Assembly (NCBI RefSeq): GCF_900475315.1
Contig: NZ_LS483369.1
Location: 1,116,001 to 1,180,000 of the forward strand
Reading direction: 5' to 3'
From: Neisseria cinerea
GTDB taxonomy: Bacteria; Pseudomonadota; Gammaproteobacteria; Burkholderiales; Neisseriaceae
Length of the DNA stretch: 64,000 nt
The position numbers and the translations under genes were made by a program. The notes under the pieces were generated by a model. The model worked only from the letters and a program-made list of their open reading frames with translations. It was not told the DNA's origin and searched no databases. Numbering within the stretch: position 1 is the stretch's first letter; each line of letters starts with the position of its first letter. Shown here one piece after another: positions 1-64,000 of the stretch.

Positions 1-804
1 TATCTCCGAGTTTGTTTAGCCTTTCACCCCTATCCACAGCTCATCCCCGCATTTTGCAACATGCGTGGGTTCGGTCCTCCAGTACCTGTTACGGCACCTT
101 CAACCTGGCCATGGATAGATCACTCGGTTTCGGGTCTACACCCAGCAACTATTCGCCCTATTAAGACTCGGTTTCCCTACGCCTCCCCTATTCGGTTAAG
201 CTCGCTACTGAATGTAAGTCGTTGACCCATTATACAAAAGGTACGCAGTCACACCACTAGGGTGCTCCCACTGTTTGTATGCATCAGGTTTCAGGTTCTA
301 TTTCACTCCCCTCCCGGGGTTCTTTTCGCCTTTCCCTCACGGTACTGGTTCACTATCGGTCGATGATGAGTATTTAGCCTTGGAGGATGGTCCCCCCATA
401 TTCAGACAGGATTTCACGTGTCCCGCCCTACTTTTCGTACGCTTAGTACCACCGTTGTGATTTTGAATACGGGACTATCACCCACTATGGTCAAGCTTCC
501 CAGCTTGTTCTTCTATCTCAACAGTTATCACGTACAGGCTCCTCCGCGTTCGCTCGCCACTACTTGCGGAATCTCGGTTGATTTCTTTTCCTCCGGGTAC
601 TTAGATGGTTCAGTTCTCCGGGTTCGCTTCTCTAAGTCTATGTATTCAACTTAGGATACTGCACAGAATGCAGTGGGTTTCCCCATTCGGACATCGCGGG
701 ATCATAGCTTTATTGCCAGCTCCCCCGCGCTTTTCGCAGGCTTACACGTCCTTCGTCGCCTATCATCGCCAAGGCATCCACCTGATGCACTTATTCACTT
801 GACT
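1..804 (-). rRNA. 23S ribosomal RNA, 5' portion (partial)
   Basis: The minus strand reads as the 5' end of bacterial 23S rRNA, with conserved stretches such as GGTGGATGCCTTGGC close to the start. The gene runs off the left edge of the window, so only about the first 800 nt are present. It is the last visible member of the leftward rRNA operon 16S, tRNA-Ile, tRNA-Ala, 23S. The 5' boundary is placed by likeness to other 23S genes and may be off by a few bases. Confidence 0.95.
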
Positions 805-1149
805 CTATCATTTCAAGAACTTCTTTGACTTCGTTTACCTACCCGTTGACTAGGGAAGCAAACTTGAAATTTCTACTTTGATAAAGCTTACTGCTTTGTT
901 GTGTCTTAATCCTGCCTTTTGTGTTTCAGGATTAAGTCGATACAATCATCACCCAAATACTGTGTTTGTTTTCTTTTCTCTCGCGAGAGATTTTTACCCT
1001 TTGCAAAAGGTAAAAATCAAAACAAACTCATTGTCTTTGTTTGTTGATTTCGGCTTTCCAATTTGTTAAAGATCGATGCGTCGTTATTCTACTTCGCAAA
1101 TCAAAATAAGCTGCTAAAAATAGCAAACTTGCTTTCATTTGTAAAGTTT
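805..1149 (-). other. rRNA internal spacer between tRNA-Ala and 23S, with boxA
   Basis: This is the transcribed spacer between tRNA-Ala and 23S. On the minus strand at 1063-1075 it carries CGATCTTTAACAA, which matches the boxA antitermination element used by the NusB/S10 complex on rRNA transcripts. The rest is AT-rich, likely RNase III processing stem sequence. No gene is seen; the short reading frames here are chance. Confidence 0.75.
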
Positions 1150-1225
1150 TGGTGGAGGCAAACGGGATCGAACCGATGACCCCCTGCTTGCAAAGCAGGT
1201 GCTCTACCAACTGAGCTATGCCCCC
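1150..1225 (-). tRNA. tRNA-Ala (anticodon TGC)
   Basis: The minus strand folds as a 76-nt tRNA starting GGGGGCATAGCTCAG and ending with an encoded CCA. The anticodon loop CTTTGCAAG holds TGC. It is the usual second tRNA of the 16S-23S spacer, 5 bp from tRNA-Ile. Confidence 0.97.
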
Positions 1226-1230
1226 GTTAT

Positions 1231-1307
<77 letters not shown>

Positions 1308-1404
1308 GGATTCTCTTCTTAAGCGAACCTTGCCTTCACTCAAGCTTCTTCCGCATCTTTTCAGTTTACCGATAAGTGTGAATGCCTAAAGCCTCTTCTT
1401 TCTC

Positions 1405-2948
<1,544 letters not shown>

Positions 2949-3073
2949 AATCTCTAACTTTTTAACTTCTGGTCTGCTTCAAAGAAACCGACAGGACAAT
3001 GTTCAAAACATCATCTTGTCTGTCTTTCAAACAGTGTGAGGCTCAAGGCACTCACACTTATCGGTAATCTGTT

Positions 3074-3086
3074 TTGTTAAAGAGCG
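3074..3086 (-). promoter_or_regulatory. boxA antitermination site in the rRNA leader
   Basis: The minus strand reads CGCTCTTTAACAA, a near-consensus boxA, about 125 bp upstream of 16S and downstream of the promoter at 3197-3225. It should recruit the Nus antitermination complex to the rRNA transcript. Confidence 0.75.
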
Positions 3087-3196
3087 TTTGAACTATTAAG
3101 TACGCAACAGTATCGGAATATCCAATACGGCTTAAACCAAACCGTGCTATACTTCTCCGTTTCATTACCGCCGCTTCGTCAGCAGCGAAGAACCGA

Positions 3197-3225
3197 ACTA
3201 TACGCTTGAAGACGTATACGGTCAA
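3197..3225 (-). promoter_or_regulatory. rRNA operon promoter (sigma70 type)
   Basis: The minus strand has -35 TTGACC (3220-3225), a 17-bp spacer and -10 TATAGT (3197-3202), close to consensus and correctly oriented for the rRNA operon. Just upstream (about 3238-3258) is an A/T tract resembling an UP element, as expected for a strong stable-RNA promoter. The leader from here to 16S is about 240 nt and includes boxA. Confidence 0.75.
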
Positions 3226-3387
3226 TACCTCACCTTGCCTTTTTTTAATTATTTTCTCCATCTCGCTGTCTGATAAGGTTTTTTATTTCGCCACAAACCA
3301 CATCCGACTCGAAATTTACCTACACTCCTCTTATCCACTCCCCTTTTTTTCTGTCATATAGCTTTAAAATAACTGAGAAAGAGGTAT

Positions 3388-3416
3388 CAGACAAGTAATC
3401 TGTATTTTGTTATAAA
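3388..3416 (+). promoter_or_regulatory. Candidate promoter for coaBC
   Basis: CAGACA (3388-3393) and TATAAA (3411-3416) are separated by 17 bp and lie about 40 bp before the coaBC start. The -35 box matches four of six consensus bases. Called from sequence alone. Confidence 0.4.
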
Positions 3417-3454
3417 ATTGGTAATGTTTCTTCTTTTACAACCAAAATCATTCA

Positions 3455-4639
3455 ATGGGTAAACATATTCTTTTAGGCATAACGGGCAGTATTGCAGCTT
3501 ATAAAGCTTGCGAACTGGTACGCTTACTGAAAAAACAGGGGCACTCCATTACGGTGGTCATGAGCCGCTCAGCAACCGAGTTTGTCTCTCCTTTAACTTT
3601 TCAGGCTTTAAGCGGAAATCCTGTGCTAACCGACACGCACGGTGACAACGGTTCAAACGGTATGGAACATATCAACTTAACCCGGAATGCGGATGTTTTT
3701 CTGATTGCGCCGGCAAGTATGAATACCGTGGCAAAAATCTGTAACGGCTTGGCAGATAACCTACTGACCAATCTGGCAGCCGCACGGAAATGTCCTCTTG
3801 CCATCGCTCCCGCCATGAATGTGGAAATGTGGCTCAACCCTGCCAACCGACGGAATATCGCACAACTAGTTTCAGACGGCATTACTGTCTATATGCCAGG
3901 CTCGGGCGAACAGGCTTGCGGAGAAAATGGTATGGGAAGGATGCCGGAGCCCGCAGAATTGCTGGACCTGCTTCCAGATTTATGGACACCGAAAATTTTA
4001 AAGGACAAGAAAATCTTGATTACCGCAGGCGCGACATTTGAATCCATTGACCCTGTCAGGGGCATCACAAATATTTCCAGCGGGAAAATGGGCGTGGCTT
4101 TAGCGCGGGCGTGCCGTGCCGCCGGTGCGGAAGTCAGCCTGATTTACGGGCAACTTCAAACCGAACTGCCTTTCGGTATATCCAATACGGTTCAAACCGT
4201 CAGCGCTGAAGATATGCATCGCGCAGTGCATCGTTTGATTGAAAAACAAGATGCTTTTATTTCTGTTGCCGCCGTCTCAGACTATAGGGTTAAAAACAGG
4301 AGTACTCAAAAATTCAAAAAAGATAAAAATGCCAATCCGTTATCTATCGAATTGGATGAAAACCCTGATATTTTGGCGTCCATTGCCTCATTACCGAACC
4401 CTCCTTTCTGTATCGGTTTTGCCGCTGAAACGGAGAATGTATTGGCATATGCGCGAGAAAAACGTATTAAGAAAAAAATACCGATGATAGTTGCCAATGA
4501 TGTTTCAATCGCGATGGGCAAATCGACCAACCGGATTACCATTATCGGGGACGACGGGGAACTGTCTTTTCCCGAAACAAGTAAAGATGAAGCGGCAATG
4601 TGGATTGTTGAAAGGCTTGCCGTATATTTAGACAAATAA
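3455..4639 (+). CDS. coaBC: Bifunctional phosphopantothenoylcysteine decarboxylase / phosphopantothenate-cysteine ligase CoaBC
   Basis: The 394-residue protein carries out two consecutive steps of coenzyme A synthesis in the cytoplasm: ligation of cysteine to 4'-phosphopantothenate, then FMN-dependent decarboxylation to 4'-phosphopantetheine. The N-terminal CoaC flavoprotein half shows GSIAAYKACELVRLL near the start, PAMNVEMW around residue 120, and ACGENGMGRMPEP around 155, the flap with the catalytic Cys. The C-terminal CoaB half begins near residue 185 and has DPVRGITNISSG, the dimer and nucleotide-binding region. Length is normal for CoaBC. It is transcribed alone, converging on spoT with a shared terminator between them. 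Function is secure from both domains. Confidence 0.96.
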   Translation: MGKHILLGITGSIAAYKACELVRLLKKQGHSITVVMSRSATEFVSPLTFQALSGNPVLTDTHGDNGSNGMEHINLTRNADVFLIAPASMNTVAKICNGLADNLLTNLAAARKCPLAIAPAMNVEMWLNPANRRNIAQLVSDGITVYMPGSGEQACGENGMGRMPEPAELLDLLPDLWTPKILKDKKILITAGATFESIDPVRGITNISSGKMGVALARACRAAGAEVSLIYGQLQTELPFGISNTVQTVSAEDMHRAVHRLIEKQDAFISVAAVSDYRVKNRSTQKFKKDKNANPLSIELDENPDILASIASLPNPPFCIGFAAETENVLAYAREKRIKKKIPMIVANDVSIAMGKSTNRITIIGDDGELSFPETSKDEAAMWIVERLAVYLDK

Positions 4640-4660
4640 GTAGCTGGACAGATAAACCAC

Positions 4661-4699
4661 AAAACGGGTTGTCTATTACTGAAAAAGACAACCCGTTTT
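4661..4699. terminator. Bidirectional terminator between coaBC and spoT
   Basis: A 13-bp perfect stem (AAAACGGGTTGTC with GACAACCCGTTTT) around a 13-nt loop sits between the convergent coaBC and spoT stops. A-tract and T-tract ends serve both strands. Unlike most gaps here, it is not built from DUS copies. Confidence 0.85.
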
Positions 4700-4706
4700 A
4701 CCTGCT

Positions 4707-6884
4707 TCAACTTCTAATAACTTTGCGGATATATGGGATACTGTGCAGATTTTGAATAATCTGATTCAATTGATTCAGATTTTTAACTTTCAATAAGAAT
4801 TTGAATTCGACAAAACCTTCCGTTCCCGACTGGGATTTAGACGGTGTTTCGACCGACTCGATGTCCGCACCGGAATCGGAAATAGCTTGCGCCATTAATG
4901 CCAGCAATCCGTGACTGTCTTCCGATTGAACATGCAGCCCGATACGATAGTTCTGTCCGTTCATATTTTCCCAGTCTGCATCCAGCTGCTGTTCGGGATC
5001 GGACTTTAACAACGTTGGGCATGTATCCCTATGGATAATCATGCCTTTTCCCTTAACCAACAACAAACGGATGGAATCACCGGGAACCGGATGGCAACAC
5101 TCTGCAAAATGAATATGTCCGCTTTCCTGCCCATCGACTTTAATGGAACTGAGCCTGACCTCGCTACCGAAATGCTTTCCTGCCAATTCAGCAATATGCA
5201 TGGCAACATAAACGGGCAGGGTATGGCCCATCCCGACGTTATACAATACTTCTTCAAACGATGTCTGTTTATCGTTAAGGTCTTCCAAATATCTTTCTTT
5301 AATGCCGTCTGAAAGCAAGATATCTTTGGGTAACAAACTGGACAGGGCTTTCTGCAACAAGCCTTCACCCAAAACAATCGCATCATGCCTGTTAAGGTTT
5401 TTAATATATTGGCGTATGGCACTGCGCGCCCTGCCGGACACGGCGAAATTCAACCATGCAGGATTTGGTTTGGCATGTTCGGATGTAATAATTTCGACGG
5501 AATCACCGGTTTTGAGCTTCGTACGCAACGGCATCATGATATTGTTGATACGTGCGGCAACGGTTTTGTGCCCAATATCGGTATGCACCGCATAAGCAAA
5601 ATCGATAGGTGTTGCACCCTTGGGCAATGTTAGGATTTTTCCTTTTGGCGTAAGGATATAGATTTCGTTTGGAAACAAATCTACCTTGACATGTTCAAGA
5701 AACTCAATAGCATTGGCACTGCTTGCCTGCAAATCTAAGATATTTTTCAGCCACCGGTTTGTGTGAAGCACCGCCTGATCGACCGTCTTAGAATCTGATT
5801 TATAGCTCCAATGTCCGGCGATTCCACCTTCGGCAACAGCATCCATTTCCCTGGTACGTATCTGCACTTCAACCGGCAAACCGTAAGGCCCGACCAAAGT
5901 AGTATGCAAGCTTTGATAACCGTTGCTTTTCGGAATGGCGATGTAGTCTTTAAACCGTCCGGGCTTGGGCTGATAGAGGTTGTGCAATGCTCCGAGCGCA
6001 GCATAACATGCAGGAATACTGTTAACGATGACACGGAAACCGTAAATATCCATAACTTCGGAGAAATGCAGTTTTTTTTCTAACATTTTCCGATAGATGC
6101 CGTACAGGTTCTTTTCCCGACCCTTGATTTTGGCTTCTATGTTCGCCCCTACCAAACGCTGGCTGAACGCACGCAAAATCTTTCCAACAATATCCTGCCT
6201 GTTTTTCCGACTCTTATCCATCGCCTTTTTCATGGTTTCATAACGATTGGGATGGAGATTCTGGAAAGATAAATCCTGAAGCTCTTGATATGCATTATTC
6301 AAACCTATACGGTTGGCAATTTGCGCATAGATTTCAAGGGTTTCTTTTGCAATACGGCGACGCTTGTCCGGACGCATCGAACCGAGTGTCCGCATATTAT
6401 GCAGACGGTCGGCAAGTTTGACGACAATCACGCGTACATCTTTGGTCATTGCCAAAATCAGTTTGCGGAAACTCTCCGCCTGATGCTCTGCATGATCTTC
6501 AAATTTGAGTTTTTCAAGCTTGGACAGACCGTCCACCATCTCGGCAATCGTATTGCCGAATCTTGCGGCCATCTCCTCTTTCGTAACGCCTGTATCTTCC
6601 AGCACATCGTGCATTACACCCGCACAGAGACCCTGTACGTCCATATGCCAAACGGCAAGCTGTGTCGCAACGGCAATCGGATGCGTAATGTATGGTTCGC
6701 CACTTTTCCGGGTTTGTCCGTCATGAGCGTGAAATGCATAGGCAACGGCCTTCTCGAGCTCAACCTGTTCTTCAGGCTTGAGATAGGAAGCGGTACGGAA
6801 AAGCAGAGTGCGTGCTTCGGCAGTTAAATGGTCGTAAGGTGCGGTGGGTTGTGGGACAGGCATTTCAGACGGCTTTCGGAACAT
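4707..6884 (-). CDS. spoT: Bifunctional (p)ppGpp synthetase/hydrolase, RelA/SpoT family
   Basis: A 725-residue RSH enzyme that makes and degrades the stringent-response alarmone. The order is HD hydrolase (HAHDGQTRKSGEPYITHP about residue 52; HDVLEDTGV about 92, with intact metal-binding HD pair), synthetase (YGFRVIVNS; KDYIAIPKSNGYQSLHTT about 313), TGS (IYILTPKGKILTLPKGATP about 405) and a C-terminal ACT domain. Intact hydrolase and synthetase motifs argue for a SpoT/Rel bifunctional enzyme rather than a RelA synthetase. It follows gmk and rpoZ, the same order as E. coli gmk-rpoZ-spoT. The start is uncertain: a DUS lies between this ATG and a second in-frame ATG at 6863, neither with a clear ribosome binding site. 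Confidence 0.95.
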   Translation of the reverse strand: MFRKPSEMPVPQPTAPYDHLTAEARTLLFRTASYLKPEEQVELEKAVAYAFHAHDGQTRKSGEPYITHPIAVATQLAVWHMDVQGLCAGVMHDVLEDTGVTKEEMAARFGNTIAEMVDGLSKLEKLKFEDHAEHQAESFRKLILAMTKDVRVIVVKLADRLHNMRTLGSMRPDKRRRIAKETLEIYAQIANRIGLNNAYQELQDLSFQNLHPNRYETMKKAMDKSRKNRQDIVGKILRAFSQRLVGANIEAKIKGREKNLYGIYRKMLEKKLHFSEVMDIYGFRVIVNSIPACYAALGALHNLYQPKPGRFKDYIAIPKSNGYQSLHTTLVGPYGLPVEVQIRTREMDAVAEGGIAGHWSYKSDSKTVDQAVLHTNRWLKNILDLQASSANAIEFLEHVKVDLFPNEIYILTPKGKILTLPKGATPIDFAYAVHTDIGHKTVAARINNIMMPLRTKLKTGDSVEIITSEHAKPNPAWLNFAVSGRARSAIRQYIKNLNRHDAIVLGEGLLQKALSSLLPKDILLSDGIKERYLEDLNDKQTSFEEVLYNVGMGHTLPVYVAMHIAELAGKHFGSEVRLSSIKVDGQESGHIHFAECCHPVPGDSIRLLLVKGKGMIIHRDTCPTLLKSDPEQQLDADWENMNGQNYRIGLHVQSEDSHGLLALMAQAISDSGADIESVETPSKSQSGTEGFVEFKFLLKVKNLNQLNQIIQNLHSIPYIRKVIRS

Positions 6885-6958
6885 ATTTTATTTTTCGTTT
6901 CAAACCGTCGGACCGCGCACCTGCGGAAAGATTCGCCGGCGCGCGTTTCCGGCAGGCT

Positions 6959-7165
6959 TTATTTACTGCACGTCAGCAGTTCCATGCCGACATGTCCTGC
7001 AGCAATTTCCCGCAAGGCAGTAACGGTCGGTTTGTTATTGCGGACATCGTCCACAAGCGGCGTATTGCCATTTTCAAGCTGGCGGGCCCGACGGGCCGCT
7101 ACCAATGTCAGGTCAAAATGGTTTGAAATTTTTCCGGTACAGTCTTCTGTGGTAATACGTGCCAT
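6959..7165 (-). CDS. rpoZ: RNA polymerase omega subunit
   Basis: The 68-residue protein [13 protein letters not shown]... is the omega subunit, which helps fold beta' and assemble RNA polymerase and forms part of a ppGpp binding site in many proteobacteria. It has the conserved [16 protein letters not shown] segment. Placement between gmk and spoT, all leftward, matches the common proteobacterial order and links it functionally to the downstream alarmone enzyme. The gap to spoT is about 75 bp. Confidence 0.95.
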
Positions 7166-7222
7166 ATTATTCGCTTTCTTTCAAGAATATTTAAAATGGG
7201 AACTGGATATTTTCGCCGTTTT

Positions 7223-7840
7223 CTAGGAATTTTCCAACAAATTCGCAATAAACCCCAGTTGCACGGATTTTTTCAGACGGCAAGAACTCACAATATGAAC
7301 CAAATCCGCCTCCGCTTTCTCCAAGTCGTCATTAACCACGACATAATCGAACAATACAGACTGTTCGATTTCATGCCTTGCTTTCGAAAGCCTCCTTTGG
7401 ATAACTTCCTGACTATCCGTCCCGCGTCCGTGCAGACGTGCAGCAAGCACATCGAAAGACGGCGGCAGGATAAAGATACCGACAGCTTCGGGCAGCGCAT
7501 CTCGAACCTGAGCCGCCCCCTGAACGTCGATTTCCAGAATGACATCATAACCTGCCGCAGCCAATGCATTCACACCTTCGATGCTTGTACCGTAATAGTT
7601 TCCGAATACATCGGCGTACTCCAAAAAAGCCTTCTGCGCGATAAGCGACTCAAACTCTTCTTTGGAGACAAAGTGATAATGCACGCCGTTTGCTTCACCT
7701 TCCCGCGGCGACCGAGTCGTATGCGACACGGAAACGCGCAAACCGGCATGATTTGCCAATAGCCGAGAAACCAGCGTGGTTTTCCCCGTACCGGAGGCGG
7801 CGGAGATAATAAAGATATTGCCTTTTTTATAAGCGGTCAT
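7223..7840 (-). CDS. gmk: Guanylate kinase
   Basis: The 205-residue enzyme phosphorylates GMP to GDP with ATP. The P-loop SAASGTGKTT lies at residues 13-22, followed by the GMP-binding region (SHTTRSPREGEANGVHYHF). The reading frame is open upstream to 7912, but the start is placed at 7840 because MTAYKKGNIF matches where guanylate kinases begin and a purine-rich GGTAAGAG precedes it. First gene of the leftward gmk-rpoZ-spoT group. Confidence 0.95.
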   Translation of the reverse strand: MTAYKKGNIFIISAASGTGKTTLVSRLLANHAGLRVSVSHTTRSPREGEANGVHYHFVSKEEFESLIAQKAFLEYADVFGNYYGTSIEGVNALAAAGYDVILEIDVQGAAQVRDALPEAVGIFILPPSFDVLAARLHGRGTDSQEVIQRRLSKARHEIEQSVLFDYVVVNDDLEKAEADLVHIVSSCRLKKSVQLGFIANLLENS

Positions 7841-8001
7841 GTCTCTTACCTGTATGTTTTCAAGCCGATTGTACCACAACAGGCACCTGATTTCATGCTC
7901 GCCTACACCCATATTTTGCCGCTATTGCCTTGATTGATTTGGCAAGCAGCAGACTGACGGCTACAATATGGCGTTAAAAACATTAAATTTGGAATACTCC
8001 C

Positions 8002-8568
8002 ATGCTGTTTCACCCCGAAGCCATGAGTGTCGGCGCGCTTGCCGACAAAATCCGCAAAATTGAAAACTGGCCGCAAGAAGGCATCTTATTCCACGACATC
8101 ACACCTGTCCTGCAAAGTGCGGAACACTTCCGCCTTTTAGTCGACCTGCTGGTTTACCGCTATATGGGTCAAAAAATCGATATGGTTGCTGGCTTGGATG
8201 CACGCGGATTTATTATCGGCGCGGCACTCGCCTATCAGCTCAATGTCGGTTTCGTACCTATCCGGAAAAAAGGCAAGCTACCTTTTGAAACCGTATCGCA
8301 AAGTTATGCGCTCGAATACGGGGAGGCGACAGTGGAAATTCACACCGATGCCGTCAAACCCGGTTCCCGTGTCCTGCTGGTCGATGATTTAGTTGCGACA
8401 GGCGGCACAATGCTTGCCGGACTGGAGCTGATCCGCAAACTCGGCGGAGAAATTGTCGAAGCTGCCGCCATTTTGGAATTTACCGACCTTCAAGGCGGCA
8501 AGAATATCCGTGCAAGCGGCGCGCCCTTATTTACCCTGCTTCAAAACGAAGGCTGCATGAAGGGCTGA
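8002..8568 (+). CDS. apt: Adenine phosphoribosyltransferase
   Basis: This 188-residue enzyme salvages adenine with PRPP to make AMP. The PRPP-binding motif [14 protein letters not shown] is at about residues 129-142, and [15 protein letters not shown] lies near 63. ATG at 8002 gives the longest form; a second ATG at 8023 (MSVGALADK) would give a protein closer to the usual 170-180 residues, so the true start may be there. It is a monocistronic unit followed by a DUS-containing terminator. Confidence 0.94.
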
Positions 8569-8575
8569 AAACCGA

Positions 8576-8600
8576 CCCTGCCGTCTGAAAACCGGCAGGG
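8576..8600 (+). terminator. apt terminator using one DUS arm
   Basis: CCCTGCCG pairs with CGGCAGGG around a loop that includes TCTGAAAAC, followed by a T-rich run. One DUS (GCCGTCTGAA) overlaps the left arm and loop, so the hairpin needs only one uptake sequence instead of the usual inverted pair. Confidence 0.75.
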
Positions 8601-8614
8601 TTGTTATTATGCGT

Positions 8615-9403
8615 TCAAATCACACCCAAATCTTGCAAGCCCCTCAACACACCGTCTTCATCAACGCCGGGGCAAACATATTTCGCCGCTTCTTTCGCTG
8701 CCTGTTCCCCGTTACCCATTGCCACGCCGAACCCGACTTCTGACAGCATTTCCACATCGTTCAAACCATCGCCGAACGCCATCACGTCCGCCATATTCCA
8801 TCCCAATGCCTCAACCACGCTTCTGATGCCGTCCGTTTTCGACGCACCGGCCGGCAGCAGATCGATAGCTTCCTCGTGCCAACGCACCGTTTTTAGCCCT
8901 TCCTGATGGAAAAATTCCGATAAATCAGTCACCTCCTGACAATCTGCAAACACCAGCATCTGATAAACTTGATTGCGTAAAAAATAATCCCTTCCTTCAA
9001 AAAAATTATCGGCAATACGGTTTAGCGCACGGCATACCCGCGCCGACAAAGAAGACACGGCAATCCCCCTTCCTCCGACGAAGGCATAATCCATCCCCAA
9101 TCCATCTAAAAAAGAACAAGCCCGGCCTATCTGCCCGACATCCATCGGCATCTCGCGCACAGCCTTGCCATTGAGCAAGGCAAACTGCCCGTTGATGGTA
9201 ACCAAGGCATCCATTCCCGTTGCCAATGCCATGTGTTTCACTTTGTCCGGTATCGTCGCCAAAGACCGCCCCGTTGCCAATGCCGTCAAAATTCCCTTAC
9301 CCCTTAATGCCTCTACCGCTATTTTCACAGAAGGACGCAAAGTATCCGTATATTTGCGGTACAGCGTATCGTCAATATCGAAAAACACGATTTTAGGACT
9401 CAT
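8615..9403 (-). CDS. Cof-type HAD-superfamily hydrolase
   Basis: This 262-residue protein is a haloacid-dehalogenase-family phosphatase. Motif I is FFDIDDTLY with both catalytic aspartates (residues 8-16), and motif IV is FGDGLNDVEML near 215-225. The large C2-type cap insertion between them is typical of Cof/YbjI/YidA enzymes, which act on small sugar phosphates, FMN or cofactor phosphates. The substrate cannot be told from sequence. It is transcribed leftward, opposite both neighbours. Confidence 0.88.
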   Translation of the reverse strand: MSPKIVFFDIDDTLYRKYTDTLRPSVKIAVEALRGKGILTALATGRSLATIPDKVKHMALATGMDALVTINGQFALLNGKAVREMPMDVGQIGRACSFLDGLGMDYAFVGGRGIAVSSLSARVCRALNRIADNFFEGRDYFLRNQVYQMLVFADCQEVTDLSEFFHQEGLKTVRWHEEAIDLLPAGASKTDGIRSVVEALGWNMADVMAFGDGLNDVEMLSEVGFGVAMGNGEQAAKEAAKYVCPGVDEDGVLRGLQDLGVI

Positions 9404-9534
9404 AATTTTTGCTTTCGAACAAGAACGGCCGCATTGTATCCCAAACCGTCAAATACAAGATAACCCACTATAAATCCGCAACAAAATTGACCGAAAATAC
9501 AAAAAGGCGGATAATCCGCCTATCCTCAAACCCT

Positions 9535-9568
9535 TTTCAGACGGCATTTGCAGCAATGCCGTCTGAAA
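9535..9568. terminator. Inverted DUS pair upstream of trhP
   Basis: TTCAGACGGCATT and AATGCCGTCTGAA face each other across a short loop. It lies inside the open reading frame that extends upstream of trhP, which supports placing the trhP start after it. A second small palindrome, GGCGGATTATCCGCC-like, is at about 9506-9520. Confidence 0.6.
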
Positions 9569-9591
9569 CATTTCTGCAAAGCACACAAATC

Positions 9592-10947
9592 ATGAAAGCA
9601 CCCGAACTCTTATTGCCCGCCGGCGGATTGGAAAGAATGCGCGCCGCCTACGACTACGGCGCAGACGCCGTTTATGCCGGCAGTCCGCGTTACTCCCTGC
9701 GCGCCCGCAACAACGAATTTGCCAAACTCGACGTCCTCGAACAAGGCATTAAAGAAGCGCACGAGCGCAACAAAAAATTCTTCCTGACCGTCAATACGCT
9801 GCCGCACAACTCCAAACTCAAAACATTCATTTCTGATATGGAACCCTTGATTGCCATGAGACCCGACGCGCTGATTATGGCGGATCCGGGTTTGATCATG
9901 ACCGTGCGCGAAAAATGGCCGGAAATGCCGATCCATCTATCCGTTCAGGCAAACACCACCAACTACTGGGGCGTGAAATTCTGGCAGAACATCGGCGTCG
10001 AACGCATCATCCTGTCGCGCGAATTGAGCATGGAAGAAATCGCCGAAATCCGCCAAGAATGCCCTGACATCGAACTCGAAGTCTTCATCCACGGCGCATT
10101 GTGCATCGCCTACTCAGGCCGTTGCCTATTGTCGGGCTATTTCAACCACCGCGACCCCAATCAAGGCACCTGCACCAACTCCTGCCGTTGGGACTACAAG
10201 GTTCACAACGCCACTGAAAGCGATGCGGGCGATGCCCAGCTTCTGCAAGGTTTTAACTTTGAAAAAGCCCAAGAAGAAGCCAACCAAAACTTTGAAGGCA
10301 TCAACGGCCAAAAACGCCACCCCTACGCCGACAAAGTTTTCCTGATTGAAGAATCCAACCGCCCGGGCGAAATGATGCCGATTATGGAAGACGAACACGG
10401 CACCTACATCATGAATTCCAAAGACCTGCGCGGTATCGAAGTCGTTGAAAAACTCGCCAAAATCGGCGTGGACAGCCTCAAAGTCGAAGGCCGCACCAAG
10501 TCGCTCTATTATGTCGCACGCGTCGCCCAGTCCTACCGCAAAGCGATTGATGATGCCGTCGCAGGCCGTCCGTTTGATTACAGCCTGTTGAGCGAACTCG
10601 AAGGCCTCGCCAACCGCGGCTACACCAGCGGCTTCCTCGAACGCCACCAAACTCAGGATTACCAAAATTACCTGACCGGCCACTCCATCGCCAAACAAAG
10701 CCAATATGTTGGCCACGTTACCGAAATCGACACTGAAGGTTGGGCAACGGTGGAAGTTAAAAACCGCTTTGCCGTCGGCGATTCACTCGAAATCATCCAC
10801 CCGAGCGGCAACCAAACCATCAAATTGGAACAAATGACCCGCAAAGGCCAGCCTGTCGATGTAGCCCCGGGCAACGGCATTCAGGTCAAAATCCCCGATA
10901 TGCAAGGTAAAGAAAAAGCCCTCATCGCACGCGTATTGAACCCCTAA
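9592..10947 (+). CDS. trhP: U32-family tRNA hydroxylation protein TrhP/YegQ ('col')
   Basis: The 451-residue product belongs to the U32 'collagenase-like peptidase' family. The E. coli relative YegQ/TrhP is needed to make 5-hydroxyuridine at the tRNA wobble position, with prephenate as a cofactor-related metabolite, so a peptidase role is doubtful. The U32 signature with conserved cysteines is clear (GRCLLSGYF; QGTCTNSCRWDYKVH about residue 195). The frame is open back to 9409, but the family start MKAPELLLPAGG is at 9592, after an inverted DUS pair. In the meningococcal literature this gene is called col, the boundary gene of the exchangeable exl island that follows here. Confidence 0.92.
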   Translation: MKAPELLLPAGGLERMRAAYDYGADAVYAGSPRYSLRARNNEFAKLDVLEQGIKEAHERNKKFFLTVNTLPHNSKLKTFISDMEPLIAMRPDALIMADPGLIMTVREKWPEMPIHLSVQANTTNYWGVKFWQNIGVERIILSRELSMEEIAEIRQECPDIELEVFIHGALCIAYSGRCLLSGYFNHRDPNQGTCTNSCRWDYKVHNATESDAGDAQLLQGFNFEKAQEEANQNFEGINGQKRHPYADKVFLIEESNRPGEMMPIMEDEHGTYIMNSKDLRGIEVVEKLAKIGVDSLKVEGRTKSLYYVARVAQSYRKAIDDAVAGRPFDYSLLSELEGLANRGYTSGFLERHQTQDYQNYLTGHSIAKQSQYVGHVTEIDTEGWATVEVKNRFAVGDSLEIIHPSGNQTIKLEQMTRKGQPVDVAPGNGIQVKIPDMQGKEKALIARVLNP

Positions 10948-10953
10948 GCCATT

Positions 10954-10986
10954 ATGCCGTCTGAAACCTGTTTTCAGACGGCATTT
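10954..10986. repeat. Inverted DUS repeat after trhP/col, likely exl island boundary
   Basis: A 31-33 bp inverted DUS pair (ATGCCGTCTGAAA and TTTCAGACGGCAT around CCTGT) directly follows the trhP stop. It can act as a terminator. The published exl island is bounded on this side by a 33-bp repeat containing uptake sequences downstream of col, and this element fits in position, length and content. Confidence 0.7.
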
Positions 10987-11043
10987 TGTTGAATCTTACT
11001 GTACAATTGCAATGATTTCCCACAGCAAGCAAGGATATCCGAC

Positions 11044-11556
11044 ATGAAAAAAATCCTCATACTCTCCGCCGCCGCCCTTATGCTGGCAGCCTGCCAATCC
11101 GGCAGCGCACCTAAAAACGCACACATGAAATCTGCCGGCACACCGGCCAGAGAATCATGCAAAGTTATCCGCGGAGACACCGCAGGAGGCGGCAAAAACA
11201 TCATTTACCGTTGTAGCAACGGTCAGGCGGCAATAAATGCAGCCATTGCAGACGGCGCATTGGAATCTGGGATTCCCGTCAGCTTCAGCGGCGGTGGCGT
11301 ACCTGTTGCAAACGGTCAGGGCCTGGTTACCCGTCAGGCGGCAAACGGAGTAGGTAAATCCGACTCCGAGGCCTGTGAACGCGCCTTAATCAATGCCGCC
11401 CGCAAATTCCAGCAGACCGCAGGCAAACTCGGCGGACGCGGCGTTACCGGCTTCCACAGCTACTTTGATAAGCAACCGCTGCAAGGCGGACAATACGACT
11501 GTCAGGCAGGCTCGTTCCACGTCCGCGTGGTCATGCGCGCCAATGTCGTCCGTTAA
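11044..11556 (+). CDS. Small predicted lipoprotein of unknown function
   Basis: The 170-residue protein has a lipoprotein signal: MKKILILSAAALMLAAC with lipobox LAAC, Cys at residue 17. The mature part has four further cysteines (CKVI, YRCSN, ACER, YDCQ), consistent with two disulfides in the periplasm, and a Gly-rich middle (FSGGG). Related neisserial entries are sometimes labelled excinuclease subunit A, but nothing here resembles UvrA. It lies between trhP and the exl lipoprotein gene, in its own rightward unit ending in a DUS terminator. Whether it travels with the exl cassette or with col is unknown. Confidence 0.75.
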   Translation: MKKILILSAAALMLAACQSGSAPKNAHMKSAGTPARESCKVIRGDTAGGGKNIIYRCSNGQAAINAAIADGALESGIPVSFSGGGVPVANGQGLVTRQAANGVGKSDSEACERALINAARKFQQTAGKLGGRGVTGFHSYFDKQPLQGGQYDCQAGSFHVRVVMRANVVR

Positions 11557-11570
11557 CATATCGGCAATCA

Positions 11571-11611
11571 AAAAAATGCCGTCTGAAACATTTTTTCAGA
11601 CGGCATTTTTT
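11571..11611 (+). terminator. DUS-pair terminator after the small lipoprotein gene
   Basis: AAAAAATGCCGTCTGAAA pairs with TTTCAGACGGCATTTTTT around a 5-nt loop, ending in a T run. It is an 18-bp stem made of two inverted uptake sequences. Confidence 0.85.
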
Positions 11612-11729
11612 CAGGCTTTACCGGTAATTCTCTTTAAAATCCTACTCCGGCTGTAACTGTAATACTGTAGCGGCAAGGTATACGGGTATATTATCACCTT
11701 CCACCATCCTAACCATATAATATCAAACA

Positions 11730-11759
11730 AAAGCCCCGGTCTATCCGCACCGGGGCTTT
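11730..11759 (-). terminator. Terminator of the exl lipoprotein gene
   Basis: On the minus strand AAAGCCCCGG pairs with CCGGGGCTTT, then TTGTTT follows, 25 bp past the stop at 11785. It is a GC-rich intrinsic terminator not made from DUS. Confidence 0.8.
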
Positions 11760-11784
11760 CGTCAAATCAAGGATTCAAACGGGA

Positions 11785-13644
11785 TTATTGGGCTTTCTTA
11801 CCACCAAATACGCCGAAGCTGTTATTTGTCCATTTCCCGGCCTTTTCTGGTGCATCCTTAACATAGCTGTACCTACCTGCCATTTCTGCAGCATTGGCAC
11901 CATAGAATCCTCCGGAGATGCTACCTTTCTCACCGTTTTTCCAAGTACCGGTAAAGCGGTTGCCATCAAGGCTTCCCTTGAATTCCTGGGTACCCATATA
12001 CGATCCGTCACCACTATTAATCTTACCGCTCAGGGATTTACCGGCAAAATTGACCTCAGCAGTAAACGAACCGGCTGAACGGAATGTATTACCATCACTA
12101 AACCAATTCTCACCTTCGGTCAAGTTGCGCGAACGGAAATGCAATACATCGCCTTTATAAGTAGCCGTACCGCCGGGCAGACTGTCGCTCAACTTTCCTT
12201 GCACAAAGAGTGCGTATGAACCATCTGCCAATTTAGCCGCACCATAAATCAGATTTTCAAAACCTTTTGAAGTAATAATCTTACCGAAGTCTGTCCAAAG
12301 CTGCGTCCTACTTGACAGCCGTTCATTAGCCACTGTCAAATCAATGGTTTCGCCATTGATGACCAGCTTCGTGATTTCACCTTCCCCGTAAAAATATTTT
12401 TCACCCAACTCACCGGTTTTCAATGGTGATGCAGCTGGTGCTGAAGGTTTGGGATTGGCAGGATGGGTTGACGCACCTCCTTGGCTGCCTGAGTCTTGGT
12501 CATCCGAATCTTGATCATCCGAATCTTGATCATCCGAATCTTGATCATCCGAATCTTGATCGCCCGAGTCTTGGTCACCTGCCTCAGGAGCGGGTTTCGT
12601 CGATGTATCAGCAGTTTTTACTGTGGTAGCATTGGCTTCAGTTGCCAAACGCTCAGCTTCGGTTTTCAATGCCTGCGCATCTGCAGTCTGATATTTTTTT
12701 AAGAACTGGTCGGCACGGATTTTCAATGCTTCAGCTTTTTCTTTGTATTCCTTCGCAGTAGCGTCATCCGGCTTGGCTTTCAACATTTCTTCCGCTTCAG
12801 CCAATGCTTTTTCGGCTGACGTTTTCCACTGCTCGGCATCTTTACGGGTTCTCTCTATATTACTGAGGTACTGCCCCGCTTTCTCTTTTGCTTCTTCTGC
12901 CGCTTTTACTGCAGCCTTACGGTCTGCTTCTGTGGCATATTTCCCTTCCACCGCTTTTTTTGCTGCTGCTTTATATGCACTGGTAGACCCTTCCAATTCC
13001 GTTTTCTGACCTGCTAAGAATTCATCTTTAGAGTCGATTTGCTGGGCGGAATAATCATTGCCTTTTGCACCTTTACCCCATGATTCTTCAAATTTTGCTT
13101 TTGCTGCATCATAAGCTTTATCGGCTGAAGGTGGTTGGGTTGTATCGCCACCTGTCGGACTTCCTTCATGATGGTTGTGATTGGGAGGTGTCGTCGATTC
13201 GCTTCCTGCACTACCGCCTTCATGATGGTTGTGACTAGGAGGCGTCGTCGATTCGCTTCCTGCGCTACCGCCTTCATGATGGTTGTGACTAGGAGGCGTC
13301 GTCGATTCGCTTCCTGCGCTACCGCCTTCATGATGGTTGTGACTAGGAGGCGTCGTCGATTCGCTTCCTGCGCTACCGCCTTCATGATGGTTGTGACTAG
13401 GAGGCGTCGTCGATTCGCTTCCTGCGCTACCGCCAGCCCCTGGAGGGGTCGGCACCGAACTACCGTTTTGACCGGATGAAGGAGTTTCAACCTTTCCACC
13501 TTGACCAGGCACCGGGTTTGATGCACCCGGAACAGTCGGGGTAGGCTTAACACTTGGCGCATCTCCGCCTCCCGAACTACAAGCTGAAAGAGCTAGACCG
13601 CAGGCAATGGCAAGTGCGCTTAATTTAAATGATGAATTCGACAT
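11785..13644 (-). CDS. Exl-type surface lipoprotein with His-rich repeats and TbpB-like C-terminal domain
   Basis: The 619-residue protein has a lipoprotein signal (lipobox LSAC, Cys 22), a Pro/Gly linker, five 18-residue repeats GGSAGSESTTPPSHNHHE at residues 71-160, an Ala/Lys/Glu-rich helical or coiled-coil region (about 178-350), an acidic DDQDS repeat (about 356-385) and a C-terminal domain (about 420-619) with the YGAAKLADGSYALFVQGK / GDVLHFRS / SGDGSYMGTQEFKGSLDG pattern of TbpB/NHBA-like beta-barrel lipoproteins. It sits between hemO and trhP/col, where other neisseriae carry the hemoglobin receptor hmbR; the published alternative cassettes exl2 and exl3 encode lipoproteins sharing motifs with TbpB, LbpB and HpuA. 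A role in host-protein, heme or metal binding is inferred. Export to the cell surface by a Slam protein is plausible. It is not NHBA itself: the N-terminus and centre differ and no Arg-rich segment is seen. Confidence 0.82.
   Translation of the reverse strand: MSNSSFKLSALAIACGLALSACSSGGGDAPSVKPTPTVPGASNPVPGQGGKVETPSSGQNGSSVPTPPGAGGSAGSESTTPPSHNHHEGGSAGSESTTPPSHNHHEGGSAGSESTTPPSHNHHEGGSAGSESTTPPSHNHHEGGSAGSESTTPPNHNHHEGSPTGGDTTQPPSADKAYDAAKAKFEESWGKGAKGNDYSAQQIDSKDEFLAGQKTELEGSTSAYKAAAKKAVEGKYATEADRKAAVKAAEEAKEKAGQYLSNIERTRKDAEQWKTSAEKALAEAEEMLKAKPDDATAKEYKEKAEALKIRADQFLKKYQTADAQALKTEAERLATEANATTVKTADTSTKPAPEAGDQDSGDQDSDDQDSDDQDSDDQDSDDQDSGSQGGASTHPANPKPSAPAASPLKTGELGEKYFYGEGEITKLVINGETIDLTVANERLSSRTQLWTDFGKIITSKGFENLIYGAAKLADGSYALFVQGKLSDSLPGGTATYKGDVLHFRSRNLTEGENWFSDGNTFRSAGSFTAEVNFAGKSLSGKINSGDGSYMGTQEFKGSLDGNRFTGTWKNGEKGSISGGFYGANAAEMAGRYSYVKDAPEKAGKWTNNSFGVFGGKKAQ
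12488..12580 (-). repeat. 15-bp in-frame tandem repeat (DDQDS)
   Basis: About six units of a 15-bp sequence (ATCCGAATCTTGATC on the plus strand, outer copies degenerate) encode GDQDS/DDQDS on the minus strand. Because the unit is a multiple of three, slippage would change the length of an acidic linker without breaking the frame. Confidence 0.9.
13165..13434 (-). repeat. 54-bp in-frame tandem repeat (His-rich 18-residue unit)
   Basis: Five direct 54-bp units encode GGSAGSESTTPPSHNHHE inside the exl lipoprotein. Four are nearly identical in DNA and the C-terminal one differs (PPNHNHHE and several silent changes), suggesting recent expansion from one edge. A part unit follows. Contiguous units without spacers rule out a CRISPR. 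Confidence 0.95.
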
Positions 13645-13712
13645 GACATACTCCTAATTACATGAATAATAAAAATAAGTTCATTCTCTTTTACGAAAAG
13701 GTATGATGCTTA

Positions 13713-13740
13713 TTCATAAATTTATTGAAAGAAATTTCAA
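13713..13740 (-). promoter_or_regulatory. Possible promoter of the exl lipoprotein gene
   Basis: On the minus strand TTGAAA (13735-13740) and TATGAA (13713-13718) are 16 bp apart, about 70 bp before the start codon. The region between hemO and this gene is AT-rich, unlike the genes around it. Weak call. Confidence 0.35.
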
Positions 13741-13836
13741 GTTTTCATAGTCGGTTGCAAATACGTTCCGGCAAACAGCTGCGTATTATATAAAGTGCAA
13801 TTCCATGAAAACATCGATACCTGATTTTTGCATTAC

Positions 13837-14466
13837 TCAATGCCTGTGCGGCATCATTCCTTCCGGTGCTTCGGCATCAGCGGCCAAACCGAAGGTTTCG
13901 CGCAAAATCACTTTATAGAAGGCAAATGCTTCGCGTGCACCTTGGATGGCTTCTGCTTCGGCTTCCGGAGTTAAGTTCAAGGCATTCAGATGCTCGACAA
14001 AGGCACGCCAGTGTTTGCCACGCCCGGCAGGATGGGGGGCAAGGTGTCTAGCGCCGTGTTCGCCGTTGTAATCGAGTTTTTGCGCATGCTTAAAGAGAAA
14101 CGCCGCGCCGAGATTCGAACCTTCCGCGCAGTAAAGCCAGCCGATTGCTTTGTTGCCGGTTTCATGCGGCAACGGTTTGCCGTATTCGTAAGGTTTGTCG
14201 CCCAAATCTGCAAGGTCTTGCGTTACGGCATCGTATCGCGCCATGTATTCCAGTTCGGGAATGGCTTTGTTCAATTCGGCATCTTTATAAATATGATCGA
14301 CAGCCTTATGGAAAACTGATTGGAGTTTCAAAAATTTGATGTAGTTTTCTTTACTTGAAAACGGCTGAACAGACATGACGAGATTGTCTACGCTGTCGTG
14401 AACACCCGTGGTCTCTGCTTTCAAGCGTTTGGCAAATGTCAACTCTTGGTTTTCTGCTTCACTCAT
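13837..14466 (-). CDS. hemO: Heme oxygenase HemO
   Basis: The 209-residue soluble enzyme opens imported heme with oxygen and reductant, freeing iron, CO and biliverdin. LKAETTGVHDSVDNLV near residue 15 holds the proximal His, and the distal-helix region reads GWLYCAEGSNLGAAF, as in neisserial HemO. The frame is open to 14544 but the start is set at 14466 (MSEAENQELTF), preceded by AAAGGA. In neisseriae hemO usually stands beside hmbR; here the downstream partner is the exl lipoprotein gene, so heme must arrive by another receptor or through that protein. A Fur-box-like palindrome is upstream (14545-14570), so iron repression is expected. Confidence 0.95.
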   Translation of the reverse strand: MSEAENQELTFAKRLKAETTGVHDSVDNLVMSVQPFSSKENYIKFLKLQSVFHKAVDHIYKDAELNKAIPELEYMARYDAVTQDLADLGDKPYEYGKPLPHETGNKAIGWLYCAEGSNLGAAFLFKHAQKLDYNGEHGARHLAPHPAGRGKHWRAFVEHLNALNLTPEAEAEAIQGAREAFAFYKVILRETFGLAADAEAPEGMMPHRH

Positions 14467-14544
14467 GTTTTTTCCTTTATCAATTAAATGCGGATGATGG
14501 CGATACGGATAAAACCCATATTTGCCTATACACTCGACATACAA

Positions 14545-14570
14545 AAATAATAAATGAAATTTATTATCAT
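14545..14570. promoter_or_regulatory. Fur-box-like palindrome upstream of hemO
   Basis: An AT-rich inverted repeat (AATAATAAATGAAATTTATTATCAT) resembles the Fur operator GATAATGATAATCATTATC in composition and symmetry. It is about 80 bp before the hemO start. HemO is known to be iron-regulated in meningococci; binding here is inferred. The rest of the 250-bp gap to pqiA holds only the pqiA promoter. Confidence 0.5.
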
Positions 14571-14746
14571 ATAATTTATGAAATATATATCATTTGTGTT
14601 ATACGTTCAAGCAGATGTTTTACTATCATTTACAGAGATGCCGTTTTATAAAGGGATTCGATAATCAGGCAGGTAGCCGCACAAAGAATATTTCTACTGC
14701 ATAGCGGTTTGTTTATGCGGTTGCCCATGCCGGTTTTGCATCCTGA

Positions 14747-14775
14747 TTGGGCGTATCGCATTTTTCCTTTATAAT
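14747..14775 (+). promoter_or_regulatory. Candidate promoter of pqiABC
   Basis: TTGGGC (14747-14752), a 17-bp spacer and a perfect TATAAT (14770-14775) precede the pqiA start by about 21 bp, giving a very short leader. Confidence 0.55.
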
Positions 14776-14796
14776 GCTATAACTTATATTTTACTC

Positions 14797-16110
14797 ATGT
14801 CCCGCATGATTGCTTTTCGCCAACCTGTCCGTTACCGCTCCTGCACCGACTCTCTTTATGGTGCCTTACCGCCGCATACGGTAGACTGCCCGGAATGCGG
14901 CTGCCGTGTGGATGTGCCTCAATTAGACAGGGGGGAGGCGGCATTTTGCCCACGCTGCAGCTATAAACTCTTCAGGGTAAGCAATCATCCTTTTTCCGGT
15001 CCGCCCGCTTATGCGGCGGCTTCCCTGATTCTGATGATGTTTGCTTATAGCATGACCTATATCCGGGTGGATATACCGGGTGCAACGTCTATTTTGTCCC
15101 TACCGGAAATGGTGCGCCTGATGGTGTTTCAGGATTACGGTTTTTTGGCGGAAGTGATGTTTATACCGACCTTCGGCGCACCGATTCTGTTTCTGTCGCT
15201 GTGCCTATACGTCTATACGGCACTGATACGGGGGAAGGCGTATCCCGCATTAAGGTTGGCAACGCGCGTAATGGTGCGCCTAAAGCAGGTCATGATGGTG
15301 GATGTGTTTTTTATTTCTACTTTGGTGGCATATATCAAGCTTTCATCCGTATCCGAGGTAACTTTCGGGCCTGCGTTTTATCTGATGTTCCTGCTGTCGG
15401 TCATGTTGATTCGGACATCGGTATCTGTTCCCCAACATTGGGTGTATTTCCAGATTGAACGGCTGACGGGCAATGATGCGGTTCAGACGGCATCGGAAGA
15501 TAAAACCTGTTGCAGCCGTTGCCTGTATTTCCGCAACAGGTACGAACGCCCCTGCAGCGTGTGCGGTGCGGACCTGTATCGCCGGCGGCCGAAAAGTCTG
15601 AGTATTTCGTCGGCGTTTTTGACGGCTGCGGTTATTTTGTATTTCCCTGCCAATATCCTGCCGATTATGATTTCGTCCAATCCTGCCGCCACAGAGGTAA
15701 ACACCATCCTTAACGGCATCACTTATATGTGGAACGAGGGTGACAGGCTGATTGCGGCGGTTATTTTCAGCGCGAGTATTTTGGTGCCGATGCTGAAAAT
15801 TGCGGCAATGTCAGTTTTGATTGCGGCCGCCCGCTTCGCTTTGCCGGCGGGCGCAAAGAAATTGTCTCACCTCTACCGCATCACCGAAGCGGTCGGCCGC
15901 TGGTCGATGATTGATATTTTTGTGATTATTATCCTGATGTGTTCGTTCCACACCAATATGGCCCGCGTCGTACCAGGTGGCGCGGCCGCCTATTTTTGCC
16001 TCGTTGTGGTTCTGACCATGCTGTCTGCCTATTATTTCGACCCGCGCCTCATCTGGGACAGGTACGCCTCAGACGGCATTTTGCTCAATGAAACGGAAAA
16101 ATATGACTGA
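14797..16110 (+). CDS. pqiA: Paraquat-inducible protein A, inner-membrane protein
   Basis: This 437-residue protein has the PqiA architecture: two repeats, each a zinc-ribbon-like CPECGCRVDVPQ...CPRCSYKL or CSRCLYFRN...CSVCGADL segment followed by four hydrophobic helices. PqiA is the inner-membrane part of the PqiABC system, which builds a lipid-transport bridge across the periplasm with the MCE protein PqiB and lipoprotein PqiC. First gene of a tight rightward operon: pqiB begins before the pqiA stop. Confidence 0.93.
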   Translation: MSRMIAFRQPVRYRSCTDSLYGALPPHTVDCPECGCRVDVPQLDRGEAAFCPRCSYKLFRVSNHPFSGPPAYAAASLILMMFAYSMTYIRVDIPGATSILSLPEMVRLMVFQDYGFLAEVMFIPTFGAPILFLSLCLYVYTALIRGKAYPALRLATRVMVRLKQVMMVDVFFISTLVAYIKLSSVSEVTFGPAFYLMFLLSVMLIRTSVSVPQHWVYFQIERLTGNDAVQTASEDKTCCSRCLYFRNRYERPCSVCGADLYRRRPKSLSISSAFLTAAVILYFPANILPIMISSNPAATEVNTILNGITYMWNEGDRLIAAVIFSASILVPMLKIAAMSVLIAAARFALPAGAKKLSHLYRITEAVGRWSMIDIFVIIILMCSFHTNMARVVPGGAAAYFCLVVVLTMLSAYYFDPRLIWDRYASDGILLNETEKYD

Positions 16111-17764
16111 CAACACCTCTCCTCAAAACGGGCATACCAAAGCACGCGTCCGTAAAAACAATACCTTCCTCTCCGCTGTCTGGCTGATTCCCCTGATCGC
16201 GCTGATTGCCGGCGGCTGGCTTTGGGTTAAGGAAATACGCAATAGGGGACCCGTAGTTACGCTGCTGATGAACAGCGCGGAAGGTATCGAAGTCAACAAG
16301 ACAGTCATTAAGGTATTGAGCGTCGATGTCGGACGCGTTACCCGAATCAAACTGCGCAACGATCAAAAAGGTGTGGAAGTTACTGCCCAACTCAATGCGG
16401 ACGTATCCGACCTCATCCGCAGCGATACCCAGTTTTGGGTGGTTAAACCGCGTATCGACCAAAGCGGCGTAACCGGTTTGGGTACGCTGCTTTCGGGTTC
16501 GTACATCGCTTTTACACCCGGGAAAAGCGACGAGGCAAAAGACGTGTTCCAAGTGCAGGACATTCCTCCGATTGCCGCTATCGGTCAAAGCGGCCTGCGC
16601 CTAAATTTGATCGGCAAAAACGACCGCATCCTCAACGTCAGCAGTCCCGTTTTGTATGAAAACTTTATGGTCGGCCAAGTAGAAAGCGCGCATTTCAACC
16701 CGTCCGACCAAAGTGTGCATTACACTATCTTCATCCAGAGCCCCAACGACAAACTGATTCATTCCGCCAGCCGTTTTTGGCTGGAAAGCGGCATTAATAT
16801 CGAAACCACAGGCAGCGGTGTCAAACTCAATTCCGTCCCTCTGCCCGCATTGCTGTCAGGTGCGATTTCATTCGACTCCCCAAAAACAAAAAATCAACAC
16901 CATGTTCAAAACGACGACCGTTTCGAGCTTTACGACAACCGCAGAGAAGTGGAAAACCTGCCTGACGACCGCTCGCTGTACTACACCGCGTTTTTCAAAC
17001 AATCCGTACGCGGCCTGTCTGCCGGTTCGCCTGTCGAATACAAAGGCCTGAATGTCGGCGTGGTTTCCGATGTCCCTTATTTCGACCGCAACGACAGCCT
17101 GCATTTGTTTGAAAACGGCTGGATTCCCGTACGCATCCGTATCGAGCCTTCCCGTTTGGAAATCAATGCCGACGAGCAAAGCAAAGAGCATTGGAAACAA
17201 CAATTTCAGACGGCCTTAAACAAAGGCCTGACCGCCAGCATCTCCAGCAACAACCTGCTGACCGGCAGCAAAATGATTGAGTTGAACGATCAGCCTTCCG
17301 CATCGCCTAAGCTGCGACCGCATACCGTTTATGCAGGCGATACCGTTATCGCGACCCAAGGCGGCGGTTTGGACAATTTGCAGGCAAAAGTGGCCGACTT
17401 GTTAGACAAATTCAATAATCTGCCATTGGATAAAACCGTTGCCGGCTTGAACGGTTCGCTTGCCGATCTCAAGTCCACACTCAAATCTGCCAATGCCGCC
17501 CTAAGCTCCATCGACAAACTGGTCGGCAAACCGCAGACACAAAACATTCCGAACGAGTTGAACCAAACCCTGAAAGAATTGCGTCAAACCCTGCAAGGCG
17601 TATCGCCTCAATCGCCTATCTACGGCGACGTACAAAATACGCTGCAAAGTTTGGACAGAACCTTAAAAGACGTTCAACCCGTGATTAATACTTTGAAAGA
17701 AAAACCCAACGCGCTGATTTTCAACAGCAACAGCAAAGACCCTATCCCGAAAGGAAGCCGATAA
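16103..17764 (+). CDS. pqiB: MCE-domain lipid-transport protein PqiB
   Basis: About 553 residues: one N-terminal transmembrane helix (FLSAVWLIPLIALIAGGWLW) and repeated MCE/MlaD domains (GPVVTLLMNSAEGIEVNKT; the second near YENFMVGQVES; the third near GSPVEYKGLNVGVVSD), then a C-terminal helical part. In E. coli PqiB stacks as hexameric rings with a long helical needle spanning the periplasm. The start at 16103 is preferred over 16088 because GGA lies at proper spacing. It overlaps the end of pqiA and its TAA overlaps the pqiC ATG by one base. Confidence 0.92.
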   Translation: MTDNTSPQNGHTKARVRKNNTFLSAVWLIPLIALIAGGWLWVKEIRNRGPVVTLLMNSAEGIEVNKTVIKVLSVDVGRVTRIKLRNDQKGVEVTAQLNADVSDLIRSDTQFWVVKPRIDQSGVTGLGTLLSGSYIAFTPGKSDEAKDVFQVQDIPPIAAIGQSGLRLNLIGKNDRILNVSSPVLYENFMVGQVESAHFNPSDQSVHYTIFIQSPNDKLIHSASRFWLESGINIETTGSGVKLNSVPLPALLSGAISFDSPKTKNQHHVQNDDRFELYDNRREVENLPDDRSLYYTAFFKQSVRGLSAGSPVEYKGLNVGVVSDVPYFDRNDSLHLFENGWIPVRIRIEPSRLEINADEQSKEHWKQQFQTALNKGLTASISSNNLLTGSKMIELNDQPSASPKLRPHTVYAGDTVIATQGGGLDNLQAKVADLLDKFNNLPLDKTVAGLNGSLADLKSTLKSANAALSSIDKLVGKPQTQNIPNELNQTLKELRQTLQGVSPQSPIYGDVQNTLQSLDRTLKDVQPVINTLKEKPNALIFNSNSKDPIPKGSR

Positions 17765-18282
17765 TGCGCCTCTTCCCGATTGCCGCAGCCCTGCTGCTTG
17801 CAGCCTGCGGCACCGCGCAAAGTACGCAGTATTTCATACTGCACGACAGCCGGTACCTACCGCCCGAACGCCGCGTGGCGGAAACCGCCGTCAAAGTCCG
17901 CCTTGCCGAACCGCTCAAACGGGGCGGACTGGTTTACCAGACCGATCCCTACAGACTCCATACCGCCCAAAATCACGTTTGGGCAAGTTCTTTAGACGAT
18001 ATGCTTGAAGCAGCACTGAGCAATGCATTCAACCGCCTGAATACCAAACGTGTATTCATTCCCGCTTCTCGCAACGGCCAGTCAGAAAAATGGACGGTCT
18101 ATATCGATACCTTCCAAGGCAGCTACACAGGAAAAACCATCGTCGGTGGCTATGCGGTATTTCCGGATGGCACGGTCAGATCCTTCCATGCCGAAACCGA
18201 ACAGCAGGGTGACGGCTACGCCGCCATGACCGCCGCACTCGAACAGGGACTGAAACAGGCAGCGCAACAGATGGTCGAGTAA
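17764..18282 (+). CDS. pqiC: Outer-membrane lipoprotein PqiC
   Basis: The 172-residue lipoprotein has signal MRLFPIAAALLLAAC with lipobox LAAC and the body of the ABC-type transport auxiliary lipoprotein family (DUF330/PqiC). It should dock the PqiB tunnel at the outer membrane. The start overlaps the pqiB stop (TAATG), so translation is likely coupled. Third gene of pqiABC-tag. Confidence 0.9.
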   Translation: MRLFPIAAALLLAACGTAQSTQYFILHDSRYLPPERRVAETAVKVRLAEPLKRGGLVYQTDPYRLHTAQNHVWASSLDDMLEAALSNAFNRLNTKRVFIPASRNGQSEKWTVYIDTFQGSYTGKTIVGGYAVFPDGTVRSFHAETEQQGDGYAAMTAALEQGLKQAAQQMVE

Positions 18283-18285
18283 ACC

Positions 18286-18837
18286 GTGAACTATTGCGAA
18301 TTTGCCGCCTCACTTCCCGAAAACACCGACAACCCGAACAAACATTACCACGACACGCAATACGGTTTTCCGATTGAGGACGACAATGAATTGTTTGAGC
18401 GGCTGGTGTTGGAAATCAATCAGGCAGGATTAAGCTGGACGCTGATGCTGAAGAAGCGGCAGGCATTTCAGACGGCATTTGAAAGGTTCGACATCAATAC
18501 CGTTGCCGCCTTCGACGACACCGACCGCGAACGCCTGCTTGCCGACGCTGGCATCGTCCGCAACCGCCTGAAAATCGATGCCGCCATTTTCAATGCACGG
18601 CAAATCCAAGCGTTGCAACAAGAATACGGCTCGTTCAAGAACTGGCTCGACGCGCACCATCCGCGAAGCAAAGACGAATGGGTCAAACTCTTTAAAAAAC
18701 ATTTCAAATTTGTCGGCGGCGAAATCGTCGGCGAATTTCTGATGAGTACCGGCTACCTCAAAGGCGCGCACGCCGAAAGCTGTCCGGTTTACCGTAAGAC
18801 CCTGAAATACCACCCAAAATGGCTCGATGCCGTCTGA
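18286..18837 (+). CDS. tag: DNA-3-methyladenine glycosylase I
   Basis: The 183-residue base-excision repair enzyme removes 3-methyladenine from alkylated DNA. It has the Tag signatures: YHDTQYGFPIEDDNELFERL near the N-terminus and the Glu/Trp pocket LEINQAGLSWTLMLKKR around 45-60. The zinc-binding residues are in part recognisable (Cys 4 near the N-terminus, His and Cys near HAESCPVY). The start is GTG at 18286, three bases after pqiC. A DUS overlaps the stop. Confidence 0.92.
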   Translation: MNYCEFAASLPENTDNPNKHYHDTQYGFPIEDDNELFERLVLEINQAGLSWTLMLKKRQAFQTAFERFDINTVAAFDDTDRERLLADAGIVRNRLKIDAAIFNARQIQALQQEYGSFKNWLDAHHPRSKDEWVKLFKKHFKFVGGEIVGEFLMSTGYLKGAHAESCPVYRKTLKYHPKWLDAV

Positions 18838-18844
18838 AAAACCA

Positions 18845-19468
18845 ATGAACAGAAGAACCTTCCTCCTCGGCGCAGGCGCGTTGCTTCTTACCGCCTGCGG
18901 CAGAAAATCCGCCCGAACCCACGCCAAAATTCCCGAAGGCAGCACCGTGCTTGCCTTGGGCGATTCGCTCACCTTCGGCTACGGCGCAAACCCCGGCGAA
19001 TCCTACCCCGCTCAACTGCAAAAACTGACGGGGTGGAGCGTCGTCAACGGCGGCGTATCTGGCGATACGTCTGCACAAGCCCTGTCGCGCCTGCCCGCGC
19101 TGTTGGCACGCAAACCCAAGCTTGTGATTGTCGGCATAGGCGGCAACGACTTTCTGCGCAAAGTTCCCGAAGAACAGACCCGCGCCAATATCGCGAAAAT
19201 CATCGAAACCGTGCAGAAGGAAAACATCCCCGCCGTCCTCGTCGGCGTGCCGCACATCACACTGGGCGCGTTGTTCGGGCATTTGAGCAACTATCCGCTG
19301 TATGAGGATTTGTCCAAGGAATACGGCATTCCGCTGTTCGGCGGCGCGTGGGCAGAAATTTTGGGCGATAATAATCTGAAATCCGACCAAATCCACGCCA
19401 ACGGCAAAGGCTATCGGAAATTTGCCGAAGATTTGAATCAATTTTTGAGAAAGCAGGGGTTTAGATAA
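18845..19468 (+). CDS. SGNH/GDSL-family esterase, predicted lipoprotein
   Basis: The 207-residue protein has a Tat-like or lipoprotein leader (MNRRTFLLGAGALLLTAC, Cys after LTA) and the four SGNH blocks: GDSLTFGYGA, GGVSGDTS, GIGGNDF and DQIHANGKGY, with Ser, Gly, Asn and Asp/His in place. Relatives such as TesA act as arylesterase, thioesterase or lysophospholipase. A membrane-anchored periplasmic location fits phospholipid turnover beside the lipid-transport genes pqiABC, but the substrate is not shown. The ORF extends six codons upstream through a DUS (MPSEKP); start 18845 gives a proper signal peptide. Confidence 0.85.
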   Translation: MNRRTFLLGAGALLLTACGRKSARTHAKIPEGSTVLALGDSLTFGYGANPGESYPAQLQKLTGWSVVNGGVSGDTSAQALSRLPALLARKPKLVIVGIGGNDFLRKVPEEQTRANIAKIIETVQKENIPAVLVGVPHITLGALFGHLSNYPLYEDLSKEYGIPLFGGAWAEILGDNNLKSDQIHANGKGYRKFAEDLNQFLRKQGFR

Positions 19469-19673
19469 TCATGAACCGACTGGAACACCAAACTGCTTCG
19501 GGACGCATATGCCGTCTGAAGTGCAAAACCTACGCCATACAGCCGCATGAAGTTGCAGCGGTATGGCGTTTTTTGAAAAAGACGGCCTGCCGGTTCAGAC
19601 GGCATGACCGACCGTCCGAACCTGCTGTGGATAAAACCCGGACAGGCTGAAATCATGGAATATTGCGAACCTG
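19469..19673. other. Intergenic region with widely spaced DUS copies
   Basis: ATGCCGTCTGAA at about 19509 and TTCAGACGGCAT at about 19594 face each other across some 70 bp, too far apart for a tidy terminator. No convincing gene is seen in this stretch. Confidence 0.5.
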
Positions 19674-19919
19674 ATGGCGGGGCTGCCGCTGTTTATCGTG
19701 ATTTTGGTTCTACTCAATATTGTTTTTCCGCTTCCGGCGTATCCATTGGCTTGACTGGTGCTTGCAGGTTTCATGGTTTTGGTCAGCGGCTTTCCCTTAT
19801 CGCTGCTGCTTGTGGCGCTGCTTGTCCTGACCTGCTGCATTCTGGCGTGTTGTCCGCCATTATCCCGTCTTTTGTGCTACCCTTACCCGAATCATCCGAT
19901 GTCTAAAAATTCTGCCTGA
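19674..19919 (+). pseudogene. Possible decayed small membrane protein with in-frame TGA
   Basis: Starting at 19674 the frame reads MAGLPLFIVILVLLNIVFPL, then PAYPLA, a TGA at codon 27, then LVLAGFMVLVSGFPLSLLLV and a Cys-rich tail to TGA at 19917-19919. Two clean hydrophobic helices on either side of one stop suggest a two-helix membrane protein broken by a nonsense change (TGG to TGA would restore it). No good ribosome binding site is seen, so it may also be chance. A 100-codon frame across the same DNA from 19604 is not protein-like. Confidence 0.35.
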
Positions 19920-19949
19920 TGGCAGCCCTACAACACCGAAGGAGCAGAA

Positions 19950-22802
19950 ATGAAACTATCCGAACTGTTCAACCCCAACGAATTTGCCGCGCGCCATTTG
20001 AGCTTTGGCGACGAGGCTGCGCTTTTGGAAGCGCTCGGCGAGAAGAGCATGGATGATTTTGTCGGCAATACTGTGCCGCAAAGCATCCGTATGCCGTCCG
20101 AACTCGACCTGCCCGAAGCCCTGACCGAGGCGGACGCGTTGGCGGAATTGAAAGGCATTGCGTCGAAAAACGTGATCAACAAATCCTATATCGGCTTGGG
20201 TTATTACCCGACCCGCGTGCCGAACGTGATTTTGCGCAACGTATTGGAAAATCCGGGCTGGTACACCGCCTATACGCCGTATCAGGCGGAAATTGCCCAA
20301 GGTCGTTTGGAAGCTTTGTTGAACTTCCAACAAGTGTGTATCGATTTGACCGGTTTTCCTGTGGCAGGCGCGTCTTTGTTGGACGAGGCGACTGCCGCCG
20401 CTGAAGCAATGGCGATGGCGCACCGTGTAGGCAAAGTGAAATCCGAGCGTTTCTTTGTGGATGCGCGCGTGTATTCGCAAACTTTGGACGTGATGAAAAC
20501 CCGCGCCAAATATTTCGGCTTCGAGTTGGTGGTCGGTGATTTTGCCCAAGCGGATGAAGGCGAATACTTCGGCGCGCTGTTCCAATACGTCGGTAAAGAC
20601 GGCGACGTGCAAGACTTGCAGGACGTTATCGGCCGCCTGAAAGCAAAAGGCACAATCGTTGCTGTTGCCGCCGACATCATGAGCTTGGTTTTGCTGAAAT
20701 CTCCTGCTGAGTTGGGCGCGGATATTGCTTTGGGCAACACCCAACGCTTCGGCGTACCGATGGGCTTCGGTGGTCCGCACGCCGCTTATTTCGCGTTTAA
20801 AGATGAGTTCAAACGTTCCGCTCCGGGCCGCATCATCGGCGTATCCAAAGACGCATCGGGCAAGCCTGCCTTGCGCATGGCGTTGTCCACCCGTGAGCAA
20901 CACATCCGCCGCGAAAAAGCCACGTCCAATATTTGTACGGCACAAGCATTGCTGGCGAACTTGGCGGGCATGTACGCCGTTTATCACGGCCCTGAAGGTG
21001 TGAAACGCATTGCCAACCGTATCCATGCGTTGGCTTCTGCCTTTGCCGATGCGCTGGTTTCAGACGGCCTGAATGTGGTTCACAAAGTCTTCTTCGATAC
21101 CGTTACCGTCGATTTCGGCAGCAAAGAGAAAGCAGACCAAGTGTTTGCCGCTGCTTTGGCGTCGGGTTACAACCTGCGCCGCGTCAACGATACTCAAGTT
21201 GCGGCTGCATTCCATGAAACATCGGCATACGAAGATTTGGTTGATTTGTACCGCGCGTTTACCGGCAAGGATACGTTCGCATTTGCCGATGACGTCAAAG
21301 GCCGTCTGAATGCAGAATTGCTGCGTCAAGACGACATTCTGCAACATCCTGTGTTCAACCGTTACCATACCGAACACGAAATGTTGCGCTACCTGAAAAA
21401 ACTCGAAGACCGCGACTTGGCGATGAACCGCAGCATGATTTCGCTCGGTAGCTGCACCATGAAGCTCAATGCGACTGCGGAAATGTTGCCGATTACTTGG
21501 GCTGAGTTCTCCGACATCCACCCTTACGCTCCCGAAGCGCAAACTGCCGGCTACCATGAATTGCTCGCCGATATGGAAAACAGCCTGAAAGCCATCACCG
21601 GCTTTGACGCGATTTCCCTGCAACCAAACTCCGGCGCACAAGGCGAATACACCGGTATGCTTTCTATCCGCCGCTATCAAGAAGCCAACGGCGAGGGACA
21701 CCGCAACATCTGTCTGATTCCAAAATCAGCCCACGGCACCAACCCCGCAACTGCCGCCATGCTCGGTTTGAAAGTCGTCGTTGTCGATACCGACGAACAC
21801 GGCAACGTCAATATTGACGATTTGAAAGCCAAAGCCGAGCAACACCGCGACGCTTTGTCCGCCATCATGATTACCTATCCGTCGACCCACGGTGTGTACG
21901 AAGAAGGCATCCGCGACATCTGCCGCATCATCCATGAAAACGGCGGACAGGTTTACATGGACGGCGCCAACCTCAACGCCCAAATCGGCATCATGCAGCC
22001 TGCCGAAGTCGGTGCGGACGTGTTGCACATGAACCTGCACAAAACCTTCTGTATCCCTCACGGCGGCGGCGGTCCGGGCATAGGTCCGATTGGCTTGAAA
22101 GCCCACCTTGCCCCGTTTGCACCGGGACACGCTTTGACCGACACCCACAGCGCCAGTGCCGACCAAACCGCCGTTGCTGCTGCGGCCTTCGGTTCTGCGT
22201 CCATCCTGCCAATTACTTGGATGTACCTGACCATGATGGGCAAACAAGGCATGGAACAGGCGACACGCTGGGCATTGCTCAACGCCAACTACGTTGCCAA
22301 ACGTCTGAGCGAAGACTATCCGATTCTGTATACAGGCAAAAATGGCCGCGTCGCGCACGAATGTATCGTCGATTTGCGTCCGCTTAAAGCCGAAAGCGGC
22401 ATCACCGAAACCGACATCGCCAAACGCCTGATGGACTACGGCTTCCACGCCCCGACCGTCTCCTTCCCCGTTGCCGGCACGCTGATGATCGAGCCGACCG
22501 AAAGCGAGAGCAAAGCCGAACTCGACCGCTTCATCGCCGCCCTGAAACAAATCAAACAGGAAGTGTTGAAAGTCGAGCGCGGCGAATGGCCGAAAGAGGA
22601 CAACCCGTTGGTGAACGCTCCGCATACCGCATCCGACGTAACTGGCGAATGGACGCATCCGTACTCCCGTGAAGAAGCCGTCTTCCCATTGCCGTTTGTC
22701 CGCGAACACAAATTCTGGCCGAGCGTCAAACGGGTAGATGAAGTGTATGGCGACCGCAATCTGGTTTGCTCCTGCCTGCCGACAGAAAATTATGAAGACT
22801 GA
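19950..22802 (+). CDS. gcvP: Glycine dehydrogenase (decarboxylating), glycine cleavage P-protein
   Basis: The 950-residue PLP enzyme decarboxylates glycine and passes the aminomethyl group to the lipoyl arm of GcvH. It is a single-chain P-protein: N-terminal half ([28 protein letters not shown]) and C-terminal half with the PLP lysine in [18 protein letters not shown] about residue 700. Length is normal for the fused form. The start has GGAG seven bases upstream. gcvT and gcvH are not in the window. Confidence 0.97.
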
Positions 22803-22815
22803 CTGTTGATATCTT

Positions 22816-22852
22816 AAAAAATGCCGTCTGAAACATTTTCAGACGGCATTTT
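22816..22852 (+). terminator. DUS-pair terminator of gcvP
   Basis: AAAAAATGCCGTCTGAAA pairs with TTTCAGACGGCATTTT around three bases, 14 bp after the gcvP stop. The remaining gap to 23050 shows no gene; a 61-codon frame on the minus strand looks random. Confidence 0.85.
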
Positions 22853-23052
22853 CATCAACGGCAGACCGGTTGCACCGATACACGTATCTCGACTATAACT
22901 TTAAAAAAATGAGTTAAACCAATATCCATACATCCGCTTTTTTTATCATCCCACTTTTTATTCATCCGATCGAGCAGACAGATTTCGAAGATAAAAAATC
23001 TATTCACACCCTTTGATGTCATTCCCACACGGGCAAACAAATAAATTCCAAT

Positions 23053-23085
23053 AAAAAAACGGAGCAGATACCTGCCCCGTTTTTT
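23053..23085 (-). terminator. Terminator of the cytochrome c5 gene
   Basis: On the minus strand AAAAAACGGGGCAG and CTGCTCCGTTTTTT form a stem with a 4-nt loop (GTAT), 20 bp after the stop. Confidence 0.85.
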
Positions 23086-23106
23086 AATTTAATCCGAAAT
23101 CCGAAT

Positions 23107-23946
23107 TTAGAATTTTGCACCGGATTGGTTGGCCATATAGTCAACCGCTGCTTTGACTTCATCATCGCTCAAACCTGCATTACCGCCTTTTGCCGGCATA
23201 GCATTGAAACCTTCGAGTGCATGTTTATGCAAGGTTTCTTTACCTTGTTTGATACGGGGAGCCCAATCATCTTTTTTACCTATGCCGGGGATACCTGGAA
23301 TCGCTCCGCCATGGCATGCCTGACAGGTTGCTTCGAAAACTTTCTTGCCGTCTGCACCGGCTGCAGGTGCGGCAGCACCTTTGTCTTCTGCCTTCGCTTC
23401 CGCCAGAGCTGCATTATCGGCAGGAGCAGAAGCTGTTCCTGAAGCGGCACTGTCGGCAGGCGCAGCCTCATCCGGATTCGGGAAAGAACCTCCGCTTTTA
23501 TTCGCCATGTAGGTAATCGCCCGTTTGAGTTCCTGATCGGTCAGGTCTGCCGCGCCGCCTTTTGCAGGCATGGCATTAAATCCGTTAAGCGCATGTTGGA
23601 ACAAGGTATCGAAACCTTGTGCGATACGCGGTGCCCAATCGCCGTTGTTCTCCAGTTTCGGAGCATTCGGCACATTGCTGTCTGCAGCATGGCACTGGAT
23701 ACAGATTTTGTTGAAAATCTGCTCGCCCTGACGCTCTCCGACCGGAATACCGTCACCCATGGTCAATTGGCCCACAGGCTGGATACGGGTCTGCGTTGCC
23801 GCTTCCGTCGTTAAATCAACATCGCCGAACGAGCCGCTGCCCGCCAGCTTAATCAGGAAATAAAGAACTGCAATAACAATAACGATACCGCTCACAAGGG
23901 TGAACAATGCAGAGCCTTGGGCTTTATTGTCGCGGAGTTGTTTCAT
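23107..23946 (-). CDS. Di-heme cytochrome c5, membrane anchored
   Basis: The 279-residue periplasmic electron carrier has one N-terminal membrane helix (ALFTLVSGIVIVIAVLYFLIKL, about 13-34) and two homologous cytochrome c domains. Each has a CxxCH heme site (CIQCH about residue 80; CQACH about 209) and the closing FNAMPAKGG...MANKSGG / MANQSGA region with the axial Met. An Ala/Pro/Glu linker (about 158-195) joins them. In pathogenic neisseriae c5 carries electrons to the cbb3 oxidase and the nitrite reductase AniA. Two domains in tandem are the neisserial form; most proteobacterial c5 proteins have one. Confidence 0.92.
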   Translation of the reverse strand: MKQLRDNKAQGSALFTLVSGIVIVIAVLYFLIKLAGSGSFGDVDLTTEAATQTRIQPVGQLTMGDGIPVGERQGEQIFNKICIQCHAADSNVPNAPKLENNGDWAPRIAQGFDTLFQHALNGFNAMPAKGGAADLTDQELKRAITYMANKSGGSFPNPDEAAPADSAASGTASAPADNAALAEAKAEDKGAAAPAAGADGKKVFEATCQACHGGAIPGIPGIGKKDDWAPRIKQGKETLHKHALEGFNAMPAKGGNAGLSDDEVKAAVDYMANQSGAKF

Positions 23947-24230
23947 TTGGTAGGCCTCGCCGTCAGGTTAGGTTGTGCTGTAAATTATAGTTTGGTATGT
24001 TAAACGCAATTAACAATATTTTGCTGGATTATACTGAATTCACAGGGTCTTTCCAATCACTATCATTGAAAATATGCAAAAAATCACAGGCAGCGTCTCT
24101 TTTAAGCAAATAATCCATTGAAAATACTTGCTTATCCCCAAACAAATATCCCTCATACCCCACGCATCAGCCTGACGCCTCAAGATAAACTTTGCCAATT
24201 TGCAGAATTTACGTTAATCTTACGTTTTCC

Positions 24231-24306
24231 GCACCCATAGCTCAGTTGGAAGAGTGTCAGTTTCCGAAGCTGGAGGTCACAGGTTCGATCCCTGTTGGGT
24301 GCGCCA
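24231..24306 (+). tRNA. tRNA-Arg (anticodon CCG)
   Basis: A 76-nt cloverleaf from GCACCCATAGCTC to GGGTGCGCCA with encoded CCA. The seven-base anticodon loop TTCCGAA gives CCG, reading CGG codons. The gap from 23947 to 24230 holds no gene. Confidence 0.93.
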
Positions 24307-24315
24307 ATTATAAAG

Positions 24316-24355
24316 AGGCCGTCTGAAAGATAAATATTTTTCAGACGGCCTTTTG
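24316..24355. terminator. Inverted DUS pair between tRNA-Arg and tyrB
   Basis: AGGCCGTCTGAAA and TTTCAGACGGCCT flank a 9-nt loop. It uses the AG form of the uptake sequence. It can end both the tRNA and the convergent tyrB transcript. Confidence 0.8.
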
Positions 24356-24370
24356 ATTTACTTCAAATTC

Positions 24371-25564
24371 TTATTTCAATACTTCGGCAAATGCATCGGC
24401 AACATAGGCGATATTCGAAGCATTCAGTCCGGCGACGCACATCCTGCCCGAATCCAGCAGGTAAACGGCAAATTCGTCGCGCAACCTGCGGACTTGTTCC
24501 ACGCTCAATCCTGTGTAGCTGAACATGCCGCGCTGTTTGATGAAATAAGTGAAATCGCGATCGGGGATTTGCGCGGTCAAGACATCGTAAAGTTTCTGTC
24601 GCATGGCGCGGATTCGGTCGCGCATGACATAGACTTCGTTTTGCCACAAAGCGTAAAGTTCGGAGCTGTTCATCACATCGGCGGCGATATACGCGCCATG
24701 TGCGGGCGGGCTGGAGTAGATACGGCGGACGGTGAATTTGAGTTGTCCGAACACCAATTCCGCTTCTTCTTTATTCGGGCAAACCACGCTCAGGCCGCCG
24801 ACGCGCTCGCCGTAGAGCGACAGATTTTTTGAGAAGGAATTGCTGACAAGCAAGGGCAATTCCATTTCCACCGCTTTGCGGATGGCGTAGGCATCGCTGT
24901 CCAAATCGCCGCCGAATCCTTGGTAGGCAATGTCCATAAACGGAATCAGTTCGCGCGTTTTGATGATGTGCAACACTTCGTCCCATTGTTGTTCTGACAT
25001 ATCCACGCCGGTCGGGTTGTGGCAGCAGGGATGCAGGATTAAGACGCTGTGTTCGGGCAGGGTGTTGAAAAACGCGGTCATTTCGTCGAATTTCACGCCG
25101 ACAGTGGCGGGGTCGTAATAAGGATAAGTGCCAACCTCGAAACCTGCGCCTTCAAAAATGCCGCGATGGTTGTCCCAAGTCGGGTCGCTGACGTAGGCGC
25201 GTGCTGTGGGGAACCAGCGGTGCAGGAAATCCGCTCCGACTTTGAGCGCGCCCGAGCCGCCCAAGGTTTGTACGGTAACAATACGTCCTTGCGCGAGCGC
25301 GGGGTTGTCTTTGCCGAACAACAAATGCTGCACCGCACTACGGTAAGTGTCCAAGCCTTCCATCGGCAGGTAGGGCGACGGCGCAGGCGTGGCAGCGCGG
25401 GCGGTTTCGGCTCGGCTCACGGATTCCAATACGGGCATCTTGCCTTCGTCGTCGAAATAAATGCCTATGCTCAAATTGACTTTTTCAGGGCGCGGGTCGT
25501 TTTTGAAGGTTTCGACCAAACTCAAAATCGGGTCGCCGGGATAGTATTCGATGTGTCGGTACAT
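24371..25564 (-). CDS. tyrB: Aromatic amino acid / aspartate aminotransferase (class I)
   Basis: The 397-residue PLP enzyme is in the AspC/TyrB family: the PLP lysine lies in [18 protein letters not shown] (about 243-258) and [13 protein letters not shown] near 182. It transaminates aspartate, tyrosine or phenylalanine with 2-oxoglutarate. AspC and TyrB are hard to separate by eye; tyrB is used because the short form common in Neisseria is annotated so. It follows trmA by five bases on the same strand. Confidence 0.88.
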
Positions 25565-25569
25565 AGTCC

Positions 25570-26673
25570 TTACCTTTTGCTTTTTCCAAGGATTTTCTTT
25601 TTCAACAGTACGCCGCTTTCGATATGGTGCGTAAACGGAAATTGGTCGAACAGGGCGGCACGTTCGACCGTATGGGTTTCCGCCAAGGTGTCCAAATTGG
25701 CACGCAGCGTTTCAGGATTACAGGAAATGTAGATGATATTGTCAAACTGCGACACCAACTTCAAAGTTTCCTCATCGATACCGGCACGCGGCGGATCAAC
25801 AAAAATAGTAGAAAATGCGTAATCCGTCAAAGCAATACCGCCCTCCTTAAGGCGTGTAAACTCACGTTTGCCGGTATAGGCTTCGGTAAATTCTTCGGCA
25901 GACAGGCGGGCGATTTTGATGTTGCCTATCCCGTTTGCCTCAATATTCCATTGCGCCGCGCCTACTGAAGTTTTGGAAATCTCGGTTGCCAAAACACGTT
26001 CAAACTTTTCAGATAAAGGCAGCGTAAAATTGCCGTTTCCGCAATATAGTTCGAGCAAATCCCCACCCAGCCCTTCTGCCGCACCGCATGCCCATTCAAG
26101 CATTTTTTGACACACGGCAGCATTGGGTTGGGTAAAACCGCCTTCAATTTGCCGATAACGGAAATCCCGATTACCGACCTTCAAAGTTTCCGTCACATAG
26201 TCCTGTTTTAAGACTATTTTCTGCCCCCTGCTCCGCCCAATAACGGAAATATCCAACTGTTGCTGTAACGCTTGCGCCGCCCGTATCCACTCATCATCAA
26301 GCCTTTTGTGGTAAATCATAGTAACCAGCATTTCCCCGCTGAGCGTGGACAGAAATTCGACGGCATACCAACGGTTTCTCAGTTCGGCAGATTGGGCGGC
26401 AACGGCAATTAATTCGGGCATCAGGCAGTTGACTGCCTCTGAAGCAGCATCGAAGCGGTCGCAACGGATCAGGCTTGCCCCGCTAGCCTTTTGTCCTTTT
26501 TCAAACATGGCATAAAACATTTCCCCGCCTTCGTGCCAAATACGGAACTCGGCACGCATACGGTAATGTTTGTCCGGAGATTCATACACTTCCCACTCAG
26601 GAACATCCAAACCTGCAAAAAGGGTTTTAAGGTGGTCTTTTTTACCTTGAAGCTGCTGCGTGTAGTCATTCAT
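25570..26673 (-). CDS. trmA: tRNA (uracil-54-C5)-methyltransferase
   Basis: The 367-residue enzyme makes ribothymidine at position 54 of tRNA using SAM. It shows motif [16 protein letters not shown] (about 215), the DPPRAG motif (about 300) and the catalytic Cys in ISCNPETL (about 325). No N-terminal TRAM domain or Fe-S cysteines are present, which fits TrmA rather than RlmD. It is transcribed with tyrB. Confidence 0.95.
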
Positions 26674-26815
26674 ATCGCTATCCCGAAAAATCAGACCGGA
26701 TTATAAGCCGATTCACTGCAAAACACGCAACTCCTTTACCGGCATATAACCCGTTTTCCTCCGGCTTTTATGCTAAAATCCGCTGTCTCCAACATACCGT
26801 CCACAGAGGGAAAAC

Positions 26816-27916
26816 ATGGCAGGCAACACTTTCGGACAACTCTTCACCGTTACCACCTTCGGCGAAAGCCACGGCGCAGGTTTGGGCTGCATCATCGACG
26901 GCTGCCCGCCCGGACTGGCCTTAACCGAGTCAGACATCCAAGCCGACCTCGACCGGCGCAAACCCGGCACCAGCCGCCACGTTACCCAACGCCGCGAAGC
27001 CGACCAAGTAGAAATCCTCTCCGGTGTCTTCGAAGGCAAAACCACCGGCACACCCATCGCCCTCTTAATCCGCAATACCGACCAACGCAGCAAAGACTAC
27101 GGCAACATCGCCACCAGCTTCCGTCCCGGCCATGCCGACTATACCTACTGGCACAAATACGGCACGCGCGACTACCGCGGCGGCGGCAGAAGCTCCGCCC
27201 GTGAAACCGCCGCCCGCGTTGCCGCCGGAGCCGTTGCCAAAAAATGGTTGAAAGAAAAATTCGGCACGGAAATCACCGCCTACGTCACTCAAGTCGGCGA
27301 AAAAGAAATTCAGTTTGAAGGCTACGAACACATTTCCCAAAACCCCTTCTTCGCCGCCAACCAAAGCCAAATTGCCGAGCTGGAAAACTATATGGACAGC
27401 GTGCGCAAATCCTTGGATTCCGTCGGCGCGAAGCTGCATATTGAAGCCACCAATGTCCCCGTCGGCTTGGGCGAACCCGTATTCGACCGCCTCGATGCCG
27501 AAATCGCCTACGCCATGATGGGTATTAACGCCGTCAAAGGCGTAGAAATCGGCGCAGGTTTCGGCAGCGTCGTCCAACGCGGCAGCGAACACGGCGACGA
27601 ACTCACCCCGCAAGGCTTCCTGTCCAACCACTCAGGCGGCATCCTCGGCGGCATCAGCACCGGACAAGACATCCACGTCAATATCGCCATCAAACCCACC
27701 AGCTCCATCGCCACACCGCGCCGCAGCATCGACATCAACGGTGACCCCATCGAACTCGCCACGCACGGCAGACACGACCCCTGCGTCGGACTGCGCGCCG
27801 CCCCCATTGCCGAAGCCATGCTCGCGTTAGTCCTCATCGACCACGCCCTGCGCCATCGCGCGCAAAATGCCGACGTTCAGGTTAATACGCCCGACATTAC
27901 CCTTTCAAACAAATAA
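26816..27916 (+). CDS. aroC: Chorismate synthase
   Basis: The 366-residue FMN-dependent enzyme converts EPSP to chorismate, the last shikimate step. It has the family signatures [18 protein letters not shown] (residues 13-30), [19 protein letters not shown] (about 121) and [17 protein letters not shown] near the C-terminus. AGAGGG stands before the ATG. Chorismate feeds aromatic amino acids, ubiquinone and, by inference, the aryl starter of the polyene cluster at 44-59 kb. Confidence 0.97.
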
Positions 27917-28007
27917 AAATTTAGCCAAAACACAGACTTTATAATAGAATATCGAGCATTGCCGTGCAGCCTTGACGCACGGGTTTGTTTAGAGGAATGC
28001 AACTGAA

Positions 28008-28418
28008 ATGACACAAGAAACCGCTTTGGGCGCAGCACTGAAATCTGCGGTCCAAACCATGAGCAAAAAGAAACAGACAGAAATGATTGCCGACCATATC
28101 TACGGCAAATACGATGTATTCAAACGATTTAAACCGTTGGCACTCGGTATCGACCAAGACTTGATTACCGCGCTGCCCCAATACGATCCTACACTTATTG
28201 CACGCGTCCTCGCCAACCACTGCCGCCGTCCGCGCTATCTGAAAGCATTGGCGCGCGGAGGTAAACGCTTCGACCTGAACAACCGCTTTAAAGGCGAGGT
28301 TACTCCTGAAGAGCAAAACATCGCGCAAAATCATCCTTTCGTACAACAAGCTTTACAAAAACAGGCTGAAACCGCTACACCGGCAGCCGAAGCGGCAGAA
28401 CCTTCCGCAGCAGAATAA
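28008..28418 (+). CDS. proQ: Minimal ProQ/FinO-domain RNA chaperone
   Basis: The 136-residue protein is almost only a FinO/ProQ domain (RFKPLALGIDQDL; DPTLIARVLANHCRRPRYLKALARGGKRFDL) followed by a short Ala/Glu tail (about 108-136). The meningococcal relative is a known small RNA chaperone that binds many sRNAs and mRNA 3' ends. E. coli ProQ has an extra linker and Tudor-like C-terminal domain, absent here. It is monocistronic, with a DUS terminator. Confidence 0.93.
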   Translation: MTQETALGAALKSAVQTMSKKKQTEMIADHIYGKYDVFKRFKPLALGIDQDLITALPQYDPTLIARVLANHCRRPRYLKALARGGKRFDLNNRFKGEVTPEEQNIAQNHPFVQQALQKQAETATPAAEAAEPSAAE

Positions 28419-28430
28419 GCTGTCCGAATA

Positions 28431-28472
28431 AAATGCCGTCTGAAACCTGATTGGTTTTCAGACGGCATTTTT
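28431..28472 (+). terminator. DUS-pair terminator of proQ
   Basis: AAATGCCGTCTGAAACC pairs with GGTTTTCAGACGGCATTT around a short loop, ending in T residues. Confidence 0.85.
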
Positions 28473-28538
28473 CACATTGACTCAAATAGCTTGTTTATAC
28501 AGTGTTTTATCCTTATTTTCTTCTTTTCTGCCAACCAA

Positions 28539-30524
28539 TTAAATATCCAATTGAGCCGTATCACCTTCCCGTTCCATCCATGCGCGGCGGGCTGCAGCTT
28601 CGCCTTTGCCCATCAGTTTGACGAAGATATCGCGTGTTTCGTCATCCGCGCCTTCTGGGATTTGTACCTGCAACAGGCGGCGGGTATCGGGGTGCATGGT
28701 GGTGTCTTTGAGCTGGTCAGGGTTCATCTCGCCCAAGCCTTTGAAACGGCTGATGGAATAGGCGGTTTCTTTAACGCCTTCTTTTTGCAGTCGCTCTAAA
28801 ATGCTGTCGAGTTCGTTTTGGTCGAGGGCGTAGAATTTGCGGGCGGGTTTGCTTTTGCCTTGTGCGTTGACATCGACGCGGAACAGCGGCGGCTGGGCGA
28901 CGTAGATGTGTCCGTCGGCGACCAGTTTCGGGAAGTGGCGGTAGAACAGGGTCAGCAGCAAAACTTGAATATGCGAGCCGTCCACGTCGGCATCGGACAG
29001 GATGGCGATTTTGCCGTAGCGCAGGCCGCTTAAATCGGGCTTGTCGTTGATGCCGTGCGGATCGACGCCGATGGCGACGGAAATGTCGTGGATTTCGGCG
29101 TTGCCGAAGAGTTGGTCGGGGTGGACTTCAAAGCTGTTGAGCACTTTGCCGCGCAGGGGCAGGATGGCTTGGGTAACTTTGTCGCGGGCGAGTTTGGCGG
29201 AGCCGCCGGCGGAATCGCCTTCGACGAGGAAGAGTTCGTTTTCGCGGATGTCTTCGCTTTCGCAGTCAGTCAGTTTGCCGGGCAGGACGGCGACGCCGCT
29301 GCCTTTTTTCTTTTCGATTTTTTTAACCGAACGCATCCGCGCCTGCGCTTGGCGGATGGCGAGTTCGGCGATTTTTTTGCCGAAGTCCACGTTTTGGTTC
29401 AGCCACAATTCCAAAGGGTCGCCCGATACGGTGGCAACGAGTTTCAACGCGTCGCGGTTGGTCAGTTTGTCTTTGGTCTGGCCTTGGAACTGCGGGTCGA
29501 GGACGCGGGCGGAGAGGACGAAGGCGGTTTTGCTGAACACGTCGTCGCTTTGTACTTTTACGCCGCGTGGTAGGAGGTTGTGCAGGTTGATGAAGTTGTT
29601 GACGGCGTTGAACACGGCTTGTTTCAAGCCTGCTTCGTGCGTGCCGCCCAGCGGGGTAGGGATGAGGTTGACGTAGCTTTCGTTGGCGCACGAGCCTTCT
29701 TCCAGCCAGGTCAGGGCAAACGCTGCACCTTCGCCGATGCTGAAATCGCCGTTGTGATCGTCTGAAATGTAGTTTTCGCAGGAGAACAGCGGCACGGCTT
29801 CTTGCGCGTCGGCAATCAGGTCGGTCAGATAGCTTTTCAGGCCGTCGGGGTAGTGCCAAGTTTGGGTATGCGCTTCGTCTTCGCCTTTGACCGGACAGGT
29901 CAAGGAAACGCGCACACCCGGCAGCAGCACGGCTTTGGCACGCAGCAGGCGTTCGAGTTCGGGAATGCTGTAATTCGGGCTTTCAAAATATTTTCCGTCC
30001 GGCCAAACGCGCACTTCGGTGCCGCTGTCTTTGACGGCGCATTTGCCCACTTCTGCCAACGGTTCGACCACGTCGCCGCCGGCAAACACGATGCGGTGGA
30101 TTTTGCCTTCGCGTTTGACGGTGACCTCAAGGCGGGTGGAGAGGGCGTTGGTGACGGATACGCCCACGCCGTGCAGGCCGCCTGAAAAGGCATACGCGCT
30201 GCCGCCGTCTTTTTTGTTGAACTTGCCGCCCGCGTGCAGACGGGTAAACACGAGTTCGACCACGGGCACGCCCTCGACAGGGTGCAGCCCGACGGGAATG
30301 CCGCGTCCGTTGTCGTGTATGGACAGCGAACCGTCGTCGTGGATGCGCACGTCGATTTCAGTAGCGAAACCGCCCAACGCCTCGTCCGCCGCGTTGTCGA
30401 TGACTTCTTGGCAGATATGGGTCGGACTGTCGGTGCGGGTGTACATGCCGGGACGTTCTTTGACAGGCTCCAAGCCTTTGAGGACGGTAATGCTGGATTC
30501 GCTGTATTGGTTGTTTTTAGCCAT
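28539..30524 (-). CDS. parE: DNA topoisomerase IV subunit B
   Basis: The 661-residue ATPase subunit powers chromosome decatenation with ParC. It has the GHKL ATPase motifs (VIDNAADEAL about 42; DNGRGIPVG about 70; GGLHGVGVSVTNAL about 110), the Toprim EGDSAGGSAK (about 440) and DADVDGSHI (about 513). Lack of the gyrase-specific long insert supports ParE over GyrB. The frame is open to 30563; MAKNNQYSESSI at 30524 is the family-like start. Confidence 0.94.
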   Translation of the reverse strand: MAKNNQYSESSITVLKGLEPVKERPGMYTRTDSPTHICQEVIDNAADEALGGFATEIDVRIHDDGSLSIHDNGRGIPVGLHPVEGVPVVELVFTRLHAGGKFNKKDGGSAYAFSGGLHGVGVSVTNALSTRLEVTVKREGKIHRIVFAGGDVVEPLAEVGKCAVKDSGTEVRVWPDGKYFESPNYSIPELERLLRAKAVLLPGVRVSLTCPVKGEDEAHTQTWHYPDGLKSYLTDLIADAQEAVPLFSCENYISDDHNGDFSIGEGAAFALTWLEEGSCANESYVNLIPTPLGGTHEAGLKQAVFNAVNNFINLHNLLPRGVKVQSDDVFSKTAFVLSARVLDPQFQGQTKDKLTNRDALKLVATVSGDPLELWLNQNVDFGKKIAELAIRQAQARMRSVKKIEKKKGSGVAVLPGKLTDCESEDIRENELFLVEGDSAGGSAKLARDKVTQAILPLRGKVLNSFEVHPDQLFGNAEIHDISVAIGVDPHGINDKPDLSGLRYGKIAILSDADVDGSHIQVLLLTLFYRHFPKLVADGHIYVAQPPLFRVDVNAQGKSKPARKFYALDQNELDSILERLQKEGVKETAYSISRFKGLGEMNPDQLKDTTMHPDTRRLLQVQIPEGADDETRDIFVKLMGKGEAAARRAWMEREGDTAQLDI

Positions 30525-30537
30525 AGGAATAATGTAA

Positions 30538-30579
30538 AGGCCGTCTGAAAGGATGAAAAACAACGCTTTCAGACGGCCT
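30538..30579 (-). terminator. Inverted DUS pair between rppH and parE
   Basis: AGGCCGTCTGAAAG and CTTTCAGACGGCCT around a 14-nt loop sit after the rppH stop and before parE, both leftward. Likely ends rppH; parE must start within or just after it. Confidence 0.7.
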
Positions 30580-30592
30580 GAAAGCGTTTGGG

Positions 30593-31117
30593 TTATAGGT
30601 TTTCTATTGGATTGCGACGGATAAAGTCTTCGTAGCTTTCCATGCCGCGCAGGAAGCGGGAAGAGAGTTCTTCCAATGCCCCCAAGTAAACGTCTCGTTT
30701 GAAATCAATTACTTCGTCAACGGGAGCCCAATATTGTTGCCAACGCCAACCGTCAAATTCGGGATGGTGGCAGGCGCGGAGGTTGACATCGCTGTCACGG
30801 CCGACCAAACGCAAAAGATACCAAATCTGTTTTTGTCCGCGATAGGATCCGCGCCATTCGCGGCGTACCCAGTTGTTCGGCACGTCGTAACGCAGCCAGT
30901 CGCGCGTCCGCCCGACGATTTTGACGTGTTGCGGCAGCAGCCCGACTTCTTCGTACAGCTCACGGTACATGGCGGTTTCAGGGCTTTCGCCCGGCTTGAT
31001 GCCGCCTTGAGGAAACTGCCATGAATGTTCGCGTACGCGCTTGCCCCAAAAGACCTCGTTGCGGTTGTTGATTAAGATGATACCGACATTGGGGCGATAG
31101 CCTTCTCTGTCCAACAC
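30593..31117 (-). CDS. rppH: RNA pyrophosphohydrolase (Nudix)
   Basis: The 174-residue enzyme removes pyrophosphate from the 5' end of mRNA, starting RNase E decay. The Nudix box ([20 protein letters not shown]) begins near residue 39. The frame is open to 31201, but the start is GTG at 31117 (read as [13 protein letters not shown]), because it aligns with the RppH N-terminus and has GGAGGG upstream at good spacing. Confidence 0.94.
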
Positions 31118-31267
31118 GGTGTCGCCCTCCGTTAAATTCAATCTTGGGATTTTCCCACAAATCGAACGGTTTTGACAAATCGGACGATATGGTTCAAGCA
31201 TGTCGAAACACAGACGGATTCGGGAAAATATCTTAAATTTGGTTTACAATAATACGTTTCAAATTAA

Positions 31268-32578
<1,311 letters not shown>

Positions 32579-32595
32579 GCCTTAACCCTGAACAT

Positions 32596-32629
32596 AAATG
32601 CCGTCTGAAACTTAGTTCAGACGGCATTT
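32596..32629. terminator. DUS-pair terminator between serS and prfA
   Basis: AAATGCCGTCTGAA and TTCAGACGGCATTT around 6 nt, placed between convergent serS and prfA. Confidence 0.85.
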
Positions 32630-32647
32630 TTTACCCAAACACAAAAC

Positions 32648-33724
32648 TCAATCTCCCATTGCCGCCAAAAGCTCGGCCTGATGCTCAGCAATCAGGGCGT
32701 TGGTAATTTCTTCCAAGTCGCCGTCCATCACAAAATCCAGCTTGTGCAGGGTAAGGTTGATGCGGTGGTCGGTTACGCGGCCTTGGGGGTAGTTGTAGGT
32801 GCGGATGCGTTCGCTGCGGTCGCCGCTGCCGATGAGAGATTTGCGCTCGGCAGCTTCTTTGGCTTGGGCTTCGCGTTTTTGCGCGTCGTTCAGGCGGGCT
32901 GCGAGGACTTTCATCGCCTGCGCCTTGTTGGCGTGTTGGCTGCGACCGTCTTGGCATTCAACCACCATACCGGTAGGCAGGTGGGTGATGCGGACGGCGG
33001 AGTCGGTTTTGTTGATGTGCTGACCGCCCGCACCGGATGCGCGGAAGGTATCGATGCGCAGATCGGCGGGGTTCAATTCGATGTCTTCCAGTTCATCCGC
33101 TTCAGGCATGACGGCGACGGTACAGGCTGAAGTGTGGATACGGCCTTGGCTTTCGGTTGCAGGGACGCGTTGCACACGGTGGCCGCCCGATTCGAATTTC
33201 AGACGGCTGTACGCACCGAGTCCGACAATACGGGCGATGACTTCTTTATAGCCGCCCAATTCGCTTTCGTTGGCGGACACGATTTCGACCTGCCAGCGGT
33301 TGCGCTCGGCATAGCGGCTGTACATACGCAGCAAATCGCCTGCAAACAGCGCGGCTTCGTCGCCACCGGTACCGGCGCGCACTTCGATAAAGATGTTTTT
33401 GTCGTCGTCGGCATCTTTGGGCAGCAGCAGTTTTTGCAGTTCGGTATCGAGCGTGTTGATTTTGGCTTTGGCCGCTTCGATTTCTTCGGCGGCAAAGTCT
33501 TTCATTTCGGGGTCGGACAGCATTTCTTCGGCATCCGCCAAGTCGCTTTGCGCCAGCTGATAGTTTTGGAAGACTTCGACGACGGGCGTCAATTCAGCGT
33601 GTTCGCGGGTGAGTTTACGGTAATTGTCCATGTCGGACGTAGCTTCGGGCTGACCGAGCAAATGCGTGACTTCTTCCAGTCGGTCGCTGAGTTGTTGTAG
33701 TTTTTCTAAGATAGACGTCTTCAT
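32648..33724 (-). CDS. prfA: Peptide chain release factor 1
   Basis: The 358-residue factor reads UAA and UAG. It has the GGQ catalytic loop ([16 protein letters not shown] about 231) and the PxT anticodon-like motif in VPATESQGR (about 186), which marks RF1 over RF2. The frame is open to 33805; the start at 33724 (MKTSILEKL) has GGAAG eight bases before. An imperfect inverted DUS (GCCGCCTGAA with TTCAGACGGC, 33743-33765) lies just upstream. Confidence 0.96.
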
Positions 33725-33828
33725 AATTCTTCCATAACAAACGCCGCCTGAATGTTCAGACGGCATCAACACTGGATTATTATAATAGGTTTTCCGGATA
33801 TTCAAAAAGATAATCTTAGATGGATAAC

Positions 33829-34608
33829 CTACCGTCCCAACAGGGCATCGGCATTGCGCTCCGTTACCTTGGCAATCTCTTCTACACAGGTTCCGCGGAT
33901 TTCCGCAGCAATCTTTGCAATACCTGGAATATTGGCAGGCGTATTAATCTCCTTTTTCAGCATAAACGGGCTGTCGGTTTCCAAGATGAAATCGGTGTCA
34001 TTCAAGGTTTTGAGGGTTTCGCGTATTTTGCGGGCGTTCGGGTTGAGCAACAACGAACCGATGCCGATTTTGAAACCCAATTTCGTCAACACGCGCGCTT
34101 CTTCCGCGCTGCCTGAGAAGGCGTGAACGATGCCGCCTTGGGTAAAGCCTGTCTGTTTGACGGCGGCAGCGATGTCGGCGGTGGCTTTGAGATTATGGAT
34201 AATCACGCGCCGACACAGGGTTTGCGCGATGACAAGCTGGCGGCTGAAGACTTGGATTTGCCGTTCGCGCTGTCGTTGCGTTTGGGTTTTGTCGTAAAAA
34301 TCCAAGCCGATTTCGCCGACCCATGCCGTCGGACTCGCTTTCAATGCTTGTTCCAAATGCCGGAAATCCGTTTCGGAAACGTCGTCTGAAAACCAAGGAT
34401 GGATGCCGAGCGCGATATGGATGTTGCCCCAAAGCGGATTTTCAGACACCCTTTCTGCCAAATCCGACACGTCCTGCCAATCCTGCGGCCGAGTTGCGGG
34501 AACGATAAACCGCCCTACCCCTGCCTCCCGCGCTGCGGTCAAAATGTGCGGCAGGTTTTCGCGTAAGGCGGGATCGGCGAGATGGCAGTGGGTGTCGGTG
34601 AAGTTCAT
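33829..34608 (-). CDS. tatD: TatD-family metal-dependent DNase
   Basis: The 259-residue TIM-barrel hydrolase opens with the metal-binding [10 protein letters not shown] (residues 4-13) and has GEIGLDFY (about 97), HNLKATAD (about 138) and the conserved ETDSPFML (about 210). TatD/YcfH proteins act as 3'-5' exonucleases or deaminated-DNA/tRNA-quality enzymes. It starts seven bases after ansA, so the two are probably coupled. The exact paralog (TatD or YcfH/YjjV) cannot be fixed by eye. Confidence 0.88.
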
Positions 34609-34615
34609 TTCGATT

Positions 34616-35617
34616 TCACAATAATTGCAGTCTTACCAACTCTTTTTTTACATCTTCCGCACCCCAGCCTTGCGATACGGCGAGGGTCATGAGCGCGGTG
34701 GCGGTTTCGAGGTTGCATTTGCCGCCGTTGATGATGCCTGAGTTGCGGAACGCATTGCCTTGCGCGTAAACGGCGGCAGTTCTGCCTTGTCGGACTTGGC
34801 TGATGTTGAGCAACAATTTGCCTTGCTGCGTAAAGTCTTGCACGGCGCGGATGAAACCTTCATCTGCGGGGGTGTTGCCGTGTCCGTAGCTTTGCAGGAT
34901 AAGGGCGTGGGCGGGAAGCTGTGCGAGTCCGTCCGCAAGTTCTTGGACGGCAAAGCCGGGGATAAGCGTGCGGACGGCGATTTTTGCCTGCGGATCGGGA
35001 TAGCGGATTTTGAGGCCGTCTGAAACGGCTGCTGCGTCTTGGGACGGGATACGAAGATTGTGCCAGCCTTGTGTTTCATCCCATTCGGCGATGGCGCCGA
35101 AATGCGGATTGTCGAAGCCTGCGGCGGTTTCGGTGCTGACTTTGCTGCTGCCGACGGCGGGATACAGTTTGCCGTCAAAGGCAATGACGGTTTGTTTGAG
35201 CTTGAGGCTGAAGGCGGCAACGGCGGTGGAGAGGTTGCGCGGGGCGTCGCTGTTTTCGGCGGCGTAAGGCCATTGGGAACCGGTCAGGACAATCGGTTTG
35301 CCCAAACCTTGCAGGGCGAGCGCGAAGAGGTTAGCGGTGTACGCCATGCTGTCCGTGCCGTGCAGTATCAGGATACCGTCGCAGGAAGGGAGTTTGTCGG
35401 CGATGATGTCCAGCCAGTCGCACCAGTGTTGCAGCGTGACGGAGGAGGAATCAATCAAGGGATTGCAGACGTGCCACTCGAAGTCGAGGCCGTCTGAAAA
35501 AGGGGAAAGGGCTTGGCTGACCAATGCAGTATCGGGGCGCAGGCCTTCGCTGCTTTGGGTCATGCCTATGGTGCCGCCTGTGTAGAGGACGAAGATTTTT
35601 TGTTTCATGGACATCAT
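34616..35617 (-). CDS. ansA: L-asparaginase, type I cytoplasmic
   Basis: The 333-residue hydrolase splits asparagine to aspartate and ammonia. The first active-site motif YTGGTIGMTQ has the nucleophilic Thr near residue 15, and the second is ILHGTDSMAYTA (about 84). No signal peptide is present, so it is the cytoplasmic form. Three Met codons occur in the first four positions; MKQKIF at 35608 is an alternative start. Confidence 0.92.
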   Translation of the reverse strand: MMSMKQKIFVLYTGGTIGMTQSSEGLRPDTALVSQALSPFSDGLDFEWHVCNPLIDSSSVTLQHWCDWLDIIADKLPSCDGILILHGTDSMAYTANLFALALQGLGKPIVLTGSQWPYAAENSDAPRNLSTAVAAFSLKLKQTVIAFDGKLYPAVGSSKVSTETAAGFDNPHFGAIAEWDETQGWHNLRIPSQDAAAVSDGLKIRYPDPQAKIAVRTLIPGFAVQELADGLAQLPAHALILQSYGHGNTPADEGFIRAVQDFTQQGKLLLNISQVRQGRTAAVYAQGNAFRNSGIINGGKCNLETATALMTLAVSQGWGAEDVKKELVRLQLL

Positions 35618-35759
35618 CGGGTCGTCTGAAAATAATGATACGGCTTATTTAACTATATTTCGGACAGGCTGGCAATTTGGCGGAGCGGACGGTTTTCAGA
35701 CGGCCTTCAAATGAAAAAGCACCCAAGGGCTGTCGATATTTGATTTTCCAAGTGGATTT

Positions 35760-35785
35760 TTATAGTGGATTAAAAAAACACGGAA
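35760..35785. repeat. Fragment of a Correia repeat (CREE) end
   Basis: TATAGTGGATTAAAAAAACA matches the terminal inverted repeat of neisserial Correia elements (TATAGTGGATTAACAAAAA type). No second end or core is seen within the 200-bp gap between dedA and ansA, so it is a decayed or truncated copy. The rest of the gap (35618-35822) contains two single DUS-like sites and no gene. Confidence 0.6.
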
Positions 35786-35822
35786 ACTATTGAATATCGG
35801 CAACCTATTTAGGTGCTTGATT

Positions 35823-36506
35823 TTATTGTTCGCTTTGCGCGGCTTTTTTGGCTGCCTTGGCGGCTTTGCGTTGCGCCCGCTTTTCTTTCAATTTACTGCG
35901 GTAAAACTGGATACGTTGGCGTTTTTTCCACCAAATCCAAGCGACAACGGCCGCACCTATACCCAAGATAACGAAAATACCCGATTGCAGGCTGTGCATT
36001 TTCGCCATCAGCCAATCGATGTTGTGCGCACCGTATTCGCCCAGATAAATCCAAATAGGGACGGAAATCAGCGCGGCCAGTCCATCCATAATGATAAAAC
36101 GCAAGTATGAAACCTTGCGGCTGATACCGGCTGTAACAAATACGGCCGTTCTCAAACCGGGCAGGAAACGGGCGACAAATAAGACCCAGTTACCGTATTT
36201 GTCGAATTTTTCCTGAACCTGCTCATAACGTTTCGGCGTCATGATACGCGCAATAGGTTTGAACCTTAGGATTTTCTGCCCCCAAATTCGTCCGGCGGCG
36301 AACATGATGCCGTCCCCGACCAATACGCCGAGCATACCGACTGCAAACATAATATGCGGATTGGTATAACCCATACCCGAAATCACGCCGCCTGTTACCA
36401 AGGTCAAATCCTCGGGAATCGGCACGCCGAAACCGCAGATGACCAATACAAAAAAAACAGCCGCATAACCGTATTCGACAAAAAAGGCTTCTAAAAAAGC
36501 AAACAT
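35823..36506 (-). CDS. DedA-family membrane protein
   Basis: The 227-residue protein has about five hydrophobic helices and the DedA/VTT signatures: FGVPIPEDLTLVTGG (about 26-40), GDGIMFAAGRIWG (about 65) and ARFLPGLRTAVF (about 112). DedA proteins flip or transport phospholipids and undecaprenyl phosphate and help keep the proton gradient. The Lys/Arg/Ala-rich C-terminal tail (KKRQRIQFYRSKLKEKRAQ...) is cytoplasmic. Confidence 0.9.
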   Translation of the reverse strand: MFAFLEAFFVEYGYAAVFFVLVICGFGVPIPEDLTLVTGGVISGMGYTNPHIMFAVGMLGVLVGDGIMFAAGRIWGQKILRFKPIARIMTPKRYEQVQEKFDKYGNWVLFVARFLPGLRTAVFVTAGISRKVSYLRFIIMDGLAALISVPIWIYLGEYGAHNIDWLMAKMHSLQSGIFVILGIGAAVVAWIWWKKRQRIQFYRSKLKEKRAQRKAAKAAKKAAQSEQ

Positions 36507-36587
36507 GGCGGATATTCCATTGTCGGAGATAAAAAGTCAGAACAAACCGAAACATTTTCTACATGAAGCAGGCATTCTATCAAAGAT

Positions 36588-36652
36588 TATGCCGTCTGAA
36601 AGCGGAAAAAAGGCAGATTCGCGTATCCTCCGCATGTTCAGACGGCATTTAA
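36588..36652. other. Spaced inverted DUS pair between dedA and glmM
   Basis: TATGCCGTCTGAA (about 36588-36600) and TTCAGACGGCAT (36638-36649) are 37 bp apart. The spacing is long for a terminator; a weak hairpin AAAACCG...CGGTTTTT (about 36657-36685) nearer the glmM stop may terminate glmM instead. Confidence 0.5.
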
Positions 36653-36696
36653 ACAGAAAACCGGCCGATTCTGAAAACGGTTTTTCCTGATTTTGC

Positions 36697-38031
36697 CTAA
36701 ATGCTGCCGATGGCGGAAGCAATACGTTCCGCCCCTTCGCGCGCCCAGTCGGCCTGTCGTGCCTCAACCATCACGCGCACGACAGGTTCGGTTCCCGAAG
36801 CGCGCAATACAACCCTTCCTTTGCCTTCGAGTTCTTTTTCCACTTCGGCCAACACGTCTTTCGAAGCCTCCTGCCATTTCTGACCCTTTTGGATGCGCAC
36901 GTTAATCATAGTTTGCGGATACGGCTGCCAGTCGGCGCAAACAGTGGCGAGGTCTTGGTTCAGGATTTGCAGCGCCGCCAAAACTTGCAGCGCGGAAATA
37001 ATGCCGTCGCCGGTGTTGTGTTTGTCCATGCACAAAATATGGCCGCTGGCTTCGCCGCCGATGAGCCAGCCGCGTTGGTTCAGTTGTTCCAACACATAGC
37101 GGTCGCCGACTTTGGCGCGGCAGAAATCGACGCCCTGCTCTTTCAGGGCGATTTCCATCGCCATATTGGTCATGACCGTGCCGACCACGCCGCCGATGTT
37201 GATACCTTCTCGGGCGCGGGCTTTAGCAATGACGTAAATCAGGCTGTCGCCGTCGTAAACCTTACCGTTTTTATCGACCATCATCAAGCGGTCGCCGTCA
37301 CCGTCCAAGGCGATGCCGTAGTCGGCTTCATGCTGTAAAACGGCGGCCTGGAGTGTCTTGGTATAAGTCGCACCGCATTTTTCATTGATATTGTAGCCGT
37401 TGGGTTCGTCGCCGATGCTGACGACTTGTGCGCCCAGTTCGTGAAACACCTTGGGTGCGACACCGTACCCCGCGCCGTTGGCGGTATCGATAACCAACTT
37501 CAAACCCCGAAGGTCGGAATGACTGGGAAAGGTGGATTTGCAAAATTCGATATAGCGGTCGTCCGCACCGCTGATGCGGCGTGCGCGCCCGAGGCGTGCA
37601 GAAGGCTGGGTTTTCATTTCTTCGTCGATTTTGGCTTCGATTTCCAACTCGATTTCATCGGAAAGCTTCACGCCACCCTCGGCAAAGAATTTGATGCCGT
37701 TGTCGGAATAGGCATTGTGCGACGCGGAAATCATCACACCGGCGGACAAACGCAGCGCACGGGTCAGATAAGCCACGCCGGGCGTAGGCAGCGGACCGGT
37801 TTGGATAACGTTGACACCTGCGGCGGTAAAACCTGCCACCAAAGCGGCTTCCAGCATATAACCGGAAATACGCGTATCCTTGCCGATTAAAACGGTCGGT
37901 TTCTGGTCGGTGTCGTGCTGAACCAAAACCTGCCCCGCCGCATAGCCGAGTTTCAATACAAAATCGGGCGTAATCGGAAACTGCCCGACTTCGCTGCGCA
38001 CGCCGTCCGTGCCGAAATATTTTTTTGCCAT
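36697..38031 (-). CDS. glmM: Phosphoglucosamine mutase
   Basis: The 444-residue enzyme turns glucosamine-6-phosphate to glucosamine-1-phosphate for UDP-GlcNAc. The phosphoserine loop is [13 protein letters not shown] (about 100), the metal loop [11 protein letters not shown] (about 242) and the sugar loop GGEASGH (about 325). The start at 38031 ([10 protein letters not shown]) has GGAG eight bases upstream; a TTG four codons earlier is less likely. Confidence 0.95.
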
Positions 38032-38103
38032 GTGTTGCTCCAAGAATGTGAACCGTTGTCCGAGATTATACAGTCAGTTTGTGCCTTGCTGTCTGCACCG
38101 TTG

Positions 38104-38141
38104 ATGCCGTCTGAAGCCGCTCCGTCCTTTTCAGACGGCAT
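38104..38141 (-). terminator. Inverted DUS pair between folP and glmM
   Basis: ATGCCGTCTGAA and TTCAGACGGCAT around 14 nt, just after the leftward folP stop and before glmM. Confidence 0.75.
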
Positions 38142-38160
38142 GAAGTATGTGAACCGCTGT

Positions 38161-39012
38161 TTATAGATTGATGCCCAACGCTTCCCACGTCTTCAAAGCA
38201 TCCGCCGTTGCCTTCACATCATGCACCCGCACGATTTGCGCGCCGCGCGCCACGGAAGCCAGCGCCGCCGCCACGCTGCCGTGTACGCGCGCCGCCGCGT
38301 CTGCCTCGCCGGTCAGCTCGCCTATCATGCGTTTGCGCGACACGCCGATGAGCAGCGGAAAACCCGTTTCCGCCATCAATTCGGGCAAATGCCGCATCAG
38401 TGCGATATTGTGTTGCAAGGTTTTGCCGAAGCCAAAACCGGGGTCAAGCGCGATACGTTGCGGGGCGATGCCTGCCGCGATGCATTCCGCCGCCCGCGCT
38501 TTCAAATACCGCGCCACTTCACCGACAACATCCTGATATTTCGGATTAATCTGCATGTTTTCAGGCAAACCCTGCATGTGCATCAGGCAAATACCCGTGT
38601 CCGTCTGGCGCGCCAGCAATTCGACCGCGCCTTCGTCGGTCAACGCCGCCACATCGTTAATAATATCGATGCCGCCGAGTGCCAATGCTTTTTCCATAAC
38701 CACCGTGCGACGCGTGTCCAAACTGACGGGAACGCCCCACCCAGCCACTTCCGCCAATACAGGCTCAACCCGCGCCCATTCTTCTTCAGGCGAAACATAA
38801 TCCGCACCCGGCCGCGTCGATTCACCGCCGATGTCGAGAATGTCCGCACCCTCTTTCAAAAGCCGTTCGGCATGCGCCAAAGCTGTTTGGGCGTTTTGCG
38901 AATACGCGCCTCCGTCGGAAAAAGAATCGGGCGTGAGATTCACGATACCCATGATTTTCGGTTTGTCCAAACCGATTTCAAACCGTCCTGCCTGCCAAAC
39001 GCATCCGACCAT
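38161..39012 (-). CDS. folP: Dihydropteroate synthase
   Basis: The 283-residue enzyme joins p-aminobenzoate to dihydropterin pyrophosphate in folate synthesis and is the sulfonamide target. It has [15 protein letters not shown] (about 21-35), [11 protein letters not shown] (about 60) and [13 protein letters not shown] (about 222). A strong AGGAGG lies seven bases before the ATG. Whether sulfonamide-resistance changes occur was not tested. Confidence 0.95.
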
Positions 39013-39043
39013 ATCCGTGCCTCCTGAATAAAAAGCAAATTAT

Positions 39044-39081
39044 ATGCCGTCTGAACAAAACTTGTCCGTTTCAGACGGCAT
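39044..39081. other. Inverted DUS pair upstream of folP
   Basis: ATGCCGTCTGAA and TTCAGACGGCAT around 14 nt sit in the divergent gap between folP and the AsmA gene, where no transcript needs ending. It likely serves uptake only. Confidence 0.65.
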
Positions 39082-39286
39082 CGGTATTTCAAAAAAGTAT
39101 CTTACAGAATCCGCCGCCGTATGAAACATACACTGCCCCTGCAAACGCGGCAACACCCGCGATACCTGATCCGGCGGTATGCCTGCTTATGGACATTACC
39201 CCTTTATACAAGATAATCCGCCCGCACAAAATAGGATTTCTACAAGCCGTGTTATACTGTGGCGTGTTTTACAGACTTTTCAGGCT

Positions 39287-41407
39287 ATGGATTTATTATC
39301 GGTCTTCCACAAATACCGTCTGAAATATGCGGTAGCCGTGCTGACGATACTGCTTTTGGCAGCAATCGGGCTGCACGCTTCCGTATATCGCATCTTCACA
39401 CCTGAAAACATCCGAAGCCGCCTCCAACAAAGCATTGCCCATACGCACCGGAAAATCTCGTTTGATGCGGATATACAGCGCAGGCTTCTGCCCCGGCCGA
39501 CCGTCATCCTGAAAAACCTGACCATTACCGAACCCGGCGGCGACCGGACTGCCGTTTCCATCAAAGAAACCAAAATCGGATTGAGCTGGAAAAATCTGTG
39601 GTCGGATCAGATACAGGTTGAAAAATGGGTGGTTTCGGGTGCGGAACTTGCCCTGACACGCGACGGGAAAGGCGTTTGGAACATCCAAGACCTGATCGAC
39701 AACCCAAAACGCAAAGCCTCGGTAAACCGCATCATTATCGAAAACAGCACCGTCCACCTCGACTTCCTGCAAGAGCGGTTTACCCTGAAGGAAGTCCGCC
39801 TCAACCTGCAATCCCCCGTTTCATCGGGACAACAGTTTGAAAGTTCGGGCATACTGACAAGCGAAAACCTGTCTGCCTCATGGAAAAGCAAAGGGCTTTT
39901 CATTTCAGACGGCATCAATCCGCCCGAAATCTCACCGTTCCATTTCGAAGCCGAGACCGCACTAAACGGGCACGGCATTACCGTTTCCACCACCGGCAAC
40001 CCCACTATCCGTTTTAACGCCGGCGGACCGGATGCGGCCAACCTCAGCCTGCGTGCCGACACCGCCTTCCACAACCTCCACCTGACCGCCCAAATCCCTA
40101 CGCTGGCACTCAGGAACAACAACATCAAAATTGAAACCGTCAACGGGACATTTACCGCTACCACCAACGACGGGAATTCCCAATGGGGCGGATCGTTCAA
40201 ACTCGATAAGGCCAAACTTCACCCCAGTATCGGCAACATCGGTAACGCCGAAATCTCCGGCAACGTCAAAACACCCCGCCTTCAAACCAACTTTTCCCTC
40301 GGTTCACCATTGGTTTGGAGCCGGAATAACGGTCTGGAGGCACCGCGCCTGCATGTATCAACCCTTCAGGATACCGTCAACCGCCTGCCGCAACCCCGTT
40401 TCATCAGCCGGCTCGACGGTTCGATGTCCATAAAAAACCTTCATCAGTGGCATGCCGAATTCAACGGTTCGTTCGACCGCCAAACCGTTGCCGCGAAATT
40501 CAGATACACGCATGAAGACGCACCGCACCTGGAAGCCGCCGTCGCACTGCAAAAATTGAACCTGACCCCCTATCTTGACGACGTGCGACAACAAAACGGC
40601 AAAATATTTCCCGACACCCTCGGCAGGCTGTCCGGAGATATCGAAGCCCACCTTAAAATCGGCAATGTCCAACTTCCCGGCCTGCAACTGGACGATATGG
40701 AAACCTACCTCCACGCCGACAAAGGCCATATTGCGCTCAGCCGTTTCAAGTCAGGGCTTTACGGCGGCCATACCGAAGGCGGCATCAGCATCGCCAACAC
40801 CCGTCCCGCCACTTACCGCCTGCAACAGAATGCAAGCAACATCCAAATCCAACCGCTGCTGCAAGACCTGTTCGGCTTCCACAGCTTCAGCGGCAACGGC
40901 GATGCGGTCATCGACCTGACCGCGAGCGGCGAAACCCGAAAAGAGCTTATCCGCTCGCTTCAAGGCAGCCTGTCGCTGAATATTTCCAACGGCGCATGGC
41001 ACGGTATCGACATGGACAATATCCTGAAAAACGGCATTTCGGGCAAAACTGCCGACAATGCCGTACCCAGCACACCCTTCCACCGATTCACGCTCAACAG
41101 CGAAATTTCAGACGGCATCAGCCGCCACATCGATACCGAACTCTTCTCCGATAGCCTCTATGTTACCAGCAACGGCTATACCAATCTGGATACGCAGGAA
41201 TTGTCTGAAGATGTCCTTATCCGCAACGCCGTCCATCCGAAAAACAAACCGATTCCCCTGAAAATCACCGGTACGGTGGACAAGCCGTCCATTACCGTCG
41301 ATTACGGCAGGCTGACCGGCGGCATCAATTCGCGCAAAGAGAAACAGAAAATCCTCGAAGATACCCTGCTGGAACAATGGCAGTGGCTCAAACCTAAAGA
41401 ACCGTAA
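39287..41407 (+). CDS. AsmA-family membrane-anchored periplasmic protein
   Basis: The roughly 706-residue protein has one N-terminal helix (YAVAVLTILLLAAIGLHASV) followed by a long beta-rich periplasmic body typical of AsmA proteins, ending in the conserved C-terminal part (GNGDAVIDLTASGETRKELIRS...; ITGTVDKPSITVDYG). AsmA-like proteins form bridge-like grooves for phospholipid movement to the outer membrane. The frame opens at 39179, but 39287 (MDLLSVFHKY) puts the helix near the start. It runs opposite to folP and converges on ubiD. Confidence 0.88.
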   Translation: MDLLSVFHKYRLKYAVAVLTILLLAAIGLHASVYRIFTPENIRSRLQQSIAHTHRKISFDADIQRRLLPRPTVILKNLTITEPGGDRTAVSIKETKIGLSWKNLWSDQIQVEKWVVSGAELALTRDGKGVWNIQDLIDNPKRKASVNRIIIENSTVHLDFLQERFTLKEVRLNLQSPVSSGQQFESSGILTSENLSASWKSKGLFISDGINPPEISPFHFEAETALNGHGITVSTTGNPTIRFNAGGPDAANLSLRADTAFHNLHLTAQIPTLALRNNNIKIETVNGTFTATTNDGNSQWGGSFKLDKAKLHPSIGNIGNAEISGNVKTPRLQTNFSLGSPLVWSRNNGLEAPRLHVSTLQDTVNRLPQPRFISRLDGSMSIKNLHQWHAEFNGSFDRQTVAAKFRYTHEDAPHLEAAVALQKLNLTPYLDDVRQQNGKIFPDTLGRLSGDIEAHLKIGNVQLPGLQLDDMETYLHADKGHIALSRFKSGLYGGHTEGGISIANTRPATYRLQQNASNIQIQPLLQDLFGFHSFSGNGDAVIDLTASGETRKELIRSLQGSLSLNISNGAWHGIDMDNILKNGISGKTADNAVPSTPFHRFTLNSEISDGISRHIDTELFSDSLYVTSNGYTNLDTQELSEDVLIRNAVHPKNKPIPLKITGTVDKPSITVDYGRLTGGINSRKEKQKILEDTLLEQWQWLKPKEP

Positions 41408-41420
41408 ATACCCTGCGTAC

Positions 41421-41461
41421 AAAAATGCCGTCTGAAACACCCCCGCGCTTCAGACGGCATT
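41421..41461. terminator. DUS-pair terminator between the AsmA gene and ubiD
   Basis: AAAAATGCCGTCTGAA and TTCAGACGGCATT around 12 nt, between convergent genes. Confidence 0.8.
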
Positions 41462-41471
41462 ACCGTAAAAC

Positions 41472-42950
41472 CTACAACCCCAATTCCCCCCAAATCTCAT
41501 CAATCTTAGCCGTAACCGCAGGGTCTTTTTTGATTACTCGTCCCCATTCGCGGTCGGTTTCACCCGGCCATTTGTTGGTCGCATCCAAACCCATTTTGCC
41601 GCCGAGTCCGCTGACGGGGCTGGCGAAGTCGAGATAATCGATGGGCGTGTTTTCTACCAAAACAGTGTCGCGTACGGGGTCCATGCGCGTGGTTACCGCC
41701 CAGATGACTTCTTTCCAGTCGCGTACGTTCACATCATCATCAACCACGATGATGAATTTGGTGTACATAAACTGTCGCAGGAACGACCAGCAGCCCATCA
41801 TCACGCGCTTGGCATGGCCGGCGTATTGTTTTTTCATGCTAACCACCGCCATGCGGTAGGAACAGCCTTCGGGCGGCAAGTAGAAATCGGTGATTTCGGG
41901 GAACTGCTTTTGCAAGAGCGGTACGAACACTTCGTTCAACGCCACGCCCAAAACGGCAGGCTCATCAGGCGGTTTGCCCGTGTAGGTGGAATGGTAAATC
42001 GGATTTTCACGCATGGTAATGCGTTCGACCGTAAATACAGGGAAATGGTCCTGCTCGTTGTAATAGCCCGTGTGGTCACCGTATGGACCTTCCAACGCGG
42101 TCTCGTTTGGATGGATGACGCCTTCCAACACGATTTCTGCACGGGCAGGCACTTGCAAATCGTTGCCGATACATTTCACCAGCTCCGTCCGCGAACCGCG
42201 CAGCAGTCCGGCAAACTGGTATTCGCTCAAGGTATCGGGAACGGGTGTTACCGCGCCCAAAATGGTGGCAGGGTCGCAGCCGAGCACGACGGCGACAGGA
42301 TAGGGCGTATCGGGATTGAGTTTACGAAATTCCTGATAATCCAGCGCGCCGCCGCGATGCGACAGCCAGCGCATAATCAGCTTGTTTTTGCCGATGAGTT
42401 GCTGGCGGTAAATGCCGAGATTTTGGCGTTTTTTGTGCGGACCGCGCGTTACGGTCAAGCCCCACGTTACCAGCGGCGCAACGTCTTCCGGCCAGCAATG
42501 CTGAATCGGGAGTTTATACAAATCAACGTCTTCACCTTCCCACACGATTTCCTGACACGGAGCGTTTTTCACCACGTTCGGCGCCATGCTCCAAATATCT
42601 TTCAGTAATGGCAGTTTGGAAAACGCGTCTTTAATGCCTTTGGGCGGTTCGGGTTCTTTCAGATACGCCAGCGTCTGCCCGATTTCGCGCAGCTTGGACA
42701 CGCTGTTTGCACCCATGCCCATCGCCACACGTTCGGGCGTACCGAACAGGTTTGCCAACACGGGATAATCGTAACGCGTACCATCGGGCTTAATCGGGTG
42801 TTCAAACAACAACGCTGGCCCTTCGGCACGCAGCACGCGGTCGGCGATTTCGGTCATTTCCAAATGCGGGGAAACGGGATGCGCGACGCGCTTGAGTTTG
42901 CCCTGCTGCTCGAGCATGGCGATGAAGTCACGTAGGTCTTTGTATTTCAT
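41472..42950 (-). CDS. ubiD: 3-octaprenyl-4-hydroxybenzoate carboxy-lyase UbiD
   Basis: The 492-residue prenylated-FMN enzyme decarboxylates 3-polyprenyl-4-hydroxybenzoate in ubiquinone synthesis. The UbiD fold is recognisable from [22 protein letters not shown] at the N-terminus, [21 protein letters not shown] (about 165) and the Glu-rich catalytic zone around [20 protein letters not shown] (about 285). The start at 42950 has GAGG at good spacing. It borders the accessory block on its left side. Confidence 0.95.
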
Positions 42951-42965
42951 GTTGATCCTCATTTG

Positions 42966-43004
42966 AGGCCGTCTGAAAACCGAATTTTGGACTTCAGACG
43001 GCCT
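42966..43004. terminator. Inverted DUS pair; right arm supplies a stop codon
   Basis: AGGCCGTCTGAA and TTCAGACGGCCT around 15 nt, upstream of ubiD. On the minus strand CAG-GCC-GTC-TGA ends the small gene at 42994, so the uptake sequence provides its stop. Confidence 0.75.
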
Positions 43005-43278
43005 GAATCATAGATTGCAATATAGCTTCAGGGCATTCGTTGTTTTCGGCAAAAAAACAATATTCATCATATGGGTTGTGGATACCGAACTTCCAGCCCT
43101 TGTAACCGAAATCTATCCACGTTTCGCCCGTAACCCAATCCGATACGAAGTCGGTAAGCATTCCGCCGAAATGGACAATTTTCCGCAGCAGGCTCGACGG
43201 CGGGCAGGTTTGCGGCAGTTGCAGGAACAGGCGGGAGCCGTTGTGCATGGTTTCGTTCAATAGAGGGCGGTTTGTCAT
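42994..43278 (-). CDS. Hypothetical 94-residue protein
   Basis: The small protein is not recognised. It has a Trp/Tyr/Phe-rich half ([34 protein letters not shown]) and an acidic C-terminus, without signal peptide or membrane segment. It follows the DUF2199 gene by seven bases on the same strand, so they are probably co-transcribed. Its stop lies in a DUS. Size and pairing suit a small cytoplasmic adapter or immunity-type protein, which is only a guess. Confidence 0.6.
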
Positions 43279-43285
43279 TTGGTCC

Positions 43286-43795
43286 TTAATAGTCTGCCCC
43301 GGATGCCGCCTCTATCCTTGCCTGCGCTTCGGCATATTCTATGCCGTTATAAAAGTCGTGTACCAGCGGATGTTCGCCGCTTTGATGAAGTTGCAGCAGG
43401 GGACGTCGGTTGTCGGACTGGGTAACGACATTGCAGTGCAGACCGAAGGTGTCGGTTTCATAAGGGGGCAGCCAGTTGCATATCATGCCGAAATAAACGA
43501 CGTTTTCCGGATTGTCGTGAAAGTGGCTTTGATAGTCGTTAAAACTCTTTTCGCTGACAGATACCCACACCCCGTATTCCAGCGTTTCCTCATGCCCGAT
43601 AATCGGAATAAGCAGCACCGCGCGGATAAAACGGTCGGTTTGGTCGGGATAGCAGATGATGCAGAAATCAGAATCGCATTCTGCTTGATAAGCAATGCGT
43701 TCTTCTTCACTGAGTTGATTATAGGGATCGGGAATGGCAAAACCGATTGCCGGCATATCTTCATGTTTTTCACCGCAGGAAGTGCAAGTGTGCAT
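43286..43795 (-). CDS. DUF2199 domain protein
   Basis: The 169-residue protein starts MHTCTSCGEKHEDMP and has a second Cys pair (CIICYP), a likely zinc site, followed by GVWVSVSEKSFNDYQ; this matches the DUF2199 family of unknown function. No signal or membrane segment. It is paired with the 94-residue gene and lies directly beside the polyene cluster, but nothing ties it to pigment synthesis. Confidence 0.8.
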   Translation of the reverse strand: MHTCTSCGEKHEDMPAIGFAIPDPYNQLSEEERIAYQAECDSDFCIICYPDQTDRFIRAVLLIPIIGHEETLEYGVWVSVSEKSFNDYQSHFHDNPENVVYFGMICNWLPPYETDTFGLHCNVVTQSDNRRPLLQLHQSGEHPLVHDFYNGIEYAEAQARIEAASGADY

Positions 43796-43801
43796 AAGGT
43801 T

Positions 43802-44347
43802 TCAGACTTTCAAAACAAGTTTGCGGTAAAGCCATTCGCCGGCAAACAATATCCCCATCAATACATAAGCAATCACGCCGGTATAAACCGCCCACCAATC
43901 GTATCGCCCCAACCAGGCCAACAAAGCGGCAAGCGTCCCGTTGATTATAAAAAATACGCACCAAACCTGCGTTACCCAGCGGGTATAGCGCACGGCTTGC
44001 CCGGGGAGTTCCGGCTGTTGCAAACGCGCGAGCCTTTCTATGACCGTCTGTTTGGCAAACAGGCTTCCCCCGAACACCGCCAACATCATCAAATTAACGA
44101 GGACAGGATACCAATACATTGAATCACGCCGCCCGAACACCAATACTGAGGCAAAAAACAGTGTAATAAACAAAGCCGTATAACGCTGTTGGGGAAATTT
44201 GGCAGTCAGAGCGCGCAGAAGCCACAACCCGCACATCGACGCCGCCAGCCAGACAAACCATCCCGCCTCCCTGCCGTAATACCACAAAGCGGGATAGGCA
44301 ATACTCGATACGGTCAGAAAAATATGTCCGAAAAAACCGAGTTTCAT
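43802..44347 (-). CDS. Integral membrane protein of the aryl polyene cluster (COG4648 type)
   Basis: The 181-residue protein has about five hydrophobic helices (from ILTVSSIAYPALWYYG-like N-terminus to YTGVIAYVLMGILFAGEWLYRK). Proteins of this type regularly accompany aryl polyene clusters; their exact role is unknown, perhaps holding the synthase at the membrane. ATG at 44347 is preferred over a TTG at 44362. An inverted DUS pair separates it from the ACP gene upstream. Confidence 0.75.
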   Translation of the reverse strand: MKLGFFGHIFLTVSSIAYPALWYYGREAGWFVWLAASMCGLWLLRALTAKFPQQRYTALFITLFFASVLVFGRRDSMYWYPVLVNLMMLAVFGGSLFAKQTVIERLARLQQPELPGQAVRYTRWVTQVWCVFFIINGTLAALLAWLGRYDWWAVYTGVIAYVLMGILFAGEWLYRKLVLKV

Positions 44348-44365
44348 TTTGAATCCGCACAAACG

Positions 44366-44404
44366 TTTTCAGACGGCATCCGATAAAAACATGCCGTCTG
44401 AAAA
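44366..44404 (-). terminator. Inverted DUS pair inside the leftward polyene unit
   Basis: TTTTCAGACGGCAT and ATGCCGTCTGAAAA around 11 nt lie between the second ACP stop (44423) and the membrane-protein gene. If it terminates, the membrane protein would be made at a lower level or from its own promoter. Confidence 0.6.
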
Positions 44405-44422
44405 ATAATTAGAAATACCCGA

Positions 44423-44668
44423 TTAGCCAGCCTGAATCTTCAATACCGCCTGTACTACGTCGTTGACGGTGCGGACATTGCGGAAATCTTCAGCTTGCAG
44501 CTTGCGGCCGGTTTCACGCTTGATACGGTCAATCAAATCGATGGCATCGATACTGTCGATTTCCAAATCTTCGTAAAGATTGGTATCGGGCGTAATCCGT
44601 TCCGGTTCGATTTCAAACAACTCGGTCAGGGTATCGCGCAACAACCGGTAGATTTCTTGTTCGGTCAT
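44423..44668 (-). CDS. Acyl carrier protein (second of the cluster)
   Basis: The 81-residue ACP has the phosphopantetheine serine in LEIDSIDAIDLIDRIK (Ser about residue 37). It would carry the growing polyene chain or the starter. The start is set at 44668 because AAGG sits at right spacing for this ATG, while it abuts the earlier ATG at 44677. It follows the first ACP by about ten bases. Confidence 0.92.
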   Translation of the reverse strand: MTEQEIYRLLRDTLTELFEIEPERITPDTNLYEDLEIDSIDAIDLIDRIKRETGRKLQAEDFRNVRTVNDVVQAVLKIQAG

Positions 44669-44679
44669 ATGTTTCATCC

Positions 44680-44940
44680 TTATGCTTGACGGTTTTTGAC
44701 AAAAGCGGCGAGTGTTTTGACATTGGCAAAATGTTCGCGCAAGTTGTCCTGCTCACCGTCCAGGCGGAAACCGAAATGTTTTTGTACCGCCAAGCCTAAT
44801 TCCAGAGCATCGACGGAATCCAAGCCCAACCCCCCGTCACCGAACAGCGCATCTTCGCTGCCGATGTCGGCGGCGGTTATATCTTCCAAAGCCAAACTGT
44901 CAATAATTAGTTGCTTGATTTGGGCTTCCAAGTCGTTCAT
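44680..44940 (-). CDS. Acyl carrier protein (first of the cluster)
   Basis: An 86-residue ACP with the serine in GGLGLDSVDALELGLAV (about residue 41). Two different ACPs side by side are typical of aryl polyene clusters, where one holds the aryl starter and the other malonyl or the elongating chain. The ATG overlaps the stop of the upstream acyltransferase gene (ATGA), with AAGGA before it. Confidence 0.92.
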   Translation of the reverse strand: MNDLEAQIKQLIIDSLALEDITAADIGSEDALFGDGGLGLDSVDALELGLAVQKHFGFRLDGEQDNLREHFANVKTLAAFVKNRQA

Positions 44941-45695
44941 ATGGTTTTCCTTGTAAAATAATCTTGCAGATATTCATTCAGCCGCCGAGCCGCAATCGGC
45001 AACGGTTTTTCGGCGAGCCAATCTTGGGGGAGGATGTCGTCTCCGACCGTAATTTCATACCGTATCCGTTTCGAAGGAATTCGGTACCACGGCTGTCCTT
45101 TTTTAAAATTGGGCGGATTCATTTTGATACATACAGGCGTAATCACTTCGGCATACCGCAGTCCCAAAGAAACCGCGCCCCGGTTCATCTTGACCCGTCC
45201 GTCCCACCCCGTTCTTGTTCCTTCGGGGAACACCAGCAGGCTCTGCCCGCTGTCAAAAACTGCCTTTACCGTTTCCAGCATTGCTTCCGATTCTTCGTTT
45301 GGAATATAGCCCGCACCTTTAATCTGGCTGCTCATTGCCGGATTGTGCTGCAAATCTTTTTTCACGATGCAATTCATTTCGGACACATGGCTGACAAGCA
45401 GCACCACATCCAACAGAGACGGATGGTTTGCCAAAATCAACTGTCCCGGTCGGTTGAGTTTTTCAATACCCTTGAACTCTACATCCAACACACCCGACCA
45501 TTTCAGATAAGCAACGAACAAACGCCAAGATGTTCCGATAATCCGGCGCGCCGCCAATTGGCGGGCGACAGACCTTGAAGTACCGTTTAAAGTGTAAGGC
45601 AGCAAAACCAATTTCATCATAATGCCGCCGACACCGAAAATCACAAATCCTAACCAAGTCGCCAAAAAACGGCGGCAATAATCCAATTTATCCAT
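44937..45695 (-). CDS. Lysophospholipid acyltransferase family protein (PlsC-like)
   Basis: About 252 residues with an N-terminal hydrophobic region and both PlsC motifs, NHPSLLD and FPEGTRTGWDG. Within an APE cluster such an enzyme probably transfers a fatty acyl or the polyene acyl chain to the lipid anchor. The start at 45695 overlaps the ketosynthase-like stop (ATGGATAA). The frame is open to 45752. Confidence 0.86.
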   Translation of the reverse strand: MDKLDYCRRFLATWLGFVIFGVGGIMMKLVLLPYTLNGTSRSVARQLAARRIIGTSWRLFVAYLKWSGVLDVEFKGIEKLNRPGQLILANHPSLLDVVLLVSHVSEMNCIVKKDLQHNPAMSSQIKGAGYIPNEESEAMLETVKAVFDSGQSLLVFPEGTRTGWDGRVKMNRGAVSLGLRYAEVITPVCIKMNPPNFKKGQPWYRIPSKRIRYEITVGDDILPQDWLAEKPLPIAARRLNEYLQDYFTRKTI

Positions 45696-46443
45696 TCTGC
45701 TGCCACAACCATTCACGATTGCGATATACCCGGCGATATTCCTGATTGCCATTCAGTAAAAAACGCACCCATTCCAAACCGCTCCAATATGCCTCGGATA
45801 GCATACCGGTTTCAGACGGCATATCATCCGAAGCAGACAGAGTCAGACTGTAACGCGTCCCTTTGGTCAGGACCATCGCCAAAGCATAAGCAAACGGAGC
45901 GCGAGTCGCCGATACGGCATATCCTTCCGGCAGCGGATCGTCCGCCACCAAAACCAAAACCGACCCGAATCCCTCTTTCAATAGGGACGCCGCTTCTGCC
46001 AAAGCCGTCTCCACACCATCGGCACACACGGCCAATGCCGTCTGCTCACTCATATCCTGCCTCAATATCGACCATTGCCCCGCCGTCGCATTGTGCACCG
46101 ACAAACCGAACGAAGTCGGTGAAACGGTTTGCGATTTCAACAGTTCCAACCACAAATCGAAACTACGCGCCATTTCCCCATCGTGCGAGGCATAAACTAC
46201 CGGACTGCCGGGATAGGCGGAGGCAATGTCCCAAGCCGCATCACATACCAAACGCGCCGCCTTACTCAAACGGCGGCGCTGCATAGCGGGCAGGAACGGC
46301 AATTCCGGCTTGACATCTGGCAAACCGTCGGCGAAACCCGGACATTCCGCCCACTGCCTCCACTGGGCCATATTACACATTTTGCTGCCTGAAACCCGCC
46401 ATGCGGAGATGTCGAAGTGAAACCGGCAAATGATAGACGGCAT
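45688..46443 (-). CDS. Ketosynthase-like protein lacking the active-site Cys
   Basis: The 251-residue protein resembles the N-terminal beta-ketoacyl synthase domain of the Ketoacyl-synt_2 type. Where a ketosynthase has its nucleophilic Cys this protein has SVHNATAGQWSI, and no HGT or KxxxGH motif follows, so it cannot condense by itself. It may be the partner (chain-length-factor-like) of one of the active ketosynthases. The ATG at 46443 is used; a TTG four codons earlier is open. Confidence 0.8.
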   Translation of the reverse strand: MPSIICRFHFDISAWRVSGSKMCNMAQWRQWAECPGFADGLPDVKPELPFLPAMQRRRLSKAARLVCDAAWDIASAYPGSPVVYASHDGEMARSFDLWLELLKSQTVSPTSFGLSVHNATAGQWSILRQDMSEQTALAVCADGVETALAEAASLLKEGFGSVLVLVADDPLPEGYAVSATRAPFAYALAMVLTKGTRYSLTLSASDDMPSETGMLSEAYWSGLEWVRFLLNGNQEYRRVYRNREWLWQQNG

Positions 46444-46595
46444 GGTTTCTTTCAAAAATTTACACTATGCCACATTCTAACCAAAGCCTATCTGCCTGAC
46501 AATGCCGAAAGCCAAACACATTGCCGCCCCTTTTTTTCCGACAGGCGCCATCTCCGTAGCAGACAGCCACATTAGCCTGAATTTACATTTATCAC

Positions 46596-46601
46596 TATAA
46601 T
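46596..46601 (+). promoter_or_regulatory. Candidate -10 box of the rightward polyene unit
   Basis: A perfect TATAAT lies 33 bp before the dehydratase ATG in the 190-bp divergent gap (46444-46633). The -35 region (TTAGCC, 18 bp upstream) is weak, which would fit an activated or low-level promoter. Confidence 0.4.
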
Positions 46602-46633
46602 GCCGATATTTGTGTGCCGCCCTACCGCAACAG

Positions 46634-47125
46634 ATGAATACACTGCCAGAATGCCCGATTACCGACACAGCCCCCCTGCTGCCGCACAGCGGACGCATGG
46701 TTCTGATAGACCGTATTAACCGATACGGCGATTATTTTGTCGAAGCAGGGGTGCAGATAAGGTCCGACCACATCCTTCTGGTCGACGGCATGCTGCCCTA
46801 CACGGCATTTATCGAACTGATGGCACAGGCTGTCGGTGCATATGCCGGCATCCAAGCCCGAAAAAACGCACAACCGGTCCGGCTCGGATTCCTGCTCGGC
46901 ACGCGCAAACTTGAAATTTTTACCCAATCCGTCCCTGTCGGAACACATTTGCTGGCAACGGCGCATATGTCTATTCAAGACGTCGGAGGTATGGGTGTGT
47001 TCGACTGCGAACTGCGTTGGACGGACGCACCGGAAACTTCGTCCGAAACACTCCCCTCAGACGGCATTTTGGCACGCGCCTCATTGAACGTGTACAGTCC
47101 CGAACACCCTGTCGAAATAACTTAA
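46634..47125 (+). CDS. Hotdog-fold 3-hydroxyacyl-ACP dehydratase (ApeP-like)
   Basis: The 163-residue protein has the hotdog-fold dehydratase start LLPHSGRMVLIDRINRYGD with a conserved His, and DGMLPYTAFIELMAQAVGAYAG for the central helix. It lacks the FabZ motif HFxxxPxxPG, as is usual for the second APE dehydratase. It would remove water after each ketoreduction to leave the conjugated double bond. First gene of the rightward unit with fabG-like and ketosynthase genes. ATG 46634 is preferred to an upstream GTG. Confidence 0.82.
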   Translation: MNTLPECPITDTAPLLPHSGRMVLIDRINRYGDYFVEAGVQIRSDHILLVDGMLPYTAFIELMAQAVGAYAGIQARKNAQPVRLGFLLGTRKLEIFTQSVPVGTHLLATAHMSIQDVGGMGVFDCELRWTDAPETSSETLPSDGILARASLNVYSPEHPVEIT

Positions 47126-47162
47126 TGCCGTCTGAACAGGCACACACATACGGAGAACAACC

Positions 47163-47891
47163 ATGACCGAAACCGTCCTGATTACCGGCTCAAACAGAGG
47201 CATAGGCAAAGCTGTCGCACTCGGTTTGGCAGAAGACGGCTTTGATATCGTCGTCCATTGCCGCAGCCGCCGCGATGAAGCCGAAGCCGTAGCGGAAGAA
47301 ATCCGAGTTTTGGGCAGACAGGCAAGGGTGTTGCAGTTTGACGTGTCAGACCGCGCAGCCTGCCGCGATATTTTGACTGCCGACATCGAAGCAAACGGCG
47401 CGTATTACGGCGTGGTGTTGAACGCCGGACTGACGCGCGACAATGCCTTCCCCGCGTTTTCAGACGACGATTGGGATTTGGTGCTGCGAACTAATTTGGA
47501 CGGTTTTTATAATGTATTGCACCCGTTGACCATGCCGATGATACGCCGCCGCAAAGCCGGGCGGATTGTGTGCATGGCGTCGGTGTCCGGCTTGACGGGC
47601 AACCGCGGTCAGGTCAATTACAGCGCGTCCAAAGCGGGCTTGATCGGCGCGGCGAAAGCCTTGGCGGTCGAACTGGCGAAACGCAAAATCACCGTCAACT
47701 GCGTGGCGCCGGGTTTGATCGATACGGACATTGTCGATGAAAATGTACCCGTCGAAGAAATTTTGAAAGCCGTCCCCGCAGCGCGTATGGGGCTGCCGGA
47801 AGAAGTAGCGCATGCGGTGCGTTTCCTGATGGATGAAAAAGCAGCGTATATTACGCGCCAAGTGATTGCGGTGAACGGAGGTTTGTGTTGA
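47163..47891 (+). CDS. 3-oxoacyl-ACP reductase, FabG-like
   Basis: The 242-residue short-chain dehydrogenase has the NADPH motif TGSNRGIGKAVALGL (about 8-22), NAG (about 86), the catalytic Ser/Tyr/Lys (SVSG about 136; YSASKAG about 150) and PGLIDTDIV. It reduces the 3-keto group during polyene extension. It overlaps the following ketosynthase start, and a good SD (GGAG) precedes it. Confidence 0.92.
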   Translation: MTETVLITGSNRGIGKAVALGLAEDGFDIVVHCRSRRDEAEAVAEEIRVLGRQARVLQFDVSDRAACRDILTADIEANGAYYGVVLNAGLTRDNAFPAFSDDDWDLVLRTNLDGFYNVLHPLTMPMIRRRKAGRIVCMASVSGLTGNRGQVNYSASKAGLIGAAKALAVELAKRKITVNCVAPGLIDTDIVDENVPVEEILKAVPAARMGLPEEVAHAVRFLMDEKAAYITRQVIAVNGGLC

Positions 47892-49123
47892 ATACCAGAA
47901 GAGTCGTAGTAACAGGCATAGGCGGCATTACCGCCTTCGGTCGTGACTGGCACAGCATTCAGACGGCATTCAAAGCCGAAAAAAACGCCGTCAAATATAT
48001 GGATTGGCACGAACGTTTCCCCGAATTGGAAGCGCAACTGGGTGCGCCGATTGAAAATTACGCGCCGCCGAAACATTGGACGCGCAAGCAGCTCAGAAGT
48101 ATGGGGCGCGTGTCGTATCTGTGCGTCGATGCGGCGGAGCAGGCTTTGACGGATGCCGGTTTGCTCGGAGACGAAAGTATTACCGACGGACGGATGGGCG
48201 TTGCCTGCGGCTCTTCCAGCGGCAGCACCAAAGACATCGGCGATGTGGGCGAATTGTTGCTGACTGGCACGTCGCGCAACTTCAGCGCCAACACCTATGT
48301 GCGTATGATGCCGCATACGACCGCCGCCAATATCGGCATCTTTTTCGGATTGAAAGGACGCATCATCCCGACATCGAGCGCGTGTTCGTCCGGCAGCCAA
48401 GGCATAGGTTATGCTTACGAAGCCATCAAATACGGCATGATAGACATGATGCTGGCGGGCGGCGGCGAAGAATTTTGTCCGTCCGAAGTTTATGTTTTCG
48501 ACTCGCTTTATGCCGCCAGCCGCCGCAACGGAGAACCGGAAGAAACCCCACGCCCATACGACGCGAACCGCGACGGCCTGGTCATCGGCGAAGGTGCAGG
48601 GATTTTTGTGCTGGAAGAGTTGGAACACGCCAAACGGCGCGGTGCGAAAATTTACGCCGAACTCGTCGGCTACGGCGCCAACAGCGACGGCAGCCACGTT
48701 ACCCAGCCGCAAAAAGAAACCATGCAGAAATGTATGGAACTTGCACTGCAAGATGCAGGCATTACGCCCGATAAAATCGGCTATGTAAACGGGCACGGCA
48801 CAGCAACCGAAAAAGGCGATATCGCCGAAACGCTGGCAACTGAAGCTGTATTCGGATTTGTGCCCGTCAGTTCGCAAAAAAGCTATTTAGGGCACACGCT
48901 CGGCGCGTGCGGCGCTCTGGAGGCATGGTTCTCGATTGAAATGATGAACGGCGGCTGGTTTGCACCGACCCTGAACTTGAACGACATTGATCCGCGCTGC
49001 GGCAAGGTGGACTATATTTTAAGCGGCGGACGTGAAATCCAAACCGATTACGTGATGAGCAACAATTTTGCCTTCGGCGGCGTGAATACCTCGCTGGTGT
49101 TCAAACGTTGGAAGAACGGATAA
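47888..49123 (+). CDS. Beta-ketoacyl-ACP synthase, FabF-like (main chain elongation)
   Basis: The 411-residue ketosynthase has the active Cys in TSSACSSGSQGIG (about 165), His in NGHGTATEKGD (about 302) and His in KSYLGHTLGACG (about 340). It should perform the repeated malonyl condensations. The likely start is TTG at 47888, with GGAGG five bases before; GTG at 47885 is too close. It shares the end of the reductase gene (TTGTGTTGA). Confidence 0.92.
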   Translation: MNTRRVVVTGIGGITAFGRDWHSIQTAFKAEKNAVKYMDWHERFPELEAQLGAPIENYAPPKHWTRKQLRSMGRVSYLCVDAAEQALTDAGLLGDESITDGRMGVACGSSSGSTKDIGDVGELLLTGTSRNFSANTYVRMMPHTTAANIGIFFGLKGRIIPTSSACSSGSQGIGYAYEAIKYGMIDMMLAGGGEEFCPSEVYVFDSLYAASRRNGEPEETPRPYDANRDGLVIGEGAGIFVLEELEHAKRRGAKIYAELVGYGANSDGSHVTQPQKETMQKCMELALQDAGITPDKIGYVNGHGTATEKGDIAETLATEAVFGFVPVSSQKSYLGHTLGACGALEAWFSIEMMNGGWFAPTLNLNDIDPRCGKVDYILSGGREIQTDYVMSNNFAFGGVNTSLVFKRWKNG

Positions 49124-49182
49124 AACAGGCGGCATTGACGGCAAGCTGCCGTATGGCAACGGTAAAATGACGCTTTACGGGT

Positions 49183-49809
49183 TTATTTGCCGCCTATGCG
49201 CTCGATCCGTGCAAGCTCCCGATAAGACTCCATTCCGCAATATTGCCACGCCAATTCGGCAGCTCCGCGCCACACGCAGGCGACAACCATACTGCCGCAC
49301 CAGACGGCGCTGACCGCGTGCCAACCGGTTCCACCATCCGCACGCAAACCGTAAACTGCCGAACCGTCTGTCCGATAACCGACTTTTGCCATATCTTGCG
49401 GAAAATCCAAACCGCAGGCTTTAAGCAGAGCCTCCTTGATACACCACAAACGGTAAAATGTTTCCCCGTCCCAGCCGGAACGTCCCAACAGAATTTGCTC
49501 CTCAGGTGAACAAACCCACTCGGAGAGCGCGCGGAAATCACGCGGGCGGACAGCCTCGATATCGACACCGCAAACCATGTCGCCATCACACACCAAAACT
49601 GCCGCGTACCCGTTGCTGTGCGAAAGCGACCGTACCTTACCTCCTTGTTGCTTTAAAAACCGGCTGACCTGCCAATCCGTCCGTCCTGCCAATTCCGGCG
49701 CGCGCAGCAAACGCGCCCTGTCCGCATCGTCCAGACAGGATTCCCGATAAGCGGTGGCGGCCGACTCATCGGCAAGGCGGCACTGCAATACTGCTTTTTT
49801 ATCCGGCAC
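49183..49809 (-). CDS. 4'-phosphopantetheinyl transferase superfamily protein
   Basis: The 208-residue Sfp/AcpT-type protein has GVDIEAVRPRDF (about residue 84) and FYRLWCIKEALLKACG (about 116-131), the metal- and CoA-binding motifs. It should activate the two ACPs. The start is GTG at 49809, with GGAGGG four bases upstream. It is transcribed opposite to the AMP-ligase gene, whose start lies only about 30 bp away, so their promoters overlap each other's coding sequence. Confidence 0.88.
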   Translation of the reverse strand: MPDKKAVLQCRLADESAATAYRESCLDDADRARLLRAPELAGRTDWQVSRFLKQQGGKVRSLSHSNGYAAVLVCDGDMVCGVDIEAVRPRDFRALSEWVCSPEEQILLGRSGWDGETFYRLWCIKEALLKACGLDFPQDMAKVGYRTDGSAVYGLRADGGTGWHAVSAVWCGSMVVACVWRGAAELAWQYCGMESYRELARIERIGGK

Positions 49810-49838
49810 GACACCCTCCGTTCTGCCATTTGGAATAT

Positions 49839-51554
49839 ATGACCCGAATGTTTGACATCCATCCCTCCGACGGCACACCGATTGCCCTAGACCCATTGTG
49901 GACCCGCGCCGATTTTATACGCACGGTACACGCCCTGTCGTTAAAATTAAAGCAAAACAACATCCGTTCGGCGGCATTGTGGTTTGACGATGCCGCACTG
50001 TTCGCATGTGCATTGCTTGCCGTTTGGCGCAGCGGCGGCAAAGCCCTCCTGCTGCCGAATACTGCACCCGGAAACCTGACTTGGGCGAAATCCGCACAAA
50101 TACTGTTGACCGACACCGATATTGTTTCAGACGGCATCAGCGTTTGGCAAATACCAACCCCTTCCGACGGCATGCCGTCTGAAAACCGCATACCGAAAAC
50201 ATTGGACATCCCGCCAGAATCAGAAGTGCATTTGCGCACGTCGGGTTCCGGCGGGGAAGCCAAGACGATCGTCAAAACCGCCGCGCAAATAGAATCGGAA
50301 GCCCGCACGCTGGCTACGGCAATCCCGTTCGGACACGGCAAAACCGCCGTCCTCGGCAGCGTATCCCCTCAACACATGTATGGGTTCACCTTCCGCTTCG
50401 CTCTTCCGCTGCTAATGGGGTGGGCCATGATCCGCAGGCAAAACGCCTATCCCGAACTGCTGCTGTCGGCAAGCCTGAACGTGCCGTCCGATTATCAAAA
50501 TGTCTGGATTGCCAGCCCGGCACTGCTCAACCGTTTCGGCGAAAATCGGGATTGGGCGGCGTTAAACGGAAGGATGGCCGGCATCGTTTCCGCAGGTGGG
50601 GAACTCCCCCCGGAAACTGCCGCCCTGTTGGAACAATATGCAGTCCGCCCTTACGAGGTCTACGGCAGTACGGAAACCGGCATCATTGCATCACGCCGGA
50701 AACAAACCTTATGGCAACCGTTCCCCAACGTCTCCGTCCGCAATACCGGCAAATCAGTGGAAATATCCTCGCCGTGGACAAATGGCTTGCAATACATTGC
50801 CGACTGCATCGAAACACACGAAGACGGTTTTGTCCTGTTGGGCAGGCAGGATAGGATAATCAAACTGGCAGACAAACGCATTTCGCTCAACCAAATCGAA
50901 CACGAATTACTGAAACACCCCTGGATTGCCGACGCACATTGCGCCCTCCATCCGAAACACGGGCGCATTGCCGCCTGGACGGCATTGGGCGAGGAAGGCA
51001 TTGCCGCATGGTGCGCCCGGGGACGTGCCGCCGTTATCGCCGCACTCAGGCAACACCTTGCGAAAACGCAAGATACGGCTGCCCTTCCGCGCTACTGGCG
51101 TTTTACAGACCGTCTGCCGCGCAACGGACAAGGGAAAATTACCGCAACGGACTTTCAGACGGCATTGACAGAACCCGCAGCCCCCCGATGGCATATCTTG
51201 CCGCCCGAAGGAAACCGATTACGCTATCAAACCCGCGTACCGCTGGATTTACCCTATTTCGGGGGACATTTTTCCACCTTTCCCCTCGTCCCCGGCGCAA
51301 TCGAATTGGAATGGATACGCCGGCTCGCCGCACGGCACCCCTTCGGCAGGCAAAACATTATCCGTATCGAAAACCTGAAATACCAGCAATTTATCCGTCC
51401 ATATGACGACATTTCCGTAGAACTCGGATACGATGCCGATAAAAACAAACTGTCGTTTAAAATCCAAAAACAGGATGCCGTCTGCTCCTCGGGGAAGATG
51501 GTATTCGACACATTACCGGACAATTCCAACCAAACCACAAGGGAGGAACCATGA
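49839..51554 (+). CDS. AMP-forming aryl/acyl-ACP ligase fused to hotdog dehydratase
   Basis: A fusion of about 571 residues. The first 440 are an adenylating enzyme: P-loop LRTSGSGGEAKTI (about 133), YGSTETG (about 280), the GRQDRIIKLADKRISLNQIE hinge (about 335) and the C-terminal lysine motif PRNGQGKI (about 430). The last 115 are a FabZ-like dehydratase with GGHFSTFPLVPGAIELEW (about 475). The ligase part likely loads the aryl starter onto an ACP and the hotdog part acts in elongation. In the enterobacterial clusters these functions are separate genes. The P-loop and hinge differ from the common SGTTGxPK and Kxx(G)xRI. ATG 49839 is chosen; TTG 49830 and ATG 49848 are possible. Confidence 0.88.
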   Translation: MTRMFDIHPSDGTPIALDPLWTRADFIRTVHALSLKLKQNNIRSAALWFDDAALFACALLAVWRSGGKALLLPNTAPGNLTWAKSAQILLTDTDIVSDGISVWQIPTPSDGMPSENRIPKTLDIPPESEVHLRTSGSGGEAKTIVKTAAQIESEARTLATAIPFGHGKTAVLGSVSPQHMYGFTFRFALPLLMGWAMIRRQNAYPELLLSASLNVPSDYQNVWIASPALLNRFGENRDWAALNGRMAGIVSAGGELPPETAALLEQYAVRPYEVYGSTETGIIASRRKQTLWQPFPNVSVRNTGKSVEISSPWTNGLQYIADCIETHEDGFVLLGRQDRIIKLADKRISLNQIEHELLKHPWIADAHCALHPKHGRIAAWTALGEEGIAAWCARGRAAVIAALRQHLAKTQDTAALPRYWRFTDRLPRNGQGKITATDFQTALTEPAAPRWHILPPEGNRLRYQTRVPLDLPYFGGHFSTFPLVPGAIELEWIRRLAARHPFGRQNIIRIENLKYQQFIRPYDDISVELGYDADKNKLSFKIQKQDAVCSSGKMVFDTLPDNSNQTTREEP

Positions 51555-52636
51555 ACCTTTTCCATAACCTCAAGCAACGTTACAGCCACGAAAGGCTTTC
51601 TGCCGGCGAGGCACAACGCCTTGCCCAAGAAATTGCGTTTGCCCCGGTCGTTTTCCAAGTTTCACGGCTGATGGTGAAATTCGGCATCCTGCAACTGCTC
51701 GACCAAAACCCGGACGGCCTGACACAGGCAGAAATCGTCAAACAGGTGGAAATCGATACCTATGCCGTCCAAGTTCTACTGGAATCCTCTTTATCCGCAG
51801 GCACGGTCCTATTTCAAAACGAGCGCTACCTCATCAGCAAGGCAGGCTGGTTCCTGCTGAACGACAGCATGGCGCGTGTCAATATGGACTTTATCCACGA
51901 TGTCTGCTACCAAGGGCTGTTTGAATTGGAAAAAACCCTGCAAACCGGCAAGCCGGAAGGCCTCAAAACCTTCGGTACGTGGCCGACCCTCTATGAAGGC
52001 TTGTCTTCCCTGCCGCAACAGGTGCAGAAATCGTGGTTCGGATTCGACCACTATTATTCCGACCATTCATTTGACAAAGCACTGGACATCGTGTTTTCAC
52101 ACGATGTCAAAACCCTGCTCGACGTAGGCGGCAACACCGGACGCTGGGCCGTACAATGCGTTACCCGCAATCCGGATGTCCATGTAACCATCATGGACTT
52201 GCCTCAGCAAATCGGCCTGATGCGCCAAGCCGTCAAAAACGTTGCCGGGCAGGACCGCATCCACGGACATCCCGCCGATCTGCTCAATCCCGAGGTACCT
52301 TTCCCGCGCGGGTTTGATGCAATCTGGATGAGCCAATTCCTTGACTGTTTTTCCGAAAAGGAAGCCGTTTCCATTTTGAGCCGTGCGGCAAACTCCATGG
52401 ACAAACACACCGCCCTTTATATCATGGAACCGTTTTGGGACAGGCAGCAGTATGAGACCGCCGCCTACTGCCTCACCCAAACCAGCATCTACTTTTCCGC
52501 CATGGCAAACGGCAACAGCAAAATCTACCACTCCGACGATATGATACGCTGCATCGAAGCAGCCGGACTGAAGGTCACCGGCATTACAGACGGCATCGGA
52601 CGGGGGCACAGCATCCTTCGTTGCACCCTGGTATAA
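51551..52636 (+). CDS. SAM-dependent methyltransferase (O-methyltransferase type)
   Basis: The 361-residue enzyme has an N-terminal winged-helix dimerisation part and a Rossmann methyltransferase with motif I TLLDVGGNTGRWAV (about 187) and IMDLPQQI (about 215), like plant-type or acetylserotonin O-methyltransferases. It may methylate the aryl ring or its hydroxyl, a common aryl polyene variation. The start overlaps the ligase stop (ATGA). SAM binding is secure; the acceptor is inferred. Confidence 0.85.
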   Translation: MNLFHNLKQRYSHERLSAGEAQRLAQEIAFAPVVFQVSRLMVKFGILQLLDQNPDGLTQAEIVKQVEIDTYAVQVLLESSLSAGTVLFQNERYLISKAGWFLLNDSMARVNMDFIHDVCYQGLFELEKTLQTGKPEGLKTFGTWPTLYEGLSSLPQQVQKSWFGFDHYYSDHSFDKALDIVFSHDVKTLLDVGGNTGRWAVQCVTRNPDVHVTIMDLPQQIGLMRQAVKNVAGQDRIHGHPADLLNPEVPFPRGFDAIWMSQFLDCFSEKEAVSILSRAANSMDKHTALYIMEPFWDRQQYETAAYCLTQTSIYFSAMANGNSKIYHSDDMIRCIEAAGLKVTGITDGIGRGHSILRCTLV

Positions 52637-52638
52637 AC

Positions 52639-53364
52639 ATGAACATCCTCGCCCTCATCCCCCATTACAACCACCCGACAACCGTCGGCACGGTTGCACG
52701 CAGCCTGCGCGCCCACGGTTTGGACGTGTTGGTCGTGGACGACTGCTCCCGCCCCGACTGCATACCCGTTTTAGAAAATCTGGCTTCAGACGGCATCCGC
52801 GTCATCCGCCGTACATACAACGGTGGCAAAGGCGCGGCAGTACGCACGGGTTTCGAGGCGGCGGCGGAGCTGGGATACAGCCACGTCCTGCAAATCGACG
52901 CCGACGGCCAACACTGTTTGGACGATGTGCCAAAGTTCGTCCGTGCCGCGCAACTCAATCCCGAAGCCCTCATCTGCGGTCAGCCGCAATACGGCGGCGA
53001 CGCACCCAAATCACGATTGTACGGGCGCAAAATTACCGACTTTTGGAATATGGTTCACACCTGGTCGTCTGATATTAAAGACGGTATGTGCGGCTTCCGT
53101 CTTTATCCGTTGCCGTCCGCCTTGGCGGTAATACGCGAAGAACACGTCGGCAACCGTATGGACTTCGATATCGAAATCCTAATCCGGCTATATTGGCGCG
53201 GCATCAAAACCGTGTGGATTCCCACGCCCGTCCGTTACGCCGCAGACGGCATTTCCCACTTCCGCACCCTTGCCGACAACATCCGTATCAGCCAAATGCA
53301 CACACGGCTGTTTTTCGGTATGCTCAAATGGCGTTGGCGCATATTGAAAGACACATTCCGATGA
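52639..53364 (+). CDS. Family 2 glycosyltransferase (DPM1-like)
   Basis: The 241-residue GT-A enzyme has ALIPHYNHPTTVGTVARSL at the N-terminus, VVDDCSRPD (about 36) and the metal motif QIDADGQH (about 88). No membrane helices are present. It may add a sugar to the polyene-lipid or make its glycan anchor. It lies two bases after the methyltransferase stop. Confidence 0.85.
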   Translation: MNILALIPHYNHPTTVGTVARSLRAHGLDVLVVDDCSRPDCIPVLENLASDGIRVIRRTYNGGKGAAVRTGFEAAAELGYSHVLQIDADGQHCLDDVPKFVRAAQLNPEALICGQPQYGGDAPKSRLYGRKITDFWNMVHTWSSDIKDGMCGFRLYPLPSALAVIREEHVGNRMDFDIEILIRLYWRGIKTVWIPTPVRYAADGISHFRTLADNIRISQMHTRLFFGMLKWRWRILKDTFR

Positions 53365-54293
53365 ACGGCACTTCCCGACACTGGGCGGAACAAAACGAAC
53401 GCGGCAACCGCCTGTTCCTCAAGCTGACGGCGGTAATTGTTCGTTACTTCCCTCCCCTGCTGATGAAACCGTGTATTTGGTTTGTCGTCCTATATTTCTA
53501 CCTGACCTCACCCCGGGTGCGGAAAAACCTCCATACCTACCAAAACCGCCTGCGATATACCTTTCCCGACGCTATGCCGTCTGAAAACCGCATATTCGCG
53601 CAGTTTTTGGCATTCGGCGAAGCCGTTTGCGACCGGTTTGCCGTATGGCAGCGCAAAATACGTTACGAAGACCTGATTATCGAAGACCCCGACAACCTGA
53701 CCGCCGCCATGTATCAAAACGGGCGCGGACAGATTTTTGCCTGTTCGCACTTGGGCAATACGGAAATCTGCCGCGCACTGGTTTCCCACCACCGGAATTT
53801 CAAACTCAATGTCCTCGTACACAGCCGCCACGCGCAAATGTTCAACGAAGCCCTGCAACAGGCGGGCGCGGACAAAATCCAACTGATACAGGTAAGCGAC
53901 TTGGACGCATCGCTGATGATGACGCTTAACCGGCGCATTGAAGCAGGGGAATGGTTGGCAATCGCCGCCGACCGCATTCCCGTCCGGGGCGAAAAAACCG
54001 TAACCGTCGATTTTTTGCAACACCATACCGAAATACCGCAAGGTGCGTGGATTCTGGCATTGCTGCTGAAAACCAAGGTCAACGCGCTGTTTTGCATCAA
54101 ACAAGACGGACGCTACCGCCTGAAACTTCGCCCTATGATCGACACATCGGATTGGACGCGGGCGGAACGCACGCAAAAAATCAAAGAATCCGCGCAACAT
54201 TTCGCCCGCATTTTAGAAGAAGAATGCCGTCTGAATCCGCTGCAATGGTTCAATTTTTACGACTTCTGGCATAGGGAGCACCATCCCCGATGA
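53361..54293 (+). CDS. LpxL/HtrB-like acyltransferase
   Basis: The 310-residue protein has a membrane segment near residues 27-50 and the acyltransferase motif FACSHLGNTEICRAL (HLGNxE, about 128), then ADRIPVRGEKTVTVDFLQ (about 208), as in LpxL-type enzymes of polyene and resorcinol clusters. It may join the aryl polyene to its lipid or sugar carrier. It overlaps the glycosyltransferase stop (ATGA). Confidence 0.82.
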   Translation: MNGTSRHWAEQNERGNRLFLKLTAVIVRYFPPLLMKPCIWFVVLYFYLTSPRVRKNLHTYQNRLRYTFPDAMPSENRIFAQFLAFGEAVCDRFAVWQRKIRYEDLIIEDPDNLTAAMYQNGRGQIFACSHLGNTEICRALVSHHRNFKLNVLVHSRHAQMFNEALQQAGADKIQLIQVSDLDASLMMTLNRRIEAGEWLAIAADRIPVRGEKTVTVDFLQHHTEIPQGAWILALLLKTKVNALFCIKQDGRYRLKLRPMIDTSDWTRAERTQKIKESAQHFARILEEECRLNPLQWFNFYDFWHREHHPR

Positions 54294-54730
54294 ACAAAAA
54301 ACACATTTTCTGCCGCCACAGCCACATCATCCAAGTCCCGTTTTTCGATGTCGATCCGATGCGGATCGTTTGGCACGGCAACTACGTCAAATACCTCGAA
54401 GTCGCACGCTGCGCCTTCCTTGACAGCATAGGCTACGGCTACGATGAAATGGGCAGGCGGGGCTTCAGTTGGCCCATCGTCAAAATGGACTTGAAATACA
54501 TACGCCCCGCACGGTTCGGACAAACCATACGCATCGACATGGCAATCAGCGAAATCGACAGCTGCCTGCGTATCGACTACACTTTGTCCGATGAAAAAAC
54601 CGGCGAAAAACTGACCCGCGCATCGACCACGCAGGCGGCAGTATCCCTGGAAACCGGAGAAATACAGTTCCAAACGCCGGAAAGCTGGCTCGAAGCCATA
54701 CGGAGTCATCCGACTTTTCAAGCCGCATAA
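54290..54730 (+). CDS. Acyl-CoA/ACP thioesterase, 4-hydroxybenzoyl-CoA type
   Basis: The 146-residue hotdog enzyme has the YbgC/4HBT motif VPFFDVDPMRIVWHGNYVKY with the catalytic Asp (about residue 20). It would release the polyene acid or an aryl acid from its thioester. The start overlaps the acyltransferase stop (ATGA). Confidence 0.88.
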   Translation: MNKKHIFCRHSHIIQVPFFDVDPMRIVWHGNYVKYLEVARCAFLDSIGYGYDEMGRRGFSWPIVKMDLKYIRPARFGQTIRIDMAISEIDSCLRIDYTLSDEKTGEKLTRASTTQAAVSLETGEIQFQTPESWLEAIRSHPTFQAA

Positions 54731-54788
54731 GCCACCGTCCGTTTTCAGACGGCATTTTTACCCATTATTGCCACACCGACAGACAACC

Positions 54789-55382
54789 ATGAAAAAATAC
54801 CTGCTTGCCGCACTCCTTGCCGCAACCTCCCTTTCCGCCTCGGCATTTTCCACTGCCGAACTGACCCGGATACTGCAAAAACCCGACAACATCCAAGGCA
54901 ACTTTATCCAATACCGCCATCTGAAATCCCTATCCAAACCGATGGCTACAACCGGAAAATTCGTACTGATGCCCAAACGCGGTCTGCTCTGGCAGATGCA
55001 AAAACCGTTTGCCGCCGTCCTCCGCGTCCGTTCAGACGGCATCAGCCAATGGAACGGTAAAGGCTGGATAATGCCCGATACTGGAAAAATGCCCGGACAA
55101 AACAGGCAAATCAAACTCTTTCTTGACCTTATCGGCGGCGATACGCAAGGACTGGAAAAACAGTTTGACCTGAAACTCGAAGGGTCGGTGCAAAAATGGA
55201 CGCTGCAACTCACACCGAAAACACTGGTGATGAAACAAATCTTCAACCATATCGACATCAGCGGGGACAACGTCGTACGCCGTATCGAACTGCATGAAAA
55301 ACAAGGGGACAAAACCGATATGCAGTTTAACGGCATAACCGTCGGCAACCCTCTGGACGAATTTGCCAAACAATCACTCTGA
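54789..55382 (+). CDS. LolA-like outer-membrane carrier protein
   Basis: The 197-residue periplasmic protein has a cleavable signal peptide (MKKYLLAALLAATSLSASA) and the LolA/LolB-like half-barrel pattern (GNFIQYRHLKSLSKPMATTGKFVL; GLLWQMQKPF). Such proteins occur in aryl polyene clusters and probably ferry the lipid-linked pigment across the periplasm. It is distinct from the housekeeping LolA. A DUS lies between it and the thioesterase. ATG 54789 puts the signal at the start. Confidence 0.86.
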   Translation: MKKYLLAALLAATSLSASAFSTAELTRILQKPDNIQGNFIQYRHLKSLSKPMATTGKFVLMPKRGLLWQMQKPFAAVLRVRSDGISQWNGKGWIMPDTGKMPGQNRQIKLFLDLIGGDTQGLEKQFDLKLEGSVQKWTLQLTPKTLVMKQIFNHIDISGDNVVRRIELHEKQGDKTDMQFNGITVGNPLDEFAKQSL

Positions 55383-55398
55383 CACCGTCCGAACCGCC

Positions 55399-57705
55399 AT
55401 GATCCGCCTGATTTATACCCTGTTGATGTCTGCACTTACCGTCTTTGTCTGTTACAGCATGACAACGCGCGCCTGGCTGCAGACCGACCTTACCGAACTG
55501 CTGCCCCAAAGCAGCCAAGATACCGTTTTGCAGGCGGCCGAACACGCCGGCGACGCACAAATCAACAGTCAAATCATCCTGCTTGCCGGCAGCCCCCAAC
55601 CCGAAACCGCATTTCAGACGGCATCGGAAATCGCCTCCTTATGGCGGCAAAGCGGGATATTTTCCGAAGTAAACAGCCAAATCAGCCCCGACCTTGCACA
55701 AATCCGCCAAGACATCGGCAGAATCAGTTTAGCCGTCTTACCCGAAGCCCAACGGCGTTTGCTGACCGAAAAACCCGCTGACTATTTCCGCCGGCGCGCC
55801 GAAGATGCCGCCAACCCGTTTGCCGTATCCTCCCTGCCCTTAGACGAGGACTGGCTGGGTTTCGGGCGTTTCGTTGCCGGCAAAATCAATCCCCAAACCC
55901 GTCTGCAATGGCATCCCGAAAACGGTATGCTGTTCAACGAAGACAACGGGAAAACCTGGGTTTGGATACGCGCCAAGCTGCCCGGCAACGCCCTGCCTCA
56001 AGATGCCTTGGGTCATTTATTCCAAAAAACACAGACATTGGCATCCGACAGGCACGCCGAAATCCTGACCGGGGGCGGCGCACTTTTTGCAGCAGCCGCC
56101 AAAGCCGATGCCGAAAAAGAAAGCCGGATAATGGGTTTTGCCGGCATCGTCCTGACCGCCGTCCTCATCTTGTGGGTTTTCCGCAGCGCGCGCACTTTCT
56201 GGCTGCTGCTGCCGCCTGCGGCGGGAATGCTGGCGGGTTTGGCGGCGACGCTGGCGGTATTCGGACATATCCACGCCCTGACGCTGGTTATCGGTACGAG
56301 CCTGATCGGAATGCTGGTCGATTTCCCGCTGCACTGGCTGACCCCGTCGGTATTCTCATCATGGCAGGCGAAACCGGCGATGAAACAGGTATTGCCCACC
56401 TTTGCCGTCAGCCTGCTGATTACCGTTTCGGGATACGCGCTGCTCTGGTTCACACCTTTGCCGGTTTTACAACAAACTGCCGTTTTCTCCGGATTCTCGC
56501 TACTTGGCGCATTCGGCGCGACCATCTGCTGGCTGCCGCCCCTGTTTGCCCGTTATCAGGCAAAACCCGTACCTTTTGCCGCCTTAAGTACCATACTGGG
56601 CAAACATATCAAGAGACGGTTTCCCTCATCCTTCCGTTATCCCGCAGCAGTTTTCCTGATGGTTTTCACCGCCGTCGGACTGTGGCGCAGCAACTGGCAC
56701 GACGACATCCGCCAATGGGTAAATATGCCGCCCGGACTGTTGTCGCAAATACAAAAAATCGGCACATTGGGCGGAACCGATTTCAGCGGTCAATATCTGG
56801 TTGCCGAAGCCGCAAGCGAAGACGCGCTGCTGTTAAAAAATGCCGAACTGCGCCGCACCCTCGCCCCCCTGATTCGACAAGGCAAACTGAAAGATATCCA
56901 ATCGCTGGATCAATTCATTCTGCCGGCAGCCGAACAAAACCGCCTGAAACAACATTTGCGCACCATTGCAGACAAACCCGGAAACTACCGCGCCATGTAC
57001 GAACTGGGTATTCCGGAAGACACGCTGAAATCCGCCCTGCTGCAAGCGACCGGCACGCCTACCCTCACCCTTTCAGACGGCATCGCCCTGCCTCTGGCAC
57101 AGGCTTGGAAACCCCTGTATCTCGGCCAAGTCGAACCGCATCGTTATGCCTCGGTTATCCGCCTGAACGGCATGACCGAACCGGAAACCGTCCGCAAAAC
57201 GGCGGAAACCGTTCCGGGAATCAAATGGGCGGACAAGCGTGGCAGGCTCAACGACCTGTTCCGCCATACGCGCAATCAGACGGCTTGGCTGAAATTGTCG
57301 TCTTACCTGCTGGCATGGCTGCTGCTGTGGCGGCTGTTTGGCGCACGGCTGGGCGGAAAAATCCTTGCCGTACCCGTCGCTGCCGCCATAGGTACTGTTG
57401 CCGTATTAGGTTGGCTGGGCATACCCGTTAGCCTGTTTGCCATGTTCGGATTGTTGCTGGTTTCCGCCATTGGCATTGACTATGCCGTTTACGTACTCAA
57501 TGCTGGACACAGTACCGATGCACGGCTGGGCGGCATGCTGCTTGCCGCGCTCACGACCGGTATCTCGTTTATCCTGCTTGCCTTCAGCGGCACACCGGCC
57601 GTCGCCGCATTCGGCATGACCGTCAGCATCGGAGTAATATTAAATCTGTGGCTGGCGGCACGGCTGATGTACTCGGTCCCGGATACGCAACATCCGCGCC
57701 GTTAA
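55399..57705 (+). CDS. MMPL/RND-type exporter
   Basis: The 768-residue membrane protein has the MMPL arrangement: an N-terminal helix, a large periplasmic domain, five to six helices (about 245-385), a second periplasmic domain and a second helix group (about 635-760; TGISFILLAFSGTPAVAAFGM). It likely pumps the polyene-lipid out of the inner membrane towards the LolA-like carrier. The frame opens at 55363 inside the preceding gene; ATG 55399 is used. Confidence 0.88.
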   Translation: MIRLIYTLLMSALTVFVCYSMTTRAWLQTDLTELLPQSSQDTVLQAAEHAGDAQINSQIILLAGSPQPETAFQTASEIASLWRQSGIFSEVNSQISPDLAQIRQDIGRISLAVLPEAQRRLLTEKPADYFRRRAEDAANPFAVSSLPLDEDWLGFGRFVAGKINPQTRLQWHPENGMLFNEDNGKTWVWIRAKLPGNALPQDALGHLFQKTQTLASDRHAEILTGGGALFAAAAKADAEKESRIMGFAGIVLTAVLILWVFRSARTFWLLLPPAAGMLAGLAATLAVFGHIHALTLVIGTSLIGMLVDFPLHWLTPSVFSSWQAKPAMKQVLPTFAVSLLITVSGYALLWFTPLPVLQQTAVFSGFSLLGAFGATICWLPPLFARYQAKPVPFAALSTILGKHIKRRFPSSFRYPAAVFLMVFTAVGLWRSNWHDDIRQWVNMPPGLLSQIQKIGTLGGTDFSGQYLVAEAASEDALLLKNAELRRTLAPLIRQGKLKDIQSLDQFILPAAEQNRLKQHLRTIADKPGNYRAMYELGIPEDTLKSALLQATGTPTLTLSDGIALPLAQAWKPLYLGQVEPHRYASVIRLNGMTEPETVRKTAETVPGIKWADKRGRLNDLFRHTRNQTAWLKLSSYLLAWLLLWRLFGARLGGKILAVPVAAAIGTVAVLGWLGIPVSLFAMFGLLLVSAIGIDYAVYVLNAGHSTDARLGGMLLAALTTGISFILLAFSGTPAVAAFGMTVSIGVILNLWLAARLMYSVPDTQHPRR

Positions 57706-57747
57706 CCACCCTGCTGCCGCTTCAGACGGCATTTTTGAAAGGAACTT

Positions 57748-58272
57748 ATGCGCCTGACCACAACCCTGCTTGCCATATTGACCGCAAAACTGCTCGCCGC
57801 CTGCTCCTCATACACCCTACCCGTCCCCCAAACCCAACCACGTCTTGTCGAAGACGTACAATGGTTCAAATGGGAACGCTACAATAAGGGGCAAGAATCG
57901 GTACAAACCGGCATATTGGCAGCCGAACAGCTGGAAGACGGAATCCGATTTGTACAAACCGACATATTAGGCGCACCGGTTTCACGCCAGACTATCAACA
58001 GCAGAGGCTGGCAAAATGACGGATTTATCATGCCGAACATATCGTCTCGACTACTGTTTGCCGCACTGCTCCCGCTGATAACCGCCGAGAATGCCGCACC
58101 CCTCTATCCCGAATCCAAACGGACAGACGCCGACACATCCTTCTGCAGCAAGGGGGCATTGTTCCGTTACCGCAATCGAGACATATGGTGCGTCAACCAC
58201 ACCGGCGGGCAATTTTTGATTACCCTACCCGACCAAACCAGCTGGTCGGTTGCACCGATTGAACCATTATGA
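57748..58272 (+). CDS. DUF3261 lipoprotein of the polyene cluster
   Basis: The 174-residue protein has lipoprotein signal MRLTTTLLAILTAKLLAAC (lipobox LAAC) and a C-terminal pair of Cys (SFCSKGAL; IWCVNHTG). DUF3261 lipoproteins accompany aryl polyene clusters and may receive the pigment at the outer membrane, LolB-like; this is inference. GGA is upstream of the ATG. It overlaps the final ketosynthase gene. Confidence 0.78.
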   Translation: MRLTTTLLAILTAKLLAACSSYTLPVPQTQPRLVEDVQWFKWERYNKGQESVQTGILAAEQLEDGIRFVQTDILGAPVSRQTINSRGWQNDGFIMPNISSRLLFAALLPLITAENAAPLYPESKRTDADTSFCSKGALFRYRNRDIWCVNHTGGQFLITLPDQTSWSVAPIEPL

Positions 58273-59471
58273 ACATACCTGTTTACCTCGGAAGTCCTGC
58301 ACTCACCAGCGCATTGGGCAGCGGCCTGCACACCCACATCGACGCCCTGCTGTCCCCTTCTTCCAAACCGGCACTGACATTTTCATCCGACTGGGTTGAC
58401 GGCAAAAACCTTGCTTTCGGTATGGTAAAAGAAACCCTGCGTCCCTTTTCAGACGGCACGCCCGCACACTGCCGCAGCCGCACTAACCGGCTGCTTTGGC
58501 ACACGCTCGAACAAATCGAACCTCAAATTTACGCCGCCATACGACGATACGGCGCAAACAGGATTGCCGTCGTTATCGGCACATCCACCGGCGGTGCAGA
58601 TGAAAACATCCCGATGTTCCGACAGGCAATGCAGGGAAAAGCCTGGCAAGACCTCACGTTCAATCAATGCCAACACCTCATGAACGCACCTGCCGATTTC
58701 ATTGCCGACGCTTACGGGCTAAACGGCCTGCGTTACGTCGTTTCCACCGCCTGCACTTCCGGCGCGCGCGCATTAATCAGTGCCGCCCGCCTGCTTCGAG
58801 CCGGTATGTGCGATGCCGTCATCTGCGGCGGCGCGGACACACTCTCGCCGCTGACCGTCAACGGATTCGCCTCACTGGAAGTCTTGTCCCCAAACATTGC
58901 CAATCCCTTTTCCGCCAACCGCGACGGCATCAATATCGGCGAAGGCGCAGGCGTATTCATCATGACGCGCGATGCGGATTTTTCCGGCGGCATGCAGCTT
59001 CTGGGTTATGGCGCAAGCAGCGATGCCTACCATATGTCTTCGCCACGCCCCGACGCGCAAGGCGCAATCCTCGCCTTTCAGACGGCATTGCAACACGCCG
59101 GACTCAAACCCGAAGACATCGGCTGGATTAATCTGCACGGCACCGGGACGCACCACAACGACAGTATGGAAAGCCGTGCCGTTGCAGCGGTCTTCGGCAA
59201 CAATACGCCCTGCACTTCCACCAAGCCGCAAACCGGGCATACTTTAGGCGCGGCGGGTGCAATCGAAGCCGCATTCGCGTGGGGCATTGCCGACCGGCGC
59301 CTCAATCCGGAAAATCGGCTTCCTCCCCAGCTTTGGGACGGGCAAAACGATCCGGACCTTCCCGCCATCAACCTTACCGGCGGCAACAGCTTCTGGACAA
59401 CGGAAAAACACATTGCCGCCAGCTCGTCATTTGCCTTCGGAGGAAGCAACTGCGTTTTACTCATCGGATGA
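58269..59471 (+). CDS. Beta-ketoacyl-ACP synthase (second active ketosynthase)
   Basis: The 400-residue enzyme keeps the full triad: Cys in STACTSGARALI (about 160), His in LHGTGTHHND (about 295) and His in KPQTGHTLGAAG (about 328). It probably performs the first condensation with the aryl starter or the shorter chain steps. The start overlaps the DUF3261 stop (ATGA). It is the last gene of the cluster, 53 bp before a tRNA. Confidence 0.92.
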   Translation: MNIPVYLGSPALTSALGSGLHTHIDALLSPSSKPALTFSSDWVDGKNLAFGMVKETLRPFSDGTPAHCRSRTNRLLWHTLEQIEPQIYAAIRRYGANRIAVVIGTSTGGADENIPMFRQAMQGKAWQDLTFNQCQHLMNAPADFIADAYGLNGLRYVVSTACTSGARALISAARLLRAGMCDAVICGGADTLSPLTVNGFASLEVLSPNIANPFSANRDGINIGEGAGVFIMTRDADFSGGMQLLGYGASSDAYHMSSPRPDAQGAILAFQTALQHAGLKPEDIGWINLHGTGTHHNDSMESRAVAAVFGNNTPCTSTKPQTGHTLGAAGAIEAAFAWGIADRRLNPENRLPPQLWDGQNDPDLPAINLTGGNSFWTTEKHIAASSSFAFGGSNCVLLIG

Positions 59472-59524
59472 AATAAGTTTGTCAATCCCACCGCTATGCT
59501 ATACAATACGCGCCTACTCTTGAC

Positions 59525-59600
<76 letters not shown>

Positions 59601-59603
59601 ATT

Positions 59604-59634
59604 CCGAAGCCCAGACGTATGTTTGGGCTTTTTT
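59604..59634 (+). terminator. Terminator after the tRNA
   Basis: AAGCCCA and TGGGCTT form a stem around about 10 nt, followed by TTTTT. Not built from DUS. Confidence 0.75.
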
Positions 59635-59671
59635 GCCGCCCTGTGAAACCAAAATGCTTTGAGAAACCTTG

Positions 59672-60433
59672 ATGATGAAAAAAGTCAGCGTATTGATTGT
59701 TGCTAGAAATGAAGCAAACCACATTCGGGAATGTATTGAAAGTTGCCGTTTCGATAAAGAAGTTATCGTTATCGACGACCACAGCACCGACAATACTGCC
59801 GAAATTGCCGAGAGTTTGGGTGCAAAAGTCTTCCAACGGCATTTGAACGGGGATTTCGGAGCGCAAAAAACATTTGCCATAGAACAGGCAGGCGGAGAAT
59901 GGGTTTTCCTGATTGATGCAGACGAACGCTGCACGCCGGAACTATCTGATGAAATCTCAAAAATTGTCCAAACCAGCGATTATGCCGCCTATTTTGTCGA
60001 GCGCCGCAACCTTTTTCCTAACCATCCGGCCACACACGGCGCGATGCGTCCCGACAGCGTATGCCGTTTGATGCCGAAGAAAGACAGTTCAGTGCAAGGC
60101 AAAGTACACGAAACCGTACAGACCCCCTACCCCAAACGCCGTCTGAAACATTTTATGTACCATTATACGTACGACAACTGGGAACAATATTTCAACAAGT
60201 TCAACAAATACACTTCCATCTCAGCCGAGAAATACCGGGAGCAGGGAAAGCCCGTGCGTTTCGTTAGGGACATTATCCTCCGCCCGATTTGGGGTTTTTT
60301 CAAAATTTATATCCTGAACAAAGGGTTTCTTGATGGGAAAATGGGTTGGATTATGTCCGTCAACCACAGCTATTACACGATGATTAAATATGTCAAACTA
60401 TATTATCTGTACAAATCCGGCGGAAAATTTTAA
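59672..60433 (+). CDS. lgtF: LOS glucosyltransferase LgtF
   Basis: The 253-residue family 2 glycosyltransferase adds the first beta-1,4-linked glucose to heptose I of lipooligosaccharide, opening the alpha chain. It has VLIVARNEANHIRECIES, IDDHSTDNTAEIAE and the metal motif FLIDADERC (about 92). Next to rfaK, as in meningococci and gonococci. TTG, ATG, ATG are consecutive at 59669, 59672 and 59675; 59672 is used. Confidence 0.9.
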   Translation: MMKKVSVLIVARNEANHIRECIESCRFDKEVIVIDDHSTDNTAEIAESLGAKVFQRHLNGDFGAQKTFAIEQAGGEWVFLIDADERCTPELSDEISKIVQTSDYAAYFVERRNLFPNHPATHGAMRPDSVCRLMPKKDSSVQGKVHETVQTPYPKRRLKHFMYHYTYDNWEQYFNKFNKYTSISAEKYREQGKPVRFVRDIILRPIWGFFKIYILNKGFLDGKMGWIMSVNHSYYTMIKYVKLYYLYKSGGKF

Positions 60434-61498
60434 ATGGAAAAAGAATTCAGGATATTAAATATCGTATCGGCCAAGATTTGGGGTGGGGGCGAACAGTATG
60501 TCTATGATGTTTCAAAAGCATTGGGGCTTCGGGGCTGCACGATGTTTACCGCCGTCAATAAAAATAATGAGTTGATGCACAGACGCTTTTCCGAAGTTTC
60601 TTCCGTTTTCACAACGCGCCTTCACACGCTCAACGGGCTGTTTTCGCTCTACGCACTTACCCGCTTTATCCGGAAAAACCGCATTTCCCACCTAATGATA
60701 CACACCGGCAAAATTGCCGCCTTATCCATACTTTTGAAAAAACTGACCGGGGTACGCCTGATATTTGTCAAACATAATGTCGTCGCCAACAAAACCGATT
60801 TTTATCACCGCCTGATACAGAAAAACACCGACCGCTTTATTTGCGTTTCCCGTCTGGTTTACGATGTGCAAACCGCCGACAATCCCTTTAAAGAAAAATA
60901 CCGGATTGTTCATAACGGTATCGATACCGACCGGTTCCCTCCCTCTCAAGAAAAACCCGACAGCCGTTTTTTTACCGTCGCCTACGCCGGCAGGATCAGT
61001 CCGGAAAAAGGATTGGAAAACCTGATTGAAGCCTGTGTGATATTGCATCGGAAATATCCTCAAATCAGACTCAAATTGGCAGGGCACGGACATCCGGATT
61101 ATATGTGCCGCCTGAAGCGGAACGTATCTGCTTCAGGAGCAGAACCATTTGTTTCTTTTGAAGGGTTTACCGAAAAACTTGCTTCGTTCTACCGCCAAAG
61201 CGATGTCGTGGTTTTGCCCAGCCTCGTCCCGGAGGCATTCGGTTTGTCATTATGCGAGGCAATGTACTGCCGAACGGCGGTGATTTCCAATACTTTGGGC
61301 GCGCAAAAGGAAATTGTCGTGCATCGTCAATCGGGGATTCTGCTGGATAGGCTGACACCTGAGTCTTTGGCGGATGAAATCGAATACCTCGTCTTAAATC
61401 CTGAAGCGAAAAACGCACTGGCAACGGCAGGGCATCAATGCGTCGCCAACCGTTTTACCATCAACCATACCGCCGACAAATTATTGGATGCAATATAA
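60434..61498 (+). CDS. rfaK: LOS N-acetylglucosaminyltransferase RfaK
   Basis: The 354-residue GT-B enzyme adds alpha-1,2-linked GlcNAc to heptose II of the LOS core. It has the family 4 features AYAGRISPEKGLENLIEA (about 178) and the donor-binding PSLVPEAFGLSLCEAM (about 262) with the Glu pair. It follows lgtF directly. Its product is needed before the alpha chain can be extended by LgtF in meningococci. Confidence 0.9.
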   Translation: MEKEFRILNIVSAKIWGGGEQYVYDVSKALGLRGCTMFTAVNKNNELMHRRFSEVSSVFTTRLHTLNGLFSLYALTRFIRKNRISHLMIHTGKIAALSILLKKLTGVRLIFVKHNVVANKTDFYHRLIQKNTDRFICVSRLVYDVQTADNPFKEKYRIVHNGIDTDRFPPSQEKPDSRFFTVAYAGRISPEKGLENLIEACVILHRKYPQIRLKLAGHGHPDYMCRLKRNVSASGAEPFVSFEGFTEKLASFYRQSDVVVLPSLVPEAFGLSLCEAMYCRTAVISNTLGAQKEIVVHRQSGILLDRLTPESLADEIEYLVLNPEAKNALATAGHQCVANRFTINHTADKLLDAI

Positions 61499-61502
61499 AC
61501 TG

Positions 61503-61530
61503 CTTTCAGACGGCATATGCCGTCTGAAAG
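61503..61530. repeat. 28-bp perfect palindrome of two fused DUS
   Basis: Two uptake sequences are joined head to head over a shared CATATG, giving a 28-bp palindrome without a loop. It lies just after the rfaK stop. As a terminator it lacks a following T-run, so its main role is probably DNA uptake; RNA could still form a stem with a four-base turn. Confidence 0.85.
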
Positions 61531-61731
61531 CCCATCATGCAACAAACCGCCAAATTATATTCATTCATTGAAAAAAAAAACCTGAAATATATCCTTCAAA
61601 ATAAGAAAATCCCAATATCCACTAATATCGCGCAGCCTATTGGCAAAGTTTTGCAGCGTCCTCCCCGGCTTATGCCGCCGCATCAAGCGCTTTGTTACAA
61701 TGCACTGTCTTCACATTTCTTAATAAACCCT

Positions 61732-63069
61732 ATGACTACCCATGCTTCTTGGTCGTCCAAAATCGGTTTCGTCCTTGCTGCGGCAGGTTCGGCTATCGGT
61801 TTGGGCGCGATTTGGAAATTTCCTTATACGGCAGGCACCAACGGCGGCGCGGTGTTTTTCCTGCTGTTTTTGATATTTACTATCTTGGTCGCCCTACCCG
61901 TTCAGCTTGCCGAATTTTATATCGGGCGCACGGGCGGTAAAAATGCCGTCGATTCCTTCAGGGTTCTGCGTCCGGGTACGCAATGGCTTTGGGTCGGGCG
62001 TATGGGCGTTGCCGCCTGCTTTATTTTGCTGTCGTTTTACAGCGTGGTCGGCGGATGGGTATTGAATTATGTCGTCCACAGTTTTACGGGGGCAATCCAT
62101 GCGGGAGCCGACTTTGAAGCCCTGTTCGGCACAACGATTTCCAATCCGGCAGGTTCGCTGTCCTACCAGGCACTGTTTATGCTGATTACGGTTTGGGTGG
62201 TCAAAGGCGGGATTTCAGACGGCATTGAAAAGGCAAACCGTTATCTGATGCCGGGGCTGTTTATCCTCTTTATTGCGCTGGCAATCCGTTCGCTGACGCT
62301 GCCGGGTGCAATGGAGGGCGTGTCTTTCCTGCTCAAACCGAATTGGTCGTACTTTAAAGCCGATACGATGATTACGGCTTTGGGACAGGCGTTTTTTGCC
62401 CTGAGCATCGGCGTTTCCGCCATGATTACCTACGCTTCATATTTGGGAAAAGATCAGGATATGTTCCGTTCCGGCCATACGATTATGTGGATGAACCTCT
62501 TGGTTTCCCTGCTTGCCGGCCTGGTGATTTTCCCGGCGGTATTCGCCTTCGGTTTTGAACCGAGCCAGGGGCCGGGATTGATTTTTATCGTATTGCCCGC
62601 AGTGTTCATGAAGATGCCGTTCGGTACGGTTTTATTTGCAGTATTCATGCTTCTGGTCGTTTTCGCCACGCTGACTTCCGCATTTTCGATGTTGGAAACA
62701 GTCATTGCCTCAACCATCCGACAAGACGAGCGCAAACGCAAAAAACATACTTGGCTTATCGGCACGGCCATTTTCATTATCGGCATACCGTCCGCACTGT
62801 CTTTCGGCATCTGGGGTGAGTTTAAGATTTTCGGCAAAACCATTTTTGATTTGTGGGACTACCTTATTTCTGCAGTCATCATGCCTGTCGGCGCATTGAG
62901 CGTTGCCGTATTTACCGCCTGGATTCAGGACAAGCAGTCTGTGTTAAAAGATGCCGGATCGGGCAGCACCGTACCGGGAACAGTACTGCTGCTGTGGCTG
63001 AATACCTTGCGCTACCTCGCTCCGATTGCCATTATTATTGTTTTCGTCAATTCTTTAGGTATTCTCTAA
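61732..63069 (+). CDS. Sodium-dependent transporter, SLC6/NSS family
   Basis: The 445-residue protein has the neurotransmitter:sodium symporter start WSSKIGFVLAAAGSAIGLGAIWKFPYTAGTNGGAVF (TM1, with the unwound Gly region and GNxWRFPY-like AIWKFPY) and about 11-12 helices, like LeuT and MhsT. It probably imports an amino acid with sodium. The frame is open 65 codons upstream from 61537, but that leader is not protein-like; ATG 61732 is the family start. Confidence 0.9.
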   Translation: MTTHASWSSKIGFVLAAAGSAIGLGAIWKFPYTAGTNGGAVFFLLFLIFTILVALPVQLAEFYIGRTGGKNAVDSFRVLRPGTQWLWVGRMGVAACFILLSFYSVVGGWVLNYVVHSFTGAIHAGADFEALFGTTISNPAGSLSYQALFMLITVWVVKGGISDGIEKANRYLMPGLFILFIALAIRSLTLPGAMEGVSFLLKPNWSYFKADTMITALGQAFFALSIGVSAMITYASYLGKDQDMFRSGHTIMWMNLLVSLLAGLVIFPAVFAFGFEPSQGPGLIFIVLPAVFMKMPFGTVLFAVFMLLVVFATLTSAFSMLETVIASTIRQDERKRKKHTWLIGTAIFIIGIPSALSFGIWGEFKIFGKTIFDLWDYLISAVIMPVGALSVAVFTAWIQDKQSVLKDAGSGSTVPGTVLLLWLNTLRYLAPIAIIIVFVNSLGIL

Positions 63070-63086
63070 AAAGCCCTCCAAACGGC

Positions 63087-63123
63087 AAAAATGCCGTCTG
63101 AAACAGTTTCAGACGGCATTTTA
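63087..63123. terminator. DUS-pair terminator between the symporter and apbE
   Basis: AAAAATGCCGTCTGAAAC and GTTTCAGACGGCATTTT around one to three bases, between convergent genes. Confidence 0.85.
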
Positions 63124-63131
63124 CTTTTGGC

Positions 63132-64000
63132 TCAGCCTATTTCGTTCAAAGTATTGTCTGGCATGACCAGCCAAACTTTAAGCCGCCTGCTTTCGGCAAC
63201 CGACCGTATCAAGGGCAAATCCATAATGGAAAACGCCGTCGACAAGGCATCGGCAACCGCTGCATCATCCGCCATTACGCTCATGCTTTTATAACGCGGC
63301 GTACTCACGCCGGTTCGTGGATCGAACAAATGGGTAAACCTGCCCGCTTTGTCCATCACCGTCCCATAGCCGCCCGAAGTGGCAAACGCCTTGTCTTTCA
63401 TGACAACCGTCGCCAACACGCCTTCTTCGTCATCCGGATTGCGGATACCGACATTCCAAGTCCGTTTACCGTTTGTATCAAACCCGCGGATTTCACCCAT
63501 ATCGACCAAAGCGGCAGGCACGCCATTTGCCTTCAGCAACGCGACGACCTTATCCGTAATATAGCCTTGCGCGATGCCGTTCAACGACAAACCCATACCC
63601 TTTTCGGCAAAACGGATTCCACGGTCGTCAAACACCAATTTGTCAAAGCCGACCCGCTTCAAGGCTTCCTTCACGCTATTTTCCGATGGCGGTGTTTCCG
63701 CATCGGGATGAGCGGCAAAATAATCGGCATACAGTTTCCACAAAACCTGAACCGTCGGATCAAATGCCCCGCCGGTCAAAGTATGCATATCCCGACAGAT
63801 GCTCAACAGTTCCAAGAAATCCGCCGGAGGCGAAGTCAGATAACCGTCCCTGTTCAGACGGCTGATCAGACTGTCTTCACGGTAAAGGCTGAACATTTTT
63901 TCCAAACGCGCCACTTCCGCCAAAACCTTGTTGACCAAATCCGCCGCACGTCTGTCGTCCACACCGAACAGACGGAGCTCCGCACCGGAACCCAGCGCGA
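63132..64000 (-). CDS. apbE: FAD:protein FMN transferase ApbE (partial, 5' end outside window)
   Basis: The visible C-terminal 289 residues match ApbE, which attaches FMN covalently to Thr residues of NqrB, NqrC and similar proteins in the periplasm. Seen are TGGAFDPTVQVLWKLY, the FAD-binding NGIAQGYITDKVVALL, VDMGEIRGFDTNGKRTW, TSGGYG and the metal motif DPRTGVSTPRYKSMSVMADDAAVADALSTA region. The frame is open through to the window edge (ALGSGAELRLFGVDD), so the GTG at 63962 is internal. Neisseria has a Na-NQR complex that needs this enzyme. Confidence 0.93.
   Translation of the reverse strand, partial: ALGSGAELRLFGVDDRRAADLVNKVLAEVARLEKMFSLYREDSLISRLNRDGYLTSPPADFLELLSICRDMHTLTGGAFDPTVQVLWKLYADYFAAHPDAETPPSENSVKEALKRVGFDKLVFDDRGIRFAEKGMGLSLNGIAQGYITDKVVALLKANGVPAALVDMGEIRGFDTNGKRTWNVGIRNPDDEEGVLATVVMKDKAFATSGGYGTVMDKAGRFTHLFDPRTGVSTPRYKSMSVMADDAAVADALSTAFSIMDLPLIRSVAESRRLKVWLVMPDNTLNEIG

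What the first reader, a model, noticed from the sequence alone, without database searches (positions are those of the whole stretch)
43802..59471. Complete aryl polyene-type pigment cluster in a Neisseria genome
Two ACPs, three ketosynthase-type proteins, a reductase, two dehydratase domains, a starter ligase, a phosphopantetheinyl transferase, a methyltransferase, a glycosyltransferase, two acyltransferases, a thioesterase, a LolA-like carrier, an MMPL pump and a DUF3261 lipoprotein match the aryl polyene class known from E. coli, Vibrio and Xenorhabdus. All frames are intact. It predicts a yellow, membrane-bound antioxidant pigment and may mark a commensal lineage.
Basis: partly seen in the sequence, partly recalled or inferred. 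Interest (0 to 1): 0.75.

Follow-up and report, generated by a model that had tools for sequence, protein, structure and literature searches.

The report
Intact aryl polyene cluster in Neisseria
This Neisseria genome carries a complete, well-kept set of genes for an aryl polyene lipid, a known kind of bacterial antioxidant pigment found in many Neisseria species, while a gonococcus and a probable meningococcus keep only broken remains of it at the same spot.

Summary
Window 43802-59471 carries 18 open reading frames; 16 of the 18 E. coli CFT073 Ape proteins are the best hit of a window protein; ApeC, ApeO and ApeR are closest to solved Ape proteins; codon comparison with three close relatives shows purifying selection. 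It is a new member of a known kind; aryl polyene clusters in Neisseria are in print. Corrections: the ketosynthase at 47885/47888 is ApeR, that at 58269 ApeO; the second dehydratase is fused to the ligase; 'DUF3261' was not confirmed. It does not mark one commensal lineage: 35 of 46 Neisseria species genomes have both ApeC and ApeN. Less expected is a fossil at the same ubiD-lgtF site in N. gonorrhoeae DSM 9188 and a probable meningococcus: both share one base-identical 1,191-bp deletion, and in both apeR runs into apeO as a hybrid ketosynthase, with about 10.3 kb lost. Pigment is unproven: colonies of two species whose genomes hold the cluster are scored grey, and an N. cinerea isolate unpigmented.

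The parts
43802..44347 (-). apeG-like membrane protein (COG4648 in E. coli)
   Evidence: 56% to CFT073 ApeG over 104 aa; no Pfam family over its cut-off
44423..44677 (-). acyl carrier protein ApeF
   Evidence: PF00550 53 bits; 53% to Ec ApeF
44680..44940 (-). acyl carrier protein ApeE
   Evidence: PF00550 25 bits; 51% to Ec ApeE
44937..45695 (-). ApeD lysophospholipid acyltransferase
   Evidence: PF01553; 36% to Ec ApeD
45688..46443 (-). ApeC chain length factor
   Evidence: PF13723 245 bits; its only PDB matches at E<=0.001 are 6qsp_B and 7f28_A, partners of ApeO; no Cys in residues 101-130
46444..46633 (.). divergent intergenic region between the G-F-E-D-C and P-Q-R blocks
   Evidence: sequence; promoter-like matches on both strands, but over 43700-59700 their number equals chance, 11 vs 10.8; similar in N. 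bergeri
46634..47125 (+). ApeP dehydratase
   Evidence: PF22817 ApeP-like 49 bits vs 27; only PDB match 6qsr_B; 30% to Ec ApeP
47163..47891 (+). ApeQ ketoreductase (FabG2)
   Evidence: TIGR01831 FabG2 384 vs 339 bits; 55% to Ec ApeQ
47885..49123 (+). ApeR ketosynthase (start GTG 47885 or TTG 47888)
   Evidence: 57% to Ec ApeR; best PDB matches 4ewg and 7f27; Cys166/His303/His336, Tyr137 and Phe204
49183..49809 (-). phosphopantetheinyl transferase of the cluster
   Evidence: PF01648 48 bits; AcpT model 40 bits vs cut-off 174; no counterpart in the CFT073 cluster
49848..51554 (+). ApeH-ApeI fusion: starter acyl-ACP ligase plus hotdog dehydratase domain
   Evidence: 31% to Ec ApeH (aa 10-437) and 28% to Ec ApeI (aa 468-551); 3esi/6qsr_A at C-terminus; in frame in 27 of 27 testable Neisseria loci of 36
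51551..52636 (+). ApeB SAM methyltransferase
   Evidence: NF053543 FlxJ family 625 vs 560 bits; 46% to Ec ApeB; not found in the N. bergeri, N. viridiae and G022 loci
52639..53364 (+). ApeJ glycosyltransferase half (GT2)
   Evidence: 50% to the N-terminal part of Ec ApeJ
53361..54293 (+). ApeJ acyltransferase half (LpxL-like)
   Evidence: 31% to the C-terminal part of Ec ApeJ; PF03279
54290..54730 (+). ApeK thioesterase
   Evidence: PF13279; 40% to Ec ApeK
54789..55382 (+). ApeL LolA-like carrier
   Evidence: PF19574; 31% to Ec ApeL
55399..57705 (+). ApeM MMPL/RND transporter
   Evidence: 26% to Ec ApeM over residues 175-768; PF03176 19.9 bits, cut-off 20.5
57748..58272 (+). ApeN-position lipoprotein
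   Evidence: lipobox; stands between M and O as in E. coli; homologues in 35 of 46 Neisseria genomes; no family match
58269..59471 (+). ApeO ketosynthase
   Evidence: 42% to Ec ApeO; best PDB matches 6qsp_A and 7f28_B, ApeO chains; Cys162/His290/His324
44508..45698 (.). stretch missing, with base-identical ends, from N. gonorrhoeae DSM 9188 and the probable meningococcus
48688..59003 (.). stretch lost by apeR-apeO joining in the probable meningococcus (about 10.3 kb; about 99 bp less in N. gonorrhoeae DSM 9188)
   Evidence: ends uncertain by about 20 bases where the two genes agree

Best explanation
A complete aryl polyene (APE) biosynthesis and export cluster under purifying selection. Most likely working: UbiC makes 4-hydroxybenzoate; the ApeH domain loads it on an ACP activated by the cluster's own PPTase; ApeR and the ApeO-ApeC pair add malonyl units; ApeQ reduces, and ApeP with the ApeI domain dehydrates, each round to give an aryl polyene; ApeB methylates the ring; ApeK releases it; ApeJ (split in two here) and ApeD attach it to a lipid; ApeL, ApeM and the ApeN-position lipoprotein carry it to the outer membrane, where it would quench reactive oxygen. 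Shown here: gene content, orthology, catalytic residues of the two ketosynthases, a UbiC-family gene, selection. Inferred from E. coli, Xenorhabdus and Acinetobacter work: every reaction, the product and its role. In the gonococcal genome and the probable meningococcal genome the locus is a fossil with a shared deletion and with apeR joined to apeO.
For: 16 of 18 CFT073 Ape proteins are the best hit of a window protein, each the expected one (one-way blastp; reference table PMC8253772 Table 1). ApeC's only PDB matches are 6qsp_B and 7f28_A and ApeO's best are 6qsp_A and 7f28_B, the X. doucetiae and A. baumannii ApeO-ApeC pairs; ApeR's best are 4ewg and 7f27, both ApeR (identities from PMC8358021). 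ApeP matches only 6qsr_B and the ligase C-terminus matches 6qsr_A (that 6qsr is the X. doucetiae ApeI-ApeP pair is recalled). The aryl-stacking Tyr135 and Phe202 of A. baumannii ApeR are kept. A UbiC-family match over cut-off, over model positions 69-161 of 168, lies in the same genome. dN/dS 0-0.33 against N. bergeri, no stops or gaps in 17 ORFs. ApeC and ApeN co-occur: of 46 genomes 35 have both, 9 neither, 2 ApeC only, the two fossils.
Against: No chemistry. N. bergeri and N. viridiae colonies were scored grey on blood agar and an N. cinerea isolate unpigmented, though neither study looked for APE. ApeN is not recognisable by sequence. A Phe called conserved in ApeR (AbApeR Phe118) is Val, Met or Leu in 22 of 22 Neisseria rows, two of them remnants. 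ApeA has no counterpart, though its deletion keeps pigment in E. coli.
Confidence: 0.93

Rival explanations
1. A flexirubin-type or other aryl-polyene ester pigment rather than a plain APE lipid.
For: The methyltransferase passes the FlxJ family cut-off (624.7 vs 560 bits); the FlxB reductase and LolA2 flexirubin models also match, below cut-off (262.8 vs 340; 66 vs 125).
Against: No dialkylresorcinol or ammonia-lyase family among the Pfam matches of the 18 ORFs; expected best hits to the CFT073 cluster, whose product is an APE.
Confidence: 0.03
2. The genes are intact but silent or expressed only in the host, so the strain is not visibly pigmented in ordinary culture.
For: Grey colonies on blood agar of two species whose genomes here hold the cluster; unpigmented N. 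cinerea isolate.
Against: Purifying selection on 17 ORFs; the intergenic region is similar in N. bergeri; an oral metatranscriptome study reports aryl polyene clusters of Neisseria and other Proteobacteria with raised expression in healthy subjects (PMC6469967, passages).
Confidence: 0.35
3. The ketosynthases belong to an ordinary fatty-acid or glycolipid pathway and no polyene is made.
For: ApeR and ApeQ match FabF- and FabG-type models; the one SDR, ApeQ, also matches Pfam adh_short_C2, a model titled enoyl-ACP reductase.
Against: ApeC and ApeO match only or best the APE chain length factor and its partner; ApeP-like family over cut-off; ApeQ passes the FabG2 ketoreductase cut-off and no second, separate reductase is among the 18 ORFs; the genome has another ketosynthase outside the cluster.
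Confidence: 0.02

Closest known systems
APE_Ec cluster of E. coli CFT073 (apeA-R, c1204-c1186)
   Same: 16 of 18 proteins are expected best hits; same runs C-D-E-F-G, H-I, J-K-L-M-N-O and P-Q-R
   Different: Here four blocks on both strands instead of one direction; ApeH and ApeI fused; ApeJ split in two; own PPTase; no ApeA; ApeN not matched by sequence
APE proteins of Xenorhabdus doucetiae with solved structures (6qsp; 6qsr recalled as ApeI-ApeP)
   Same: Best PDB match of ApeO; ApeC, ApeP and the ApeI domain also match
   Different: Sequence divergence; cluster order not compared
APE cluster of Acinetobacter baumannii (7f27 ApeR, 7f28 ApeO-ApeC)
   Same: Catalytic residues and the aryl-stacking Tyr and Phe kept; ApeI fused to the C-terminus of ApeH there too (PMC8041823, passage)
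   Different: AbApeR Phe118 replaced by Val/Met/Leu in the Neisseria rows; cluster order not compared
APE genes reported in Neisseria
   Same: Clusters by genome mining (PMC8549736, PMC6469967, PMC11316581; passages); an 'ApeQ' of N. meningitidis MC58 used as a homologue (PMC8041823, passages)
   Different: Those passages give no gene-level anatomy and do not mention that the locus is broken in pathogens

Membership tests
Aryl polyene (APE) gene cluster | ApeO ketosynthase with ApeC chain length factor | tested here: met
   Best PDB matches are the ApeO and ApeC chains of 6qsp and 7f28
Aryl polyene (APE) gene cluster | Second, FabB-like ketosynthase ApeR | tested here: met
   57% to Ec ApeR; 4ewg/7f27 best
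Aryl polyene (APE) gene cluster | ApeQ reductase and ApeP/ApeI dehydratases, no separate enoyl reductase | tested here: met
   PF22817 over cut-off; ApeI 28.2 of 28.5 bits plus 3esi/6qsr_A; FabG2 over cut-off, the same protein also matching Pfam adh_short_C2
Aryl polyene (APE) gene cluster | ApeH acyl-ACP ligase and two ACPs | tested here: met
   substrate not tested
Aryl polyene (APE) gene cluster | 4-hydroxybenzoate supply (UbiC) | tested here: met
   PF04345 42.3 bits vs 23.6, model positions 69-161 of 168, at G000:C1:363137-363412
Aryl polyene (APE) gene cluster | ApeL-ApeM-ApeN export set | tested here: inconclusive
   L and M matched; N only by lipobox and position
Aryl polyene (APE) gene cluster | Aryl polyene product, absorbance near 440 nm | not testable with these tools
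   needs extraction
Flexirubin cluster | FlxJ-type methyltransferase | tested here: met
   NF053543 624.7 vs 560 bits; not specific, as the same protein is 46% identical to Ec ApeB
Flexirubin cluster | FlxB reductase and LolA2 over their cut-offs | tested here: not met
   262.8 vs 340; 66 vs 125 bits
Flexirubin cluster | Dialkylresorcinol synthesis genes | tested here: inconclusive
   none among the Pfam matches of the 18 ORFs; rest of the genome not searched

The most novel reading that the evidence does not exclude
The human pathogens of the genus lost this envelope polyene in steps that can still be read: one deletion shared base for base by gonococcus and probable meningococcus, and joining of the paralogous apeR and apeO genes that threw out ligase, glycosyltransferase, thioesterase and exporter. 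The leftover hybrid ketosynthase still passes a curated family cut-off and so would be named as a normal enzyme. Loss of the polyene may have been favoured on the way to invasive or urogenital life.
Probability: 0.3. Interest if true: 0.6.

Novelty: new member of a known kind. Interest (0 to 1): 0.36.

Why it matters
APE protects E. coli against peroxide and aids biofilm formation (PMC8253772, abstract and passages). An intact cluster in a close relative of the meningococcus and gonococcus, with readable fossils in one genome of each (the meningococcal one by inference), turns a vague question (do commensal and pathogenic Neisseria differ in envelope antioxidants?) into one that gene removal in a commensal can test. 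It also warns that a 'beta-ketoacyl-ACP synthase' next to lgtF in pathogens may be a hybrid fossil: the one in the probable meningococcus scores 593 bits against a cut-off of 470, and a structural paper treats the meningococcal MC58 ApeQ as an APE reductase without, in the passages read, mentioning a broken locus (PMC8041823). It might also bear on a published remark that meningococcal fabF and acpP paralogs have dissimilar mutant phenotypes (PMC3334622, passages); that link is a guess, as locus tags could not be checked.

Tried and rejected
Considered and rejected: flexirubin (two of three flexirubin models under cut-off); ordinary fatty-acid genes; recent foreign island: 17 AT-DUS copies in the 15.7-kb cluster against 52 in the 64-kb window, so the cluster is written in the native DNA-uptake dialect. 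Naming the window's species failed: AT-DUS 1,437 and AG-DUS 247 do not equal the 1,198 and 212 printed for N. cinerea NCTC10294 (PMC7643975 Table 2, passage). Naming G019 rests on inference: capsule-export family TIGR01010 in it and in none of the other 5 genomes searched, no GH2 (lacZ-type) match in any of 8 genomes (that N. lactamica carries lacZ is recalled), 98-99% flank identity; a paper title concerns capsule genes in non-pathogenic Neisseria, so this marker is not decisive; and G019 lacks apeQ whereas strain MC58 is said to have one, so it would be a different strain type. ApeN identity could not be shown: Pfam none, hhalign 5%; a structure job for it was not finished when last polled. 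The intergenic alignment was given wrong stretches for two of four rows; only the N. bergeri row is used. The ApeO row of G022 hit a paralogue because its contig ends, and is dropped; its ApeN and lgtF rows are absent for the same or unknown reason. 'NMB1703' gave 0 papers; a search with fabF and lgtF gave 1. No statement that the APE locus is broken in pathogenic Neisseria was seen in searches; of the papers they listed I opened only PMC8549736, PMC8253772, PMC11316581, PMC6469967, PMC7643975, PMC6760525, PMC12054151 (nothing on polyenes), PMC8358021, PMC8041823 and PMC3334622, in passages or sections, none in full.
Full report
Observation. The window lies at G000:C1:1116001-1180000 of a 1,832,904-bp Neisseria genome. 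Between 43802 and 59471 there are 18 open reading frames in four blocks: G-F-E-D-C on the minus strand, P-Q-R on the plus strand, a phosphopantetheinyl transferase on the minus strand, and HI-B-Jgt-Jat-K-L-M-N-O on the plus strand. Letters follow the E. coli CFT073 nomenclature of PMC8253772 Table 1 (section read).

Identity. One-way BLASTP against the annotated CFT073 cluster (L061) gives expected best hits to 16 of its 18 proteins: F 53%, E 51%, Q 55%, R 57%, J glycosyltransferase part 50%, B 46%, O 42%, K 40%, D 36%, J acyltransferase part 31%, H 31%, L 31%, C 30%, P 30%, I 28%, M 26%, G 56% over 104 residues. ApeA has no counterpart, ApeN is not recognisable, and the PPTase has none in CFT073. 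Against solved structures, ApeC matches only 6qsp_B and 7f28_A; ApeO matches 6qsp_A best; ApeP matches only 6qsr_B; the ligase C-terminus matches 3esi_A best and 6qsr_A; ApeR matches 4ewg and 7f27 best. PMC8358021 (passages) states that 6QSP is X. doucetiae ApeO-ApeC, 7F28 A. baumannii ApeO-ApeC, 7F27 ApeR, and that 4EWG appears to be an ApeR; that 6qsr is ApeI-ApeP is recalled. It also says Tyr135 and Phe202 of ApeR stack the aryl group: both, and the catalytic Cys, are kept in 23 of 23 rows (22 Neisseria, two of them remnants, plus E. coli), and both His in 22 of 23, the gonococcal row not reaching that far. Phe118, described there as conserved, is Val, Met or Leu in the 22 Neisseria rows and Phe in E. 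coli, which may alter the ApeR pocket. The ApeH-ApeI fusion is in frame in 27 of 27 loci where both parts were found, 9 of 36 not being testable; E. coli has them apart; A. baumannii has the same fusion (PMC8041823, passage), so it is not new.

Is it maintained? Compared with N. bergeri (L024) and N. viridiae (L025), 17 ORFs align without stops or gaps and with dN/dS 0-0.33; in a third relative (G022, L026), whose contig ends inside apeM, the values run to 0.42 with one gap, and its mis-hit ApeO row is dropped. The methyltransferase gene apeB was not found in the three relatives' loci, so their product should carry an unmethylated ring. A chorismate-lyase family match, the expected source of 4-hydroxybenzoate, lies elsewhere in the genome.

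Distribution. The ApeC family PF13723 is found in 37 of 46 Neisseria species genomes and in 54 of 83 Neisseriaceae genomes, 9 of 12 genera. ApeN homologues occur in 35 of 46: exactly the PF13723 set minus G014 and G019. Of 36 relative loci fetched, 33 hold C, D, E and F together; the others are the two remnants and one contig end. Having both genes does not mean one cluster: where ApeC and ApeN lie on one contig (29 of 35 genomes, the window's included), they are 2.7-33 kb apart in 17 and 77-985 kb apart in 12, so in many species the pathway is split over the chromosome. One other genome (G004, L045) shares the order P-Q-R, PPTase, H-I-B-J-K-L, but its ApeN is 142 kb away. UbiD was seen beside the cluster in 5 of the 36 fetched stretches, those of the closest relatives and the two remnants.

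Fossils. Record lengths and positions tie G014 to N. gonorrhoeae DSM 9188, G005 to N. bergeri and G039 to N. viridiae. G019 is inferred, not proven, to be N. meningitidis. In G014 and G019 the ubiD-lgtF interval is a ruin. Both lack window 44508-45698 with the same joint to the base, removing two thirds of apeF, all of apeE and apeD, and the last 11 bases of apeC. In both, the start of apeR runs on into the end of apeO. In G019 the switch is at equal positions, within a short shared stretch (window 48675-48687 with 59004-59018). In G014 it is out of register by 99 bp (48692 with 58913-58921). The two genes are 48% identical at aligned sites. Either two joinings occurred, or one of the G014 type was later trimmed by 99 bp; the data do not decide. 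The joining removed the PPTase, H-I, B, J, K, L, M and N. In G019 an IS1595-family transposase stands where apeP, apeQ and the starts of apeC and apeR were, and apeG is split by an insertion. In G014 frame-shifting indels lie in apeG (5), apeP (2), apeQ (1), the apeR part (2) and the apeO part (1), none in the apeC and apeF remains; in N. bergeri the same test shows none in G, F, C, P, Q, R and lgtF, and one compensating pair in apeO. The G019 hybrid keeps an open frame of 397 codons without the first stretch of ApeR and scores 593 bits against a 470-bit cut-off for a ketosynthase family, so annotation pipelines may call it an intact enzyme. These are one genome per species; strains may differ, and MC58 is reported to have an ApeQ that G019 lacks (PMC8041823).

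What is known. Genome mining has reported APE clusters in Neisseria (PMC8549736, PMC6469967; passages) and in N. leonii (PMC11316581; passage), and PMC8041823 uses a meningococcal MC58 ApeQ as a homologue. I saw no paper describing the locus as broken in pathogens in the searches listed in Tried and rejected. So the cluster is an ordinary member of a known class; the remnant history looks unreported within those searches.

Phenotype. Evidence for pigment in this lineage is poor: N. bergeri and N. viridiae were scored grey on blood agar, as were all isolates tested (PMC6760525, section read), and an N. cinerea throat isolate was unpigmented while N. subflava isolates were pigmented, two of them yellowish (PMC7643975, passages). 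Blood agar at 20 h may hide a faint cell-bound yellow, and whether those isolates carry the cluster is not known. I therefore hold the gene-level call at 0.93 and visible pigment in ordinary culture well below that.

Judgement. Observation confirmed; class confirmed; novelty low for the cluster, moderate for the fossil evidence.

Noticed in passing
related genomes G004, G008, G013, G018, G021, G023, G024, G035-G038, G045: In 12 of 29 genomes with ApeC and ApeN on one contig the two genes lie 77-985 kb apart, so the APE pathway is scattered over the chromosome in many Neisseria.
   Followed up: partly
window 46872-49111 (apeQ-apeR): This block is 86-87% identical in DNA to three distant Neisseria species genomes (G018, G023, G026), while the rest of the cluster that aligns, apart from pieces under 60 bp, is 66-72% identical to them; exchange of the block or very uneven constraint.
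   Followed up: partly
ApeR residue Val120, window 47888-49123: A cavity residue reported as conserved Phe in ApeR homologues is Val, Met or Leu in 22 of 22 Neisseria rows; possible effect on chain length.
   Followed up: partly
N. bergeri L024, N. viridiae L025, G022 L026: The apeB methyltransferase is not found in the three closest intact loci, predicting an unmethylated polyene there.
   Followed up: partly
genome G000: Only three PF00109 ketosynthases were found in the genome: one outside the cluster, and ApeO and ApeR inside it.
   Followed up: no
G007:C1:1824084-1825571: A 2.6-Mb Neisseria species genome without ApeC has a UbiD 99% identical to the window's, though its best lgtF-like match is only 29% identical; recent exchange of ubiD is possible.
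   Followed up: no
window 42960-43270: The stretch holding most of a 94-aa ORF (42994-43278, no family) is missing between ubiD and the DUF2199 gene in N. bergeri, N. gonorrhoeae DSM 9188 and G019, while the DUF2199 gene stays.
   Followed up: no
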